Assembly (NCBI RefSeq): GCF_029892045.1
Contig: NZ_CP120369.1
Location: forward strand, 310,001-374,000
DNA: 64,000 nt
Direction of reading: 5' to 3'
Origin: Sinorhizobium numidicum
Lineage (GTDB): Bacteria > Pseudomonadota > Alphaproteobacteria > Rhizobiales > Rhizobiaceae
Part shown: positions 1 through 64,000 of the stretch, piece by piece
Numbering within the stretch: the stretch's first letter is position 1
How the letters are laid out: every line of letters begins with the position of its first letter
Program-made: the position numbers and the translations under genes
Notes under the pieces: generated by a model
What the model saw: the letters and a program-made list of their open reading frames with translations, nothing else
The model's database searches: none
What the model was told of the DNA's origin: nothing

Positions 1-103
1 GGTACTTGCCTTCCTTGACCGCTGAACGCCGTGCAATTCTTAATTGCGAGCTCAGTTTAACCGGCATGCTCCGTTTAAATTCGCATTAGTCGAACGGACG
101 TTC

Positions 104-705
104 ATGATAGATAGTGGACTCATAACCATTCTCGCGCGTCAGGGCCGCGCGCAGCTGACACGGGGTCAATCGATTAAAATCACAAACACCGATGGCAGCC
201 AAGTGATCGACACTTGGTGCTTTAATGCTGATGACCTGACGGAGTTTATATCGATGGGGCTTTTGCGCGCGGCGCTAGGAAGGCTGTGGCCCCTCAAAGG
301 TGACCTCTACACACGAACAGGCGGCGGCCGATTCTGACGGTGGTGGAAGACACCTCACCGAGCAGGCATGACACCACAATGGCAGGGTGCGACGACTATC
401 GTTATGGCCAACTCGGTTGTAGCCAATACCACGACAATTGCGCCGACAATCTGAGGTCGGCAATGCGTCAAATCGGCCTTACGGTCTTGGAGGTGCCCTG
501 CCCCTTGAATCTCTGGATGAACTTTCCGGTGGCGCTCGATGGAACACTTACCTCGGGGGAATTCCTGTCGAGGCCGGAAGACTTTGTCGTGATACGAGCG
601 GAACTGGATTGTATCGTCGCGATGTCCGCCTGCCCGTGGGACATTGCATCTACAGATGGCATGGTCTGTGTGCCCACCGACGCACACTACCAAGTCCTAG
701 GCTAG
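104..705 (+). pseudogene. DUF1989 (urea carboxylase-associated family) protein, frameshifted
   Basis: Two adjacent reading frames read together as one protein of about 200 residues of the DUF1989 family, whose members often sit beside urea or guanidine degradation genes. The first half runs from ATG 104 and holds the family stretch QVIDTWCFNADD. It stops at a TGA at 335-337. The second half, in another frame to 705, holds VEDTSPSRHD, YHDNCADNL, CPLNLWMNF and SACPWD, which are usual family blocks. The join lies in the GC repeat around 320-328, where a single base gained or lost would restore the frame. It is either a real frameshift or a sequencing error. A short open extension upstream of 104 has no clear ribosome site. 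It lies 158 bp before the RidA-like gene and in the same direction, so the two may have formed an operon. The biochemical role is unknown. Confidence 0.7.
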
Positions 706-862
706 CGATGAAGGTCTGGTGTCGCGCACTTCGAGCAGGTGCTCGCTTCAGCAACCCCGCCGCTTACGATCGGAAAAGCGAACGGCTGGTGCGTGGCGGC
801 CCGAGGCCGGATTTGTTCCGGAGCATCGTGCAGTTTTTGTGTAATCTCTCAGGAGCAGAGAA

Positions 863-2095
863 ATGACGTCTGCGATGTGGAATCTGCCGATTCCGAACGT
901 CCACAATTTGTGCGCCAGTTCAGGCGAATTGACTTTCGTCGGGGGCGCTGGTGATTTCGATGCGACGGGACGGATTCGCCACCCAGGTGAACTGGATAAG
1001 CAGATTGAGGGCGCGATGGCCAACGTGGCGGATGCGCTCGCAACAGAGTCTTGCACTCTCGACGACGTTGTTCGGATAAAGGCGCATTACACCGCCGAGC
1101 GCGATGATTGGGTCGTGATCGCGGCCCTAGCATGCTTCTTCAAAGCGGAGCCCATGCCCGTGATCAGCACGATGCCAGAGGCTTTGCAGCCTTTCTGCGG
1201 CCAATGCATTCAAATTCAGGTCGTTGCGCAACGCGGTTGGCGCACGCACTCTGACATTCGAAGTGTGCCGCGCCAAGTCCCCCCGAAGAGACGCGAGTTA
1301 TTAGGGGGGCGGACGGTTACTGGAGGCCTGCGAGCTGGCGAGTTCATCGCGCTGGCCAATCGCACAGCGGAGGACCTTGAAGGCGCGGTGCGCCACCCGG
1401 GCGATGGCGTTGCCCAAATCAACTTCATCATGGAAACACATTCGGAGACGCTGGCTGGGCTCGGCGCTTCCTTCCAGGACTGCATCAAGTTTGAGGGGTA
1501 TTACCTCTATGGCCCTTGCGGCGGCACGCGCGAGCGATGGGAGCCACTCGCAAAGGCGCGGGCGAGCCACTTTCGTGAGCCGGGGCCCGTCGCGACTTCT
1601 GTTCCCTGCCATCGCCTCAATCCGAATGAGGCGCTGACCAAAATCGAGGTCATGGCAATGCGCGAGCAGAGGAACGGCCTCGACAAGTACATCTCGCGTG
1701 AGGACCATTGGCCCGAGCGCGTGTGGGACTGGCCGATCCCGTTACCCTATCGCCAAGCCATCCGGCTGCGCGATACGGTATGGCTAGGAGGCCAGTGGCC
1801 CGGTCGTCCCTACGACAACAAATGGCAGGCTGTGATGGAGGGGCAGCTGTTGCCTCAGACCCGCTTCACTATGAGCTACATCGAGGACCTCCTACGTCCC
1901 TTCGGTCGGGAACCCGCGGACATAGTTCTCCTGGTGTGCTACTTCAGTTCAACTGGCACCCAAGCTGAAACTGTTGCATTAACCAACACCATTGCTGCTT
2001 CCGTCGGTGGGGCGCTGCCGCCCATGACGCTCATACCATTGCCCATGTACTCGCCTGAAAATACTGTCGAAATATGGGGTGTTGCCCGAGGCTGA
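863..2095 (+). CDS. Triple-domain RidA (YjgF/YER057c/UK114) family protein
   Basis: This 410-residue protein is about three times the usual RidA length of 130. It divides into three RidA-like repeats at roughly 8-128, 130-268 and 270-410. Each repeat shows the pattern of a trimming strand, a helix rich in Asp/Asp-Val (for example LDDVVRIKAHY) and a closing strand such as CIQIQVVA, KIEVMAM or VEIWGVA. RidA proteins deaminate reactive enamine/imine intermediates with a conserved arginine near the C-terminus, but I cannot find that arginine in the closing motif of any repeat. The protein may therefore bind a ligand or carry out another step. The start ATG is preceded by CAGGAGCAGAG, a good ribosome site. 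It follows the broken DUF1989 gene and faces the convergent SDR gene. The family assignment is firm and the function is open. Confidence 0.75.
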   Translation: MTSAMWNLPIPNVHNLCASSGELTFVGGAGDFDATGRIRHPGELDKQIEGAMANVADALATESCTLDDVVRIKAHYTAERDDWVVIAALACFFKAEPMPVISTMPEALQPFCGQCIQIQVVAQRGWRTHSDIRSVPRQVPPKRRELLGGRTVTGGLRAGEFIALANRTAEDLEGAVRHPGDGVAQINFIMETHSETLAGLGASFQDCIKFEGYYLYGPCGGTRERWEPLAKARASHFREPGPVATSVPCHRLNPNEALTKIEVMAMREQRNGLDKYISREDHWPERVWDWPIPLPYRQAIRLRDTVWLGGQWPGRPYDNKWQAVMEGQLLPQTRFTMSYIEDLLRPFGREPADIVLLVCYFSSTGTQAETVALTNTIAASVGGALPPMTLIPLPMYSPENTVEIWGVARG

Positions 2096-2488
2096 ACGCT
2101 ACAGCTGTGTCTACGAATGCGCCGCTAGCGCTCGAATATAGAGGAGAAAGATACCACGAAAGGTCGAGGTTGCCGCTCCGGGTCAAGCGTAAAGTCAAGT
2201 CCAGACACAAGTCGATCTCCGATCCCAATGCAGAACCGGCAACTTCACAGATCGCGACCACTCCCGAAAGGTGGTCCCGAAACACCGCTTACTCATGTGC
2301 CCATATCCGTCGAGAAGATCGTCGGTCACCATTGTTGCAAATTTTCGGGTCGTATCCATCTATTTGCCCATTCTCGTGTGATCTGGGCAGATCACCATGC
2401 CGGGACCGTTCATGTGCAACTCGCATCGCTCATTAAAAGGGTCAACTGATGTATTTCCAGGGATGACCGCACTGAGTCCTGCAATTCC
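2096..2488. other. Intergenic region between convergent genes
   Basis: About 390 bp lie between the stop of the RidA-like gene and the stop of the SDR gene. Open frames here have no recognisable protein similarity and no ribosome site. I see no terminator with a clear T-run. Confidence 0.5.
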
Positions 2489-3256
2489 TCAGCTTAAGAG
2501 GAAATCGCCACCATCCGCTATTACTACCTGGGCGGTTATGTAGGACGCGCCTGCCGCGAGATAAGTGATGAGTTCCGCATACTCTTCAGGCTGACCAATA
2601 CGCTGAAGCGGAACAGCGGTTCGCGCCCACTCCTCGTTGTCCAGCCCCCATGAGCATTCCCAAGGAGAATTTACCGCTCCGGGTGCAATTCCGTTGACCC
2701 TCACCCGAGGTGCCAAAGCCTTGGCCAAATGTCTAGTCAGGTGAGCCAGCCCGGCCTTGGCGCAGGCATACGCGGTACTGCTACCGGTGCACGCGAATGC
2801 GCCTGTGGATACCGTGTTGACTACCGCGCCATGGCTCTCCATGAGAGCGGTACGGGCAGCCTTGGTCATCCAGAACGCACTCAATAAATTAACGTCCAGC
2901 ATCTTCTGCCAGAAGGCTGGGGTAAGAGCATCAAAGTCATCTACTGGGATTGGCGACTTCGTACCGGGTGCTCCAGCGTTATTAATTAGATAATCAAGGC
3001 CGCCGAGCACTTCCAAGGCAGATGAGACAACTTTGTGCGCGGAGTCTGGTTGGCTGACATCTCCCGGCACGCTATACACGTCAAGACCGTCGTCCCTTAG
3101 TTTGGTGACTTCAATGATCAGCTTTTCGTTTGTGCGTAAGCCATTTATCGCGACACTAGCGCCAGATCTTGCGAGTCTTGTCGCTGTGGCAAGACCGATA
3201 CCGGAAGCCGCTCCTGTTACAATAGCCTTTTTATTCCGCAAATCAAAGTTTATCAT
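2489..3256 (-). CDS. Short-chain dehydrogenase/reductase (SDR), 3-oxoacyl-ACP-reductase-like
   Basis: This 255-residue protein is a classical SDR that reduces or oxidises a carbonyl/hydroxyl group with NAD(P)H. The cofactor motif TGAASGIG lies near residue 13 and the NNAG motif near 88. The catalytic serine region STGAFACTGSS is followed by YACAK with the usual YxxxK spacing. The length is normal. An upstream in-frame ATG at 3286 exists, but ATG 3256 has AAGGAAG five bases before it and gives the normal SDR start, so I chose 3256. It is the last gene of a - strand series after the synthase, racemase and hydroxyacyl-CoA dehydrogenase genes, although gaps of about 80-460 bp separate them. It could reduce a ketide or its precursor, since neither megasynthase contains a ketoreductase domain. 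That role is inferred from position only. Confidence 0.85.
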   Translation of the reverse strand: MINFDLRNKKAIVTGAASGIGLATATRLARSGASVAINGLRTNEKLIIEVTKLRDDGLDVYSVPGDVSQPDSAHKVVSSALEVLGGLDYLINNAGAPGTKSPIPVDDFDALTPAFWQKMLDVNLLSAFWMTKAARTALMESHGAVVNTVSTGAFACTGSSTAYACAKAGLAHLTRHLAKALAPRVRVNGIAPGAVNSPWECSWGLDNEEWARTAVPLQRIGQPEEYAELITYLAAGASYITAQVVIADGGDFLLS

Positions 3257-3712
3257 GACGTCTTCCTTGGGTTGTATCATACTCATTTCCGGAGAGTGCT
3301 ATTGCACTGCTAAATTTTCGCACGGTCCCTGCCTTTGGGTGCCTTTTCGCTGCCGACGAAGGCAAGGGTATGGGCAAACGACAGGTGAGGTACCTACGAT
3401 CCAGCACCGACACTGGCGATACTTGCGGCGTAGTGGTGGATCGACGCCTCGCGTCGTTCCGTCGGTCATGTAAATCTTTGCTACGGATCCATTGACGCTG
3501 CACTCCCACCTTGATTGCCTCGCCGCACTGAGGCGGTCGATCACATTGAGATATCGTGGGCGCGCCAACACGCCACCACCGAGTCCGGCCACGGTGAGCA
3601 CAGCCACAATTTCTACGCCTTGACGATCCAACGCTGGGCTTGGACAAGCGCTAAGGACTCCTGTCACGTCGGTCTGAACCTCAGATGTTCCCGACTGCAC
3701 GTCGTACTGCAA
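3257..3712. other. Gap between SDR and hydroxyacyl-CoA dehydrogenase genes
   Basis: About 450 bp with several overlapping open frames but none with recognisable family motifs. It could hold a decayed gene on the - strand. Nothing is supportable. Confidence 0.4.
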
Positions 3713-4585
3713 TTATCCGCTTCTCCCGTGCGTCGTCGGGGAGCCTCTTTGCGTGCGCTGCCAAGAGTTGCGGACGAGGAGGTCACGCAGTGCATTGGTC
3801 AGCGGCGGACCTGGCAGGCGGCTCCAGTCACTGTCCATCAGGATCGACCACTTTTCTTCATTTATCTCGCCGGGGGCCTCCGGACGATCTACCCAACCCA
3901 ATTGGGCCTCACATGGGCCTGAAATGCCATAGCGGAGACCAGGTCCGCTCTTAATGATGCTGTCGATCTCTTCCATCGTGGCCTCGTCGGCCGCGATCAT
4001 GTGGAACGCCTCGCGGAACATCGCGGCTTGCAGGCGATTGCCGATAAAACCCGGAATGGCTTGCGACACTACAATCGGTTGTCTGCCGATGCTGCGGTAC
4101 AGTTCGACTGCTGCTTCAAGTCTTTCTCTCGGCATTTCAGGTATGCCGACGATCTCCATGGCCGGGACCAGGTGCGGAGGGGAAAAAGGATGTGCTACGA
4201 GGAGACGACCCGGGTTGGGAATGTCTCTAGCGATATCGCCTGGCAAAAGTCCTGATGTGGAGGAGGCGATAATCGAATCGAGCGGCGCGAGACTGGCAAT
4301 TTCCCGGACCAGCGCGCGTTTGAGATCTATCTGTTCCGGGGCATTTTCCTGAATGAGCTCTGCCTCGGCCACCGCCTCGGCCAAAGTGGCGCAAAGTCGA
4401 AGGCGTGTACGTACAATGGGCAAATGAAGCTCTTGCAATTGCGGCTCATAGCGGTCGAGGGCCGCCACTAGACGATCCTGCCAACCCGGTGCTGGATCCC
4501 ATGCGGTCACCTCATGGGTGCCAGTCATGAACAACGCCACCCAGCTCGCGCCTATTTCCCCTGTGCCGATGCATGCGATGCGCAT
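3713..4585 (-). CDS. 3-hydroxyacyl-CoA dehydrogenase-like NAD-binding protein
   Basis: This 290-residue protein resembles the 3-hydroxyacyl-CoA dehydrogenase superfamily, including L-gulonate and carnitine 3-dehydrogenases, which oxidise a 3-hydroxy acid with NAD. The N-terminus carries the GTGEIG dinucleotide motif. It is followed by ENAPEQIDLKR and then HPFSPPHLVP, where the glutamate and histidine are usual active-site positions. The C-terminal domain begins near PGFIGNRLQAAMFREAFHM and looks short and somewhat diverged at its end. The start ATG gives the Rossmann motif at residue 7. It lies 83 bp downstream of the racemase-like gene on the same strand, so co-transcription is likely. With the SDR gene it may set the redox state of a beta-oxo or beta-hydroxy precursor for the neighbouring synthase. 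The precise substrate cannot be told. Confidence 0.8.
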   Translation of the reverse strand: MRIACIGTGEIGASWVALFMTGTHEVTAWDPAPGWQDRLVAALDRYEPQLQELHLPIVRTRLRLCATLAEAVAEAELIQENAPEQIDLKRALVREIASLAPLDSIIASSTSGLLPGDIARDIPNPGRLLVAHPFSPPHLVPAMEIVGIPEMPRERLEAAVELYRSIGRQPIVVSQAIPGFIGNRLQAAMFREAFHMIAADEATMEEIDSIIKSGPGLRYGISGPCEAQLGWVDRPEAPGEINEEKWSILMDSDWSRLPGPPLTNALRDLLVRNSWQRTQRGSPTTHGRSG

Positions 4586-4668
4586 AGATTACCTCATATC
4601 AATGGATCTGGAGAGTGACTTCTCAAATAGGCTTCGAGAAACCTGATGAACTTGAAGCGATGACAACA

Positions 4669-5379
4669 TTAGGTGCGAACAGACTCAAGCGTCATCCGGG
4701 ATATGGTTGTGATGTCGTAGATAGGCAGCCCTGTCATGCAACGGATTGCCGGCGTTATCGGCGGGAATCCAGTGCAAGTGAAGAGTAGCGCAGCGATGTC
4801 CGGATTTGCGACGCGGAGCCGCGCGACACAAGCAGCCACATCATTCTCGATGTCGGCGATATCGGTCGGTTGCGGCGGACGCATGGACGCGTTTTCAGAC
4901 ATCTTACCGCCTTCGACGCCGCCGATGACGATCCGATCCCGGTCGGCCTGATCAATGAGCCCAAGCAAATCATCTCGAAACACTCGTGAATCAGCTGTGA
5001 CAACAGCGAGTTTGGCTTTTGGCGGCAGTTGGCGGAGCAGCGTCGGCACTAAGAGCAGGCTGGACATTATTACCGGAACACTTACCGCCGCAGCCACCGC
5101 TGCCTGATGCCGGACAGCAAAGCCGCAGTCCGAGCTGATTACGACTGCGCCTCGCTCCACCAGCCTCCGAGCTGCCGCCACAAAAGCAGGCTCGAGTGCA
5201 GGTTCGCCCTGCATCACAACATCCGCCCAGGCTCCCTCGACGGTTTCCGATATTACGGGAAAGTCGAAAGTAGCTGAACTAAACAGCGACCCGGACGGCT
5301 CCGCCGGCGGCGCCACGCCGGCCGGCAAACCGGGTTCCAAGCCCAAGACTCCAAGACAACTTCCGGCTTGCGACGTCAT
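4669..5379 (-). CDS. Aspartate/glutamate/hydantoin racemase family protein
   Basis: This 236-residue protein has the build of Asp/Glu racemase-superfamily enzymes, which use two cysteines as acid/base pair. Cys85 lies in SSDCGF and Cys202 in FTCTGFPP, the two expected positions. The middle segment KLAVVTADSRVF is the usual start of the second half. Some members of the superfamily are maleate isomerases or decarboxylases, so racemase activity is not certain. It begins 332 bp after the stop of the TE-A-PCP-KS-AT-ACP synthase on the same strand and precedes the dehydrogenase gene. A D-amino acid or isomerised precursor for the synthase would fit the setting, but this is inference. The ATG start has no strong ribosome site. 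Confidence 0.75.
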   Translation of the reverse strand: MTSQAGSCLGVLGLEPGLPAGVAPPAEPSGSLFSSATFDFPVISETVEGAWADVVMQGEPALEPAFVAAARRLVERGAVVISSDCGFAVRHQAAVAAAVSVPVIMSSLLLVPTLLRQLPPKAKLAVVTADSRVFRDDLLGLIDQADRDRIVIGGVEGGKMSENASMRPPQPTDIADIENDVAACVARLRVANPDIAALLFTCTGFPPITPAIRCMTGLPIYDITTISRMTLESVRT

Positions 5380-5711
5380 TTCGCCTCAGGTCATGTAGTT
5401 ACATTTGATGTGCATGGTATATGCGCCTTCGTCAAATATCGATTGTCGCCGCCGACCACCTGGGTGCAAGATGGCCATGTGCGATAGCAGGTTCGGAGAT
5501 CTAGTGGTTACAGCCTAACAGAAGAGTCCGATTTGGGATTCCCTTTGGGAAGTTGTGCGTGCGAGTCTGGCGCATGCGTACAGGAAGATGATCCGCTACC
5601 AGTCTCGCCGACCGCCGGAAACAGAGCTGCGCGTGTCTGCTGCGTCTGCGCTCTAGACCAAATGTTCTCCTGGGACCGGCGAACATTTAGTCTGGCAGGT
5701 TTGAGGTGTCG
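5380..5711. other. Gap between racemase-like gene and hybrid synthase
   Basis: 332 bp without a recognisable gene. It holds the 3' flank of the synthase gene and the 5' flank of the racemase-like gene. I see no strong hairpin followed by a T-run. Confidence 0.4.
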
Positions 5712-8700
5712 TTATTGCGACGGGTGGTTACGTCTGCATATTCGGTCATACAGGTCCCCGAACGTCGCCGCCTCAATTATCTCATCCAATTGCGGCGGCC
5801 TCCAGCGGTCGCCTTTATCCAAATTAGCTTGGAGCTCTGCGGCGATCAGGCTGTCTCCCCCAACATCAAAGAAGTTATCTTCCAAGCCTATTTCGTTGGA
5901 GCCAATAATAGTTTTGATTTCATCAAGAAAAATTCTCCTCGGATCATCGTTGCTAAACATGTTGACCTTTCCTATTTCGACTTCTTCTTTTGGAAAAGAT
6001 TTTTTATCTTCTTGTGGCTGCTCGTCCGCCGTCGTGAACACCTCCCCCCTTTGCCGTTCTTGCCCCCCCGGGTGCCGCCAAACCGTCGGGCCTGCAGGCT
6101 GATCGTCCGGCCAGCATCGGTGACCGTCGAACGAGTACGTTGGAAGGGGAATGCGACGGCGAGTACCGAACGGTTCCAATTGATCACTGGCCCGTTTCCA
6201 ATCCACCGCAACACCCGCGGCCCAGAGTGCCCCAAGGCATTCCAAAAGGACATGGCGGTCCGTCGACTCTTCATCGTTCTCGTCGCGCGCGGCTGGGACA
6301 ATCGATGGAATTCGGGTCTTGCAATCCTCCGGGTTGATCGCCCCATGTGCGAAACGCGCCAGATTGCGCGAAGGGCCAAGGTCAATGAGCGCAGTTGCAC
6401 CAGTTGCGACCACGGCCTGGATAGCGCGATCGAATCGGATAGTCTCAGTTGCTTGCCCACTCCAGTGGCTCTCCGGCAGGGGTACTTTCACACGATGCAG
6501 GGATCCTGAATTCAGGGCTATGGCGACATTCGGCAGAGCCTTTTCGAGTACGCGGGCCTGCACGTCGATCATGTCAGTCGCTTGTTTCATCAGCGGAGAA
6601 TGACTGGGGACGCCGGCTGTATTAAGGAGTTTGTTGGGAATCTCTCGCTGTTTGAGACTTTCCTGAAGCCTTTCCAAAAATTCCCACTTGCCGGTGAACA
6701 CGACGCTCGTGTTTGAGTTCACGACACCGACGCCGATCTCGCCAGCTTCAGCTCGATCACGCCAAGCGTCCTCCGTGAGGATACGCTCAGCCTCACTCGG
6801 GCAGCATTCAGCCGAAAGCATAGCACCATCGATACTAAGATTCGCCATCGACCGGCTCCGAATGACCGACAGCCCAACAGCATCTTCTACTTTTAGAATG
6901 CCTGCTAGAGTGGCCACAATGTATTCGCTCATGCTGTGTCCGACGAGATAATCGGGCAGCACGCCGAACAGTTCTAGCAAACGCGCCATGGCGTATTGCA
7001 CGGAGAAAATCATGACATTGATTTCTTCGAAGGAAGCCGTCCGATTTTCGTCCTCTTCCCCAAACATGACCGTTTCCAGGTCACGATCGAGAACCCGGCG
7101 ACTAGCGTCGGCACAAGTCAGGAAAGCATTGCGAAAGTCTGGCACGTGATCAAAGAGTTCCTTGAACATTCGCGGGTGCTGCACTCCGCAGCCGGGCAGC
7201 ATGAACCCAATCGACGGCGAGGAAAGGGTCCGATCAGCCGCACGATCCACTTCTTCTTCCAACCTCGCGATTGCCGTATCTAAGTTGCGCGCCACAATGA
7301 CGGTTCGATGCTCAAACTGGCATCTCGCCACGCGTAGTGTGTGCGCGACGTCCCCAAGATGGATATCGCGGTTACGCCGCAGGAACGCGGCCAGATTCCG
7401 GCAAGCCCGGCTTAGCGCCGAAGGGGTCTTTGCGGATAGGCAAAGAGCGTGAGATCCCCGTTCGACCGATCCGGGCCAAGCCCTGGCATTGTCGCTGTCC
7501 CATTCTTGCAGCACGACATGGCAGTTGGTTCCGCCAACACCGAGGCCAGTAACTCCGGCCGTTCGCGAGCGTCCAGGCGGACGGCGCCAAGGTCTAAGCT
7601 GCTCATTGATGAAGAAGGGTGTGTCTTCCAGACCTAGATCTTCGTTCAGCCGGTTGATTTTGATGGTCGGTGGGATTACTCCGTGCTGAAGGGTGAGAAC
7701 TGTCTTGATAAAGCTCGCGACCCCTGAGGCGACGTCGGCATGCCCGATATTCGGTTTAATTGACCCCAGCGCACAGGCGTGCCCCGTCTTCTCTTGCTCC
7801 GCGAAGACCTCTGCCAGAGCGCGGATCTCGATCGGGTCGCCGACCTTGGTGCCGGTCCCATGAGTTTCGATATATTCGACATCTTCAGGGCCGAGTGCCG
7901 CAGAGGCAAGTGCTTGGCGCACAACTTCGGCCTGGCCTCGCGCGCTAGGCGCCGAGAAGGACGATTTGGCGCGGCCGTCGTTGTTAATGGCACATCCTTT
8001 TACCACCGCGTGGATCGGGTCGTTCGCCTCCAGCGCGTCTTCAAGGCGCTTAAGAACGACAACGCCTACCCCATCTCCAAACACCGTGCCACTGGCATCG
8101 GCATCAAAGGCTCGGCACACACCGTCCGACGAATTAATGTAGCCCTTGACAAACTGATACCCCGCTTGAGGGAAGGTGATACTCGAGCCCCCTGCCAACG
8201 CGATCTCGCAATAGCCGGCCGCGAGCGACTGAGCGGCGACCGCGATCGCCACTAACCCAGTTGAGCATGAGGTTTGCACCGCAATGCTTGGCCCGTTGAG
8301 GTTAAGCATGTAGGACACGCGGGAGGCAAGGTAGTCCTTCTCGTTGCCGAGCTCCGTCAGGAAAGCGAGTGGCGCGTTGTTGGGATCGCTGGGGCCGCCC
8401 TTCAAATGGTAGCGTAGATAGAGCGAGGAAGAAGCACCTGCAAACACTCCGGTACGGCCTTCATGCTGGGTTGGCGCATATCCGGCCGACTCAAGGGCCT
8501 TCCAACAGCATTCGAGAAACAGCCGATGCTGCGGGTCCATTAACGTTGCCTCACGCCTCGAAAGGTTCCAGAAATCCGGATCGAAAAGGTCCACATCGTT
8601 GAGATGGGCGCCCACGCGCACGTAATCGGGGCGCTTCAGGACGGCCTCCGGGATGCCCCGGGCCTTGAGTTCCTGCGTGGAGAGCGACGTGATCGAGCAC

Positions 8701-11444
8701 ACCCCTTGGCAGAGGTTCTCCCACAGGGCGTCCACCGTCTCCGCGCCAGGAAAACGCGCGGCCATACCAATCACCGCAATGTCAATACCGGGGCTGCGTC
8801 GACGGTCCAACGCCTTCACATGCGCCCCACCCGGCAAGACTGGCGGCGTTTTGGGGAGCTTGGCGTTTTGGGGACGTCCCTGCTCAACAACGCGTTTGCG
8901 GAGAAGAGCCGCGAGTTCGTTAAAGGTCGGATTGAGGAAGATCTCCACTACGCGGAGCTCCACCTTCAGACTCTTACGAAGGTGCGTACAGAGACCGGCA
9001 GCCAGAAGGGAGGTTCCGCCGCAATCGAAAAAGTTGTCGCCTGGATCAGCACCTTCGGCCTGGAGAAGGTCGCGCCAAGCTGCGAGAAGTGCCGGTTCAA
9101 CCTCGTCGGTACCGGTCACCGGAGCGCACGCCTCTTGCACGAGCGCGCGAAGGCGCGACCTATCAAGTTTCCCGTTGGCCGCTATGGGCAATTCGGTCAG
9201 AGCAACGAACTCTGACGGAATTGCGTAGTGCGGCACCTCAGACTTCAAATACGCCCGCAAAGAAGCCTGCCACCCCTTGCACGGATTCGACAAGACTACA
9301 TAGGCGATCAGCCGATCAGGCTGGCCGGTCGTCGGATTGAGCTCCGGCAATACGGCGGCGGAGCGGACGCCGGCGTATTGAAGCAAAGCAGCTTCTACAG
9401 ACGCTGGAACGACGCTGTATCCCCGGATCTTCACCATGAAAGCGCAGCGCCCCAAGATCTCTAGTTGGCCGCCGGGCAGCATGCGGCCAAGATCGCCCGT
9501 GCGGAACATCGTGCCTTCAGCGCGGAACGGGTCGGGAAGGAACCTTTCGCGCGTCATCTCCGGGCTGTCGAGATATCCATGAGCCAAGACATCGCCGCCG
9601 ACGAAGACCTCGCCCGAGAAGCCCAGTGGGACGGGATCGCGTTGCTCCTCGAGGATATAGACGCTGACATTGTACTGAGGCGGACCGACCGGTGCGACCT
9701 TTTGTATTGTCGCCGGATCGATCTCGCTCAAGTCAATATGCGCGATATCACATGCCTCCGCGGCGCCGTAGTAATTGATGATTCTGACGTGCGGCAGCGC
9801 ATCCCTCACACGCGCAAGCAACGCTGCCGTTAGTACCTCGCCTGATAGGTAGATAAATCGGAGATCCGAAAGGCGGGAACGGACATCGAGGAAACCGCTG
9901 CTGAGAAGAACATCCAACAGTGAAGGAGTTAGCAATATTCTGGAAATTCGATTTCGTTCCAGGTAGTCGACCAGCCGGTGCGGATCGTAGATAACGTCAT
10001 CAGGGATCAGATAGGCTGGAATCCCGGCGAGGATCGGCCGCATCATGGCCCCGAAGAGATTGACCGCCTCACGCTCATCAGACGCATATGGCAGCGCGTA
10101 ATAGCGCCACTGGTAAGAGGATACAACGCTTCGATGAGGACAGACAATCCCTTTTGGTTCACCAGTGGTGCCAGACGAAAATGAAATCTCGGCCGGCGCA
10201 TCGAGATCCACCGTTGGGGGATTGGCCGGACTGGCCTTGCCAAGTTGTGCTTCCCATTCCTTGTCGAGCGAAACCGCAATACCAGACCAGTCAGGCGGAA
10301 GCTTAGCCGCGAACCGGTTGTTAGTGACGACGATTTCAACACATGCTTTCTGAAGTATTCTCTTTATCGCAGCGACAGGCACTGCTTTGTCAAGCAAAAC
10401 GTAGGCCGCCCCTGTCTTAAGAATACCGAACAATGCGACAGCGTATTCAGGTGAAGTATCCATCAGGAGACCCACGCGGGAGCCTCGGCTCTGACCATGT
10501 CCGAGGAGGTGCCTGGACAGAATGTCGCTTAGTTCGTCGAGTTCGCGATATGTGATGGTCGCAGCCTCTGAAACGATCGCAGGACTGTCGGGGGTGAGAG
10601 CCGCTTGTTTGCGGAATTGCTCATGCAGCGTTAGATTATTATAAGGGAGGACTTCGCCGTGTTGGATGGAAGCTGGAAGTTGTCCCTTCACCTCGCCAAC
10701 CTCGCGCAGGAGGCTAGACACCACCTCCTCCGTCATGGAATGAGTGAAAAAGTGATCGCCATCAAACATAATCCGAGCGAAGCGCGACGTCGTAAGCCGA
10801 TGCCATTCGTCTAGGTCATTGGCATTGATATCGTCCTTAACTCCGCCCATTGCGGTGATTGCTGCCTTGAGAGGCGTTGGCAGGTTTCGATCGTAAGTCT
10901 CCACAAGTTCGAAGTCGGCCCTCATGGGCGGCAAAATGAATTCCAGTAGCAATTTCTCGTTTGCCAGCGCCTTTGTGGGGACCATGCCAAGGGTACGCAC
11001 CACATCGGCTAACTTATCATCCGCGTAGGTATACATCGGCGGCTCTTCCGGGGGCAGGTCGGCCGACGGGTGAGCAGACACGACAACATGGAAGGGAGAT
11101 GGCCGACCGGCCTGCTCCAGAGAGCGAGCAATCTCGTAGGCCACGAGGGCGCCTGCGCTATGGCCGAAGAAAACAAAAGGCCTATCGCTGTACGCCTGGA
11201 GCGCCTCGATGACCATGGGTACTAGTACGTCCATGCTGCGGATGGCCGCCTCCGCAGACCGTTTGCCGCGCCCGGGAAGATCCAGGCAAATAAGCTCAAC
11301 GTCGTCGGGGAGATAGTCAGACCAGGTACGGAATGAGCGCATACTGCCCCCTCCATGAGGGAAACAAATTATCCGATACGACGGCTCAAGTGAACTCTTT
11401 ACGACGCTAAGCAGTCCGTTGGCTTTACCAGGAATTTGTTCCAT
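5712..11444 (-). CDS. Hybrid NRPS-PKS megasynthase, TE-A-PCP-KS-AT-ACP
   Basis: This 1910-residue multienzyme would load an acid and extend it by one ketide unit. Residues about 20-250 form a type II thioesterase-like domain with GHSAG (Ser96) and GDHFF (His231), in an unusual N-terminal position. An adenylation domain spans about 275-745, with SSGTTGEPKG and YRTGD-like FRTGD. A carrier domain has GGTSL (Ser812). The ketosynthase is about 886-1315, with Cys1060 in TSCSTGL and His1195 and His1235. The acyltransferase is about 1413-1705; Ser1504 sits in GHSMSE and His1615 is present, but GHSxG is broken and FPGQG reads LPGCG. A final carrier has GGDSL (Ser1865). There is no condensation, ketoreductase or dehydratase domain. 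By alignment to GrsA-PheA, the A domain has Val in place of Asp235, so it probably takes an acid that is not an alpha-amino acid. Its chain would pass to the C-A-PCP-KS-AT-ACP-TE protein at 30.5-37.6 kb. No docking domain is evident. Confidence 0.93.
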   Translation of the reverse strand: MEQIPGKANGLLSVVKSSLEPSYRIICFPHGGGSMRSFRTWSDYLPDDVELICLDLPGRGKRSAEAAIRSMDVLVPMVIEALQAYSDRPFVFFGHSAGALVAYEIARSLEQAGRPSPFHVVVSAHPSADLPPEEPPMYTYADDKLADVVRTLGMVPTKALANEKLLLEFILPPMRADFELVETYDRNLPTPLKAAITAMGGVKDDINANDLDEWHRLTTSRFARIMFDGDHFFTHSMTEEVVSSLLREVGEVKGQLPASIQHGEVLPYNNLTLHEQFRKQAALTPDSPAIVSEAATITYRELDELSDILSRHLLGHGQSRGSRVGLLMDTSPEYAVALFGILKTGAAYVLLDKAVPVAAIKRILQKACVEIVVTNNRFAAKLPPDWSGIAVSLDKEWEAQLGKASPANPPTVDLDAPAEISFSSGTTGEPKGIVCPHRSVVSSYQWRYYALPYASDEREAVNLFGAMMRPILAGIPAYLIPDDVIYDPHRLVDYLERNRISRILLTPSLLDVLLSSGFLDVRSRLSDLRFIYLSGEVLTAALLARVRDALPHVRIINYYGAAEACDIAHIDLSEIDPATIQKVAPVGPPQYNVSVYILEEQRDPVPLGFSGEVFVGGDVLAHGYLDSPEMTRERFLPDPFRAEGTMFRTGDLGRMLPGGQLEILGRCAFMVKIRGYSVVPASVEAALLQYAGVRSAAVLPELNPTTGQPDRLIAYVVLSNPCKGWQASLRAYLKSEVPHYAIPSEFVALTELPIAANGKLDRSRLRALVQEACAPVTGTDEVEPALLAAWRDLLQAEGADPGDNFFDCGGTSLLAAGLCTHLRKSLKVELRVVEIFLNPTFNELAALLRKRVVEQGRPQNAKLPKTPPVLPGGAHVKALDRRRSPGIDIAVIGMAARFPGAETVDALWENLCQGVCSITSLSTQELKARGIPEAVLKRPDYVRVGAHLNDVDLFDPDFWNLSRREATLMDPQHRLFLECCWKALESAGYAPTQHEGRTGVFAGASSSLYLRYHLKGGPSDPNNAPLAFLTELGNEKDYLASRVSYMLNLNGPSIAVQTSCSTGLVAIAVAAQSLAAGYCEIALAGGSSITFPQAGYQFVKGYINSSDGVCRAFDADASGTVFGDGVGVVVLKRLEDALEANDPIHAVVKGCAINNDGRAKSSFSAPSARGQAEVVRQALASAALGPEDVEYIETHGTGTKVGDPIEIRALAEVFAEQEKTGHACALGSIKPNIGHADVASGVASFIKTVLTLQHGVIPPTIKINRLNEDLGLEDTPFFINEQLRPWRRPPGRSRTAGVTGLGVGGTNCHVVLQEWDSDNARAWPGSVERGSHALCLSAKTPSALSRACRNLAAFLRRNRDIHLGDVAHTLRVARCQFEHRTVIVARNLDTAIARLEEEVDRAADRTLSSPSIGFMLPGCGVQHPRMFKELFDHVPDFRNAFLTCADASRRVLDRDLETVMFGEEDENRTASFEEINVMIFSVQYAMARLLELFGVLPDYLVGHSMSEYIVATLAGILKVEDAVGLSVIRSRSMANLSIDGAMLSAECCPSEAERILTEDAWRDRAEAGEIGVGVVNSNTSVVFTGKWEFLERLQESLKQREIPNKLLNTAGVPSHSPLMKQATDMIDVQARVLEKALPNVAIALNSGSLHRVKVPLPESHWSGQATETIRFDRAIQAVVATGATALIDLGPSRNLARFAHGAINPEDCKTRIPSIVPAARDENDEESTDRHVLLECLGALWAAGVAVDWKRASDQLEPFGTRRRIPLPTYSFDGHRCWPDDQPAGPTVWRHPGGQERQRGEVFTTADEQPQEDKKSFPKEEVEIGKVNMFSNDDPRRIFLDEIKTIIGSNEIGLEDNFFDVGGDSLIAAELQANLDKGDRWRPPQLDEIIEAATFGDLYDRICRRNHPSQ

Positions 11445-12689
11445 CTCTCAAACTACTCCATCAAGATTCCGCCTGAAATGACCATCTCTAAGCGGATGTT
11501 ATTGATTTATAAAGATTTCCAAGATCTTCCGCGAGGCAGCCCCACTTGTTAGACAGCGCAGGCCCGCATTCTGCAGATGTCGCACCTCATCTACAAAGTA
11601 TCTGGCCGCCGCATAGCTGTTGCGAGTGCTCGCGCTAACGAAACGGTTCTCGTGCGGCTTCCTCAAGTGCGGTCTATCTATTTAGGTTCATTACAGCTCC
11701 TCCCCATAGGCCGGATGGGTGTGAAAGGGCCTTCATGGCGCGCAGGTCTCGTGGCTGAAGGTACAACCTGTACCTCGCCGGTATGCGGGCTTTGGTTATC
11801 GAACAGTTCAACGCACCCAGAGTCTACGGTATTGCCCCCATCATCGACGACCATGACGCATTTCGAGTTCGTAGGGCTCCTCGATGATCAGGCGCTGACG
11901 TGGGTGCGGTCGCCAGACAAAGACTCAAAAGAGCGTATCCGAAAGTCGGTCAGCGGGACGTCTTCTAGCGGAAACATATGTCCACCCCTCGGGTGATCCG
12001 TCCCACGGGATCAGGGAGGATTCCTTGACTAGCTGATGCCGGTCTTGCATCGAAGCTCTCCAGGATAAGCCGTCAACGTTCCCAAGATAAGGGAGGAACT
12101 GGCCGAGACGGAGTAATTGATATTGTCAACAGGAACATACCAGCAGCACGCAGCGGTAAAAAGATGTTTTTTACGAATTTTACGTTACGTTATGTAAAGG
12201 TTTTTAACGATATTTAATTTTATAGTCTTTTCGAAAAACATCGAAAGCTACGTTTAACAATTCTGCCCAATTTCTGCCAACGTTTTATTTTAATTCGCCC
12301 CGAACGATTTCATGCTTGCTCCAGACTAATCTGTGCCTTTAGCTTAGCGTGGCTACATGTGAGGACGTATATGGAGAAGCAGTCCGGTATCCGACGGGAG
12401 GGTTCCCCGAAATGAAGTACCTCTACATGGGCGACATCTGAACATCTGTAGCGGGGATCGCGGATCGTCGAGCGATCTACGAATATGTGAACGAAGGGTT
12501 CCTTCCCGATGGCGGGCCGACGCCCAACTCCGCAGGCCGTGCAGCACAATTCTGAAACACTCTCGACGAGACAAAGCTTCTGCATTGTCGACGAAAAGGG
12601 AGCGCATATCCGACGCCCTCACCGACTGTTCAGGCGACAGCTTTGTCGTTTACCCGGATGTTGGGCGGTAAGCGCGTAGCTGATGCCGT
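11445..12689. other. 1.2-kb non-coding stretch upstream of the synthase, with an AT-rich block
   Basis: No intact gene is seen. A fragment at 11783-11890 (+) reads MRALVIEQFNAP, like the first residues of zinc-type alcohol dehydrogenases or quinone oxidoreductases, and soon stops; this is a weak call. The block 12150-12310 is much richer in A and T than its surroundings. The sequence next to 11444 should hold the promoter of the synthase gene, but no sigma-70 or sigma-54 boxes are convincing. Confidence 0.4.
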
Positions 12690-12805
12690 TTAGCGCTGGT
12701 AGTTCCAAAGCATGAGCGCCTCGATATCGCTGTTTGGCCAGCCATTGGCGACGCGCTCGAGGGTCTGTGTGAGCCAGGCGTGCGGATCGACCTGGTTCAT
12801 TTTGG
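12690..12805 (-). pseudogene. IS66-family transposase (TnpC) C-terminal fragment
   Basis: The - strand reads TAKMNQVDPHAWL, then LERVANGWPN and ends LWNYQR-stop. This is the usual last 35 residues of IS66 TnpC proteins. The frame meets a stop just upstream at about 12805, so only the tail of the gene survives next to the recombinase fragment. Confidence 0.65.
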
Positions 12806-12824
12806 CGGTTTATGCCGCCCGCCG

Positions 12825-12916
12825 AACTATGCCGAACGGGCGTCGGAGCAACGAGCCGTTTGCGCACACGTGCTGCTGTTTGGCTGGGTGCCACTCCGAT
12901 TCCATTCGGCATAGTT
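12825..12916. repeat. 92-bp segment bounded by perfect 12-bp inverted repeat, recombinase-associated
   Basis: AACTATGCCGAA at 12825-12836 is the exact reverse complement of TTCGGCATAGTT at 12905-12916. The right arm ends 7 bp from the stop codon of the recombinase fragment at 12924. A segment of the same size and position follows the next recombinase (13181-13273). Confidence 0.6.
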
Positions 12917-12923
12917 TCCTGCC

Positions 12924-13151
12924 TTACAGCGCCTCCAGGAAGGCGAGCAGGCGATCGTCCGGCTGGAAGCGGATTGGCTTGCCCGCGTGATACGGCTGAA
13001 GCTTGGCCAGCGCCGTTTCCTTGACTGCGAGATGGGCATGCAGGTAGGTCTGCGTCGTTTCCATCGCCTCATGGCCCAGCCATAGGGCAATGATTGAGCC
13101 GTCGACGCCCGCCTGTAGCAGCTCCATGGCAGCGCTGTGCCGCCTGTCTTG
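12924..13151 (-). pseudogene. Tyrosine recombinase, C-terminal fragment
   Basis: About 75 residues of a phage-integrase-type tyrosine recombinase remain. They contain DRRHSAAMELLQAGVD, LGHEAMETTQTYLHAHL and a tail ending LLAFLEAL. The catalytic histidine region and the nucleophile tyrosine (TQTYLH) are present. The N-terminal core-binding part and the first catalytic arginine are missing. A close relative with the same tail pattern lies immediately upstream at 13279-14250, so this could be part of a multi-recombinase array of the kind found on rhizobial plasmids. Confidence 0.7.
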
Positions 13152-13180
13152 GTCGACGGAGGCGGCACTATCTACCCCGC

Positions 13181-13273
13181 CTGACTATGTTAGGTAGCTT
13201 CGACCGGAAATGCAAACGTCTGAGGAACGAGGAAATTTCCCGCAGAGGCGCCCGGGCCACCCGACATAGTCAG
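13181..13273. repeat. 93-bp segment bounded by perfect 10-bp inverted repeat, recombinase-associated
   Basis: CTGACTATGT at 13181-13190 is the exact reverse complement of ACATAGTCAG at 13264-13273. The right arm ends 5 bp from the stop codon of the second recombinase (13279-13281). The arms share the core ACTATG with the repeat at 12825-12916. Confidence 0.6.
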
Positions 13274-13278
13274 TTCGA

Positions 13279-14250
13279 TCACAGGCCGTTCAAGAACTCC
13301 AGCAGATTGTCGTCGGGCCGGAATCGGGATGACGTCCCGGAATATGGGGATGTCTTTGCCAACGCCGCCTCCTTCATCGCCAACGTCGCCTCGAGATAGA
13401 TTTGGGTCGTCTCGACCGATTCATGGCCGAGCCACAGGGCGATGACGGCGATCGACGCCGGCCTGTAGGAGGTCCATGGCCATCGTGTGCCTCAGACGAT
13501 GAACAGTGACGCGCTTTCCCTTCAGAGACGGGCACATGGCAGAAGCGATCTGACGGTGTTTGTTCAGCATATTGAACGCCATGAACGCTCAGCCGCTCCC
13601 TCTGGCGCTGGGAAACAGGATACCTTGGTCTCCGCGCCGAGGCTCTTTCAGCCAGTTTCGCAAGACGGCGGTCGTAGACTTGGCGAACGTGGTGCAGCGT
13701 TCCTTGCGCCCTTTACCAATGACGCGCAGGTGGGCCCCCGTGCCGAAGAACAGATCATCCCGCTTGAGACCCGTGATCTCCGATAGCCGCAATCCGGTCT
13801 GCACGGCCACCAGCAGGAACGCGTGACCGCGTCGGCCGGACCAGGTCGATTGATCCGGTGCGGCCAGCAACGCATCGACCTCTGGGCGGGTCAGGAAATT
13901 GACCAGTGTTCGAGTGAAGCGCTTGCTGGGATTGCGAGCACGCGTTGAATTTGAGCGGAATGCTCGGGTGCTTCGAAGGCGGCATAGCGAAAGAAGGAAT
14001 GAATCGCCGTGAGGCGCAAGTTGCGGCTGCGGACGCTGATGCCCGCGTGGCTCTCCAGGTCATCAAGGAAGGCAACGATCAACGGCGCGTCGATTTCTGC
14101 GAAACTGAGGCGAGATGGCGGCTTATGCAGTGTTCGTGCAGAGAACTTCAGTAACTGCCGAAATGTGTCGCGATAGGAACTGATTGTATTGGGGCTTGCC
14201 TGCCGTTGTTGCATCAGGCGTTGGATGAAAAAGCGCTTGAGTGACGCCAG
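13279..14250 (-). pseudogene. Tyrosine recombinase/integrase with several frameshifts
   Basis: Joined across frames, this region encodes an almost full tyrosine recombinase. The N-terminal core-binding part is LMQQRQASPNTISSYRDTF (near 14214). The first catalytic arginine is in QTGLRLSEITGL (near 13780) and the H-R-L-R-H box is near 13495. LGHESVETTQIYLEATLA carries the tyrosine, and the tail ends LLEFLNGL at 13279. At least three frame changes are needed, near 13920, 13600 and 13455, so the gene is dead. The sequence family resembles the recombinase sets of rhizobial symbiotic plasmids. Confidence 0.7.
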
Positions 14251-14485
14251 GCTGGCATGCTTGCTTCAGCTCGGTGATGAAGGCGTCCTTCTCGGTCACC
14301 ACTGCCTGCTAATGCTGACGCGCCGCACTCTCGACCGACAGCTCGAACTGCACCGCCGCAAAGGCTTTCAATACCTCGGGAGGAGGTCCGGGAACTGGCT
14401 AAGATCGATCGGCACCTACATGCGCCTTCATAGCAAATCGAAGCAGAAAAGCCCAATAAAACAATGCCGAAACAGGGCGGCTGAG

Positions 14486-14767
14486 TCATCCTGCCGCAGT
14501 CGGCGCTGTTACCCGTTGCGCCATAAACCGTCGCCAATCAAGCCCATCGAACGGCTTCGTATTGAGCCCGAGAAAATCGCATCGTTCCATCCTGGGCAGG
14601 ATTTTTAGGCGACACCCGTGCTTCGACCGGAAGATCACCGTCACCCCGGAATGCGGATCAAGCTTCAACTCGGTCTGCACCATCAATGCCAGCGCCTGAT
14701 GACCACAGCGGAAGTCCACCGGCCGCGTCGCGATCACGATCGGCAATCCTTGGCCCGCGACGATCAC
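14486..14767 (-). pseudogene. IS66-family accessory protein TnpB, degenerate
   Basis: The first 60 residues read like IS66 TnpB: VIATRPVDFRCGHQALA, then LDPHSGVTVIFRSKHG. TnpB is one of two small accessory proteins of IS66 elements, of unknown biochemical role. After about residue 60 the sequence departs from the family. Its start overlaps the tnpA stop by four bases, as is usual in IS66 elements. Confidence 0.6.
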
Positions 14768-15132
14768 GCCGTCCCTCGCATCGCCCGAACCAAGGCTGCA
14801 ACCCGATCAACCGGCACATCGCCGGGAACCCTCACGACGAGGTCTAAGCCTATTTCTATTGTCACGAGCCCCGAAGCGGCCGCGACCGGCTCCGGACCCG
14901 GCAAAGCGTCGGTAGCCGTCTTCGGCTCCGTCGTAATCGCAAGTGGCACAAAGGCGGGTTCGATAGGCCCGTCCTCAGAGAGCGGCACGGCCGTCATCAG
15001 TTCCGGAGGCAGCGCCAGAAGACCCTGACGTGCTTGTCGTCGCCCAAGAACCCAAGAAAGTTGATGCGCAACGAGATCATGACGACGCGCAACACCAACA
15101 ACCCGAGCTCCAGGCTGAAGGCTTTCCGCCAC
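14764..15132 (-). CDS. IS66-family accessory protein TnpA, N-terminus missing
   Basis: The protein carries ARVVGVARRHDLVAHQLS, FVPLAI and the closing VRVPGDVPVDRVAALVRAMRG, all typical of IS66 TnpA (Orf1). The usual N-terminal helix-turn-helix part is lost where the IS630 element joins at about 15144. The element is therefore truncated on this side. Confidence 0.65.
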   Translation of the reverse strand: MAESLQPGARVVGVARRHDLVAHQLSWVLGRRQARQGLLALPPELMTAVPLSEDGPIEPAFVPLAITTEPKTATDALPGPEPVAAASGLVTIEIGLDLVVRVPGDVPVDRVAALVRAMRGTA

Positions 15133-15143
15133 AATCCGCGCCT

Positions 15144-16086
15144 TCAGATCCTTGGTCTATCTGCGTTGGCCAGATAGTTTGAGCATTCGTGTGGTTCGAT
15201 TGTCTGGACGAGCGCTCCGATGTGTCGCCAGGCGTCTTCGACGGTTCGCTTCTGGGCCTGCCGCATCCAGTGCTTGATCTTGGAGAAAGCCTGCTCGATC
15301 GGATTGAGATCCGGCGAATAGGGCGGCAGGAACCAGAGCCGTGCACCGGCCGCCTTTATGATCTGCCGGATAGCTGCCGATTTGTGGCTGCCGAGATTGT
15401 CGATGATGACGATATCGCCGGGTTTGAGCGCGGGCACGAGCTGTTGCTCGACATAGGCGCGGAAACACTGGCCGTTGATCGGTCCGTCGAAGACACAGGG
15501 AGCAGTCAGCCGATCGCTGCGCAAGGCACCGAGGAAGGTCAGCGTCCGCCAGTGGCCGTGCGGAGCAAAGGCACGCAGGCGCTTGCCCTTTGGTCCCCAG
15601 CCTCGAAGCGGCGTCATGTTGGTCTTGATCCAGGTCTCGTCGATAAACACCAGCCGCTCAGGATCGAGATTGCGCTGAAAGGTCTTCCATCGCTCCCGCC
15701 TGCGAGCGATGTCGGCGCGGGCTTGCTCAAGGGCGAACAGGGTTTTTTTTGAAGCGCAGTCCCTCGCGCCGGATGAATTCCCAGATCGTATTGTGGGAGA
15801 CCGTGACGCCGCGTCTTGCCAGTTCATCCTTCAAGCCATGCAGCGTCAGATGCGGGTTCTGATTGAGCCGCTCGGCAATGAAAGCGCGATGCGGTTCCAG
15901 AATACGCCTGCGATGCCCGCCCATCTTGCCCGGTGCGCCAGAACCGGTCGCACGATAGCGCTGCGACCATTTCACCACGGACGAGACGGCAACTCCGAAG
16001 CGCGCCGCCACCACACGGCTGGTCTCGCCGCTCAAAACCGCTGCCAAAACGCGGTCGCGAAGGTCGTTCGATAAGGGTCGCGTCAT
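15144..16086 (-). mobile_element. IS630-family element; transposase read by frameshift
   Basis: Two overlapping frames make one IS630 transposase. The upstream frame (16086 to 15727) gives the helix-turn-helix part, from MTRPLSNDLRDRVLAAV to RREGLRFKKN. The downstream frame (to 15144) gives the DDE catalytic part, with FIDETW, IIDNLGSHKS and PDLNPIEQAF. They meet at a run of eight A (15743-15750 on the + strand as T8). This is a typical slippery site, so programmed -1 or +1 slippage is possible and the element may be active. It cuts into the IS66 tnpA gene at its left side. The terminal repeats were not resolved. Confidence 0.75.
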
Positions 16087-16194
16087 CCAATGCTGGCCTC
16101 CTTCCAGCCAGCATCTTGATGATGTGGACGCCCCCGCACCGGCTGCGGCTATGATGCCGGCCTGTCATCCGAAGCAGCAAGAGGAGCATTCACG

Positions 16195-17217
16195 ATGAAG
16201 ATCACGATCATGGGATTGGACCTGGCCAAGAGCGTGTTTCAGGCGCATGGCATCGACGAGACAGGCAACACCGTGCTCGTGAAGCGGTTGCATCGGAAGC
16301 AGATGCTGCCCTTCTTCTCAAAGCTACCATCATGCCTGATCGGGATGGAGGCGTGCGGAACAGCGCATCATTGGGCTCGCACGCTCGCGGCGATGGGGCA
16401 CGAGGTCCGGCTCATCCCGCCGTCCTATGTGAAGGCCTATGTCAAGCGTGGCAAGAGCGACGCGCTGGATGCCGAAGCAATCTGCGAAGCCGTGCAGCGC
16501 CCGACGATGCGGTTCGTGCCTGTGAAGACGGTGGAGCAGCAAGGCATTCTCATGACCCACCGCGCGCGAGCGCTGCTCGTTCGCCAGCGCACCATGGTCG
16601 CAAATGCGCTGCGGGCGCATTTGGCAGAATTCGGCCTTGTCGCCAATCCCGGCATTGCCAATCTGGCCAAGCTGGCGCAGCAAGCGCTGTCCGATGAGGA
16701 CGGCCTACCTTCTTATGCACGCACTTCGCTGGATATTCTGATCCGGCAGATCATGGTGTTTACCGATGAGATTGCGGTGCTGGATCAGCAACTTCACGCT
16801 TGGCATGTCGACAGCGAAGCCAGTCGTAGGCTCGCAGCGATCCCCGGCCTCGGCGTAGTCACGGCCACGGCTGTTGCTGCCACCGTCACCGATCCCGATC
16901 AATTCCGTTCAGGTCGGCAATTTGCCGCTTGGCTCGGCCTGACGCCGCAACAGCATTCGACAGGGGGCAAAACCCAGCTCGGTGGCATCTCCAAGCAAGG
17001 AGACCGATATTTGCGCCGATTGCTGGTTGTCGGTGCTACCGCCGTCATCCGTCACACGAAGGACAAGGCAACACCCATGGCGAATTGGATCAGAAAGCTC
17101 TTGGAGAAAAAGCCGTTCAGGCTCGTCTCCGTCGCGCTCGCCAACAAGCTCGCGCGGATCGCATGGGTCGTACTGACCCGAAAGGAAGCTTATAGGGCTC
17201 ATGAGCTGACGGCCTGA
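16195..17217 (+). CDS. IS110/IS1111-family transposase
   Basis: This 340-residue protein starts MKITIMGLDLAKSVFQAHG, where the aspartate of GLDLAK is the first DEDD catalytic residue. GMEACG, then KSDALDAEAICEA give further DEDD positions. The C-terminal domain has IPGLGVVTATAVAA, FAAWLGLTPQQHSTGGK and QGDRYLRRLLVVGA, the serine-bearing region. The length is normal and no stop interrupts it. GAGGAGCATTCACG precedes the ATG. IS110 enzymes insert the element site-specifically with a structured guide RNA from the element. Confidence 0.9.
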   Translation: MKITIMGLDLAKSVFQAHGIDETGNTVLVKRLHRKQMLPFFSKLPSCLIGMEACGTAHHWARTLAAMGHEVRLIPPSYVKAYVKRGKSDALDAEAICEAVQRPTMRFVPVKTVEQQGILMTHRARALLVRQRTMVANALRAHLAEFGLVANPGIANLAKLAQQALSDEDGLPSYARTSLDILIRQIMVFTDEIAVLDQQLHAWHVDSEASRRLAAIPGLGVVTATAVAATVTDPDQFRSGRQFAAWLGLTPQQHSTGGKTQLGGISKQGDRYLRRLLVVGATAVIRHTKDKATPMANWIRKLLEKKPFRLVSVALANKLARIAWVVLTRKEAYRAHELTA

Positions 17218-17449
17218 GTTCGATCCCAGACAACCCGAATTGGTAACGGCAGTCGATGATGTGTAACGATCGAGCCAATGGTGAGGCCAACCCGTCTGAT
17301 TCAATGCGCTTCAAAAGCGCGCCAGCTTGATCAGGGACCTCAACGGCGGATTTCCATCAGGGCCAGCGGTCAAACTCTACGCCGCACAAACAGGCCGGAC
17401 ATATGAAAGCAACCGATCAAACCATCCCCGACAAAAGGCCCTTGCCATA
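17218..17449 (+). ncRNA. Candidate IS1111-type bridge RNA region
   Basis: The 230 bp between the transposase stop and the right subterminal repeat are non-coding. In IS1111-group elements this 3' region is the known location of the guide (bridge) RNA. A second copy of this segment without any transposase lies at 26341-26590 and shares GGCCAGCGGTCA at similar distances from the end. I have not folded it, so its limits are nominal. Confidence 0.35.
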
Positions 17450-17467
17450 GGGGCGTCCACATATGAG

Positions 17468-17743
17468 ATCACAACAACGACGATTCGGGAATCGGCAACG
17501 ATTCAATCAAACACGGAAACGCTCTAGGACTTTCAGTCTTCAGCTTGCCTCGGCAAGGCGGCCATCACCGGAGGAGTACCCTATTGTCGGAGTCCCCGTT
17601 GGCCCAGACATTAAGATCCGGGAGGTGGGGCAAAACAGCGCTTACGGCGGAGTGTGCGATTCCCTAGAAAGCTGGCAATAATTATGTGTAGCCACGGAAA
17701 GGGTACAAACCACTTCGTCTTTTGGGGACAAAGTGGAATGGTT
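17468..17743. other. Gap between IS1111-type element and amidohydrolase gene
   Basis: About 275 bp downstream of the - strand amidohydrolase gene. Short open frames here show no family motif. Confidence 0.4.
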
Positions 17744-19126
17744 TCACGTCGCGGCTCGCTCCAAGACCCGACGTCTTTGCGCCAAAGCGTGATGCAGAAC
17801 CTCGGCTTGGTCGACCCTGGTCAACCGCCCGCCTTTCATGACAAGCTTTCCGTCGATTATGACTACATCGACCGGGATTTGCGACGACGAAAGCGCGAGC
17901 AACCCCCCCACCTTTTCCATAGCAGTGTGCGTTATGTCTTCGGACGCCCTCACTACGATATCCGCACGTTTGCCGACCGAGAGCGTTCCTAGCTCGTCAC
18001 TAAACCCTATATTCCGCGCGGCATTAGCGGTCTGCATGTAAAACGGCTCCGCGTCGTCCAGGCGCTGGCCAGAGGTCGCCGACAGAAGCAGGCTTGCCAT
18101 GCCCGCGGTTCCGAGAGCGTGATACATCGTGGTGTCTATGCCAAGCGAAACGCACACGCTTTGCTCGATCAGCTTTGGCATCCGGCAAGGGTCCGCCGGA
18201 TGCACCGCCCGGTGCAACGCATTATTCGGACACCAGGTTATGCCGGGCCGGTGTTCGACTACGAGCTCCGCATCCAGGTCGCTCATCGAATTCATGTGGC
18301 TGAGTGTCGTTCTCTCATGAAGCGCTCCCAATTGATGAAGCCGCGCGACGCCGGATTTGCCATACTTCCTGGTTTCGAGCTCCCGCCACATATGGATGAA
18401 ACCTTGATGCTGGTTGAAAATCACGCCGGCCTCCAGCGCTAGGTCGATTGCATCGCGCGTCAAGGCATCTGTCGCGGAGCCCTCGCCATAGAGGCAGACA
18501 TAGCCGGTTACCAGCGGATCCTTATCCGCGTTCCTCGTGAGCTCACGTTCAAGACGTCTGATGACGGTAGCTCGGTCTGCAGGCGCCCTCTCCAGTAGCC
18601 GTTTCGTGATCATGCCTGGAGCGTGACTCTCGAAATCGCTCACGTCGTCCCAACCGAACGGCGCCGAGACCATGCCACGCATCCCAATCCGCTGCAGCGC
18701 CGAGGCAAATGCATCCGTCTCAAACACTGTCCCGGCCTCCATAAAGCACGTGTAGCCTCTGCGCAGCAGCGCAACGGCCGCCGCCGCAACCAGCGCGTCG
18801 GTCGACTCGTCGTCCGTCTGAACCTTCACGTCGGCGTATGACACCTTCGATTGGGAAATCTCATCAATCGAGACGGGCAGGCTATGCAGCGCGATTGAGG
18901 TTGCGTGAATATGGGTATCAATCATGCCCGGGTGAACGATGGCGCCCCCGGCATCAATGAAGTCCGGCGACAGGTAGCGTTCCGATAGTGCACGTGTATC
19001 GCCTATCGCCAAGATGCGACCGCCGTCGACGGCGATCGCGCCATCCTTGATGTAAGGCGATGCGCGTTCACCGGTGAAGATTTCGCCATTGACTATCAGG
19101 TGATCGATCTGTTGCTTGACGGCCAT
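17744..19126 (-). CDS. Amidohydrolase family protein (cytosine deaminase/chlorohydrolase-like)
   Basis: This 460-residue protein is a metal-dependent amidohydrolase of the TrzA/AtzA/cytosine-deaminase type, which hydrolyses amide or amidine bonds. It has the metal motif DTHIH (His72, His74), NQHQGF near residue 238 and SHMNSMSD, with GIDTT near the usual final aspartate. The beta-sandwich ends are present: an N-terminal IVNGEIFTG and a C-terminal GKRADIVV. The length is normal and it seems intact. It is followed on the same strand by nothing obvious, and preceded at about 215 bp by the first ATP-grasp gene. It may open or trim a cyclic or amide intermediate of the nearby biosynthetic genes, but a catabolic role is equally possible. 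Confidence 0.85.
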   Translation of the reverse strand: MAVKQQIDHLIVNGEIFTGERASPYIKDGAIAVDGGRILAIGDTRALSERYLSPDFIDAGGAIVHPGMIDTHIHATSIALHSLPVSIDEISQSKVSYADVKVQTDDESTDALVAAAAVALLRRGYTCFMEAGTVFETDAFASALQRIGMRGMVSAPFGWDDVSDFESHAPGMITKRLLERAPADRATVIRRLERELTRNADKDPLVTGYVCLYGEGSATDALTRDAIDLALEAGVIFNQHQGFIHMWRELETRKYGKSGVARLHQLGALHERTTLSHMNSMSDLDAELVVEHRPGITWCPNNALHRAVHPADPCRMPKLIEQSVCVSLGIDTTMYHALGTAGMASLLLSATSGQRLDDAEPFYMQTANAARNIGFSDELGTLSVGKRADIVVRASEDITHTAMEKVGGLLALSSSQIPVDVVIIDGKLVMKGGRLTRVDQAEVLHHALAQRRRVLERAAT

Positions 19127-19239
19127 CGCTCGGGGTCCTGTTCAGTTTGTACGTCGCATTGCAAGTCGGCAGAAGGTGCTCACGATTGCAGCCAGCCACC
19201 GCGGAGGCGTATAGGTCCTCGCAAGGCTAAGTAGTCACA

Positions 19240-20780
19240 TACCCGACGAGCTGAATACCCTTTTACGGCACCTCGATTTAAGCATCATCATTGATCTCGT
19301 CTCTATCTGCTCTCGACACAATAAACGGGCATGGTCACCTCTCACCTGGCGCGCCCTGGTGCAGCTGGCTGAATGGCCGCCGATTCCTCCTGCTCGACAA
19401 TGGGTGGGAATGGTGTGATCGACCAACTAATTAAATCGACCGCACGCTGAAGTGCCGCTTCGGTCTGCGCACGGCTTGGTGTAGCGGCCATGACATATCC
19501 CATAGAGTCTCGGTAGTCGCCGTTCCTGACGATCTGCGCCTTGGGTTTAGCATGCAGTTTGACCTCGGCTACACCTGGCACAGCAGCGGCTCGACTGTCG
19601 CCATCAATCCAATCGAGGACGCCGTCGCGATCAGGAAGCAGGGAGCGCCAGGCGGCAGTGTTCGAATTCTTTTTGCGTAAATCGCATTCCTCGCCGATGA
19701 CAAGCTTGATATGCTCGGTCACGAGATCGACACCGTAAGCCAGTTGAACCGGTTGAGGATCGCCACCGAGCCGCGGATTGACTTCAATGACGACTGGGCC
19801 AAGCTTTGTCCACCGGAAATCAATGTTCGTTGGCCCCCAGCCAAGATTTAAAGCTTGCAAACAGCTCAGCGAAACATCAGCGATACGTTTGTGTTCGTCG
19901 TCAGTCAGCGGGGCTGGAAACATGCCCTCACGAAACACGAAATACGGGGGCGGGCCGAAGTCAGCGGCCTCCATCCCAACCACCTCCTGTCCCATTATCA
20001 GAGCGCCGTAGTACGGGCCTTGTGCAAATTCTTCCACCAGTATCCTCGGTGCAGACCACCATATATGCTTCCCACCCAACAGATAGGTTGTATGTTCGGC
20101 CAACTCGTCAACGCTGCGGCACAATCGAACACCGCTGCTGCCCGCACCTACGGATGGCTTCAGAACTACAGGCAGGCCGATTTCCGCGGCAGCGCTTTCA
20201 ACTTCCGTCGCATTCGCCGCTAAGCGATAAGCCGGTACCGGAACGCCGGCCTCCGCGAGGAGCTGACGTTGTGTGAATTTGTCACAGCATCGTTCAACCG
20301 AGGTCGGATCTGGTCCCGGCAGGTCGAAACGCCGGCAGAGCTTTCCAACTGTCGCATAGACTTTTTCCTTGGCACTTGTAATTCCAGCAAGATCATAGGT
20401 CTCACTTAACCGGGTGCATTCGCGGATCAGCGCATCCTGATTATCGGTGTCGACGTGGATTGCCTCAAAGCTATGCGCCGCAAGGTAGTCGTACTGAGGT
20501 GGATCAGCAGACAGGGTAATTGGATGAAGACCAATACGCTGAGCCGCTTGGACGTACAGCAGGCCATTGCTCCTTGTGCCCTCGAGCAGGATGAGCGCTT
20601 TTCTTGTCATAGACTTACACTCCGCTTTGCGTGGTGTGCGATGATCCGAATGTAGTAAGCGTCAGCTATTTCAGCTGTGCCCACCTCCGACCTGCGGTAA
20701 AGGTACCATTGTCGACGATCTGCGGTGATGAATATTCTGTTAATTTATATGAACACTTATTTAACTTAGCGAGCCGGTGG
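19240..20780. repeat. Segmental duplication, copy 1 (partner 26735-28250)
   Basis: Similarity between the two ATP-grasp genes continues into non-coding flanks. On the 3' side both have AAGCATCATC followed by TTGAT and CTATCTGCTC. On the 5' side both have a stretch of about 150 bp with GGTA(C/A)CATTGTC. This shows that one block of about 1.5 kb was duplicated and has since diverged. Confidence 0.65.
19342..20610 (-). CDS. ATP-grasp ligase, copy 1
   Basis: This 422-residue protein is an ATP-grasp carboxylate-amine ligase of the biotin-carboxylase/D-Ala ligase fold. Such enzymes join a carboxylate to an amine through an acyl phosphate. It has a Rossmann-like preATP-grasp part (residues 5-100), the ATP-binding LPVVLKPSVGAGSSGV, ILVEEF and the metal-binding VVIEVNPRLGG. 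GGAGTG precedes the ATG. It is about 70 percent alike by eye to the copy at 26873-28105, including flanking sequence. The two copies are separated by an MFS exporter gene and IS remnants. In a cluster with a split NRPS-PKS, these ligases could add amino acids to the product outside the assembly line, or make a precursor. Substrates cannot be read from the sequence. Confidence 0.88.
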   Translation of the reverse strand: MTRKALILLEGTRSNGLLYVQAAQRIGLHPITLSADPPQYDYLAAHSFEAIHVDTDNQDALIRECTRLSETYDLAGITSAKEKVYATVGKLCRRFDLPGPDPTSVERCCDKFTQRQLLAEAGVPVPAYRLAANATEVESAAAEIGLPVVLKPSVGAGSSGVRLCRSVDELAEHTTYLLGGKHIWWSAPRILVEEFAQGPYYGALIMGQEVVGMEAADFGPPPYFVFREGMFPAPLTDDEHKRIADVSLSCLQALNLGWGPTNIDFRWTKLGPVVIEVNPRLGGDPQPVQLAYGVDLVTEHIKLVIGEECDLRKKNSNTAAWRSLLPDRDGVLDWIDGDSRAAAVPGVAEVKLHAKPKAQIVRNGDYRDSMGYVMAATPSRAQTEAALQRAVDLISWSITPFPPIVEQEESAAIQPAAPGRAR

Positions 20781-20925
20781 AAGACGATACCCGTATTGAA
20801 GGGCAAGACGCCGTTGCCCTTGGTTCAGCGCACGGCTATCGCGAGCGGGACTGGGGAAACGCGTGCGGGCACGTCGGCTGCGCATTCCCGAGGCTGCGAA
20901 TAGGCAGCTATTTCCAACTTTCCCC
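20775..20925 (+). pseudogene. IS256-family transposase fragment
   Basis: The + strand encodes HGYRERDW and PRLRIGSYF. These correspond to NGYRERDW and PKLRKGSYF in the IS256 fragment at 25690-26178, with many changes and a frameshift. Only about 150 bp survive. Confidence 0.5.
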
Positions 20926-20929
20926 GCGA

Positions 20930-21140
20930 GCCCCGACGGCAACGGAGCATCCATGGGAACCAGCCCGTGAGCGTCGGCCATTTGGCTGCACCGAATCTTG
21001 CACAAGACCCGCGACCGCGCAGGCGCCGAATATTTATCAAATTCCGAGGCCGCTTGCCTGGCCTTCGTGTTTTTGCTGGGCCCTGGCGCGGTGACCATCT
21101 CGTAGCCGCCAACACTGCCGCAATCAGGTCCTTGCCTCAC
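20930..21140 (-). pseudogene. MmgE/PrpD gene fragment
   Basis: The - strand reads VGGYEM, then QMADAHGLVPMDAPLP. The intact MmgE/PrpD gene at 44087-45457 has VGGYEM and QMADAYGLVPMHAPLP at matching spacing. DNA similarity is clear over about 200 bp and then stops on both sides, and the middle contains a frame change. It is a relic of a second MmgE/PrpD copy joined to an IS256 fragment. Confidence 0.6.
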
Positions 21141-21779
21141 CTGCTTCCGATCAACAAAATTATTCGTCTTTCCGGAGGGTTACGCTCTCTGACTTTGGCA
21201 TTCGGCCGTTCGGAGCTCCAACAGATCGGCAAGGAATATCAACATCTGGCCTTGATGAGCTTGCGGGCAAGGTGCGGCATTGGTCGCTGCTTCCGTTCCA
21301 ATCGGAAAACAACCGCAGAGCTTCTTGATCGAGATCAATGTAGCCGTCGCGAGGTTGGGGTAGTTTACCGGGTGAGCACGCGATGACCTGTAAGATAAAT
21401 TCACGTAGCAATCGACACTGAGTGGAAGCAACTTAACAACCGCGGCGGCTGCTGTGCGGTGGCCGAGACCGTGGACCGCCGAAGCTCTCGGCGATTTGCT
21501 GCATTCGATCAACGCAGGTACCAAGCCGCAATAGTGTTGGCGGCTGTCCGCTCGATCACCGCCGTGGTGGTGCTAGCGGCCGGTTCATGGCGACCTTGGC
21601 ACGACTGACCGACCGAGTACGGCGTAATAACAAAATAGGCGCGCTCATAACCACCTCCAAATGCAAGAACGTCACCACGGATTACAAATTAGTGAAATTA
21701 TTCGCGAGGCGCACTTTTCTTGCCTGACGGCACGCAGGTGTTTGCAAGAGATACGGCTCCATTACAAAAGATTCCCACA
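21141..21779. other. Gap upstream of MFS exporter gene
   Basis: About 640 bp between the MmgE/PrpD relic and the MFS gene. I recognise no gene. TTGGCACG at 21593 resembles a -24 box but has no matching -12 or upstream site. The region before 21780 is A/T-richer and should hold the MFS promoter. Confidence 0.4.
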
Positions 21780-23408
21780 ATGACGAAGAGAACATCTCCG
21801 ATCGTACTATTTCAATATAAGACGTTCCGTTCCCTCTGGTCAGCTTCTCTTGTATCGAACCTCGGCAGCCTGGTTGAGGGGGTTGGTGCGGCGTGGCTGA
21901 TGACGAGCCTTGCCACCTCACATGAAGAAGTTGCCCTCGTGCAGACGTCGGCCACACTGCCGGTTATGGTCTTTTCACTCGTAGCAGGAGCACTAGCAGA
22001 CAGCTTTGATCGCCGACGCATCATGTTGGCAGCGCAACTGCTGATGTTATGCGTCTCCACCGCTCTGGCGTTTCTCGCCTACGCGGGGATAATGACGCCT
22101 TGGCTGCTGTTGGGTTTTACCTTCCTGATCGGCTGCGGTTGGGCCCTCCACGATCCACCATGGTACGCTTCGATGGGAGACATAGTGCCGCGTGAACATC
22201 TTGCGAGCGCGGCTGCACTGAACAGCATGAGCTACAATCTCATGCGCAGCATCGGACCCGCGGTGGGCGGCATCATCGTCGCAGCTGCTGGTGCGGCGTT
22301 CGCGTTTCTGTTCAATGTGTTTTGCTATTTCGCACTAATCGTCGCGCTCTGGCGATGGAAAACGGAACCTGCACAAGGATTGCTGCCGCGGGAACCTTTT
22401 AGCACTGCATTGGCTGCGGGATTCCGCTACGTGCTTTTGTCGCCGAAGCTGCTCAAGGTTATGTGTCGGAGCCTCATGTTTGGTCTGACCGCCGTCGTGA
22501 TTCCGGCTCTGCTGCCCTTTGTTGCCCGTGATCAGGTTGAGGGCACGTCCATCACCTATGGTATAATGCTTGGTTTCTTCGGTCTTGGAGCGATTTGCGG
22601 GGCCCTTCTCATCGGGCGGGTTCGGGAGGTCCTCAGCAGTGAGTGGGTCATCCGCGGCGCATTTCTTGTGCTGGCCATTAGCTGCTACTTTCTGGCGGGT
22701 AGCGAGCACGTTTGGCTGAGCTGTCTGCTGCTCATCCCTGCTGGTATGGCGTGGGTGCAGGCATTCTCGTTGTTCAATGTAACGGTTCAACTTTCTACAC
22801 CGCGGTGGGTCGTAGGACGTGCCTTGTCACTCTATCAGGCGGCCACTTTTGGGGGCATGGCGGCGGGGAGCTGGATCTGGGGCAAGCTGGCTGACGCGCA
22901 GGGTGTTTCCGGTGCCTTGCTCCTTGCAAGCCTCGCTCTCATCTTCGGTGGGCTGATCGGCATCGTTCTTCGCGAACCGGATTTCGAGATGCTCAATCTT
23001 GATCCAACCAGCAAGTTCATCGAGCCGACGCTGCAACTTGACCTCCAACCCCGAAGCGGGCCCATCTCGGTGACAGTCGACTATTCCATTGATCAAGAAG
23101 ATGTTGCTGAGTTCCTCAGAATGATGGCATTGCGGCGAAGAGCCCTGCTTCGAGATGGCGCCAGGCAATGGGCGCTTTTCCGCGATCTGGAAGAGGCTCA
23201 CATGTGGACTGAGAGCTACCACGTACCCACGTGGATCGAGTACGTGCGCCATAGTCAGAGGCAGACGCGTGCCGATGCCGAACTGGTGGCTCGCCTGGGA
23301 GCGCTTCATCGAGACGATTGCCCACCTAAAACCCGCCACAAGATAGAACGGCAGCCCTTCCGTGTACACAACGAGCTGCCGCTCAAACGTCACTTCGACA
23401 GGATCTGA
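21780..23408 (+). CDS. MFS exporter of the enterobactin-exporter-like (DUF894/MFS_3) type
   Basis: This 542-residue inner-membrane protein has about 12 hydrophobic segments over residues 15-400. DSFDRRRIML follows the third segment in the place of the usual MFS loop motif. A cytoplasmic C-terminal domain of about 130 residues follows, rich in charged residues (SVTVDYSI, RRRALLRDGARQW), as in the EntS-like group. That group exports siderophores and other small natural products. I start at ATG 21780 because the translated sequence upstream of it, from a TTG codon at 21720, is not typical; the ribosome site is weak. Standing between the two ATP-grasp genes and near two NRPS-PKS genes, it is the best candidate for exporting their product and for self-protection. 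Confidence 0.88.
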   Translation: MTKRTSPIVLFQYKTFRSLWSASLVSNLGSLVEGVGAAWLMTSLATSHEEVALVQTSATLPVMVFSLVAGALADSFDRRRIMLAAQLLMLCVSTALAFLAYAGIMTPWLLLGFTFLIGCGWALHDPPWYASMGDIVPREHLASAAALNSMSYNLMRSIGPAVGGIIVAAAGAAFAFLFNVFCYFALIVALWRWKTEPAQGLLPREPFSTALAAGFRYVLLSPKLLKVMCRSLMFGLTAVVIPALLPFVARDQVEGTSITYGIMLGFFGLGAICGALLIGRVREVLSSEWVIRGAFLVLAISCYFLAGSEHVWLSCLLLIPAGMAWVQAFSLFNVTVQLSTPRWVVGRALSLYQAATFGGMAAGSWIWGKLADAQGVSGALLLASLALIFGGLIGIVLREPDFEMLNLDPTSKFIEPTLQLDLQPRSGPISVTVDYSIDQEDVAEFLRMMALRRRALLRDGARQWALFRDLEEAHMWTESYHVPTWIEYVRHSQRQTRADAELVARLGALHRDDCPPKTRHKIERQPFRVHNELPLKRHFDRI

Positions 23409-23409
23409 A

Positions 23410-23685
23410 CGGGAAGGCTGCAAGCATCGGCCCGAACGACCGGACCACGGCGTTGCCGGGCGCTGCTGAGTTTGCGGCGGCGGGAATGAGGGGAAGGCCC
23501 GGCGCTGCTGCAAGGCCGGCCGCGTGTCCATCCGATCCACACGCTTGGCCCGGAACGCGTAGATCCTGCCGGAGAACGGGTCGGCATCCATCTCGGCCCT
23601 TGGTCAGCGCCGCCAGTCCATCCGCGCCCGTGCGAAAGTCGACAGGCCGGGTGGCGACCATCACCTTTACCGCTGAAATCGACAT
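23410..23685 (-). pseudogene. IS66-family TnpB fragment, frameshifted
   Basis: From ATG 23685 the - strand reads MSISAVKVMVATRPVDFRTGADGLAAL. After a frame change it gives MDADPFSGRIYAFRAKRVDRM. Both pieces are standard TnpB blocks. The fragment overlaps the end of the MFS gene. Confidence 0.6.
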
Positions 23686-23936
23686 ATGTCCAAGCCCTCG
23701 TTCGAGCTCAACATCGTCAATCACACCACGAGCCGGAAGGTGCGGTCAAAACACCGCTCTGATGTCCGTTGTCAATGCTTTGGCCACGAGGAAGCTACCG
23801 TTCTCGGGCCTCTCATGATGATCGCGCATGGGTGGAGGCGGAACTGAAGGACGTCGGTGATCAAGTTCTGATGCGCCGGCAAAGCCGCCGCAAATTTCCC
23901 CAAAAGTTGGAGTGCGCCCCTTGGGGTGGACATGGA

Positions 23937-24371
23937 TCAGGCTGCTGATTTGCCAGTCTGCCGGATGTGTTGGTCCTCGAACTGTTGAGGGCTCAAGTAG
24001 CCGAGCGCTGAATGGAGCCATCGTTTGTTGTAGACCTCCTCAATGAAGTGGGGAAGGTGCTCGGTGATCTCTTCAAGGTTTCGAAGGGCATCGGATAGAC
24101 CGCCTCGACCTTCAGCGTTTTCATGAAGCTTTCGGCCTTGGCGTTGTCGTAGGGATTTGCCGCAGCGGCCCATCGAACCGATCAGGCCGTTGGCGGCCAG
24201 TGTGTCGCGGTAGCGCTCGGCGGCATACTGCGAGCCGCGGTCGGAATGGTGCACCACGCCCGGCGGCGGCTTTCTCCTGTCAATGGCCGCCTTCAAGGCT
24301 GCCACCGTCAGCCGCGCGTCGATCGACCGACCGATGGCGTAACCGACGATCAACCGCGACCAGGCATCGAG
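23937..24371 (-). pseudogene. IS3-family transposase OrfB C-terminal part, frameshifted
   Basis: The integrase core shows VVHHSDRGSQYA, and after a frame change LEEITEHLPHFIEEVYNKRWLHSALGYLSPQQFED, ending at 23937. The first aspartate region is only partly preserved. At least one frameshift separates the two blocks near 24150. Confidence 0.65.
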
Positions 24372-24667
24372 GATGATGGCGACTCAAATCGTGGCTTTGC
24401 CGAATGGGGCGATGTCTTCGGCGATCCGGTCGTTGCCACCGCGCTGCTCGACAGGCTTCTGCACCATGCCGTCGTCGTCCAGATCGACAAGCTATCGACT
24501 GCGTCAGCATGCCGAGCTCATGCGGAGCATGTCCGCTCGAAGGCGCTGATCACCAGCCTTCACCCCTCCGCCGAAACCGAGGGGACGGCCGCCGAAAAAT
24601 GGCCATCTCTCCGTGACGACCCCGTCGGCATAATTGGGGAATTTTACTTCGGCACTTTGGGGAATTT
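24372..24667 (+). pseudogene. IS21-family IstB C-terminal fragment with element end
   Basis: The + strand reads RGFAEWGDVFGDPVVATALLDRLLHHAVV, a typical end of the IstB ATPase, and then changes frame. The repeat GGGGAATTTTACTTCGGCAC / GGGGAATTTTAC at about 24636-24667 looks like an IS21 terminal region. Confidence 0.55.
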
Positions 24668-24689
24668 TACGGCGGCATTGACAAACTGA

Positions 24690-25659
24690 GCCTTCCACGC
24701 GATCTCTCGCACCCTCGGCGGGGCTTCTTCCAGGCGGTACAGCTTCCTTACGCCGACCTTCGGCGGATGCCGATACGTCCACGCACTCTCCACAAGCATG
24801 TGTCGAACTCGAACATTACCAGCCTTAGTTATTGCGCCTCGTCTCACGGTCTCACCCGTGGATCGCTCACCAGGAACGAGACCAAGATAGCCCATCAATT
24901 GGCGTGGGCTTTCAAATCGGGTCACGTCACCGACTTCCGTGGCGAAGGTGACGGCGACAATCAGATCGACACCTCGCAGGGTCTGCAGCGCTCGAACGAC
25001 CGGGGCGAGATACCAGTTCGGGACGAACTCCTCGATCACCTTCTCCAGTCGTTCGACACGCTCCTTCGAGACGCGCACTGCCTCGACCATATCCTGCAGT
25101 GCTATCTGATGTGCCGGATGATCGAACTGCTGCTCCTGCAGCCAGTGCAGATACCGCATCGTCCAGCCTTTCTTGCGTGGATAGGTGCGACCATGCTTGA
25201 GCATGAAGGCACTGGTCTGTTGCTGGTGAACCTGTAATGTCTCGACAGCGGCAGAGCGGGCGCGAACGAGATCTCGCATAGCTTCATGACCCTCGTCGGG
25301 AACCCAAACCGCCGTGAGCTCGCCGGCCCTCAATAGCCGGGCGAGCGCAAGCGCATCTCGACGGTTCGTCTTCACCCGGTCGCCAGGCTTCCTCGGCATC
25401 AACGACGGAGCGACAACCATACAGCTCTGGCCAAGCGACCGGATCAGCCGATGGAGGCCGTAGCCCGTGGGGCCGGCCTCGTAGCAGAAATGCACGCGAT
25501 CAAACTTCGCGGCTATTCGCTGGATTGCTACGCATGCTTGCATCCGATGCCGCAACCTCGCCGAATAGCGGACCTCTCCGTCCCGATCCAGCAATCGCAA
25601 TCGCATTCTTCAGCTTGGCGACATCGATTCCGACAAAAGCTTCTCTATAATCTGCCACG
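24690..25659 (-). pseudogene. IS110-family transposase, broken at both ends
   Basis: From GTG 25659 the - strand reads [23 protein letters not shown], the usual IS110 start. A frame change near 25600 leads into the long open frame with HFCYEAGPTGYGLHRL, DRVKTNRRDALALARLLRAGEL and GYLGLVPGERSTG. Its last residues run into the adjacent IS21 end, so the normal C-terminus is missing. A second group of IS110 enzymes, distinct from the IS1111-type at 16.2 kb, is represented here. Confidence 0.65.
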
Positions 25660-25689
25660 GCTCGTCCTCTTGTCGTCACGATCGGCTCG

Positions 25690-26178
25690 GCCTATCCGAG
25701 CAACCCTCGGGAGACCAGTGTAGGGCGAGCCAGGCCGCTCGAGGAAAGCCTTGGCCGTGCCGTCGATCTCTTCGCACAGGCGGCTGACCTGGCTCTTGGA
25801 GATGCCGCTCATGCCCATGGCCTTGACCAGATCGTCGACCGAGCGGGTCGAGATTCCCTGCACATAGGCTTCCTGGATGACCGCGGTCAGCGCCTTCTCG
25901 GCCATGCGCGGCTCCAGGAAGCCCGGAAAGTAAGAGCCCTTCCTGAGCTTCGGAATGCGCAGCTCGACCGTTCCGGCGCGCGTCTCCCAATCCCGCTCGC
26001 GGTAGCCGTTGCGTTGGGCCGTCCGCAGCGGGTTCTTCTCGCCATAGCCGGCACCGGTGGCGGCGCCCACCTCCAGCTCCATCAGCCGCTCGGCGGCAAA
26101 ACCGATCATCTCGCGCAAAAGATCGGCATCGGGGGACTTCTCCACGAGCGCACGCAGGTTCATCATGTCGTCGGTCAT
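25690..26178 (-). pseudogene. IS256-family transposase N-terminal fragment
   Basis: The open frame starts [14 protein letters not shown]. It has [42 protein letters not shown] and [16 protein letters not shown], as in mutator-type IS256 transposases. It ends after FLERP, before the catalytic core, where the IS110 relic begins. Confidence 0.7.
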
Positions 26179-26340
26179 CGGTGGTTCCTTCGAATCAGGT
26201 TGGTGTCAGCAACCCGAACCCTACCGGAGAACATCGATGACCACCGCTACGCCGCCCGCTCACTACGGCGCTGTTGAGGGCGCGCTCGCGAGCGGCTTCG
26301 CTACCGCCGACCTACACCACCTGTAGGGACACGACCTAAA

Positions 26341-26590
26341 CCAATCTGACCGGCGCAGGCCGACAGATGCAGGTGCAACTACACGCGATGAACGTAAGGA
26401 CGAAATCCCGTAACGAGTAAAGCCGCCAAACTCACTGCGCTTTAGGCGCGTGTATGTGATCTAGCTCCTTGCTTCGCGGTCTCATCAAGGCCAGCGGTCA
26501 TGCACCGCGTTCAAGGCCGTACATATGAACGCACCGTCCTGGACTGTGAAATCGATTGAAACGCACCGCGGGCCGCTCCACATATGAATT
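26341..26590 (+). mobile_element. Transposase-less relic of an IS1111-type 3' region
   Basis: This 250-bp stretch matches the non-coding 3' part of the IS1111-type element at 17218-17467. Shared landmarks are GGCCAGCGGTCA (26489-26500; 17361-17372), an ACATATGAA box and the end GGGCCGCTCCACATATG (26570 on) against GGGGCGTCCACATATG. No transposase sequence precedes it; an IS256 end lies there instead. Confidence 0.55.
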
Positions 26591-26734
26591 TGACCGGACT
26601 CGAATAGCTGAGGCGCGTCATGCAATCGGGCCCAACTCTGGATTCCGATTGGAGGAACACGATGGCGCCGTGGCACCCTCTTGACGCAGCGTAGTCACCG
26701 CGGAGACGTACCGGTAGGTCGCCAGCCTTTCAAC

Positions 26735-28250
26735 CAACGAGCTGAGCTTGCTTACGGAACCTCGGATGCAAGCATCATCGTTGATCCTCGTCTATCTGCT
26801 CTTGATACGATAGTCGGCGACGGTCATCTTCTACTTGGCGCCGCCTGGTGCGGCTGCGTGAGTGGACTCCGACTATTCCTGCTCGCCAACGGTCGGGAAT
26901 GGTGTGATCGACCAACCAATTAAATCGACGGCACGCTGAAGTGCCACTTCGGTCTGCGCACGGCTGGGTAAAGCGGCGGTGACATGTCCGATCGTGTCTC
27001 GGTCATCGCCTTTTCTGACGATCATGGCCCTAGGCTTAACATAAATTTTAACGTCGGCGACACCTGCTACTGCAGCCGCCCGACTCTCGCCCTCGATCCA
27101 ATCGAGAATTCCGTCGCGATCAGGGTTTAGGTATCGCGTGGCGGCAGTGTTCGAAGTCTTCTTGCGTAAATCCCATTCCTCGCCGATGACGAGCTTGATA
27201 TGCTCGGTGACGAGATCTACACCGTAAGCCAGTTGAACCCGTCGAGGAGCAGTCCCACCTATAAGACGCGGATTGACTTCAATGACGACTGGACCACGCT
27301 TCGTCCACCGGAGCTCAATGTTCGTCGGCCCCCAGCCAAGGCCGAGAGCGTGCAAACAGCTCAGCGAAATATCGGCGATACGTTTGTGCTCATAGTCAGT
27401 CAGCGAGGCCGGGGAGATGGCCCCACGAAAGACAAAATGCGGTGGGGGATCGAAGTCAGCGCTGGAAACGCAAATAACCTCATTTCCCATCACGTCAGCC
27501 CTATAGTGTGGGCCGTGTGCGAACTCTTCGACCAGTATCCTCGGCGAAGACCGCCATACATATTTCCCGCCCAATAGATAGGCCGCATGTTCGCCCAACT
27601 CGCTGGCGCTGCGACATAATCGGACACCGCTGCTGCCGCTGCCTATGGCTGGCTTCAGAATTACCGGGAGGCCGATTTCCGCGGCAAAGCCTTCAACCTC
27701 CGTCGCATTCGCTGCAACGCGATAGGCGGGAACTGGAACGCCGGCCTCCTCGAGGAGCTGACGTTGGGTAAATTTGTCGCAGCATCGTTCAATCGATGCG
27801 GGGTTCGGTCCTGGTAGGCTGAAATGTTCGCAGAGCTTGCCAACTGTCGCATAGAAAGCCTCCTCGGAACCCGTTATTCCAGCAATGTCATAGGTCGCCC
27901 GCAGTCGGTGACATTCGTGGATCAGCGCAGTACAACTCTCTGTATCGACCCGGACCGCCTCAATCCCCTCCCCCGCGAGATAGTCGTACTGAGCAGGATC
28001 AGCCGAAAAAGTAATTGGGTGAAGCCCAAGACGCTGAGCCGCTTCGATGTATCGCAGACCGTTCCCCGGGTGTCCTTCAACCAGAACGAGCGCTCTTCCT
28101 GCCATGGGATGTCTACCTCCGTTTTCGCGCTGTGCAGTGGTCCGAAGCGTAAATGAGCAATTCAGCATATTTTAGCTGGCCCTCAGACCTTGCGATGAAG
28201 GTAACATTGTCCGCGTGCTGCGCTTGCGAACATTTGTGAATTTATTCGCA
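26735..28250. repeat. Segmental duplication, copy 2 (partner 19240-20780)
   Basis: This is the second copy of the duplicated block carrying an ATP-grasp gene. Flanking non-coding sequence is similar on both sides, as described for copy 1. Confidence 0.65.
26873..28105 (-). CDS. ATP-grasp ligase, copy 2
   Basis: This 410-residue ATP-grasp ligase is a diverged paralogue of the gene at 19342-20610. It keeps LPVILKPAIGSGSSGV (ATP lysine and glycine loop), ILVEEF and VVIEVNPRLIGG (metal ligands). Differences are concentrated in the segment RADVMGNEVICVSSADF, where copy 1 has GALIMGQEVVGMEAADF, and in the C-terminal quarter, which hints at different substrates. An upstream start at 28168 is possible, but ATG 28105 has GGAGGT eight bases before it and gives the same N-terminus as copy 1. 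The reading frame is intact. It stands alone on its strand between IS relics and the region of the nif-type promoter. Confidence 0.88.
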   Translation of the reverse strand: MAGRALVLVEGHPGNGLRYIEAAQRLGLHPITFSADPAQYDYLAGEGIEAVRVDTESCTALIHECHRLRATYDIAGITGSEEAFYATVGKLCEHFSLPGPNPASIERCCDKFTQRQLLEEAGVPVPAYRVAANATEVEGFAAEIGLPVILKPAIGSGSSGVRLCRSASELGEHAAYLLGGKYVWRSSPRILVEEFAHGPHYRADVMGNEVICVSSADFDPPPHFVFRGAISPASLTDYEHKRIADISLSCLHALGLGWGPTNIELRWTKRGPVVIEVNPRLIGGTAPRRVQLAYGVDLVTEHIKLVIGEEWDLRKKTSNTAATRYLNPDRDGILDWIEGESRAAAVAGVADVKIYVKPRAMIVRKGDDRDTIGHVTAALPSRAQTEVALQRAVDLIGWSITPFPTVGEQE

Positions 28251-28494
28251 GAATTTGTTGCGATGTTTCGGTTTGAGGCGCTTTGGTCAGTGCGTCTCAA
28301 GGAATTTTGGAGGGTCACGTTGTTCAACGCAGGTCTGCATTAGGAGTTCCGTGATCCTCCTGTGTATAGCATAGACTGGTCTGGCCTGCCGGAGCCTACG
28401 CGATCGCAATCTATCGTTGGACAGTTCGCTTCTCGCCTGTGTTGTTTGGAACGCTTCTACCCGCGCAAACCGTCTCTGGCACGCGCATATTGGC

Positions 28495-28600
28495 GAACTA
28501 CGTCAAGGACCGCGGCCGTTGGATGTACCTTGCGCGCCATCGACAGGTCGGCGACACGGTCGAGTTCTGACTGGCCGAACACTACGCTGCCCCCGGCAGG
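28495..28600 (+). pseudogene. IS6-family transposase fragment
   Basis: The + strand gives RGRWMYL, then in the next frame LRAIDRS, then GDTVEF-stop-LAEH. These correspond to the IS6 transposase region around the second catalytic aspartate (YRAVDxxGxTVDF). It is degenerate, with frameshifts and a stop. Confidence 0.45.
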
Positions 28601-28740
28601 AGTTGGCGCTAGCCTTTGTCAGCATGTGCGAGGGAGTGTGGCTTCAGGGCAGTTCCATTTCTGCAGTCTTGGGCGGCACCTTCTCCTGCATCGGACTGCC
28701 GGTGAGCGTTGGCAAAGGTAACCGGTACCTACTGTCGGTT

Positions 28741-28858
28741 TGTCGCGTCCACGACACGGTCATGTTCGGCATGATACCTGCTGCGCAAAAGTTAAGCGAT
28801 TGGCCCAACATGCAGAAAATCGTCTGAGTTCATTTCTCGCGGTTGGCACGAATCTTGA
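28741..28858 (+). promoter_or_regulatory. Candidate NifA/sigma-54 promoter module A
   Basis: TGTCGCGTCCACGACA (28741-28756) fits the NifA upstream site TGT-N10-ACA. After 86 bp, TTGGCACGAATCTTGA (28843-28858) fits the -24 part of a sigma-54 promoter, but the -12 dinucleotide is GA where GC is usual. Two other modules in this window have the same layout and the same GA (51766-51886 and 52216-52337). It points toward the frame at 28914 and the regulator at 29455. Confidence 0.5.
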
Positions 28859-28913
28859 GTGTAGTCATCGCGCTGGAACTGCCTACCAATAATCATAGCG
28901 GGCGAGGACGCCG

Positions 28914-29441
28914 ATGGGAACGAAGGACATTATGTCGGGTCTGCCTCAGACGAGTCGCGCGCACGAAAGGGGCAGCGGCTTTGGCGGCGGCAGTCTGCGC
29001 TACGTGATAGGTGTGGATGTTGAACCTCTGCACGGTTTCTGTTGTATCGGCCGTGTCGTCGGCTTGGCCGAGCAACTGAGCCGTCATCTTTGCTCGGCTG
29101 CCCACAGTACAAGTGGGCGTGCCAGTCTACTTTTAGACCAAGGTGAGAACGGCTGCTCTCCGATAAAGGTCGGCGCCGCTCAAGGTATCGCACGCCGTAA
29201 GCGCGTACTGCAGACCGAGAATCGTCTACAGCTGAAGCTCTTCGGTTGGATCGTGTCACAAAACGACTTCCAGCTCAAACGGCGATTGTTTAGGGGCGTA
29301 TCTGGGCTGACACAGCATCGCGTATCGAACAGCCGTATGCCGCTGGCTGGAAAAATAGGCAGCCGGAGGATGATGCTGCATTTAGTTACACCCTCGACGC
29401 GAGCATCGCAAACGACACGCAACTGCCCGTTACTAGAGTGA
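28914..29441 (+). CDS. Hypothetical protein behind nif-type promoter
   Basis: This 175-codon frame starts with ATG 28914, with GCGAGGA 7 bases before it. It lies 55 bp after the promoter module and ends 13 bp before the response regulator gene. The translation (MGTKDIMSGLPQTS, later FGWIVSQNDFQLKRRLFRG) matches no family I know and has an unremarkable composition. The reasons to list it are its position, its ribosome site and its open length. It may be only a chance frame or a decayed gene. Confidence 0.3.
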   Translation: MGTKDIMSGLPQTSRAHERGSGFGGGSLRYVIGVDVEPLHGFCCIGRVVGLAEQLSRHLCSAAHSTSGRASLLLDQGENGCSPIKVGAAQGIARRKRVLQTENRLQLKLFGWIVSQNDFQLKRRLFRGVSGLTQHRVSNSRMPLAGKIGSRRMMLHLVTPSTRASQTTRNCPLLE

Positions 29442-29454
29442 GGGGGCTGTGCTC

Positions 29455-30162
29455 ATGAAGCCACTGGTCCTGATCTGTTCAGAGGATCCCGAATTTTATC
29501 TATTCTTCAGCCACGTCCTGGAGGTAGACGGCTTCGCGAGCGATCTGGCTGACGGTTTGGAGGAAGCGGTCCGGCAGGTCACTGAGCGGGAGCCGCAAGC
29601 CGTTATACTCGACTGCCAACCGGCGAGCGCGGTAGGCCCTGCTGTCTGTGCCCGTCTCAAAAACGAGTCGCAGACTGGCGCCATGCCCGTAGTCGCCCTG
29701 ATCGCGCCAGGCGCCGGGCCCCAGCATCTGGATCTACTAAAGGCGGGCATTGACGAAAGCTTCTTGCGACCCTTCGCACCAGCCAAGCTAATCGCCTACT
29801 TGCGCGATGAACTAGCGATGGCGCGGCTGGGCTTCGATAGCGACGAGAGAAGCCGGCCGCTGATCTGGGGCGACCTCGAGATGCGGCTCGCCAGTCACCA
29901 GATACGTTGCTGCAACGGCCAACGGATCCATCTGAGCTCGATCGAGTTCAACCTGCTGCGCCATCTAATCGAGAACCGCGGCAAGGTGTGCAGCCGCGAC
30001 GAACTGATCGAGGCCGCTTGGCCAGCTAACATTCATGTCGAAGCGCGCACCGTCGATGTCCATATCAGCCGGCTGAGAAGGGCCGTTGGGAGCGTTTCGG
30101 CCCACAACGGCATTCGAACTATACGCTCCGCCGGTTATACCTTAGACGAGGGGGACGTCTGA
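29455..30162 (+). CDS. OmpR/PhoB-type response regulator with atypical receiver
   Basis: This 235-residue protein has a receiver domain (1-115) and a winged-helix DNA-binding domain (about 135-232). The latter has LSSIEFNLLRHLIENRGKVCSRDELIEAAW and RTVDVHISRLRRAVG. The receiver keeps an acidic pocket (SED) and Asp53 in VILDCQP. The conserved lysine is arginine (FLRPF) and the Thr/Ser position is alanine (ALIAPG), so normal phosphorelay switching is doubtful. No sensor kinase is next to it. Rhizobial TtsI regulators of type III secretion belong to the same broad family, but I cannot assign it to them. ATG 29455 is preferred over GTG 29449 because GAGGGGG lies eight bases before it. A nif-type promoter lies 600 bp upstream, and the synthase gene downstream is convergent. 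Confidence 0.85.
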   Translation: MKPLVLICSEDPEFYLFFSHVLEVDGFASDLADGLEEAVRQVTEREPQAVILDCQPASAVGPAVCARLKNESQTGAMPVVALIAPGAGPQHLDLLKAGIDESFLRPFAPAKLIAYLRDELAMARLGFDSDERSRPLIWGDLEMRLASHQIRCCNGQRIHLSSIEFNLLRHLIENRGKVCSRDELIEAAWPANIHVEARTVDVHISRLRRAVGSVSAHNGIRTIRSAGYTLDEGDV

Positions 30163-30519
30163 CTCGGCTGCGCCACAGAGGCGCCGACGTTTATGGTGTG
30201 CACCTGAGCACTGTTTCGTTTTGATCAAGAGCGCGACAAACAGACCACTTGAATCGACTATTGTCTTCTACTGTGTTGCGCGGCAACCCTGATTGCGGCA
30301 TAAAGCTGGACCGATGTCTCTACTGATGAGTACTTTCGCGCCAACATGGACGGAATTAGGATAGCTATGAGGCCAGAGGTGATCTGGGCGGAGGAATCTT
30401 AACCAGCCACACTGATCAATCGCCTGACCGCCCGACCCGTAAGACAGCTTGAGCTGCATCTTGGTTTATGCAGGTTGGACCCGAGATAGCTTTTGCGAGT
30501 GTGTTGTCGGTGGCGTCGC
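30163..30519. other. Gap between convergent regulator and synthase genes
   Basis: About 357 bp where the regulator (+) and the synthase (-) converge. No gene motif is seen, and no clear hairpin with T-run was found by eye. Confidence 0.4.
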
Positions 30520-33500
30520 TCAGTTGTTTGGAATGAGATACTTATCAAGCTTGGTTGCGAGGATGCTCACATTCGGCGGAGCGACCATAGTATAATGATC
30601 ACCCGGCACGCTTTGAATTTCCAAGCGTCCCCTGGCGAATTGCTTCCACCCGAGATCACCATTGTGTTGATTGTTGGATATGCGGAGCCCCTTCTTGGCC
30701 GTAAAAAGAACGGACCTGCAGTCGTTGGGCCGAGGCGTATATTCATGTAGTGCAATTCTGTTCGCCTCGGCAACTGTCAGGATATAGTTGAGTTGCGTTT
30801 CGCTCATCTCCTTAATGTTGCCTGCTTGGGTTCCGAAATCAAGCAAGGCAGCGACCTGACGCTCACGGTCGATCAGCTTCAGTTTTTTCCAATGTTTCGC
30901 CAGCGCGGGGAAAAGCATGCTCAAGACGACAACTCGCTCGCTCAGCCAATCTGGAATAGGGACATTGCCGAGAAGGGCTTGGCGGTCTGCGCGCTCTTCC
31001 TGCGTGTGAAGCGCTTTGGCATCAAGAAGTCCGAGTATTGCTATCTCCTCGCCAGCATCGCGTAATTGACAGGCCATTTCCCAAGCGATGCTACCGCCCA
31101 TCGAGTGGCCGACAAGCTGATAAGGACCACGTTGTTGGACGGACTTGATAGCATGAAGATATTCCCGCGCCATCTCCGAAATGCTTAGGTGAGGACTCGC
31201 TTCGCCGTGCAGACCGCGTGCCTGTAGGCCGTACAGTGGCTGCTCCGGGCCCAGTGCTTTAGCAAGAGGCGTATAGTGGAGTACATGTCCGCCAAAAGGG
31301 TGCGGGCAAAACAAAGGGGGCCGCAACCCGCCGGTTTGTATCGGGACCAATGTGCTATAAGCCGCGCTTCTATCCGTCGTCGACAGGGCTATCGCGAGCG
31401 CTCTTGGTGTCTGATGTTTCAGCAGAAGAGAAACAGCCACTTTCTCTCCCGTAAGTTCCTCAATGCAATTGATGACGCTCAACGCACTCAGAGAATCGCC
31501 ACCAAGATCAAAGAAGCTGTCCGTCGGGGTAATCTCACTTGATCCCAAAATCTCGCGGTAGACCGCCGCGATTTTGTGCTCCAAAGCCGCCTCAGCGGAT
31601 ATGTCGCCACCAATTGAACTGCGTGCTTCTTCGGCCCCAGCCTGAGCGACGTCCTCAGTATCAGATCGATTCGATTTCTTCTTTCCCTTATGCTTGTTAG
31701 CGGCAGCCGTAGGGAGCCAGTAGCGTTTGCGGTCAAAAGGATAAGGGGGGAGCGGCATACGCTGGAGGGGGTGATGGTAGTGCAGTGCAGACCAATCAAT
31801 GCAAACACCGCAGGTCCAAAGGTTGGCCAGCGTCTGTAACAGTCTCGCATGATCGCCTTGGCCATGATCGCGTCCTGGCAAGGCTGAAAAGGCGACGAGG
31901 CTACGCGGGCTGCCGTTTGATTTGAGCCGCCTTGAATGTGAGGTCAGGGCTGCGCCTGGACCCATTTCAATAAATAAATCGTGGCCCGACTGCACCAGCC
32001 GGTCGAAGGCCAAGTGGAACTGCACTGTTTCGCGCAGATTGCGGACCCAGTAGTCAGCAGGCGGCGCGTCCGCCTCAAGCCAGTCACCTGTCACCGTTGA
32101 CATGAAAGGTATTTGCGGCGCATGCAACGCGAATTGTTTTGCGTGGACCCTAAATTCCGGCAGGATTGGATCCAGCAGGGCTGAATGGACGGCATGACTT
32201 GCGTGTATTCGTTTGCTTGTTATGGATTTCGCCGCTAACCGAGCATGAAACGCTGCGATCTCGGGTGCGGCCCCCGAAACAACGCACTGACGCGGCCCAT
32301 TTATTGCTGCTAGGGATAGGTTCGCATTCCAATGCGGCTGGAGCTCTTCGGGCGACAGTCCGACTGCAACAATTCCGCCGGCGGGCAGACGCGAGCTTAG
32401 CCGTCCCCTTATCAGCGTCAACCGGATGGCGTCTGGTAGTGAAATAATGCCCGCTGTGTGAGCGGCAGCATATTCTCCGATGCTGTGCCCGATCACAGCT
32501 GCAGGGAAAATGCCCCATGACATGAAGAGCTTCGCCATTGCGTATTGTGTAGCGAGGACAACTGTCTGTATGACCGTTTCTAGCTCAGGCGCAAGCTCGC
32601 CATCGGATTTGCATTCCCCGTAAAGCAGTGAGCGAAAATCAATATGTGCGAACTCCTTAATCCACGTTGCGCATTCATCGATGGCGCTGCGGAATACCGG
32701 CTCTTGCTCATAGATCTCCCGACCCATTCCAACCTGTTGCCCCCCCTGCCCCGAGAACATGAACACGATGGGGTGCTCACTAGTTGACACCTCTCGCGAC
32801 GCGCTCTCATGCAAACTCGCCTGATCAACTTGCTCGGCCAGTTGCGCCAGATCGGATCCCACGAAACTTGTGCGATATCTTAGAGCGGCTCGGCCCTTTT
32901 GCAGAGTGTATGCGATATTTGCTGCCTTGTGCTGTATATCGCTTCGGCGCATGAAGGCGGCGAGCTGCCGAAGGATTTCGGTCAGCGCCGATCTACTCGC
33001 GGCCGATACCGGGAAAACGTGCAGCTTGCTATCGCCTTCGTCCCCAGTACGCCCCGGAGCCTCCTCAAGAACAACATGCGCATTCGTGCCGCCAATGCCG
33101 AAAGAGCTGACTCCGCCGCGCCGTGGCGCATGACCTTTGTGCCAAGCGGTGCACGTCCTGTTTACAAACACCGGGCTGTCCTGAAAGTCGATATTCGGAT
33201 TAGGTTCATCAAAATGCAAGCTGGGAGGAATGATGCCCTTGTCCAGCATTGTGGCGACTTTGATCAAACCCGTTGCACCAGCGGCGGTATCAAGATGACC
33301 TATATTTGGCTTCACCGAACCCAACGCGCAGAATTGTTTTCTCCCGGTGTGGGAACGAAAGGCCTTGGTCAGACCAGAGACCTCGATGGGGTCGCCAAGG
33401 TAGGTTCCCGTCCCATGCGCCTCCACATAACTAACGGTGTCCGCCGAGACATCAGCGTCGTCGAGAGCAGCTAGGATTGCTGCAGCCTGTCCGTCGGCGC

Positions 33501-36500
33501 TGGGGGCGGTGAACCCTACCTTGGCGGCCCCATCATTGTTGACAGCGGTCCCCTTTATGACTGCCCAGATATAGTCGCCGTCTTTGCAGGCATCGCTCAT
33601 GCGCTTGAGAACGACTACCGCGGCTCCGCTGCCTCTCACCGTTCCTTGCGCTTTGGCATCGAACGCTCGGCAGTGCCCGTCAGGAGACAAGATATGGCCT
33701 TGCTGATGGAGGTAACCTTTTCCATGGGGCAGGGAAATTGACGCACCGCCTGCCAACGCCATGTCGCAATCGTTGCTACGCAGGCTCTGACACGCCAGGT
33801 GGACAGCAACTAGCGAAGTGGAGCAGGCCGTCTGAACTGACAAACAAGGCCCAGTCAAGTTGAGCTTATAGGCGATTCGTGTGGCGGTGAAATCGCGGCC
33901 ATTGAGAATGTGGACCTGCAGTTTTTCTGAATCCAGCAGATTTTGACCTCCCTCGCTGCCAGCCATATAATGATTGGCGCCCACACCCGCAAACACGCCA
34001 ACGCGACAGTCCCCATCACGGGACCCATATCCGGCGTGGTCGAGAGCTTGGTACGCTGTTTCCAATAGAATTCTCTGTTGCGGATCCATCCACATTGCCT
34101 CTTTGGGCGAGATGCCGAAGAAGGCTGCATCAAACAGGTCAACTCCACTAATGACGCCTTCGCGCCTCACGTAATTTTGCTTGTTAAAAGTGTCTGGATC
34201 GACGCCGGCATTTCGCAGTGTCTGTTCATCCAGATCCTTGATGGACTCTGTACCTTTAACAAGATTGTTCCAGAACTGATCTACGTCCTCCGCGCCGGGG
34301 AATCTCCCGGCCATACCGATGATCGCAACAGCATTCCGGTCGTGGTCAGGTTCGTTCGTATTTGCGGCCAAGGCAATCGGATTCTTCGAATCTTGAGCAG
34401 TGTGAGAAGCAGCTGAAATATTGGCCAAATGCAGCGCGAGTGTTCTTATAGTGGGGTGCTGAAACAGGTCCAAAATTTTGTAATTCACACCTAAGCGTGC
34501 GTGAATGAGCGCCTGAACCTGAACAATAGCGAGGGAATCTCCGCCAATTTCAAAGAAATTCTCTTCTGCCCCCACAGAGTCCAGCATCAGTACATCCTTC
34601 CAGATGTCGGCCAATTCCTTCTGCAGTCTGATTGAGGGCAAAACGGGGGCGTTTGGTCTCGAGTTGCCTCTCGGGTTAGGAAGAGCGCGCCTATCGACCT
34701 TGCCGCTGTGATTGGTCGGCATCTGCGCGAGGAATACGAATTGTGATGGGATCATGTGGCTTGGCAGCAGACCGCGCAGAAAGGCGCGAAGATCGTCGGC
34801 ATTTTCCGGACTCTCGCCTCGGCCTACCACATAGGCTGTAAGCTTTCTATTTTCATTGGGATAGTCTTTCAGCGTAACACAGCAGGCCTTGACGTTTTTG
34901 TGCTCCATCAGACACTGTTCAATTTCCGCAAGTTCAACCCGCATGCCGCGGATCTTGACCTGTTCGTCCTTCCGGCCCAAGAACTCAATCGAGCCGTCGG
35001 ACCGATACCGGGCCTGATCCCCTGTTCTGTAGAGCCTGGAGTGAGGTTCATCATCGAATGGGTTTGGTCGGAATAGTTCGCATGTGAGTTCGTCACGGTT
35101 GAGGTAGCCACGAGCAATGCCGACCCCACTGATGTAAAGTTCACCGGCGGCACCAATTGGTACCGGTGCGCCATACCGATCGAGAATGTAAGCCTTGGTG
35201 TTGATCGCGGGCCGCCCGATTGGCGGTTTCTTACCATCAGCCTTCACCTCTGTCCTGATACAATAAACGGTTGTTTCTGTGGGTCCATACGAATTGAAAA
35301 TCCGGCGGTTCTCACCCCATCGCTCGATAAGGCTCGACGGTAAGGGCTCTCCACCTGACTTAATCGTGGTGAGGTCAGGAAGATCAGCTGACGGCAAGCT
35401 AGCCCACGCTGTCGGAGTGAGGCCGGCAGCGGTGATACGCTCACGACGCATGAACTCGGCAAGTTCTGCCCCCGGCAGCGACGCGGCTGGGGGCGCCAAA
35501 CACAATTGGCCACCAGAAGATAAGGCCAGCATAAAATCAAAGACCGATGCATCAAATCCGCACGAAGCGAACTGCAATACTCGGCTATCTGGCCCCAGTT
35601 GATAGGTCCGCCTTAGATCCTCCGCCATATTGCAGGCACTGCGATGTTCAACCATCACGCCTTTCGGCTTACCCATGGAACCTGACGTGTAGATTACATA
35701 AGCCAAATCAGGGGGGCCAGCGGGGCAGTGCGGAGGCGTTACATCATGCAGAGAAATCTCGCGCTCATCCCTGTCAAGGAGAACCAACGCGCATCTATTC
35801 ACATCTTCAAGATTCAGGCATGATTCGTCTTTCCCAAACGCTTGTTCTGCAAGCTCGGTCTTGGTGATGACCGCAGCGGCACCAGCGTCCTGCACAATAA
35901 AGCGCAGGCGCTGGGCTGGCAGACGCGGGTCGAGAGGGAGATAGGCGGCCCCCGCTTTCAAAACTCCTACAAAGCTGGCAATGAGATCGCACGAGCGCTC
36001 AACGAGAACGCCTACCACGTGTCCAGGGCGGACACCTTTTGAAATTAGATGATGTGCAATCCTGTTTGCCTTTTGCTCAAGTGCGGCATAGCTGAGCGCC
36101 TCCGATGGGCAGCTCACAGCGATGTTGTCTGGGTAAGTGGCGGCCTGCGCTTCGATCAGGTTGTGGAGGCAAGTGTCGGACGGAAAAGGTTCACTCGTCT
36201 CGTTCCAATCCTTGAGAATCTTGCGCTCTTCCTCCGGGGTCAGAAGTCTATAATCGCCTATCCGTCGCGTTGGTGCATGTGCAATCGCCTCCAGCAGCAC
36301 ACAATAGTGCCTCGCAAGCTGCTCGATGGTACTGGCATCCCACAACTCGGCATTGTACACCACATCAAGGCGGAGGCTTTCTTCTCCGGCTAGGATTCGG
36401 AAATCAAGATCGATCCAGATCTCGGTCTCGCAAAATCGGATCTGTGCAGGCAAGCCGGAAAGATCGACGTCGTATCGCCTGAAGCCAAGAGAACTTATCG

Positions 36501-37569
36501 CCTCCGGTGTGAAGTTGAAAACCGCCTGCGCGAGCGGATCCCGACCAGGTACACGGGGTAGCTTAAGTCTCTCTAACAGCAGGGGAAGAGGAAAATGCTG
36601 GTGCCTGTGCGCGCAACGTGTCAGGTGACGGACCTGCCGTAGATGATCGGTAAAAATGGGATTTCCGGAAAGGTCCTGCCGTAAAGCGCCCATGGCAACA
36701 AAGTAGCCGAAAGTCCCGAAAAAATCTTCTGTCGGCCGACCGAGGCGTGGCATGTAAAGAGTGATGACGTCCTGGTCACTATAGCGATGCAGCAGGACGT
36801 AATAGGCAGCGAGTAGGACCGTAGCGAGGTTCACTTTTTCTTTATGCGCGAGTTGCTCCAATCGCGCGACCAAGGACATATTCAGATCCTTGGAGAAAAC
36901 TGATCCGGTGTGCGCCGCGAGCGCAGCTCGCGGTCTGTCGGTGGGAAGGGCGAGGTCGGGCTCGTGATCGACAAACTGGCCGCGCCAGTAGGCCCACATT
37001 CGTTCTCCGTCGTCGCCGACAAGGTGGTTTTCCTGCCAAGCCACAAAGTCCTCGTAGGAAGCCGCCGCAGCCAGCCTCGGCATCTCCGTCTTGCCGCAGC
37101 ACGCCTGATAGAGACTGCCGAATTCCTGTAGAAAAGTGCGGATACTGTAAGCGTCGGAAATGACGTGATGGAAATTGAGGAGGAGGATCTCTTCCGTGGC
37201 ACTGCGGATGAACAAGTGCGCGCGAAATACCGGTCCCTGTTCGAGATCGAAAGGGACGCGAGCTTCCGCAGCAATAGATTGATAGAACTCGGCTTCGTTG
37301 AAACTCTGCAGCGGAACGACTTGCAAGTTCAAGGTGGCTGTCTCGTGGATGCGCTGAACGACGCGCCCGTCTTCCTGGTGAAAGGTTGTGCGCAGCATTC
37401 CGTGGCGATCAATCAGAAGTTGAAGCGAGCGGCGCAAAGCAGTAAGGTCGAACGTTGCCTTTATGCGTAGCTCGACCGGCAGGTTGTATTCGCTGCCGGC
37501 CGGTCTTTTTTGATGATCCAGCCAAAGGCCCATCTGACCGTGCGACAGCGGACGGGTAACGTACTCCAT
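30520..37569 (-). CDS. Hybrid NRPS-PKS megasynthase, C-A-PCP-KS-AT-ACP-TE
   Basis: This 2349-residue multienzyme would add one amino acid and one ketide unit and then release the product. The condensation domain (about 1-440) has HHVISDA at 134-140, with Ala in place of the usual Gly. The adenylation domain (about 460-950) has YTSGSMGKPKG, FDASVFDF with the alpha-amino-binding Asp, and YRTGD. The carrier serine is Ser1012 (GGDSL). The ketosynthase has Cys1249 in TACSTSL and His1385 and His1425. The acyltransferase has FSGQG, GHSIGE (Ser1696) and ASHAVHS, which resembles malonyl-CoA types. A second carrier has Ser2026 (GGDSL). The thioesterase (about 2085-2349) has GHSMGG (Ser2156) and GDHYTM. 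There is no ketoreductase. By eye the A-domain pocket code is D-A-F-G-K-G-S-V-Y-K, which matches no code I know. I start at ATG 37569, with GGAG seven bases before it, rather than 37602. It should act after the TE-A-PCP-KS-AT-ACP protein. Confidence 0.95.
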   Translation of the reverse strand: MEYVTRPLSHGQMGLWLDHQKRPAGSEYNLPVELRIKATFDLTALRRSLQLLIDRHGMLRTTFHQEDGRVVQRIHETATLNLQVVPLQSFNEAEFYQSIAAEARVPFDLEQGPVFRAHLFIRSATEEILLLNFHHVISDAYSIRTFLQEFGSLYQACCGKTEMPRLAAAASYEDFVAWQENHLVGDDGERMWAYWRGQFVDHEPDLALPTDRPRAALAAHTGSVFSKDLNMSLVARLEQLAHKEKVNLATVLLAAYYVLLHRYSDQDVITLYMPRLGRPTEDFFGTFGYFVAMGALRQDLSGNPIFTDHLRQVRHLTRCAHRHQHFPLPLLLERLKLPRVPGRDPLAQAVFNFTPEAISSLGFRRYDVDLSGLPAQIRFCETEIWIDLDFRILAGEESLRLDVVYNAELWDASTIEQLARHYCVLLEAIAHAPTRRIGDYRLLTPEEERKILKDWNETSEPFPSDTCLHNLIEAQAATYPDNIAVSCPSEALSYAALEQKANRIAHHLISKGVRPGHVVGVLVERSCDLIASFVGVLKAGAAYLPLDPRLPAQRLRFIVQDAGAAAVITKTELAEQAFGKDESCLNLEDVNRCALVLLDRDEREISLHDVTPPHCPAGPPDLAYVIYTSGSMGKPKGVMVEHRSACNMAEDLRRTYQLGPDSRVLQFASCGFDASVFDFMLALSSGGQLCLAPPAASLPGAELAEFMRRERITAAGLTPTAWASLPSADLPDLTTIKSGGEPLPSSLIERWGENRRIFNSYGPTETTVYCIRTEVKADGKKPPIGRPAINTKAYILDRYGAPVPIGAAGELYISGVGIARGYLNRDELTCELFRPNPFDDEPHSRLYRTGDQARYRSDGSIEFLGRKDEQVKIRGMRVELAEIEQCLMEHKNVKACCVTLKDYPNENRKLTAYVVGRGESPENADDLRAFLRGLLPSHMIPSQFVFLAQMPTNHSGKVDRRALPNPRGNSRPNAPVLPSIRLQKELADIWKDVLMLDSVGAEENFFEIGGDSLAIVQVQALIHARLGVNYKILDLFQHPTIRTLALHLANISAASHTAQDSKNPIALAANTNEPDHDRNAVAIIGMAGRFPGAEDVDQFWNNLVKGTESIKDLDEQTLRNAGVDPDTFNKQNYVRREGVISGVDLFDAAFFGISPKEAMWMDPQQRILLETAYQALDHAGYGSRDGDCRVGVFAGVGANHYMAGSEGGQNLLDSEKLQVHILNGRDFTATRIAYKLNLTGPCLSVQTACSTSLVAVHLACQSLRSNDCDMALAGGASISLPHGKGYLHQQGHILSPDGHCRAFDAKAQGTVRGSGAAVVVLKRMSDACKDGDYIWAVIKGTAVNNDGAAKVGFTAPSADGQAAAILAALDDADVSADTVSYVEAHGTGTYLGDPIEVSGLTKAFRSHTGRKQFCALGSVKPNIGHLDTAAGATGLIKVATMLDKGIIPPSLHFDEPNPNIDFQDSPVFVNRTCTAWHKGHAPRRGGVSSFGIGGTNAHVVLEEAPGRTGDEGDSKLHVFPVSAASRSALTEILRQLAAFMRRSDIQHKAANIAYTLQKGRAALRYRTSFVGSDLAQLAEQVDQASLHESASREVSTSEHPIVFMFSGQGGQQVGMGREIYEQEPVFRSAIDECATWIKEFAHIDFRSLLYGECKSDGELAPELETVIQTVVLATQYAMAKLFMSWGIFPAAVIGHSIGEYAAAHTAGIISLPDAIRLTLIRGRLSSRLPAGGIVAVGLSPEELQPHWNANLSLAAINGPRQCVVSGAAPEIAAFHARLAAKSITSKRIHASHAVHSALLDPILPEFRVHAKQFALHAPQIPFMSTVTGDWLEADAPPADYWVRNLRETVQFHLAFDRLVQSGHDLFIEMGPGAALTSHSRRLKSNGSPRSLVAFSALPGRDHGQGDHARLLQTLANLWTCGVCIDWSALHYHHPLQRMPLPPYPFDRKRYWLPTAAANKHKGKKKSNRSDTEDVAQAGAEEARSSIGGDISAEAALEHKIAAVYREILGSSEITPTDSFFDLGGDSLSALSVINCIEELTGEKVAVSLLLKHQTPRALAIALSTTDRSAAYSTLVPIQTGGLRPPLFCPHPFGGHVLHYTPLAKALGPEQPLYGLQARGLHGEASPHLSISEMAREYLHAIKSVQQRGPYQLVGHSMGGSIAWEMACQLRDAGEEIAILGLLDAKALHTQEERADRQALLGNVPIPDWLSERVVVLSMLFPALAKHWKKLKLIDRERQVAALLDFGTQAGNIKEMSETQLNYILTVAEANRIALHEYTPRPNDCRSVLFTAKKGLRISNNQHNGDLGWKQFARGRLEIQSVPGDHYTMVAPPNVSILATKLDKYLIPNN

Positions 37570-37889
37570 TGCTTTCTCCAGCGACTTTGTTGTGCGGAGC
37601 ACCTTACGCGCCTTTTTCTGGAAGTGGCTTGAACGTTCTGAGAATTATCGCTACACGCGCATGACGCCTCAGAGTTCTGACGTAAATTTCCCTTCCGAAT
37701 TAGAGATGCAGATGAATGTACGCATTGAGTTATGAAACGCAGAACCGAAACATGTTAAAGAGCTTGAAGCCGCTTTCCAATTCTTTAAAGCTAGTTCATG
37801 TTTCTTTCCAAATCAGAAGCTGTTGCCCGTGTACAAGTGCTCTATCCGACGTCGTCGCAGCTTTGGCCTGGTTGGAATAGACATAGCTT
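37570..37889. other. Upstream region of the C-A-PCP-KS-AT-ACP-TE gene
   Basis: About 320 bp with the likely promoter of the synthase gene. I find no nif-type or lux-box-like site. Confidence 0.4.
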
Positions 37890-38056
37890 TTGCAAATTAT
37901 CGCGCCGCGCGAGTTCCTGCTGCGCTTGATCGCAGCGGTTCCGGTTGGCCGCATGCTGGTCGGCAGCCTGTTCGACCCAGGCTTCACCCTCGACAACTAC
38001 ATCCGCATGTTCATCGAACCGCTTTATCTCAAGGTTCTGCTGCGTACGCTCTGGAG
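37890..38056 (+). pseudogene. ABC transporter permease (PotB-like), N-terminal fragment
   Basis: The + strand reads LIAAVPVGRMLVGSLFDPGF and YIRMFIEPLYLKVLLRTLW, the first membrane segment and periplasmic loop of polyamine-type (PotB) permeases. The frame then leaves the family at about 38056. The missing remainder appears at 40938-41320, after about 2.9 kb of mobile and plasmid DNA. Confidence 0.7.
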
Positions 38057-38091
38057 TAAGAATCCGGCAAAAACCGCAGCCTGAAGGACTT

Positions 38092-38622
38092 TCAGATTTT
38101 TCGGCATGATTTGCGGGTCCACTTTGCTGGCACATCATCGACGGCTTTGTTGAGCTCGGCGAAGTTGCCGGCCCTCTCGGGATCGTAATCCTCGCTGCCC
38201 CACCACTTGACGAGCTCGGCGTGCCGCCCGTGGGTGGGATCGGCGAGAGCCTCGCGGAACTCCTGATAGCCCCATGGCCCGCTGATGTCCTCGGGAGGGC
38301 AGCGTCCGGTTGCTTCGAGGAGCATTGGCTCTGCAAGGCCGATGACGGGGAAGGTGCGCTCGATGTTGATACTGTGCGTCCAGCCGTCGCCAAAGTCGTA
38401 AAGGTACTTGAACGATTTCGCGGCGATGTCTTCGATTGCCGCCAGCAGCGAGATCTTGCGCGCATCGAGCGGGCCATCTCCCCAGTCCTGGTCAGCCGGA
38501 CCAAAGCCGACGTCGCGGATGCGGAATTCGTAAAGGTGGCTGTTGCTCCAGCCCATCGCCGCCTGCAGCACCTCATGAAGGCGAGGGAGCTTGATGCGGA
38601 ACGGCACCACAACGCGCCGCAT
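38092..38622 (-). CDS. Plasmid pRiA4b ORF-3 family protein, N-terminus replaced
   Basis: The sequence from RRVVVPFRIKLPRLHEVLQAAMGWSNSHLYEF to GPWGYQEFREALADPTHGRH is typical of the pRiA4b ORF-3 family, whose function is unknown and which is frequent on rhizobial plasmids beside IS elements. The usual first 15-20 residues are missing: the open frame upstream of 38622 comes from the adjoining IS110-type relic. The tail (RAGNFAELNKAVDDVPAKW) is near normal. It may be translated as a fusion or be dead. Confidence 0.7.
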   Translation of the reverse strand: MRRVVVPFRIKLPRLHEVLQAAMGWSNSHLYEFRIRDVGFGPADQDWGDGPLDARKISLLAAIEDIAAKSFKYLYDFGDGWTHSINIERTFPVIGLAEPMLLEATGRCPPEDISGPWGYQEFREALADPTHGRHAELVKWWGSEDYDPERAGNFAELNKAVDDVPAKWTRKSCRKI

Positions 38623-39330
38623 CACCGTGAAGAGCGGTCGCGCCAACCACCAACGTGCTTCGTAGCATTTCATCGCCGGCACGGGTAATCACATCAAGCC
38701 TGACCTTGCCCGCAGTCGAGTGATCCTTCGGTGTCAGCCCTATCCAGGCGGCAAAATCTTGACCTGACTTGAACATCCGCGGATCTGGGGTCTTCATCAT
38801 CAAGAACGATGCGCCGACCGGTCCAACACCCGGGATTTCCGCAAGGCGCCTGCTGCATTCATCCGAGCGATGCAACGCTAATCAATTTTTCCTCGAGGAC
38901 TTTGGTTTCGGTAAGTAGGTCTCGATACTCAACGCCATGCATGGCAAAAAGCTCACGGGCCGATTCAGGTAGAGATTGGTCGGCCGCTATGCGCTCCAGC
39001 AACGGCTCGATCCGGCACATGCCAGTGGCCGCGACGATGCCAAATTCCATGGCAAAACGGCGAATGGCATTGGCGAGCTGCGTCCGATTACGGATTAATC
39101 TCTCTCGTACACCGACCAGCATCAAGGCAGCCTGCTGGTCGGCGGTTTTCACGGGCACGAAGCGCATCGTCGGGCGGCTCATCGCCTCGCACAAAGCTTC
39201 AGCATCCGCAGCATCATTCTTGCCGCGCTGACATAGGCTTTGCCCGCTGCGGCGCGATTGATTTCACTTCATGGCCGAAGGTGCTCAACAATCTCGCCCA
39301 ATGATGAGAGCCACCGCAGGCTTCGAGTGC
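38623..39330 (-). pseudogene. IS1111-type IS110-family transposase, degenerate
   Basis: Three pieces in different frames cover most of a transposase. An N-terminal piece gives TTIALEACGGSHHWAR. A middle piece gives EAMSRPTMRFVPVKTADQQAAL (near 39190). A C-terminal piece gives LAEIPGVGPVGASF, FAAWIGLTPKDHSTAGKVRL and GDEMLRSTLVVGA (near 38750). Several frameshifts make it inactive. Confidence 0.65.
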
Positions 39331-39399
39331 GATGGTGGTCGGTGGCGCTTTCTCGAAGAATTTCACCATCTCCCTACGCTACAGCTTCTTGCGAAGGGG

Positions 39400-39806
39400 G
39401 GTTATCGTCCCCTTCAGCCCAAGCAGCAGACGATCGTTGACGAGCCGCGGATCATAGGCGCCATCCGGATCAATGACCAAAGTGCCGGCCAGAGCGCAGA
39501 TCGATCAGATGGTGCCAGTCCCGTCCCTTGCGGGCCAGGCTGATGCCTTGATGCAATAGACCGCGCCGACATTGCCGGAACAAACCAGCGCGACGAGCCG
39601 TTCCGCTCGATGCAGCCTGAACCGGAGCGTCCGAGGTCGTCATCGATCACTATCACCGATGCAAAGCCCGCCGTTGCGGCGGCTCCCGCCAAATCATACT
39701 GCCGGCGCTGGCTTTCGAGATTGCCGGTCACCTGCGCCATGGTCGACTGACGGACATACACCACCGCGGCGCGGCCGAGATGATCAGGCGTGATCCTGGT
39801 GCTCAT
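39400..39806 (-). pseudogene. Serine recombinase, N-terminal fragment
   Basis: The start MSTRITPDHLGRAAVVYVRQST has the catalytic serine (RQST) of large serine recombinases, followed by LESQRRQYDLAG and IDDDLGRSGSG. Past about 39660 frame changes follow, but pieces such as CIEASR and LVNDRLLLGLKG remain in other frames. Only the first third of a normal protein is present. Confidence 0.65.
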
Positions 39807-40230
39807 CCACGCCTCCCGTCTTTGTCGCCCCGCCTAATGCCAGAGCCTCCAGCAGAAGATCCGCCAAGGCTTCCACCAGCCCTTTCGTGTTCCTGACTGC
39901 CGGTGCGTGGCATTTTTTGCGCTCCAACTCGAGAACGAGTTCAGCGCGCTCCTGATACCGCCTGCTTCGCATCACCCTTCTCCTTCTTCCTCGAAGGACG
40001 GGATTTTGCGCCTGGCACCTGAGTCGCACCGAACGGTGCCAAAACAGTCGCGAACTCGTTAAGGCCTCGAGGCTGATCTGCGGTAGCCCAAGTGTCATAC
40101 CGCCGCAGTAGCTCTCGTCGAACATCCAGTTTGGCCACTCGCGGGAAAGATCAGGCCGATCATCGGTGTAGATGCATGTCAAACTCTTGCCACGTCGGAA
40201 GGGCGAGACCTGCACGATGCACCCGAACAT
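39784..40230 (-). pseudogene. Small recombinase-associated reading frames, degenerate
   Basis: Upstream of the serine recombinase start are pieces of one or two small proteins. One ends RAELVLELERKKCHAPAVRNTKGLVEALADLLLEAL and overlaps the recombinase start. The other begins FRRGKSLTCIYTDDRPD and ends with a basic tail. Similar small frames precede recombinases in rhizobial elements, but I cannot name the family with confidence. Frame changes suggest decay. Confidence 0.35.
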
Positions 40231-40319
40231 TGGGTGCTAAGGACAAGCGATCCTCGAAAAACGAAAACCGTATGCAGAATGTCCGTAGTTGGCCGGTACG
40301 ACCGCGAAAGAGGAAGACG

Positions 40320-40445
40320 TCGCCCCGTAAACGGATCGCGGCCGAGGCTCTCCTGCACTAGCAGCGCCAGACCCTGCATGCCCTTGCGCATGTCGCAGTG
40401 ACCGCTCGCGATCCACACCCGCACCCCGGAACTGATCGGGATCAT
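40320..40445 (-). pseudogene. IS66-family TnpB N-terminal fragment
   Basis: MIPISSGVRVWIASGHCDMRKGMQGLALLVQESLGRDPFTG is the standard TnpB start. The frame is lost after about 42 residues. It overlaps the tnpA stop by four bases. Confidence 0.65.
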
Positions 40446-40762
40446 TTGAGCTCATGATCGCGGCCGCCAGCTCGCACGGCGCTGCTGAGCCAATTCTCAC
40501 CTTCAACGCCCTTCGGGAACTCCACCGCCATGGGCAGTTCGACCGCATCACTGCTGACAGGGTCAGCAAGCTTGGCTGGGACAAAGGCGGGCTCGGCCTC
40601 CTGGACCAAAGCTTGCCGCCGCCAGGTGTAGATCAGGCCAATCGAAACCTCGAAACGGCGTGCGACTGCGGAAACCACCGCGCCTGGCGCGAAAGCCTCC
40701 GCCAGTATCTGCGCGCGATCTTCCAACGACCATCGCCGACGCCGCTCTGGTCCCGTCAGCAA
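40442..40762 (-). CDS. IS66-family accessory protein TnpA
   Basis: This 106-residue protein has RRRRWSLEDRAQILAEAFAPGAVVSAVARRFEVS, a helix-turn-helix region, and LIYTWRRQAL, typical of IS66 TnpA. The C-terminal part (VSSDAVELPMAVEFPKGVEGEN) is less conserved, as usual. It is followed by the broken tnpB; no tnpC remains here. Confidence 0.7.
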   Translation of the reverse strand: MLTGPERRRRWSLEDRAQILAEAFAPGAVVSAVARRFEVSIGLIYTWRRQALVQEAEPAFVPAKLADPVSSDAVELPMAVEFPKGVEGENWLSSAVRAGGRDHELK

Positions 40763-40937
40763 AACTGCATGTCCAATGAATTGCTCAATGCGCTCTTTAA
40801 TCCACTCTTAAGAGCGCAGACCCACGGGATAAGCGGAACTTCGCAAGGCGGTCCCCGCCGGAGGGATACGCTCCGGATCATATTTGTGACGACGGTCGGC
40901 GCCTCCTGCTGGGATAATCCGATTGCCTTGGCCATGG

Positions 40938-41320
40938 CGCGGGCGAAGCAAGCTCAGCCTCTGGATTGCAGCCTGCGTCCTGATCCCGCTATGGACCTCG
41001 GTTCTTGTGCGCTCCTGTGCCTGGATCATTCTGTTGCAGCGCAGGGGCGTCCTCAACGACATCCCCGTTGGAACCGGCATCATCGAAGAAGCGATGAAGA
41101 TGATCTATACCGAAGGCGCCGTTGATCGTAGCCATGACACATGTGCTGCTGCCGTTCATGGTACTGCCGACCTGCGGCGTTTCCGTCCCTCGTGCTCGGC
41201 AAACTCGCCGCAGGCGCTATTATTCGACCCATCCTATTCTTCCTGGTTCTGCCCACGCTGATCGACATACCAATCTCCACAATGTCATCCTTGAAAGGAT
41301 CACCGTCAGGCTTGACGCGG
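40938..41320 (+). pseudogene. ABC transporter permease (PotB-like), C-terminal fragment
   Basis: The + strand reads KLSLWIAACVLIPLWTSVLVRSCAWIILLQRRGVLND, then EEAMKMIYTEGAV, and in another frame AMTHVLLPFMVLP. This continues the PotB-like permease whose first part is at 37890-38056 (RTLW). A frameshift near 41125 also breaks this part. Such permeases import polyamines or related cations. Confidence 0.7.
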
Positions 41321-41335
41321 CCGCCGTAACTCCGG

Positions 41336-41984
41336 GTGAGGTCCCCCGGGACCGTCTGTTCGGCAGTGCCCCCTACATCAGTTGTCGCCCTCGGGCTGAC
41401 GTTGAAACGGTGCGGTGAATATTTCAGCGATCCCAACTGGATCGCGGCGACGCTCTTCAGTCTGCGTATCACTTTCTTCACCACCACTTCAGCGACGATC
41501 ATCGGAACTCTCGCTGCCGTCGCCCTCGTCCAAGGCGACCTCCCGGGAAAAAAGCTGATTTTCGGTTTGGCCCTCAGGCCCCTGATCCTTCCCCACATCA
41601 TCATCGCGATCGCGCTCTATCTGTTCTTCGCGCCGCTTCTTCTTCGGCTTTCTGTTGGTGCATACCATGCTGGTCATTCCCTATGTGGTCATTACCGTCT
41701 CGGCATCGCCGCAGCGCTTCGACCCCATTTTCGAAATGGCCGCTCTCAATTGTGGCGCCAGCCGCGGCCGTGCCTTCTTCGAAATTGTCCTGCCGCAAAT
41801 AACCCCTGGCGTCGTCACCGGTACGGTCTTCGCCTTCGTCTTGTCGTTTGATGAGGCAACGCTGGCTTTCTTGATCTCAGGTACCGAGTGCAAGACGATA
41901 ACCAGGAAGCTGGACATCGACTTCAACCTTACACCCTTCATCGCGGTCGTCTCCACCACATCGTCGCCATCTCGATCCAGCTGA
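41336..41984 (+). pseudogene. ABC transporter permease (PotC-like), frameshifted
   Basis: One frame gives SDPNWIAATLFSLRITFFTTTSATIIGTLAA and ILPHIIIAIALYLFFAPLLL. After a shift near 41645 a second gives HTMLVIPYVVITVSASPQRF, LNCGASRGRAFFEIVLPQITPGVVTG (EAA-type loop) and FVLSFDEATLAFLISG. Together they make the second permease of a polyamine-type ABC transporter. It is dead by frameshift. Confidence 0.7.
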
Positions 41985-42152
41985 TGGGTTGCGATGCGCC
42001 TTGCGCAGAACAGGACGCATAGCTAACCTGTTCCGCGACGAATTTCCCTGCGGATTTATATCGGACCGAGGCTGCGGAGTCGGCGGGCGTAGTGAATGGT
42101 GACATCGTCCAGCGGAGATTTTGTTGCAGATAGGTCTGACACGGGGCCAATC

Positions 42153-42410
42153 ACGCGACAAGGATGCGCAACTGCTCGCCCAGGGTTGGATTCGGATTGA
42201 AGGCGAAACTCGCCTGTTGCTTACGCATCATGTGAACCATTTCGATGCCGTTTAATCGCGGCAGATGCTGGTGATTTGAAGCCGAGCATTGACCGGACGC
42301 GGCGCGTGATGCGCCGATGGTCCTGCTCGATCCGGTTATTCAGGTATTTACTCTTGCGGATCCGGATCGGCTTCAGCCGACGCCGGGAACGACCTACAAG
42401 CGATTTGTGA
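42153..42410 (-). pseudogene. IS6-family transposase C-terminal fragment
   Basis: The - strand reads KYLNNRIEQDHRRITRRVRSMLGFKS, then in another frame IEMVHMMRKQQASFAFNPNPTLGEQLRILVA-stop. Both are standard IS6 C-terminal blocks. It has cut into the M20 amidohydrolase gene at about 42410. Confidence 0.7.
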
Positions 42411-42412
42411 TG

Positions 42413-42652
42413 TCACGGGAGACGATAGCCTCGTAGGAGATCGGCGACACGAGCAGCGGTGTGGACCACGTCAAAGAGAAGCTCCGGATGACGGTGGAAC
42501 TGCTGCCGCCATGCCGTCGCTTCCTCTATGAGGTCTTTGCCCAGCGTCATACCGCCAATCCCGTAGTGCGTCTCAAGAGCAGGTCTCGCGCTTGTGTTGG
42601 ATCCGGCCTGTTCCGGTTCACTCAAATCAGAAGAGATTCGAACACGACTCAT
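42413..42652 (-). pseudogene. M20-family amidohydrolase, N-terminal fragment
   Basis: EEATAWRQQFHRHPELLFDVVHTAARVADLLRGY is the typical start of hippurate-hydrolase/amidohydrolase (M20D) proteins. The ATG overlaps the TGA of the aminotransferase gene by sharing ATGA, so the two were translationally coupled. The gene is cut after about 70 residues by an IS6 fragment. Confidence 0.65.
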
Positions 42653-44022
42653 CGAATCTCACCTTCAAAGATACGGAATGTCTCTGTGAGCAGGTCCGTG
42701 AACAGCTCAATTTCTTGTTCGGTGATGATGAGCGGAGGAGCTGCCATGAACCATTCACCGAACTTCCCCCCCGCGGCGCGCCGCCCGTAGATGTGCAGGC
42801 CCAGATCGCGGGCGATCGCTGAAACGCGATAGGACGCTTGGCTAGAGGCAGGAAAGACTTCCTTGCTGGCTTTGTCCCTGACAATCTCTACCGCATTCAG
42901 CAATCCCATGCCCCGCACGTCTCCAATGGTCTCGGTGCGATCCTTCAGCGCGTTTAGCCGTTGCCGTAGGAGGACTCCCATCCGCTCCGCATTCTTCATC
43001 AAATCTTGATTCACCAACTCCGTGAGGACCGCGACTCCAATCGCTGATGAAAGGGGATTGCCGGAGTATGTGTGTCCGTGCAGGAAGCCGCCGGATTCAA
43101 CAACCTTGTCGACGATCCAGTTAGGTGCGATCATCGCGCCAAGTGGCGTGTAACCTGCGCTCAGTCCCTTGGCGCAGGCAACGAGGTCCGGAAGCGCATC
43201 GGGCCAGTGATGGGCAGCCAAGAAGGTGCCCGTTCGGCCTGCGCCGCACATCACCTCATCGAAGATCAATAGAACACCGTAGCGATTGCAGATCTCCCGG
43301 ACCTTTTTATAGTAATGATCCGGAGCCACCAGGGCACCGGTTGCGACGCCACCGACCGGCTCCATGATGAAGGCCAAGACAGTGTCCTCACCTTCCGCAA
43401 GAATTAGTCGCTCAAGTTCGTTGGCGCAGTAGTCAGCATAGGAGTCGACGTCGAAACCCTCAGGGAGGCGGTAGCTCAACGGCGCAGGGACCTTTGGCAT
43501 TATCCGCATTATCGGCCCAAACATCTCGTCGCGGTCAGGATCCCCCGTAACCGCTGCCGCGCCCATCGTGGAACCATGATAGCCTGGCATTCGCGCAAGA
43601 ATTTTCGACCGCTTTGGTTGGCCCGAAACGACCGCGTATTGGCGCGCGAGCTTGAGAGTAGCCTCGATGGCCTCGGAGCCGCCCGAAACCAGAAAAGTCT
43701 GATCGAAGCCTGGCCCCGCGAGATCCGCTATCATCTTGCAAAGCTTTTCGGTCGACTCGCTGGTGAAAGCTGTGCGGACCACATAGCTGAAGCGGCTGGC
43801 CTGCTCCAGCATTGCATCACGCACACGCTCGTTCCCGTGGCCGATATTCGCGGCAACCGCGCCCGAAGAACCGTCGAGATAGCGCTTGCCTTCCGTATCC
43901 CAGAAGAAAATACCTTTGGCGTGGGTAATCATCGGCGTTTTGCTAACGCCGCGACCGGCGTAGAAGGCGCCTCCCGAAGATTCCTTCTGAGCGGGCTTGG
44001 GCTGGGTGCTTTGAATTGACAT
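42649..44022 (-). CDS. Class III pyridoxal-phosphate aminotransferase
   Basis: This 457-residue enzyme belongs to the omega-amino-acid/4-aminobutyrate transaminase class. It transfers an amino group that is often not in the alpha position. It has VSGGSEAIEATLKLARQY, the cofactor aspartate in LLIFDEVMCGAGRTG (Asp255), the lysine in ACAKGLSAGYTPLGA (Lys285) and HGHTYSGNPLSSA. The length is normal and no defect is visible. It lies 64 bp downstream of the MmgE/PrpD gene on the same strand and overlaps a broken amidohydrolase gene, so it was part of a three-gene operon. With the neighbouring polyamine-type permease relics this suggests amine or beta-amino acid catabolism. Supply of an unusual amino acid to the NRPS-PKS line is an alternative. 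Confidence 0.9.
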   Translation of the reverse strand: MSIQSTQPKPAQKESSGGAFYAGRGVSKTPMITHAKGIFFWDTEGKRYLDGSSGAVAANIGHGNERVRDAMLEQASRFSYVVRTAFTSESTEKLCKMIADLAGPGFDQTFLVSGGSEAIEATLKLARQYAVVSGQPKRSKILARMPGYHGSTMGAAAVTGDPDRDEMFGPIMRIMPKVPAPLSYRLPEGFDVDSYADYCANELERLILAEGEDTVLAFIMEPVGGVATGALVAPDHYYKKVREICNRYGVLLIFDEVMCGAGRTGTFLAAHHWPDALPDLVACAKGLSAGYTPLGAMIAPNWIVDKVVESGGFLHGHTYSGNPLSSAIGVAVLTELVNQDLMKNAERMGVLLRQRLNALKDRTETIGDVRGMGLLNAVEIVRDKASKEVFPASSQASYRVSAIARDLGLHIYGRRAAGGKFGEWFMAAPPLIITEQEIELFTDLLTETFRIFEGEIR

Positions 44023-44086
44023 TTTTACCTGATCCTAATGTGTTGGACTAGTTTTCGAAGTGGGGGTACGTCGCTCATGCAGGCCA

Positions 44087-45457
44087 TCACGCCACGACGC
44101 AGAATTGCAGTGCTTTGCGCACGGAGAGAGCCTCCAACTGAAGGAGGTCTCCCATCAGACGCTTTGCGTTGGCTTCGCCTATGTGCGGTGTTGCCAGAGA
44201 AAGAAACTTGGCTTCGATCTCCGCTTGACCGAACGCAGGCCCACCAGGGGCGCCGGTCGGAATCTCTGCCTCAGCGGAATGGGTGGCGCCATTCTTGAGA
44301 GCGACGGTGACGCGAGCCGGCAAGAGCTTCTTCGCGTAAAACTTTTCGTCGGCGGAGGCGTCGCTAGAGAGGCTAATCTTCGCTGCAGTTTTCTTTAATT
44401 CCTCATCTGCAAGGTCTTCCTCCCGGAGCCCACTGGAGGAGGACTTGTCATGCAGCTCCAGGGCGAGCGCATAGGGGATGTGAAACGCGGCCTCGATCGT
44501 GGACTCCGGCCATGGCCCGTTGAAGTCGCGGACAAACTCAGAAACGGTTTCGACTCGAATGGAAACGATGTCATCGCGGGTGAAGGTTTGGCGCGCCAAT
44601 ATCGAACGAAGCGCGTCGATCGAGGTGTGTATCCACCGACACACGCCAAAGGCTCTAAACCCGGTCTCGAGGGTGAAATAGCGCTCACCCCATCGGTCAA
44701 GCATCCCATCGGGGTCAAAGCGGTCAGAACCGGCCATCACCCAAAATCCGTCATCGCCGTCAAAGATGGTACGGTTGCCGTGAAAGCCAGTGCGCACGAG
44801 ATCTACCGCCATGATCGCGCCTTTGTTCGCCCAACCATAATTGTTCTTTAAAAGGCTCATGGGCCTCGAGTGGAACTTGCGCAGGAACGGCAACGGAGCA
44901 TGCATCGGAACAAGGCCATAGGCATCGGCCATTTGCTCAGCATTGAATCGATGCAAAAGGCCCGCCGCGGTGCAGGCGCCATAAATTTGCCAAGTCCCGA
45001 GACCCTTGACTTCGCGGTCGCGCTTTTCACTGGGCCTGATGGCGGCACCCAGGCGCAGTGACATTTCGTAGCCGCCAACGATCGCCGCAAGCAGGTCCTT
45101 GCCCGAGGCATCAATCTCTTCGGCGACTGCAAGAGCGGCCGGAATCACCGAAGAACCCGGGTGACCAAAAAGCACATAGGAGTCGTCAAGAGTGAGCATG
45201 CTGGCGCTATTGGCGTTAGCGTGGGCGGCATTACCGGGATGGAACCGCAACGATGTGCCGAATACCGTGCAACAACCGCCGGAATCCGTAGTGGTCAGGT
45301 GCGGCATCAACTGCACGGCGCCGCGCGTTCGGCTCCCCGCGATCATGCAGCCCACCAGGTCCAGAACAAGAAGCTTTGCTTTGTCACAAACATTCTGAGG
45401 AAGTGCATCATAGGTCAACCTAGCGATTGTACCGGCGACGTCTTGAGTGAGTGACAT
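44087..45457 (-). CDS. MmgE/PrpD family protein
   Basis: This 456-residue protein belongs to the MmgE/PrpD family (2-methylcitrate dehydratase, cis-aconitate decarboxylase and relatives), which eliminate water or CO2 from tricarboxylate-like substrates. It shows LVLDLVGCMIAGSRTRG, LDDSYVLFGHPGSSVIPAALA, AIVGGYEMSLRLG and QMADAYGLVPMHAPLP. The length is normal and the frame is intact. An ATG at 45457 gives MSLTQDVAGTIARLTYDALP, the expected start. It precedes the class III aminotransferase gene and probably shares its transcript. A 200-bp relic of a second copy lies at 20930-21140. The substrate is not known. Confidence 0.88.
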   Translation of the reverse strand: MSLTQDVAGTIARLTYDALPQNVCDKAKLLVLDLVGCMIAGSRTRGAVQLMPHLTTTDSGGCCTVFGTSLRFHPGNAAHANANSASMLTLDDSYVLFGHPGSSVIPAALAVAEEIDASGKDLLAAIVGGYEMSLRLGAAIRPSEKRDREVKGLGTWQIYGACTAAGLLHRFNAEQMADAYGLVPMHAPLPFLRKFHSRPMSLLKNNYGWANKGAIMAVDLVRTGFHGNRTIFDGDDGFWVMAGSDRFDPDGMLDRWGERYFTLETGFRAFGVCRWIHTSIDALRSILARQTFTRDDIVSIRVETVSEFVRDFNGPWPESTIEAAFHIPYALALELHDKSSSSGLREEDLADEELKKTAAKISLSSDASADEKFYAKKLLPARVTVALKNGATHSAEAEIPTGAPGGPAFGQAEIEAKFLSLATPHIGEANAKRLMGDLLQLEALSVRKALQFCVVA

Positions 45458-46037
45458 GTTTTCGAACCCTACTAAACAACCAAAGGCAAGCGGCGGGCCC
45501 GAGCCGCCGATTGGCCGACCGCCCGCATTAGTTTGTATACAGTGGTGCAGCGCTCGATCGGCATTGATCCACTCGGCGTCTAGAGCCCTATGGAACTGAA
45601 TTCCTCGGCAGACGGCATGTTGGCGGGTCTAGCCAGCAATTTCCCTCACCGTCGATGCAACTCCGCAGTAAGTAGACGTGTGAAAGTGAATGGCAACTAC
45701 TAAGGTTAGCAGCGGCGCAGGGTGTGGATGAGGTGCTAGGATTACCGTGTCCATCGCGACGCACTCACTAGATAAGTGCGACGTGGAACTTCTGATACGC
45801 CTTTGTTTGCACATGTCATCACCTCTCGCGCGTGAAAAGTTCACGATCTCGCTGCCTTCAAGTCGCGTGGACGTATCAAGGGCAAAACGTTCGAGGACAC
45901 CATGGTCAGTAGCAGCGGGTCTAGCAGCCAATTCTGGTCTTGGGACATCAAGTCCGCAGCAGAGTTGGACCTTCGTCCGCCGTTCCATCGACCCGAACAG
46001 GCGCCGGGGGCCGCAATCGAAGCCCGATTAGGCAAGG
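45458..46037. other. Region between MmgE/PrpD gene and IS110 element
   Basis: About 580 bp without a convincing gene. The palindrome TGTATACA (45534-45541), 77 bp upstream of the MmgE/PrpD start, resembles operators of GntR/FadR-type regulators, but one 8-bp palindrome is weak evidence. The last 170 bp before 46038 are the left flank of the IS110 transposase gene, where IS110-group elements carry their guide RNA. Confidence 0.35.
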
Positions 46038-46956
46038 ATGGGGAAAATGGACGCGACTTCCGTAGGGGCCGACGTTTCGCAGGACTGGTTGGACGTGTAT
46101 GTGCTGCCGACGGGCGAGCGCTTCCGGGTTGGCAATGATGATGCTGGCATTGCCGAACTGCGAGAAAGGCTTGCCCGGCTTTCACCGGAGCGGATCGCAC
46201 TGGAGGCCACGTGCGGCCTCGAGCGGCTGGCGGTGGCGGCCCTGGCGGCGGCGGGTCTGCCGGTTGTTGTGGTCAATCCGGCGCAGGTGCGCGCCTTCGC
46301 CGAGGCGCTCGGCAAGCGCGCCAAGGCCGGTCCGATCGACGCAGCGGTAATCGCCGCCTACGCCACCGCCGTGCGGCCGCAGTTGCGGCCGCTGCCCACC
46401 GCGACGACCCGCGCGCTGGCCGACCTCGTCGCCCGTCGGCGACAGATCGTCCAGGTACTCATGGCCGAGCAGAACCGTCTGCGCACGGCGAGCAGCCGTC
46501 AGGCCTTCAAGAGCATCAGGCGGCTGCTTGCCGCTTTGAAGCGCGAGCTGGAAGCGATCGACGCCGACATGGACGGCCACATCCGCAAGTCGCCGCTGTG
46601 GCAGGTCAGCGAGAAGCTGCTCATCTCCATGCCCGGAATGGGGCCGACGGTGGCGAGAATCCTGCTCGCCGAGCTGCGCGAACTCGGCCGCCTCGACTGC
46701 TGTCAGGTCGCGGCGCTCGCAGGACTGGCACGCCCCACCCGCCAGTGGGGCAAGTGGCGCGGCAAGAGCTTCATCGCCGACGGGCGCAGTTCCGTGCGCG
46801 CGGCGCTGTTCATGATCGCTCTCGTCGCCATCAGCCACAACCCTCACCCTCAAGGCACTGCGCGACCGCCTCGTCGCCGTCGTCGCCACCATGCGCAAAC
46901 TGCTCATAATTCTCAACGCCATGATCCGAGACCAAAAACCCTGGCAAAACGCTTGA
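46038..46956 (+). pseudogene. IS110-family transposase with C-terminal frameshift
   Basis: The frame starts MGKMDATSVGADVSQDWLDV (first catalytic Asp). It has RIALEATCGLERLAVAAL, KAGPIDAAVIAAYA, SMPGMGPTVARILLAEL and LARPTRQWGKWRGKSFI, typical of the IS110 group. Near 46840 the reading changes: the expected tail (LKALRDRLVAVVATMRKLLIILNAM to 46956) lies in another frame. The frameshift probably inactivates the transposase, unless it is an error of sequencing. Confidence 0.7.
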
Positions 46957-47772
46957 CGGCCAAAAACAGTCGCTCTGGTCTCTGTACCAAACCATGATCT
47001 CATATCCTGGATGAGCAACTTGTTTTTCAGCTTGGTCCAGCTTCACCGTAAACGACAGAGTGGCTGAGGGCGTCATGATGTGCTGATTTGGAAGATTCTC
47101 GACCAAAAGGATCTTCGCTGGAGACAACGATGCAGTGATGGGCGGGTCAGATGCGGAATGGTCGGCTGCATCGCGTGAGGCGGTTTGTCCTGGGGCAGCA
47201 GCGTGTAACGCCGGAAAAAGCGACGATCATCGCTTCCTCCTCGACCGACAGAACTATCGAGCGGGGCGTTTTCTAACCGATCACCAGGTTAGTGGTCTAA
47301 GTTCGTCTTCGCGTTGGCCCGCTTCGCAAGAACCCTCGGGCGGCTTGACTATTTTGTATTGCCGGCGGATCGCCTCTGTCGTCGTGGGGCTTCCATGTGG
47401 GGATTTGCCCCCACGCGAATCTGTTCAACTTCGAGAAAAGACTGCACCGTCAAGATCAGGGACCAACATCTAGATGGCTGCCTTGTGGCGGGTTTGTCGG
47501 GTCTGCAACATCGTGACGTCGGCCTGACTCTTGCTGCAACCTCGTTAAGTCATTGATTATGATGCAGAAGAGTTTTTCCGATGTTCTTCTTGCGAGTTGG
47601 TACGACCTTTGCAAGTCCTTCGACGCGATTCAGCAGGAACCGCAGATTACTCGGACCCGCGTCGTTACTGTTGGCGATGCTGTCTACCGGCGATGATGCA
47701 CCAAGCCGCAGTCTCTGTCGCAGCTTGTGCTTCAGTGACAATTTGCGGGCACGAGGCTGTGGAGGAGAGGCT
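46957..47772. other. Region upstream of LuxR-type gene
   Basis: About 800 bp with no gene I can support. The part just before 47773 should carry the luxR-type promoter. Frames open from 47581 run into the regulator gene but have no family content before 47773. Confidence 0.4.
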
Positions 47773-48606
47773 ATGGAACGCCCGCGGATGACTTCGTTCT
47801 CTCAAGTTGAAGGGCCGAGGGGTACAGTATCCAATCAGCTCTCGTTGGTCCCGTCGATGCATTCATTGGAGCAAGCCAAGGAGGCGTTTCCGGGCGAACT
47901 CGGCCGATTTCTGGACCAGACTGATGGTGTTGCTCGATCCGAGCAACTGTTCGGCCTGTTATCGGCTTTTGCCCTTCAGTGTGAGTGCCCGTGGGTTGCC
48001 TATAGTTCTCATTCAGCCGACCAGATCCTGAAGTCGGCCCGACAAGCATCCTCCCTCATGAGCTATCCTGATGCATGGCAGGAACATTATATCCAGATGG
48101 GCTATGACAGTATTGACCCCATCATCAAAAAGAGCCGAAAAGAGTTGGGCGCCTTTCGATGGAGTGAGGTCTACAATGACGTAAGCACGACGGAAGCGGA
48201 ACGGCGCTTTTTCGACGAGGCCGCAACGTTTGGTTTAAAGTCGGGCATCAGCGTTCCATTTCACGGCCCTGGCGTCGACTTCTCCATCATGAGCTTTGCT
48301 CGACCCTCCTGCCGAGATCTTCAAAATAAAACAATCACCGACTTGCAACTTGCCGCGTTGCATTTCCATCTGAGAGTCGCGCGGATCGTGAATTCGCGTT
48401 GCGTACGGAGAGCTCCTAACCTTTCTCTGAGAGAGCAAGAGTGTATTCCGTGGGCGGCAAGAGGGAAATCGTCTTGGGACATAGGAGTTATTCTGGGAAT
48501 TTCAGAGCACACGGTGAATTTCCACATAAAGAAAGTCTTACGAAAACTGGATGTCACTAGTTTGCTTAAGTGGGAAAGAGGCCTCCACACAGAGCACGCA
48601 ACATAA
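47773..48606 (+). CDS. LuxR-family quorum-sensing-type transcription regulator
   Basis: This 277-residue protein has an N-terminal autoinducer-binding domain and a C-terminal LuxR helix-turn-helix. Ligand-pocket residues are visible in CPWVAYSS, AWQEHYIQMGYDSIDPIIKKSR (Trp, Tyr, Asp-Pro), AFRWSEV and FGLKSGISVPFHG. The DNA-binding part is LSLREQECIPWAARGKSSWDIGVILGISEHTVNFHIKKVLRKLDV. An upstream frame could start at 47581, but ATG 47773 follows GGAGGAGAGG and gives the normal N-terminus. No luxI-type synthase gene lies in the window, so it is an orphan here. It could respond to acyl-homoserine lactones made elsewhere in the genome or to plant compounds. Whether it controls the synthases is unknown. 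Confidence 0.85.
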   Translation: MERPRMTSFSQVEGPRGTVSNQLSLVPSMHSLEQAKEAFPGELGRFLDQTDGVARSEQLFGLLSAFALQCECPWVAYSSHSADQILKSARQASSLMSYPDAWQEHYIQMGYDSIDPIIKKSRKELGAFRWSEVYNDVSTTEAERRFFDEAATFGLKSGISVPFHGPGVDFSIMSFARPSCRDLQNKTITDLQLAALHFHLRVARIVNSRCVRRAPNLSLREQECIPWAARGKSSWDIGVILGISEHTVNFHIKKVLRKLDVTSLLKWERGLHTEHAT

Positions 48607-49105
48607 GGCCAATCGAGTGTTTGGCGATTTGGATCAGAGTGCCGGCCACCGAGGCGAAGCGATGCTGGGGCGAGTGCGCCGGCACGAGACTAGATCCTCT
48701 CGGTTTGACCCGAAGACAACGGGTTCGATAACTGTCAACAAAACAGACCGAACCGAAGGACCCGGGGGTAACGTTCCGGTCCTTCGGTTCGAGCCGCAAC
48801 TCGGTGACCGGCACGGCCAGCACCGGCGCCGACGGCCGCCCGCCCCACGCTTCCAACGATGCGCGGCCTCTAACGGAAATCGAAGATGTGCCTGATGCAG
48901 TCGGTTATTTGTGAAGTACATTGCAGTACGAGAAGCTGGTCCACTCTCCAAGCGAGGGCAACGGCCGTTGTGGACGCATTCCGCAAAGCCGGACAACGAT
49001 TTCGCTAAGTCCCGTCCGGTTAATCCCGGAATCCGCAATTCGCTGCCGTCGACCCAGATCCGATGCATATCACGGCCAATTTAAGGGCGTGGGGCGCCCC
49101 TAACG
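48607..49105. other. Region between LuxR-type gene and BKACE fragment
   Basis: About 500 bp with no recognised gene. It contains a strong hairpin at 48749-48791, listed separately. Confidence 0.4.
48749..48791. repeat. Perfect 14-bp inverted repeat (hairpin)
   Basis: CGAACCGAAGGACC (48749-48762) and GGTCCTTCGGTTCG (48778-48791) are exact reverse complements with a 15-base loop. It lies 140 bp downstream of the LuxR-type stop. No T-run follows, so a simple rho-independent terminator is unlikely. Confidence 0.6.
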
Positions 49106-49384
49106 ACCATCAACACCTTCATGGCGATGGTCAACAACGTCCCCCCGGATTGGACCTTTTCCGCCTTTGCGATCGGACGCGACGCGATGGCTTACCCTGC
49201 GGCGGCCGTGCTAGCTGGCGGTAACGTGCGCGTCGGCCTCGAAGACAATCTGTACGTTGCCAAAGGTGAGCTTGCAACCAACGGCCAGTTAGTCGAGAAG
49301 GCTGTCAATGTCGTCGAAAACATGGGCGCCAGGATCATCGGTCCTGAGGACGTTCGGCGGAAACTTAAATTGACCAAGCGGTAA
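49106..49384 (+). pseudogene. Beta-keto acid cleavage enzyme (BKACE/DUF849), C-terminal fragment
   Basis: The + strand reads TINTFMAMVNNVPPDWTFSAFAIGRDAM, AVLAGGNVRVGLEDNLYVAKG and ENMGARIIGPEDVRRKLKL. This is the usual last 90 residues of BKACE proteins, which cleave beta-keto acids with acetyl-CoA. The other two thirds are absent. The gene was probably part of the catabolic set now in pieces across 37.9-51.7 kb. Confidence 0.7.
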
Positions 49385-49548
49385 GACCCTTCCCGACGCC
49401 GCCCCATGACCGCTGTGTTCATCGAAGGAGTCATGCATCGCTGGTTGTACCGGGGCGTTCACACCGGGCACTAAGTAGATGCCGCATTTAGTTGATGCGT
49501 TGATGCCCGCTCCGGAACGACCCGTTTGTCGAGTCTCAAAGACCGGAG

Positions 49549-49984
49549 TGTTGATTTGCACTGAGAAGTGACCCGGCATTGCGGGATATTTTCATCGAGA
49601 ATTGACCCATGTTTTGAACCTTGCTCCGCGTGTTTTCAGCGGGAGCTATGGAGTGATCGACATGGCGTTATTGAGCGTGATCCGACGCTGGCATTTTCGA
49701 GAGCATCTATCGATCCGCGAGATATGCCGCAGGACCGGCTTGTCCCGGAATACCATCCGTAAATACCTGCGCCTGAATGGTAAGCGACAAGGAGACCCCG
49801 TCTAGCAGCATCGGGGTTGGGTAAGGTATGGCGGAGAGACGATTTCACCGAGTGTGAGCATCTATGTCTGCGCCTATAGCTAGCTGTGAGCGGAACTTGA
49901 CCACCACCACCGACCCGAAACATACCGAAGAGGCGGGTCAATTCTCGGCGCAAATGCCGGGTCACTTCTCAGTGCAAATCAACA
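49549..49984. mobile_element. 436-bp IS21 deletion derivative with perfect 32-bp inverted repeats
   Basis: The 32 bases from 49549 (starting TGTTGATTTGCACTGAGAAG) are repeated exactly in inverted form at 49953-49984. A second internal pair follows the IS21 pattern: GAGAATTGACCC near 49598 and GGGTCAATTCTC near 49935. Inside is only a stub of istA. No target duplication is evident at the borders. Confidence 0.75.
49662..49805 (+). pseudogene. IS21-family IstA N-terminal stub
   Basis: ALLSVIRRWHFREHLSIREICRRTGLSRNTIRKYLR is the helix-turn-helix start of an IstA transposase, cut after about 45 residues. It lies inside the 436-bp derivative and cannot support transposition by itself. Confidence 0.65.
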
Positions 49985-50199
49985 CATTTTTTCTACTCTT
50001 TTTTCAGAACTTGCCCCCACCGCTATCCAGGTGAGAGGTTCGGTCTTTGCAAGTTCCGCATGGACGCGGGGCAGGCACAGGGCCGTTGCCAAGGTCGTGC
50101 GTCGTCATCTTCTCCGACTTCGTGCCGAAAAACTGTTACTCCAGGAAGGCAAGCGCGTTTTGAGATCGGCACTCTCTGCATAATCCGAATAGCCCAATA

Positions 50200-51081
50200 T
50201 TAGCGATTCACACGCAACAGACCTTCCTGGGCCACCGACGCCACTAGCGTGCCGTCTCGCCTGTAGATCAAGCCACGGGTGAAACCGCGGCTGCCTTGTG
50301 CACTCGGCGAGTCCATTGCGTAAAGGAGCCATTCATCGGCTCGGAAAGGTCGGTGAAACCACATGGCGTGGTCGAGGCTTGCAGACTGGGTGCCCTCGTC
50401 AAATAGAGAAGGACCATATCGCGTCAACACCGCATCAAGCAAAGCCCAATCCGAAGCAAGGGCCAGTGCGCAAATGTGCAGCGCTGCGTCGTCGGGTAAA
50501 TTTGTGGCGGGCTTTATCCAGTAATGGATGCGGCCATCTTCGATCTTGTGGCCAGCGAAACGGCGGATCTCGACGGGTCGCGCCTCGATTATTCGGTCTG
50601 GCAAGACGACCGGTTGATCAGGTTGATACCACCGTCGGATATTTTCCGGAATCTCTGTGATGACGGGGTCATCTGACAATTCCTCAGTTGTAAGTTTTTC
50701 CGGCGGTAATACGTCAGCCATAGCTTGCTGATGGTCAAAGAACCCGGAGTCCCCCCGATGAAATGAAATATCGGTGGAAAAGATGGTCCTGTTCGCTTGT
50801 GTAGCGGCTACGCGACGGATTGAATGGTTCTTGCCATCTCGAATTGTTTCCACCTTGTAGGTGATTGGAATCTCCGCATCTCCAGGCCTGATGAAGTAGG
50901 CGTGCAGCGAGTGAGGAATCCGGCCTTCCACAGTCCGGCACGCAGCTACAATCGATTGGCCGATTAGCTGGCCGCCAAATATTGGCTGCCAACTATCCTT
51001 GGGGCTGGCACCCAGAAAGACATTGGGCTCAACCATATCTAGGCTCAGTACTTCACAAATATCAACAGTACGTGGTGGCAT
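50200..51081 (-). CDS. tesB: Acyl-CoA thioesterase II
   Basis: This 293-residue protein matches TesB-type acyl-CoA thioesterases, double hot-dog enzymes that hydrolyse acyl-CoA in the cytosol. It shows VFLGASPKDSWQPIFGGQLIGQSIVAA, HSLHAYFIRPGDAEIPI, SIRRVAATQ, the catalytic Asp block SLDHAMWFHRPFRADEWLLY and the ending GTLVASVAQEGLLRV. The length fits the family and the frame is intact, which is notable among so many broken neighbours. It stands alone between the IS21 derivative and the nifH-permease chimera. It may release CoA esters in catabolism. Confidence 0.9.
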   Translation of the reverse strand: MPPRTVDICEVLSLDMVEPNVFLGASPKDSWQPIFGGQLIGQSIVAACRTVEGRIPHSLHAYFIRPGDAEIPITYKVETIRDGKNHSIRRVAATQANRTIFSTDISFHRGDSGFFDHQQAMADVLPPEKLTTEELSDDPVITEIPENIRRWYQPDQPVVLPDRIIEARPVEIRRFAGHKIEDGRIHYWIKPATNLPDDAALHICALALASDWALLDAVLTRYGPSLFDEGTQSASLDHAMWFHRPFRADEWLLYAMDSPSAQGSRGFTRGLIYRRDGTLVASVAQEGLLRVNR

Positions 51082-51174
51082 GGCTGCGCTTTCGACTTAG
51101 CTACTTGATTGTTTGTTGGAGGCGTAGCACCTTCCAGAGAGAAACTGTTTGTTTCCAACCGGTATACTCGGCTG

Positions 51175-51720
51175 TCAGGTTCGGCCGATGCCACGTGCGC
51201 GCTCGGAACGACGGCGCATTAACTCGACAATGACCAATACCGAGGCGGAAATCAGGTTCAACACGGTACCGGCCGAAATAATAGTCGGACTGATCTGCTC
51301 ACGGATTCCCGAAAACATGACCATCGGCAAGGTGCGCTGTTCCGGGCCGGCGACGAAAAGAGCGACGATCACTTCATCAAATGACGTCAGAAAGGCAAAG
51401 AGCCCACCTGAGACCACACCGGGGAGAATCAGCGGGAGCGTCACTTTGAAGAAAGCCAAAATTGGCGAGGCACCAAGGCTGGCCGCTGCTCTGGTAAGCG
51501 ACTGGTCATAGCCCGCAAGCGTCGCATTCACCGCGATGACCACGAGCGGCGTCGCGAGGGTTGTCCCCTTTTGGCGGTCGCAGCCCACAATGAGGATCTT
51601 CTGCCCGAGATCGACAAGTTCGGCGAGCATATTTAGAGAGATAGTGGACTTGCCGATACCCCCTGCAGTAGAATGTGGTGCGACGCAAACTTGCCATACT
51701 ACCTCTTTCCTTCGTTCCAT
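51175..51720 (-). pseudogene. Chimera of nifH 5' end and PotC-like permease 3' end
   Basis: This open frame joins two unrelated genes. The first 55 codons contain GGIGKSTISLNMLAELVDLGQKILIVGCD, the P-loop region of NifH (nitrogenase iron protein). The true nifH start, MASLRRTTFYC at ATG 51697, lies in another frame, so a one-base shift separates start and P-loop. From about 51555 the frame encodes LGASPILAFFKVTLPLILPGVVSGG (the EAA loop) and FLTSFDEVIVALFVAG. It ends RRRSERARGIG, the last half of a PotC-type ABC permease. It could be transcribed from the nif-type promoter upstream. A functional product is unlikely, but the P-loop-to-membrane fusion is open for 181 codons. Confidence 0.8.
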
Positions 51721-51765
51721 CAGTTTGCGGATGCCGGTTGGCAGCTCGTGCCTCCCAATGATGGT

Positions 51766-51886
51766 ATCAAAACTCGTGCCAATTTGGCCGATCGAGCCGA
51801 AGGAAATGAATTTTATTTGTTTTCAGCAATGTAGCTAGGAGCAGACAAACCATCCCGCGGGATAACCCTATGTTGCGGATTCGACA
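51766..51886 (-). promoter_or_regulatory. nifH-type promoter module B (NifA site and sigma-54 box)
   Basis: On the - strand, TGTCGAATCCGCAACA (51871-51886) fits TGT-N10-ACA. After 88 bp, TTGGCACGAGTTTTGAT (51766-51782) fits a sigma-54 -24 box with GA at -12 instead of GC. The nifH start codon follows about 70 bp downstream, the normal layout of a nifH promoter. Confidence 0.65.
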
Positions 51887-51905
51887 AAGCCAACAGGTTG
51901 TTGGC

Positions 51906-52151
51906 TCATGTTTGAGTCCGGCACAAAATCCTGGTCAGCATTTCCACAAGGGGCAGCGGATCGCCAGCCACGCCCGTGCGCCCAACCGGCGCGGCCATAC
52001 GACCGTTGCCGATCACATGCCGAGCGCGCATCGCCGCTACGGCAAGTGAACGCCAGGAGAATTGATCGCGGCCGGCGAGAAGATTGGTCCTTCCACCGCA
52101 GCCTCTTCCTTGGTCATCGGCCGCATGCAGCGAAGCCGAACTTTTTGACAT
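51906..52151 (-). CDS. Small hypothetical protein behind nif-type promoter
   Basis: This 81-codon frame starts with ATG 52151, preceded by AAGGGAG at a good distance. It lies 65 bp downstream of promoter module C. The protein (MSKSSASLHAADDQGRG and later GDPLPLVEMLTRIL) matches no family I recognise. It may be the frameshifted start of a longer symbiotic gene whose remainder was replaced by the nifH promoter copy downstream. I list it because of its promoter and ribosome site. Confidence 0.35.
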   Translation of the reverse strand: MSKSSASLHAADDQGRGCGGRTNLLAGRDQFSWRSLAVAAMRARHVIGNGRMAAPVGRTGVAGDPLPLVEMLTRILCRTQT

Positions 52152-52215
52152 ATTTTGCTCCCTTACTCAGTTGTGCGAACGATTGGTCCGCAGCTCCGCC
52201 GCCCGCAACGAGCAA

Positions 52216-52337
52216 TTCAAGAGTCGTGCCAACTGCAGCAGAAAGACTTTTAAGCAAGTAGTTTTCCTGTTCATGCAACGTCTTATAAGGCAATGCAACT
52301 GCAAGCGTGCGAAGGGCGAAGTGTCGCACTTTCGACA
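52216..52337 (-). promoter_or_regulatory. Candidate NifA/sigma-54 promoter module C
   Basis: On the - strand, TGTCGAAAGTGCGACA (52322-52337) fits TGT-N10-ACA and is a near palindrome. After 89 bp, TTGGCACGACTCTTGAA (52216-52232) fits a -24 box, again with GA at -12. It lies in tandem with module B, 450 bp upstream of it, and points at the small frame 51906-52151. Confidence 0.55.
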
Positions 52338-53162
52338 AACCCTACAGTCCTTGTTGGTTGCCTCTCACGATTGCGACTACAGGGCGCCCACCCGAAGCGC
52401 GCAACCTTGTGGTGGCAGGTGCCCCTTGGGTTGGTCGGTCCGCTGCCGGGCAAAGTGCAGAACTGACCCCGCATCATTGTTTAAGATAGGTCGCCCCAAA
52501 GGGGATGAAGCCGTTGTTATCGGCCTGGTTCGGAGGTTGGAGGGTGAGGCGGGTTGGCGTGGCGATACGCTGGAGTTCGGTTGGAGCGATTGTCGAGCGA
52601 TATCAATCGAGCTGCCGGGACGACAAGCAAAGGGTTCTGGATGAGTTCGTTACCGGCTATCACCGCAACCCATGCGACTCGGGTGCTCGGCCATCGAGCG
52701 GCCGGTTGGCGAGCCTCGCGCCAAGCTGCTGACAATCGACTCTGTGAGCATGGATCGCCTCGTGTGGGAAGTGCGTGCTGTGGCTCGCGGCGGGCGACGC
52801 AGTTGCGCCGAAATGAGTTCCGCGATGCGCCACTCGGTTCTTGCGCGCACGTTCGGGGACCGGAACGATCCGCATTCAGGTTATGTCGAAGACGATTCCG
52901 GAGCCCATCGGCACCACTTCGTCCGGTAGTTTCTTAGAGGCGATGGTGCTGACCGATGTTGCCACAGCCTGGACGGAGTGACCTTGCCGGTGCGGACGCG
53001 AAGAAGCGGTCTCTTGCTCGCTGCCAATCAAGTGGGCCAGCTCGCTGTTTTACCGACCGCTGCTCGGCGTTGACGTCGACCATGACAGCGTCTCCTGTAT
53101 CGTACTCCAATGTGCCGTTTGAATCGTCACCAGTTTGCTTCCGATGGACGGAAGGGGATCGG
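52338..53162. other. Relic-rich region
   Basis: No intact gene. At about 52585-52700 the + strand reads VERYQSSCRDDKQRVLDEFV and TGYHRN, which resembles the start of an integrase-core transposase common in rhizobia (weak). The remainder shows no motif. Confidence 0.35.
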
Positions 53163-53330
53163 TGATCAAGCTGAAAGAGATGATGGTGATCCTGGATCTA
53201 CATAGCAAGGTCTGTTGTTGTCAGCGATCGCTAGGCAGACTGGTATCGATCGCCAGACAGTTCGCAAGCACATCGAGAGAGGGCTGCAGCTCCAGTCTAT
53301 GGACCTCGCAACCCAAGGGCCGTCGACTGC
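53163..53330 (+). pseudogene. IS21-family IstA N-terminal fragment
   Basis: VIKLKEMMVILDLHSK, then in other frames LSAIARQTGIDRQTVRKHIERGLQ, is the start of an IstA transposase. A near copy with the same upstream sequence lies at 54840-55352. Only about 55 codons survive, with a frame change. Confidence 0.6.
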
Positions 53331-53446
53331 GATTTGCGTCGTCGTGGTCACACCCAGGAACGACATCGTCGCGACAGCGCTGCGGCAGCCTCCAAAGCAA
53401 TGTCGTGGTCCTGAAGCGGCAGAGATCCAAGCAACTGACGCTGCCA

Positions 53447-54169
53447 CTAAGAAAGCTCCCGCTCGATCGTCTCAGTCGCCGTGCGTTTGATCAGCTGCGA
53501 TAATTCGCGTTGAGTTAACCAAATGAGCCAGTCATCGTCTTCAACGTCCCGGTCAGGTAAACTCAAGACCGATCCATGTGCTTCTCTGTGAACATACCCG
53601 TACTGATCGGCGATTCCCTTTTGGATCAGCCAAGGAGGCACAAGAGCATAAATGAAATCAGAGGACCATTTTGCCCAGGCCAGCCCAAAGGCAACACCGG
53701 CCAGCGTGCGAGCTAAGCCCTTTCCTCTGAAATCATCCCGGAGCCATAAATCGCCGTGATATGCGACGTCTCCCCTTATGTTGCGAGCAGTCGGGGCTCG
53801 GCAAACACATGAGGAATCTGGACCGGCATGCCTTGCAGGATCCGCGTAGCAGGCTTTCAATGACTCGAGATGCTCAGCCAAGTCGGTCGTCGTCAGATCG
53901 TACACACGTAGCGCCTGAACATGCGCTACTTTTCCAAATGCATCTTCTCCAATGACCCAAAACGCACGGCCAGATTCAAGCTGTGAACAATCCGGCCGGA
54001 AGTTCGGGAACGTGGGAGACTTTCCCCCAATCCTGCTGGTAATCGAAATGTACTCTTCAAAGTCCTCGCCCATTTTGAATTGCATTCCTTCTTTGCGGGC
54101 TTTCTCATCAAGCGAAGAAATAACCGGGTAGTTGACGACGGGAGAGCACGTCGGAACAGGTTGCGGCAA
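53447..54169 (-). CDS. GNAT-like N-acetyltransferase
   Basis: The open frame encodes up to 240 residues. The core LWLRDDFRGKGLARTLAGVAFGLA looks like the acetyl-CoA-binding loop (R/Q-x-x-G-x-G/A) of GNAT enzymes, followed by FIYALVPPWLIQKGIADQYGYVH. The first residues are uncertain, because an IS66 relic abuts the start; ATG within RKEGMQFKMGEDFEEY is an alternative start. The C-terminus (RELSQLIKRTATETIERELS) overlaps the end of an IS21 relic region. The substrate is unknown, and the gene may be truncated at its start. Confidence 0.55.
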   Translation of the reverse strand: MPQPVPTCSPVVNYPVISSLDEKARKEGMQFKMGEDFEEYISITSRIGGKSPTFPNFRPDCSQLESGRAFWVIGEDAFGKVAHVQALRVYDLTTTDLAEHLESLKACYADPARHAGPDSSCVCRAPTARNIRGDVAYHGDLWLRDDFRGKGLARTLAGVAFGLAWAKWSSDFIYALVPPWLIQKGIADQYGYVHREAHGSVLSLPDRDVEDDDWLIWLTQRELSQLIKRTATETIERELS

Positions 54170-54174
54170 AATCG

Positions 54175-54450
54175 AACGTGAGGGGCATCGTCACTGGCCG
54201 GATGAAGTTAAGGCGCGGATCCGTGTCGGAGAGTTTGCGACCGGGCGGGACGGTGAACGAGGTGGCAGAGCGCTACGGGCTCGAGCCAAATCACGTGTCG
54301 TGGCTGACGAAGGCGCGGCGCTTCATGTTGATTCACCCTGCGCCTGAGTATGCGGTTGAGTTCGCAGCAAAGCCGGTGGACTTCTGCAATTTTATGGAGC
54401 GCCGGATCGTGCGGGGTCTGCAGCGGCAATCGCTTGCCGACTGCGGTGTT
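54175..54450 (+). pseudogene. IS66-family tnpA/tnpB relic
   Basis: The + strand reads VTGRMKLRR, NEVAERYGLEPNHVSWLTKARRF, then PAPEYAVEFAAKPVDFCNFMERRIVRGLQ. The first part resembles TnpA and the second TnpB (KPVDFRKGMEGL-type). The two appear fused by deletion. Confidence 0.5.
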
Positions 54451-54499
54451 TGAATGGCGATCCCTCGACGTAATCTGCCGATCGGCTGAGGGACTTCAG

Positions 54500-54795
54500 C
54501 CTGTCAGCAGCTTATCGGGAGCGCGAAAGCGTCCGGCTTGAGCGACGGCGGCATGATCGCGGCAAGCGCCTCAGCGCCTCGAGTTTTTCGCTCGAATCGG
54601 CCCCAGGTAGATTTCTGTGCTTTGCAGGCTGCGTGAACAGATGGGTAGCAACTGTGCCGCAGCGCGTGCAAGCTGACCCGCTTGGTCAATTCCACCTGTC
54701 GATACCGGAACAATACTCCCCAAATGTGCCGTTTGAATTTTCCCCAGTTTGCGCCGTGACCGGTCTTCCGGGGCACGCCCCGGAAGACCGGTCAC
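54500..54795. other. Possible tyrosine recombinase remnant
   Basis: The - strand reads VELTKRVSLHALRHS near 54660. This resembles the HxLRHS box of tyrosine recombinases. Nothing else of the enzyme is certain. Confidence 0.25.
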
Positions 54796-54839
54796 ATGTC
54801 ATCACCGATACTGCTTCCGATGGTCGGAAGGGGGATTTC

Positions 54840-55352
54840 GGTGATCAAGCTGCGGGAGATGATGATGATCCTGGATCTACATCGGCAACGTCTGTCGGTG
54901 TCAGCGATCGCCAGGCAGGCTGGTATTCGATCGCAAGACGGTGCGCAAGTACATCGAGCGCGGGCTGGAGGCTTCGGTCTATGGACCCGCAAGCCAAGAG
55001 CGACGGTGATCGACCACCCTTTCGCGGTCTATCTTCGCGAACGCGTGCAGACCTATCCCGGCCTGACACGCGCGGCGGCTTTTCCGCGAGATCAAGGATC
55101 TCGGCTATTCCGGCGGCTACACGGCGTTGACCGACCTCTTTGCGCGACATTCGGCCGCCGAGCGAACAAGGTTTTGAGGTTCGCTTCGAGACACCGCCGG
55201 GCGAGCAGGCGCAGGTCCATTTTGCCCAGTTTCATGTCGTCTTCACCGACGAACCGACGACGCCGAGGATCGTCTGGTTGTTTTCCATCGTGCTGGGCTA
55301 CAGCCGCCTCATCTGGGCGCGCTTCGTCATGCATCAGAACCTGCCGACCGTG
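54840..55352 (+). pseudogene. IS21-family IstA fragment, frameshifted
   Basis: Pieces in three frames give VIKLREMMMILDLHRQRLSVSAIARQAG, RKPRATVIDHPFAVYLRERVQTYPGLT, LLRDIRPPSEQGFEVRFETPPGEQAQVHFAQFHV and IVLGYSRLIWARFVMHQNLPTV. These are successive parts of IstA up to the catalytic core. Several frameshifts inactivate it. It abuts the HAD hydrolase relic at about 55352. Confidence 0.65.
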
Positions 55353-56140
55353 CAATTTACCTGCGTCCAGGTCACCAGCATCGACACGATGGATGCCGCT
55401 GGCAATAAAGACCATGTCCATGCCCTCGTTTTTAGCGCCTGCGACGTCCATGCGCAGTGAATCTCCGACTGCGAGCACTTCATGTCTTTCGTGACCGAGG
55501 AGGTCGAGCGCACGTCCGTAAGCGGATGAATATGGCTTGCCATGGTAGCGTACGTCTCCTCCCAAAGCTTCATATTGCTCTGCCAGCGTCCCCGCACTAT
55601 TAGCTAGCCGATCGCCGACGAAACAGGCCTGATCGGGATTGGCGCAGATCATCGGAAGTTTGAGGAAAGCGCATTCTTTAAGCAGTTCTGGGGCTTCATC
55701 TATCACCTGTTCACCGCTTGCACCGGTATTCAGAACGAAGTCGGCGTTGTGAGGTAAAAAGACTTCGAAACGGTCCAATCCCGAAAGCAACCGTGCCAAA
55801 TCAGATGTTCCGAGGTGGAATTAGCGCCGTCCGAGCGCTGCATGCCAGTCGTCAGGCATATTTTTCACAGCCTCGTAGACCCCCGACGTGATAAGATGGT
55901 TGTATTGTGATGGGGTTATGCCCATTGACGTTAGCGTTTCAGCAACCTGACGTACACGACGGGGAGCGTTCGACAGGAGCCAAATATCAACCCCGTTGGT
56001 CCGCAGCGCTTCAAGGCAGAGATCGCATCAGGAAAAGCAACTTGGCCGTCGTGCAACACGCCCCAAACATCCAGGATTACGCGATACTGGTCCGCGACCT
56101 CTGAAATGCCATCGATCATCGTTGTCAGTTGCAAACTCAT
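55353..56140 (-). pseudogene. HAD-superfamily class IIA hydrolase, broken
   Basis: The N-terminal piece from ATG 56140 has RVILDVWGVLHDG, the form of HAD motif I usual in this group. After a frame change near 56025 the second piece gives TNGVDIWLLSNAPRRVRQVAETL and MPDDWHAALGRR, followed by a TAA near 55823. The same frame then continues with LARLLSGLDRFEVFLPHNADFVLNTG and VGDSLRMDVAGAKNEGMD (motif IV). The end is lost at the IS21 junction. One frameshift and one nonsense change make it inactive. The family dephosphorylates small metabolites. It lies downstream of the nucleotidyltransferase on the same strand. Confidence 0.7.
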
Positions 56141-56724
56141 ACAGACCAACTCCTTTCGAAGCCGTTGGCAACAGCTTTTCGCCTCTCAAGCTGTAGTTCG
56201 AGCTACCCCGTCGAACTTGGTTAGGACGTCCGGCGAGCATATTTCGCCAACTCAATCCACGTCCAAATTGGGGCAAGCGACATCTCTCGTGCTGCAATCG
56301 GGGTGCTTGCTGTACAGGAAGCTGACGGGACTGGCCGAACTCCAGCGCCAGCGCCTCAAGTTTATCTACGGGTCGACTAAACGCAGGAAATCTGACCGGA
56401 GGCCGTGGTCGCTTGCCTTCGCACTCGAGGCAACCCGTGGCCCCCTTGCGTGACACCATCTCTCGTTGGTAATCACTTTCCCATGTTGCCCCTGATGTAC
56501 CCGGCAGTTCCGCCGTGACAGCCTGCGGCTCAGCCCGTCTCCGGCGTCTAGAATCAATGAGGGTTTCAATCGCGGTTCGGCGCAGACCCGACACCCTGCT
56601 GTCTTCCCTACCTTTATTTGGGTGTGTAGCTTCAGTTGGAACCTGCCGTCACGCAAACATTAGGAGTCTTCAGAAGGCCTGCCATCTTCACAAGAAATCG
56701 CCTCGGCAGGTCTTACTACTAGTT
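56141..56724. other. Gap between nucleotidyltransferase and HAD genes
   Basis: About 580 bp, no gene motif recognised on either strand. It may contain a lost middle gene of the former operon. Confidence 0.35.
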
Positions 56725-57492
56725 TCAGTGCCCCAGCGTCCGTTCAACCGTAGATACCTCATGGGAACTGGACCTGAACGCGAAATTGGCCGCCGCGAGA
56801 TCAACAGCATCGTTCACCATCTTAACCTGGTGAGGTTCGGCACACATGATGTGGATCGGATGTGCATGAATCCCCAATGCGGTTTCAAAGAACTCGAGAT
56901 CGTCATGTGTGCGATGTCGGCTGTTTCGAGCAATCGCCCGAACGAACGCAGGGTCAAACTTATAAACGCCCAACAGGTTCGAATCTGCAGAGGCGTCATC
57001 CTGGCCTAGAGCGCGGTCGGGTAGGATTGCTGTAAGGCGCAGCGCATCGTCCGCTAATATGCGCAGGGATCGTCTGCCGTGTGTTTTGCTGACTACGGCA
57101 ATGTTGCGGTCCTGCAACCGCAACAGGCGCTCGATCAACTCGAACTCGATGACCACATTTTCGGTGAACACCAGAACGTCCCGATCGACGTGAGCAATTT
57201 CCTTTATCGTTGCTGCGTCCACGAGACGTCCGGCGTTCGGCGTTGGCAGAGCTCGTAAGCAGAGCTCCATCCCATCCAGCTCGCCACCAAGATCGCTGGC
57301 GATGTCGCCCAAAGTCCCCTGGGCCAAGACCATGGCCCTCTGCACCCCCGCGCGTGCCAGTTGAGATAATAAGCGTCGCAGAACCGAGGTGCCGTCAACC
57401 ACGCCCAGGGCTGCTGGAAAGCACTTTTCGCCGGTCGAGATCGTCTTTTGTGGGTCGGTGATGACAATCGCCAAGCTTTGAACTGCAAGCAT
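56725..57492 (-). CDS. Nucleotidyltransferase-like protein (NTP-transferase fold)
   Basis: This 255-residue protein resembles sugar- or phosphocholine-nucleotidyltransferases in overall pattern: [31 protein letters not shown] near the start, [22 protein letters not shown] at the metal-site position and [16 protein letters not shown] later. The usual N-terminal glycine-rich nucleotide motif (LAAGxGxR) is replaced by [11 protein letters not shown], so catalysis is doubtful. It may have drifted after loss of function of the downstream HAD gene. The reading frame is intact, and the ATG at 57492 is the only reasonable start. Confidence 0.55.
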
Positions 57493-58002
57493 TTGCCGAT
57501 CCTCGAACTGAAAACGTCCTCAAATCTAGCTGAGGATCGAGCGCTCTATCCACTACCAAGCCAAATAGTTGCTAAGCGTGCTTCAAGTTGGGAGTATGGT
57601 AAGATGCGCCGAAGAGCTGGTGTGTCGAAGCATCGATGTTCTAACCAACACATGACACGGTCGGCCGTGGTGCGGGCAGGCCCTCTTCATCCCATCGACG
57701 CCAATCCTCCATTCGCGGGCTCCGCAATCAGCAGGAACCAGTGCGATTGCGCCCGCAAACAACTGTTGAACGGTTTGATGATGGCATTTTGCATTTTTGC
57801 ACGGCTTTCCGAGGCCGTGAAGTCTAGGACAACAACGTTGGCATAAGTCAGAGGAGATGGCGGGACATGAAATCGGCGCGCTGCCTAGCACCTTTTCAGT
57901 GGCAGACTTCCGACACACCACCAGGTCCAGTTTCCGAGCGGGCCACAGAGCTTCCCGCGAATGACGTCCCCAGCATCTCCCCGGTCCAGCGTTGACGCCG
58001 GC
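57493..58002. other. Gap, no recognised gene
   Basis: About 510 bp. Open frames on both strands show no family motif. Confidence 0.4.
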
Positions 58003-58549
58003 TCACGAATCAAATCGCTCGAGCATCTTGTTAAGCTCCGCGTTCTGCAGATGAAGTTTTTGAGCCAGCCGTCGTCGCAGCTCTTTGATTTCTTCGTCGA
58101 GGATTGCCACTTCGTTGAAGAAAGGATCCCCGGAAGACAGGGTTGTACGCTTTGCGCTTCGTTTGTGGCGACAGCGCTTCGCGCAACACCCGGGTGCGGG
58201 CTCTCTTCGGACGTTCTCGGGGCTTGATCCGCGGTTTTCCTTGGGGCTTTTTGCTTTTCTCGCTTTTCGGCCCCAACGTCTTCGCGTCGGCACCCGAGTG
58301 ATTGGTTTCACTCGGGGCCGGGGTTTGAGCAGCTTCACTATCAATCGGCAGGCTCATTGCCTGCGCGGCATTGGGATCCATTTTCGCCTGGCCCGATGAC
58401 TTCGACACTTGATCAACTGAGACCTTCGCATCGTGATCAGGTGCGCCAGAAACTTCCGTTGGAGTATCGGACGAAAGTGCCGACCGGTCTTCCGCTTGGC
58501 TTTCGAGACCCTCGGGATCAGCGTCATGCGCGACCGAATTCTCTTGCAC
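58003..58549 (-). pseudogene. SyrB-like protein, frameshifted
   Basis: The protein begins MQENSVAHDADPEG and has a long low-complexity, Lys/Pro/Ala-rich middle (KPQGKPRIKPRERPKRARTR). In another frame it ends with NEVAILDEEIKELRRRLAQKLHLQNAELNKML. That coiled coil is the hallmark of SyrB-type proteins, one of which represses the symbiotic regulator syrM in Sinorhizobium. The two halves meet near 58130, where one base must be gained or lost. The assignment rests on the coiled-coil tail and composition. Confidence 0.5.
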
Positions 58550-59026
58550 TTTCGCCGGTCGTCGCCGCGACGACCGCTCAACAAGGAATTTCCAGGTGAT
58601 TTCATAGTGTTCCTACCTCGAAAACGTGGCTGCGTTCCCGCTCCAGCGCCGTGGTCTTCACACGTGGTCCGGCCACGTACCTTGACATCTGGTCAGCGAA
58701 TCCCTCCCCTGCTCAACATGGACTGAGGGTCATTGTCTCGACCAGCGCCTTTTGATGATCGCATGACGGTGTCCACGAGCGGCATTGCACTATCCAAGGG
58801 CCGGCACCATCCTGGCGCCGAGAGCTTAGCGCCGGGCCGCCGCAGGGAGCGCCTGATGGGCAGCGCACTCCGACCCTCGTTCGGAAGATGCAAAACGCTA
58901 GTCCCCGTTGGGTACATTTGATTGGAATGGTTCGCTTGCATCTAACGAAAGGATTCGACGGAAATCCCCCGACCGGTCGGGTCCAACGGCAATGCGGCAC
59001 AAGACGAAAACGGATAATGTGCACTG
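58550..59026. other. Gap, no recognised gene
   Basis: About 480 bp between the SyrB-like gene (start 58549) and the stop of the VirG-like regulator. No gene motif is visible. Confidence 0.4.
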
Positions 59027-59749
59027 TCAGTGAGTGCGCGTCCTCAGTTCCTCAACGTTCACGACGCTGTCAAAAACATAACCCGTGCCCCGCTCCGTGC
59101 GAATATACTGCGGGCTCGAGCCAGTGCGTTGTCCCAGCTTGCGGCGAAGGCGCAGGATTTGAACATCGATGCTGCGGTCATAAACCTCTTGGTGATAGAC
59201 GCGCGTTGCCACCAGAAGCTGCTCGCGCGAAAGGACCCGGCCCGGATTTTTGAGAAAGGCCATCAGGAGGTTGAACTCGCCCGCAGTGAGCTTGACCTCA
59301 CGATCCGTCCCGCGGCGCAAGCGGCGACGCTTCGCGCTGACGCGCCAGTCATCGAAATGGAAGATCTTGTTGCAGTCACGCCCCGGCCACTCGCGCAAAG
59401 CGGCCCGCACGCGGGCCAGAAGCTCCGGCAAGCCGAAGGGCTTGGTGATATAGTTGCGCGCTCCGGTTTCGAGTCCGGTCACATTGCCAGCCACGTCAAG
59501 GTCGTCACCGCTGTTGATGATGATGATCGGAAGGTCTATTTTGGCGCCAAAATCCCGAACGAGCCGAAGACCATCTTCTGGGCCGAAGCTCAAATCAATA
59601 ATTGCAAGATCAATCGCTTCGGAAGCCAACTTGACGGCGGCTTGCTGGCCGTTCTCCACCGCTCTGGCGCTAAACTCATGCTTAGACAAGGAGTCCACTA
59701 CCAGTTCTCTCAGCGAAGCGTCCTGACTGATAACAAGAATATTCTTCAT
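59027..59749 (-). CDS. VirG-like OmpR-family response regulator
   Basis: This 240-residue protein has a receiver domain with Asp in LAIIDLSFGPEDGL and Lys in YITKPF, and a winged-helix domain. The latter has VKLTAGEFNLLMAFLKNPGRVLSREQLL, YDRSIDVQILRLRRKL and YIRTERGTGYVF. These blocks closely resemble VirG of Agrobacterium and rhizobial relatives. The usual acidic pair near the start is QD (ISQDASL). A longer frame opens at 59842, but ATG 59749 has GGGAG nine bases before it and gives the standard N-terminus. No virA-type kinase or type IV secretion gene is in the window. Confidence 0.85.
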   Translation of the reverse strand: MKNILVISQDASLRELVVDSLSKHEFSARAVENGQQAAVKLASEAIDLAIIDLSFGPEDGLRLVRDFGAKIDLPIIIINSGDDLDVAGNVTGLETGARNYITKPFGLPELLARVRAALREWPGRDCNKIFHFDDWRVSAKRRRLRRGTDREVKLTAGEFNLLMAFLKNPGRVLSREQLLVATRVYHQEVYDRSIDVQILRLRRKLGQRTGSSPQYIRTERGTGYVFDSVVNVEELRTRTH

Positions 59750-60371
59750 AATCACTCCCGCTGATTGCAGCTTTGTGTTCGGTAAGCAAATAGGAACGGG
59801 TGGGACAATATTCATCAGCGCATAGCAGAATAGCGCAAACAAATAGCGCTATGCGTAGCGTGCGCAGCGGACCAGGAACTGAGTTCTCCAGCCCCATCTT
59901 TGACGGCGCGTTCTGCTGATTTCACTCAGAATATTGCCGGAGCGGTACAGCTACACTGTGGGAGACCGGCCCCTCTTCCAGGTCTCCGTTGGACTCCAGT
60001 CATTTAGCACCGTCGTCGGCGTCTGTGCACCTCGTAGATTGTTTTTCCCTTCAGTCTTCAATCCCGTTCAGATTTATTTCACTTGAAACCTCGGAAAAAT
60101 TGACATCCTCGTGTATTGAGCGAGACTGGTCGGCGCGAACTATCAGTAATAATTGGAAGCTTGCTTGAGGCTAACTTCTGCAAGAAAGTTCATGTGATGG
60201 ACTATTTGTTACAAGAACCAAAACGCCGTGTGTCGTCACGCGACATCGCTGCATCTATTCTCACAGCTATTGCTGTTGCTGGCTCGCGGAATGAACTCTC
60301 CTGTCCGTAAGCTTTGAGCGACTGGAGAGCCGCGCCGCAATGTCGGGCGTGTCCGAAGACAGGAGTTAAAA
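59750..60371. other. Divergent promoter region between regulator and otsA
   Basis: About 620 bp between the divergent VirG-like gene and otsA. It should hold both promoters. A 64-codon frame at 60116-60310 (+) has no family match. Confidence 0.45.
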
Positions 60372-61781
60372 ATGAGTAGATTGATCGTTGTGTCGAACAG
60401 GGTTTCACTGCCCGATGAACATGGCTCATCGCCACCGGGCGGCTTGGCCGTTGCGCTGAACGCCGCGCTTCGGCGAAAAGGCGGTCTCTGGATGGGATGG
60501 TCGGGGAAGGTACAGGCCGAGGAACAACCGGCGGCGTTGATGGAAAAGGAGGTCGGCGGCATCACTTACGCGCTTACCGATCTCTCGCAGAAGGACCTTG
60601 AAGATTACTACTACGGCTTCACCAACCAGGTTCTTTGGCCGATCTTCCACAATCGTGCAGACCTCGCTGAATATTCCGAGGCGCGAGAGTCCGCATATTA
60701 CCGCGTCAACGGACTGTTCGCAGATCAGTTGGAGCACGTCCTCAGGACGGACGACGTCATATGGGTGCACGACTATCACCTGATCCCGCTTGCTGAAAAA
60801 CTGCAACAGCGTGGCCACAAAAACCGGATCGGCTTTTTCCTGCATACTCCCTGGCCGCCGGCGGACATCCTCTTCACCCTGCCCAACTATAATACTCTGC
60901 TGCGCGGGCTTTCGTGTTATGACCTCGTCGGCTTTCATACCGAAAACGACCGCAACAACTTCGCCGAATGCCTGCGCCGCCAGGAATTGGGGGATCTCCA
61001 CGGAGACGACTGCCGAGCGTATGGAAAGGAGTTTCGCTGTGGCGTGTTTCCGATCAGCATCGACACGGCCGCGTTCGCGAGCCTCGCAGGGCGCGGCGAC
61101 GATCTGCAGGAGAGCTTTTGCAGGCTTGCCGGATTTGACGTCGCCATCGGCGTCGACCGTCTCGATTATTCCAAGGGCATCGACCAGCGCATCGTCGCCT
61201 TTAACCGCTTCCTACGGAGCAACAAGCATCGCATGCGCAAGACTGTGCTGCTGCAGATCACCCCGAAATCCCGCGACAAAATACCGGCATATCAGGCGAT
61301 GCAAAAGGACGTCGCCGAGTTGGTGGGGCGCGTCGATGGGGAACTCGGAAGCGTCGGTTGGGTGCCTGTGCACTACATCAATCAGTCGCTCGGCCAACCG
61401 GAACTGGCCAGCCTCTACCGCAGGGCACGCGTCGGTCTCGTGACGCCATTTCGCGACGGCATGAACCTGGTGGCGAAGGAATATGTCGCTGCGCAGGACC
61501 CGCGTGACCCGGGGGTTCTCGTGCTCTCGCGCTTTGCAGGTGCCGCCAGTGAATTGGGCGAAGCGATCCTCGTCAATCCTTATGACGGGGAGGACATGGC
61601 GAGAGCCATAGAAACGGCCCTGGATATGCGGCGAGATGAGCGGATTAGGCGATGGACACCGATGATGGAGAGGCTTCGCGCGCACGATGTCTATCGCTGG
61701 TGCGACGACTTTCTCTCAAGCCTGGATCCGCCCAGAGGTTCGATGCCGTCGTTGGAACCGGCCTTGCCAGTAGCAGGCTGA
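60372..61781 (+). CDS. otsA: Alpha,alpha-trehalose-phosphate synthase (UDP-forming)
   Basis: OtsA joins UDP-glucose and glucose-6-phosphate to trehalose-6-phosphate, the first step of osmoprotectant trehalose synthesis in the cytosol. This 469-residue GT20 protein has the N-terminal [44 protein letters not shown] and [16 protein letters not shown], all key substrate-binding blocks. The length is usual. CAGGAGT stands seven bases before the ATG. No otsB is next to it. Copies of otsA on symbiotic plasmids are known in rhizobia. Confidence 0.96.
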
Positions 61782-62294
61782 CTTCGACTAGTAACCAGCG
61801 AGCAACGGCCTCGCGCGCGGTGGCGAACGTGTCGTGATGGTAACACCACGATGGATGACAGACCTTTCCGGGACTGGCCGGTCGGGTCTAGTCGACGGCG
61901 AGGACCGGGGCGGAGAACTCACGGTTGCGTCAGATAATCAGGCTCGTTGCGGCATCCGCGAACGCGCCGGCTCGGTCGCTGGCTCGAAGAGATCGCCTCC
62001 AACACCGTGTCGAGCGCACGACCGCCCCACCGAACCCGCAAGAGGCGCTCGTGGCGAGGTCCGCCGAGCGTCAAGCATTCCGCTGATCGCTAAGCCAATA
62101 GATTGGCCGATGTCGATCCGGCTCGTGAACTCGCTGATGGGCTCAGCACGCTCGGCCTACAGCCCGAGCACACTGAATTAGGAAGATCGGAGACGAAGGC
62201 CGTGGATAACTTCGCTTGCAATGGCAACACTTCAAATGGGCCGGGGCGGCCGCAACTGGTCGTCGCAGGCCGTCCCGCCGCACGGCGACGGCAA
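61782..62294. other. Gap between otsA and LysR gene
   Basis: About 510 bp with no recognisable gene on either strand. The last part should contain the LysR-gene promoter. Confidence 0.4.
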
Positions 62295-63239
62295 ATGCTA
62301 GCGTCGATTGACCTGAACATGCTGTTGACTCTCGGGGCGCTGCTGGAGCACCGCAACGTGACACATGCGGCCAGACACTTGGGCCTGAGCCAACCGCCGG
62401 TAAGCCGAGCTTTGACCAGGCTGCGTGGCATTTTCAATAATGATCTTTTGGTTCGCGGCTCGGCCGGCATGGTTCCGACGCCGCACGCCGAACGCTTGGC
62501 GAAGACGCTGCCGACGGCGTTGGATTCGATCCGCGGGATGGTGAGCCGCGGCTTTGCCCAGGGCGAATGGCGGTCAACGGTAAGAGTGGCAATGCCTGAT
62601 CATCAAGCGGTGGTGCTGCTGCCCCCTCTCCTACCGCTGTTGCGCGAGCGCGCGCCTAATCTAGACATAGTGACCGATGCGGTCCTAGCTGGAGCGCTCC
62701 GACGGCTTGAGCACGGCGAGATCGATTTGGCCGTTGGGCAGATCGGTACGGCTCCACAGGGCTACTTTCGGCGCAGGCTCTACACCGAGCACTTTGCTTG
62801 CCTGCTACGCAGCAACCACCCAGTCCTGGCGCAGGAATGGACAATCGACACCTTCGCGGCCTTGCGCCACGCCACCATTGCCTCTGGTACTAAGGACGGT
62901 TTCAGCCGCGTGCATGACGAGTTGGTCGAGCTGGATCTTCTCGGTCGCGATCCGGTGCTCGTTTCCAACGTCCTGACGGCCGCGTTGGCGATCGTCGCGA
63001 ACGATCTGGTGCTGGTTGTACCACGCCGCGTCGCAACCAGGATCGCCGCCTTGCTGCCGCTAGCGATTGTCGATCCCCCTGTGCAGTTGACGCCCCACGA
63101 GGTCGCGCTCATCTGGCACGAGCGTTGCCATCGCGACCCGGACCATCGTTGGTTACGCCAGGAGATTGCCGCCGTGGCGGCGGGAACAGAGCTGAAGAAA
63201 GGGCGCGGGCACCCGGCTGATGCGTGGTCGAGGCAATGA
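62295..63239 (+). CDS. LysR-family transcription regulator
   Basis: This 314-residue regulator has the LysR winged helix in IDLNMLLTLGALLEHRNVTHAARHLGLSQPPVSRALTRLR and a periplasmic-binding-type effector domain (about 90-300) with LLRSNHPVLAQ and IVANDLVLVVPRRVA. A longer frame opens at 62103, but ATG 62295 places the helix-turn-helix at the normal distance from the start. It resembles NahR/LeuO-type members more than NodD. Its stop codon overlaps the start of the AraC-type gene (ATGA), so the two regulators are made from one transcript. The effector is unknown. Confidence 0.88.
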   Translation: MLASIDLNMLLTLGALLEHRNVTHAARHLGLSQPPVSRALTRLRGIFNNDLLVRGSAGMVPTPHAERLAKTLPTALDSIRGMVSRGFAQGEWRSTVRVAMPDHQAVVLLPPLLPLLRERAPNLDIVTDAVLAGALRRLEHGEIDLAVGQIGTAPQGYFRRRLYTEHFACLLRSNHPVLAQEWTIDTFAALRHATIASGTKDGFSRVHDELVELDLLGRDPVLVSNVLTAALAIVANDLVLVVPRRVATRIAALLPLAIVDPPVQLTPHEVALIWHERCHRDPDHRWLRQEIAAVAAGTELKKGRGHPADAWSRQ

Positions 63240-64000
63240 GTATCACGCGATCCGAAATCTGTTCCGATTGTAGCGGAGACAGTTCGATATCTTCTTGTCC
63301 GCCGGGAGCCGATGCTGGTTACGCTGGGCCAACACAACGAACTCGACGCGAGCCCTTTTCGAGCAAGAATTTGAAGCGAGGGTTTTCGGCAATCTGCCAA
63401 ACAAACGCGTATTCGCACACTCCACCATCTACACACCCTAAGTCTCCCCTCGTCGGCCGCCGTCCGGCGCGCCAAAACTTTAGTAGGCCACATCCTGAGG
63501 GTGAATCCGAGGCGCATGCATCCATTTTGGCCGCGTATCTTGGGTCCGATCCCGTCACACGTATGTTGTTGGCCCAAATGGCGAGCTCTCTGCCGCAGGT
63601 TGATATCGTTGATCACCGTTTGTTGAGGCGGGGACGCTTCGCGCAAATCGTCATCGTCGATTGCCGCGACCAGGCGCAAAACAAGTACGGTCGCGCGAAG
63701 CTCTCATCCGAACTAGTGCAACTAGCCTTGGTTGCGGAAGGCAGCCTGGACCGAAGGGCAGTTTTCTCCAACGGGTACTCCGACTACCTGCTGTGGCCGC
63801 CGGTAGAGCGGGAAGTTCTGAGTAGACTTGCCGCCTGCCTCGCCGAGATAGCGCGGCGTTCGGCGCGGCCATTCTTCTCAGCCGATCCCCTGGTGCAGGA
63901 CTCATGCGATCTGCTCACCCAGCGGGTGGACCAGCAGATAACCCTCAGCAACTTGGCTCGCACCCTCGGCACCAATAAGACGACGCTCGTGAACCGCTTC
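63236..64000 (+). CDS. AraC-family transcription regulator (partial, cut by window end)
   Basis: An open frame from ATG 63236 to the end of the window encodes 255 residues without a stop. The N-terminal part includes YLGSDPVTRMLLAQMASSLPQVD, RDQAQNKYGRAKLSSELVQLALVAEG and LLWPPVEREVLSRLAACLAEIA. At the very end LLTQRVDQQITLSNLARTLGTNKTTLVNRF is the first helix-turn-helix of an AraC DNA-binding domain. The residues 20-95 are rich in Ser, Pro and Arg and look unstructured. The ATG overlaps the LysR stop by ATGA, which argues for translational coupling. Confidence 0.7.
   Translation, partial: MSITRSEICSDCSGDSSISSCPPGADAGYAGPTQRTRREPFSSKNLKRGFSAICQTNAYSHTPPSTHPKSPLVGRRPARQNFSRPHPEGESEAHASILAAYLGSDPVTRMLLAQMASSLPQVDIVDHRLLRRGRFAQIVIVDCRDQAQNKYGRAKLSSELVQLALVAEGSLDRRAVFSNGYSDYLLWPPVEREVLSRLAACLAEIARRSARPFFSADPLVQDSCDLLTQRVDQQITLSNLARTLGTNKTTLVNRF

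Follow-up and report, generated by a model that had tools for sequence, protein, structure and literature searches.

Two probably separable, nifH-linked hybrid NRPS-PKS genes side by side on a plasmid of Sinorhizobium numidicum

The plasmid of Sinorhizobium numidicum studied here carries two large minus-strand genes for hybrid NRPS-PKS proteins, P0001 and P0002. The reading we favour, and hold at about an even chance, is that two separable orphan synthases, both of legume bacteria with nifH, lie side by side on the plasmid, where P0002 would be a one-protein line for a tetramate-type product and P0001 the maker of an unreduced unit. Within the window, by which we mean the whole stretch of 64,000 nucleotides analysed, ORF analysis found both frames uninterrupted (Table 1), and the domain orders described in the earlier note (TE-A-PCP-KS-AT-ACP and C-A-PCP-KS-AT-ACP-TE) match those given by Pfam, with the thioesterase (TE), adenylation (A), KS and AT domains of both proteins scoring E 2.5e-29 or better. 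Pfam likewise found neither a ketoreductase (KR) nor a dehydratase (DH) in the two proteins, as had been claimed, and the domain content agrees with the proposal that each module adds one amino acid and one malonate, unreduced. The assignment as NRPS-PKS genes stands as well, both being under purifying selection. In the public annotation, P0002 starts at the internal ATG, the same position at which the earlier note had placed the end of the region.

The replicon of the window is a 629 kb plasmid, with nifH located ~280 kb from the window start, and P0001 and P0002 are also found at 100% identity and with identical spacing on plasmid NZ_CP120372.1 of S. numidicum LMG 27395. The two genes are separated by 19,075 bases (11445-30519), in keeping with the 19 kb of exporter, ligase and IS DNA noted before. 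Mobile DNA in this gap comprises an IS630 element, two IS110 genes and a piece of a Mutator-type transposase; the other genes there encode an amidohydrolase, two ATP-grasp proteins (L-amino-acid-ligase-like), an MFS exporter and a response regulator. That the region has been rearranged was also correct; in S. mexicanum, P0001 and P0002 lie ~17 kb apart, face opposite directions and have other genes between them. We found no described product for P0001 or P0002 in the open-access papers searched, which agrees with the earlier impression that no rhizobial product of this layout had been described; the accessible part of the type-strain genome paper (PMC10281163) makes no mention of the two genes, and the terms peptide synthetase, polyketide and NRPS are absent from the main text of two papers on P. 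phymatum nodules. PADLOC gave no match for six window proteins.

Table 1. Features of the two synthase genes and their surroundings, in window positions.
Feature	Position	Strand	Basis or remark
SDR, downstream of P0001	2489-3286	-	
3-hydroxyacyl-CoA dehydrogenase, downstream of P0001	3713-4585	-	
AroM/Asp-Glu-racemase-like gene, just downstream of P0001	4669..5379	-	84% relative (64 aa) in L009
P0001	5712..11444	-	type II-like TE - A - PCP - KS - AT - (KR lost) - ACP, 1910 aa
P0001 terminal ACP	5745..5942	-	Pfam, second PP-binding stretch
P0001 point of missing KR, ~510 aa absent	about 6030..6040	-	alignment with KR-bearing relatives
P0001 AT, motif GHSMSE	6339..7205	-	Pfam and alignment
P0001 KS	7656..8783	-	Pfam
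P0001 PCP	8901..9092	-	Pfam
P0001 adenylation domain	9168..10616	-	Pfam and alignment
P0001 TE, type II (editing) kind by sequence	10710..11375	-	closest solved chains
Amidohydrolase	17744..19126	-	S. chiapasense has a 47% relative next to P0002
Second ATP-grasp gene	19342..20610	-	72% identical to the first
MFS exporter, MFS_3	21780..23408	+	EntS-like, below that model's cut-off
First ATP-grasp gene, L-amino-acid-ligase-like	26873..28168	-	6 of 7 Sinorhizobium P0002 loci, counting the window's, have a relative nearby
NifA-type upstream site and -24/-12 element	28741..28859	+	precedes ORF 28914-29441 and the response regulator; also in S. terangae
PhoB/OmpR-type response regulator between the synthases	29449..30162	+	80% relative in S. 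terangae
P0002	30520..37602	-	C-A-PCP-KS-AT-ACP-TE, 2360 aa (2349 aa from ATG 37569)
P0002 release thioesterase (type I)	30547..31317	-	closest solved chains
P0002 ACP	31378..31590	-	Pfam
P0002 AT, GHSIGE, HAVH	31921..32766	-	Pfam and motifs
P0002 KS	33208..34335	-	Pfam
P0002 PCP	34426..34617	-	Pfam
P0002 adenylation domain	34699..36153	-	Pfam and pocket code
P0002 condensation domain, HHVISDA	36214..37551	-	Pfam and alignment
Class III aminotransferase	42649..44022	-	shared with the P0002 loci of S. chiapasense and, as pieces, S. terangae
MmgE/PrpD protein	44087..45457	-	shared with the P0002 loci of S. terangae, S. chiapasense and S. mexicanum (partial, locus edge)

Relatives of P0002 with at least 67% identity account for 53 of the 120 matches listed (one being the window's own fragment), and the named ones among them come from Mesorhizobium, Sinorhizobium/Ensifer and Paraburkholderia phymatum; one protein with 50% identity has the same Pfam domains. 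The pocket code of the A domain, DAFGKGSVYK when read at the known code positions, is found in 48 of 55 rows among the matches listed, and the domain probably loads one specific, conserved amino acid. The HAVH motif of the AT presumably marks a malonyl-like substrate, by the usual rule for such motifs. The closest solved chains to the C-terminal TE are release TEs of NRPS, EntF and Pks13, while the condensation (C) domain is nearest to those of Txo2, Txo1, 5u89 and tyrocidine synthetase 3, a ranking that we take, as a weak guide, to point to an aminoacyl or peptidyl donor. We noted a Thr to Met change in the A3 core motif in the window's P0002 sequence alone (2 rows). The dN/dS ratio across the whole of P0002 is 0.18-0.23, with 57:114 nonsynonymous to synonymous changes on the window branch versus 34:83 on the S. 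terangae branch.

The N-terminal thioesterase reported for P0001 is indeed present, and its nature could be refined, with the nearest enzymes being of the type II (editing) kind. Its closest solved chains are 3qmw/3qmv, RifR, the surfactin thioesterase subunit and YbtT (E 4e-33 to 2e-19), against E 4e-6 only for the release TEs of PikA4, and both the catalytic Ser and His are present. Judged by its sequence, this looks like a fused editing domain, with the clearing of mis-loaded carriers as its predicted role. The A domain of P0001 has no Asp at the usual amino-group position, and a PDB search with the A domain of the M. amorphae relative returned 211 matches, none near enough to indicate a substrate.

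The absence of a KR from P0001 was confirmed, but as a derived loss and not as the original design. Relatives in M. amorphae and S. mexicanum (2424 and 2418 aa; 77-79% identity to P0001 over the shared part) keep a KR between the AT and ACP. The first tree, of 13 sequences (one more was omitted as partial), calls for three changes of KR presence, of which two are forced; the deletion junction in the window is common to locus L009, with different junctions in L001 and L002. There are three junction types at the DNA level, and further types were noted by eye in the protein alignment. In neighbours that still bear a KR, the catalytic Tyr is replaced by His (L006 and L008) or by Phe (L011).

A larger set of 66 proteins was taken from the best matches listed, the window's own included, and left 56 full-length proteins upon removal of ten rows (nine truncated and one partial). 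Among these matches listed, 25 are without KR, 15 have a KR with the Tyr replaced (6 His, 6 Phe, 1 Glu, 1 Arg, 1 Cys) and 16 have a KR with the Tyr. On a quick tree of the 56 proteins (SH-aLRT support, midpoint root), KR absence takes five changes, all forced by well-supported branches, and the window's P0001 belongs to a clade of 16 diverged proteins, none with a KR. By eye, the commonest junction type covers the window's clade and also P0142, P0145, P0147 and P0153 outside it, with other types seen in P0138, P0151, P0155/P0156 and P0169. Given that one type is shared beyond the window's clade, separate deletions and some DNA exchange are both likely; each change on the tree may be a loss or a regain, and some of the five may reflect exchange and not separate deletions. 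Of the nine truncated rows, six (P0137, P0139, P0148, P0149, P0165 and P0178) are also KR-less and end between the AT and ACP, as does the frameshifted L009, the KR-less sister of the window, indicating that a fair share of KR-less genes is disrupted in this stretch. L012 and L006 are broken too.

Across the 56 full-length proteins among the matches listed, the PCP Ser and the KS Cys-His-His residues are kept in all 56, as is the ACP Ser (25 of 25 KR-less proteins included), a count made with rows lacking the ACP already removed. The AT Ser is kept in 53, with all three losses falling within the KR-less group (22/25 kept). None of the 25 full-length KR-less proteins among these matches has lost the TE Ser or His, either of the two A-domain Lys residues, the KS triad or the PCP Ser; 12 of them (P0001 and 11 others) lack two residues next to the A pocket. 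Pairwise dN/dS per domain is 0.09-0.36 in the P0001 clade without a working KR, and does not exceed 0.50 for any domain and pair giving a value in the P0001 and P0002 comparisons. The simplest story would be a KR that died and was then trimmed repeatedly, with the rest of P0001 under constraint. Selection for a keto product in the P0001 family is possible. Tentatively, legume symbionts may have been selected several times to stop beta-keto reduction by P0001, through changes of the KR Tyr and then separate KR deletions (at least three DNA junction types), a share of which spread through exchange, the enzyme being otherwise kept; its product would then be a symbiosis metabolite, either alone or joined to that of P0002.

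The surroundings of the two genes are partly shared with other loci. The seventh Sinorhizobium P0002 locus, with no ATP-grasp relative, is an 11 kb contig (L137), while the four Mesorhizobium P0002 contigs hold a partial relative (45%) in one and none in three. Two Mesorhizobium loci, L007 and L008, have an ATP-grasp relative near P0001, both in genomes without P0002; viral contigs searched with the ATP-grasp protein gave no match. Among the six larger Sinorhizobium P0002 loci, the aminotransferase occurs in three and the MmgE/PrpD gene in four (one at the edge only). On the P0001 side, a relative of the AroM/Asp-Glu-racemase-like gene (84% over 64 aa, to a contig end) follows P0001 in Mesorhizobium sp. 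B2-7-2 (L009). By one query, six of the 12 best loci (L001-L012) have a PPTase gene close to P0001, with another type in L007, and the S. numidicum genome has two PPTase genes, none in the window and one on the same plasmid ~100 kb away.

Both genes are symbiosis-linked, being on a nif replicon and in nifH-bearing genomes. All 23 genomes carrying P0001 or P0002 have nifH above the cut-off, versus 126 of the 179 overall (p 1.6e-4, with kinship of genomes uncorrected), and nifH is on the replicon of P0002 in 5/5 P0002 genomes with five or fewer contigs. The plasmid's own nifH promoter shows the TTGA form of the -24/-12 element, and a pattern fitted to this form gave five sites in the window, four of which have a NifA site 86-89 bases upstream, compared to 0.28 sites, and 0.02 with the upstream site, expected from single-base shuffles of the window. 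No NifA-type promoter is found directly before P0001 or P0002, the window sites preceding the regulator and other genes. In the window, the initial -24/-12 pattern gave 41 matches versus 35 expected and the NifA-site pattern alone 11 versus 8.6; a scan for Nod-box-like sequences gave four versus 1.0 (3/100 shuffles reach four), none before a synthase start, and one for tts-box-like sequences gave one versus 1.5.

The proposal that P0001 starts and P0002 ends a single split line was not upheld by their distribution. At an orthologue threshold of at least 72% identity, 33 Sinorhizobium genomes hold P0002 in seven, P0001 in three and both in two (p 0.11), and 146 Mesorhizobium genomes hold P0002 in four, P0001 in 11 and both in none (drafts may hide genes). 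Over these 179 genomes, P0002 is thus without P0001 in nine of its 11 carriers and P0001 without P0002 in 12 of its 14, with the two joint cases (0.86 expected, p 0.21) not above chance; in a broad family sample of 394 genomes, P0001 was found in one and P0002 in two, too sparse a spread to be informative. The genomes of the 12 best P0001 loci, most of them within the 179, contain no P0002 orthologue, with no match above 47%. The pair is a loose association and not a fixed unit. In such a line, the last ACP of P0001 would hand a beta-keto acyl group to the C domain of P0002, which would add an amino acid and a malonate before release, and we consider this unlikely, even though the domain order is compatible with it: P0001 starts without a C domain and has no release TE, and P0002 starts with a C domain and ends with a TE. 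The two genes share a strand in the window at a comparable gap to that in S. mexicanum, where the opposite orientation argues the other way, and two of the three Sinorhizobium genomes with P0001 also carry P0002. Protein clusters named M. calcicola occur in both families, with longest contigs of 335,449 bases in both, and suggest that some Mesorhizobium strains carry both genes. In Aminobacter anthyllidis, P0001 is followed after ~20 bases by a damaged PCP-C-A-PCP-TE gene, which may mean that P0001 used to feed an NRPS. At the protein ends, the RPLS motif of the C domain has only five residues before it in 42 of 55 P0002 rows among the matches listed (nine not scorable), 45 residues follow the ACP Ser of P0001 and no added terminal region was seen in either protein, leaving little room for docking domains; many assembly lines, however, are without docking regions. 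With no release domain in P0001 and no known donor for the P0002 C domain, the two could still be used in series in strains that have both.

We regard it as rather improbable that the region is a decaying relic, a once-complete cluster dismantled by IS elements and deletions in which P0001, if not more, has lost its use here. The IS DNA between the genes, the missing KR and A-pocket gap of P0001 and the A3 change of P0002 would fit such decay, as would the frameshifted L009, the six further KR-less proteins that end in the same stretch before the ACP, and the broken genes of L012 and L006. The truncated rows gave this reading weight, and took some from the reading of two separable synthases and from that of selection against reduction. 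Set against decay are the open frames of both genes, the low dN/dS throughout, the substitution counts on the window branch of P0002 relative to S. terangae, and the placement of the window in a diverged KR-less clade, with the scored TE, A, PCP and KS residues kept in every full-length KR-less protein among the matches listed. Replacement of the KR in trans by the SDR or the 3-hydroxyacyl-CoA dehydrogenase encoded after P0001 is very improbable. The two genes follow P0001 on its own strand, and SDRs also occur near P0001 in L002, L008 and L011, all without a working KR; these are 30-35% identical to that of the window, hardly the same gene, and the SDR was set aside as a replacement. Relatives of the dehydrogenase (37-40%) are also found near KR-bearing P0001 genes (S. 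mexicanum and L140).

Under the favoured reading of two separable synthases, the A domain of P0002 would load one specific amino acid, to which the C domain would join an acyl or aminoacyl donor supplied in trans. The KS-AT would add one malonate, with the keto group left unreduced, and the C-terminal TE would free a 4-(acylamino)-3-oxo acid, most likely via ring closure to an N-acyl tetramic acid. P0001 would activate an unusual acid, given its A pocket without the amino-group Asp, extend it once and, its KR lost, keep a beta-keto acyl group on the last ACP for a partner, with the N-terminal TE editing mis-loaded carriers. We infer the substrates, the C-domain donor, the ring closure and nodule expression in this scheme. 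Several observations count against it. The C domain of P0002 needs a donor and none was found, P0001 being the obvious candidate in S. numidicum; P0001 ends without a release domain; and the C-domain subtype depends on the ranking of solved chains. Given the A3 change in P0002 and the two-residue gap in P0001, one or both proteins may be weak or dead here.

To our knowledge, few natural products of rhizobia come from such synthases. The named records of the P0002 family among the matches listed are confined to legume-symbiont genera of two bacterial classes, and the family is nifH-linked. The P0001 family, having lost its reducing domain repeatedly, would allow one to test how a single assembly-line step is edited in evolution. 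Any product that comes to light may prove to be a new signal, a metal binder or an antibiotic of the nodule, and if the keto group has been selected for, the unreduced product of P0001 would be a new symbiosis metabolite of rhizobia.

By NRPS-PKS logic, P0002 would make a 4-(acylamino)-3-oxo acyl chain, and its product is probably beta-keto or tetramic-acid-like, from one amino acid and one malonate, by analogy with known lines. Its A-PCP, followed by KS-AT-ACP without KR and a type I TE, is arranged as in the terminal unit of the althiomycin synthase. According to the accessible part of PMC3445576, the 4-methoxy-pyrrolinone ring of althiomycin has been proposed to arise from an amino-acid module and a malonyl module together with O-methylation and a TE, others favour a separate ring-forming enzyme (Myxococcus), and a free-standing type II TE is presumed to have an editing role in this line. 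No O-methyltransferase was present among 29 different window ORFs scanned with Pfam. The same steps minus the methyl group would lead to an N-acyl tetramic acid, making the ring idea reasonable for P0002 alone. The last two modules of Alb5/AlmB with their TE thus resemble P0002 in having an amino-acid module, an unreduced malonyl module and a type I TE, as far as the accessible part of that paper goes; P0002 differs from Alb5 in being one protein with one amino acid, and the likeness described here is one of domain order. In chalkophomycin, as described in the accessible part of PMC11085572, ChmO/ChmP similarly pair an NRPS with one malonyl PKS module to give a pyrrolinone, but ChmP has an R0 domain, no TE and different helpers. 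The A-(PCP)-KS-AT-ACP-TE synthases of other Sinorhizobium genomes (L097, with its PCP unscored, and L071) share with P0002 one A domain, one PKS module and a TE, but have no C domain and only 33-34% identity, and form a separate family. Finally, the TE of P0001 ranks the type II thioesterases (3qmv/3qmw, RifR, the surfactin thioesterase subunit and YbtT) above release TEs; these are free enzymes, whereas their counterpart in P0001 is fused to the front of the synthase.

Two kinds of change recur among the relatives of the TE-A-PCP-KS-AT-ACP synthase P0001 that lack a KR domain. In P0128, P0141 and P0151, the catalytic Ser of the AT is replaced by Thr or Ile, and these proteins are perhaps supplied by a different AT or decaying. 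Six others (P0137, P0139, P0148, P0149, P0165 and P0178) stop ahead of the ACP, inside the linker at the site of the KR loss, as if this point behaved as a frameshift-prone spot.

The surroundings of P0001 also differ between genomes. In Aminobacter anthyllidis, an ORF lying ~20 bases past the P0001 gene encodes two PCPs and a TE together with parts of two other domains: a C domain present as its first 74 matched positions, and the final portion of an A domain. Judged from this domain content, it is an NRPS that has lost a large internal part, and perhaps the former partner of P0001. The P0001 relative (62%) in an Aestuariivirgaceae genome bin and a gene for a TauD-type dioxygenase overlap at the start of the latter. 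Between the two synthases of S. mexicanum lie genes for ectoine synthase, EctB, a GNAT protein, a PurD-like ligase, a MATE protein, and a BKACE protein, a set that stands in place of the genes found between P0001 and the C-A-PCP-KS-AT-ACP-TE synthase P0002 in the window. The window itself holds two ATP-grasp ligase genes sharing 72% identity, with IS elements and an exporter between them.

Coordinates of the features discussed
Feature	Position	Strand
NRPS ORF, A. anthyllidis	L005:17273-19708	
Genes between synthases, S. mexicanum	L054:21999-35612	
TauD-type dioxygenase gene	L010:6886-8109	
ATP-grasp ligase gene	window:19342-20610	
ATP-grasp ligase gene	window:26873-28168	
Region of LuxR-type regulator ORF with promoter	window:47495-48606	
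Predicted NifA-type promoter	window:47597	
nifH copy joined to ABC-permease piece	window:51175-51782	
Predicted NifA-type promoter	window:52216-52338	minus
nifH piece	C3:220247	
nifH piece	C3:89493	

The window also carries a duplicate of the nifH promoter region and gene start (79% over 143 bases), joined to a piece of an ABC-permease gene and retaining a predicted NifA site and −24/−12 element; another predicted NifA-type promoter lies ~450 bases from that of the copy, and further nifH pieces occur elsewhere. Nitrogen fixation and quorum sensing may be linked, since a predicted NifA-type promoter stands at the start of an ORF for a LuxR-type autoinducer regulator.

An additional rhizobial synthase family (L097 and L071, both from other Sinorhizobium genomes) has the order A-(PCP)-KS-AT-ACP-TE in ~1900 aa, and in S. 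terangae, a member of this family shares one plasmid with P0002.
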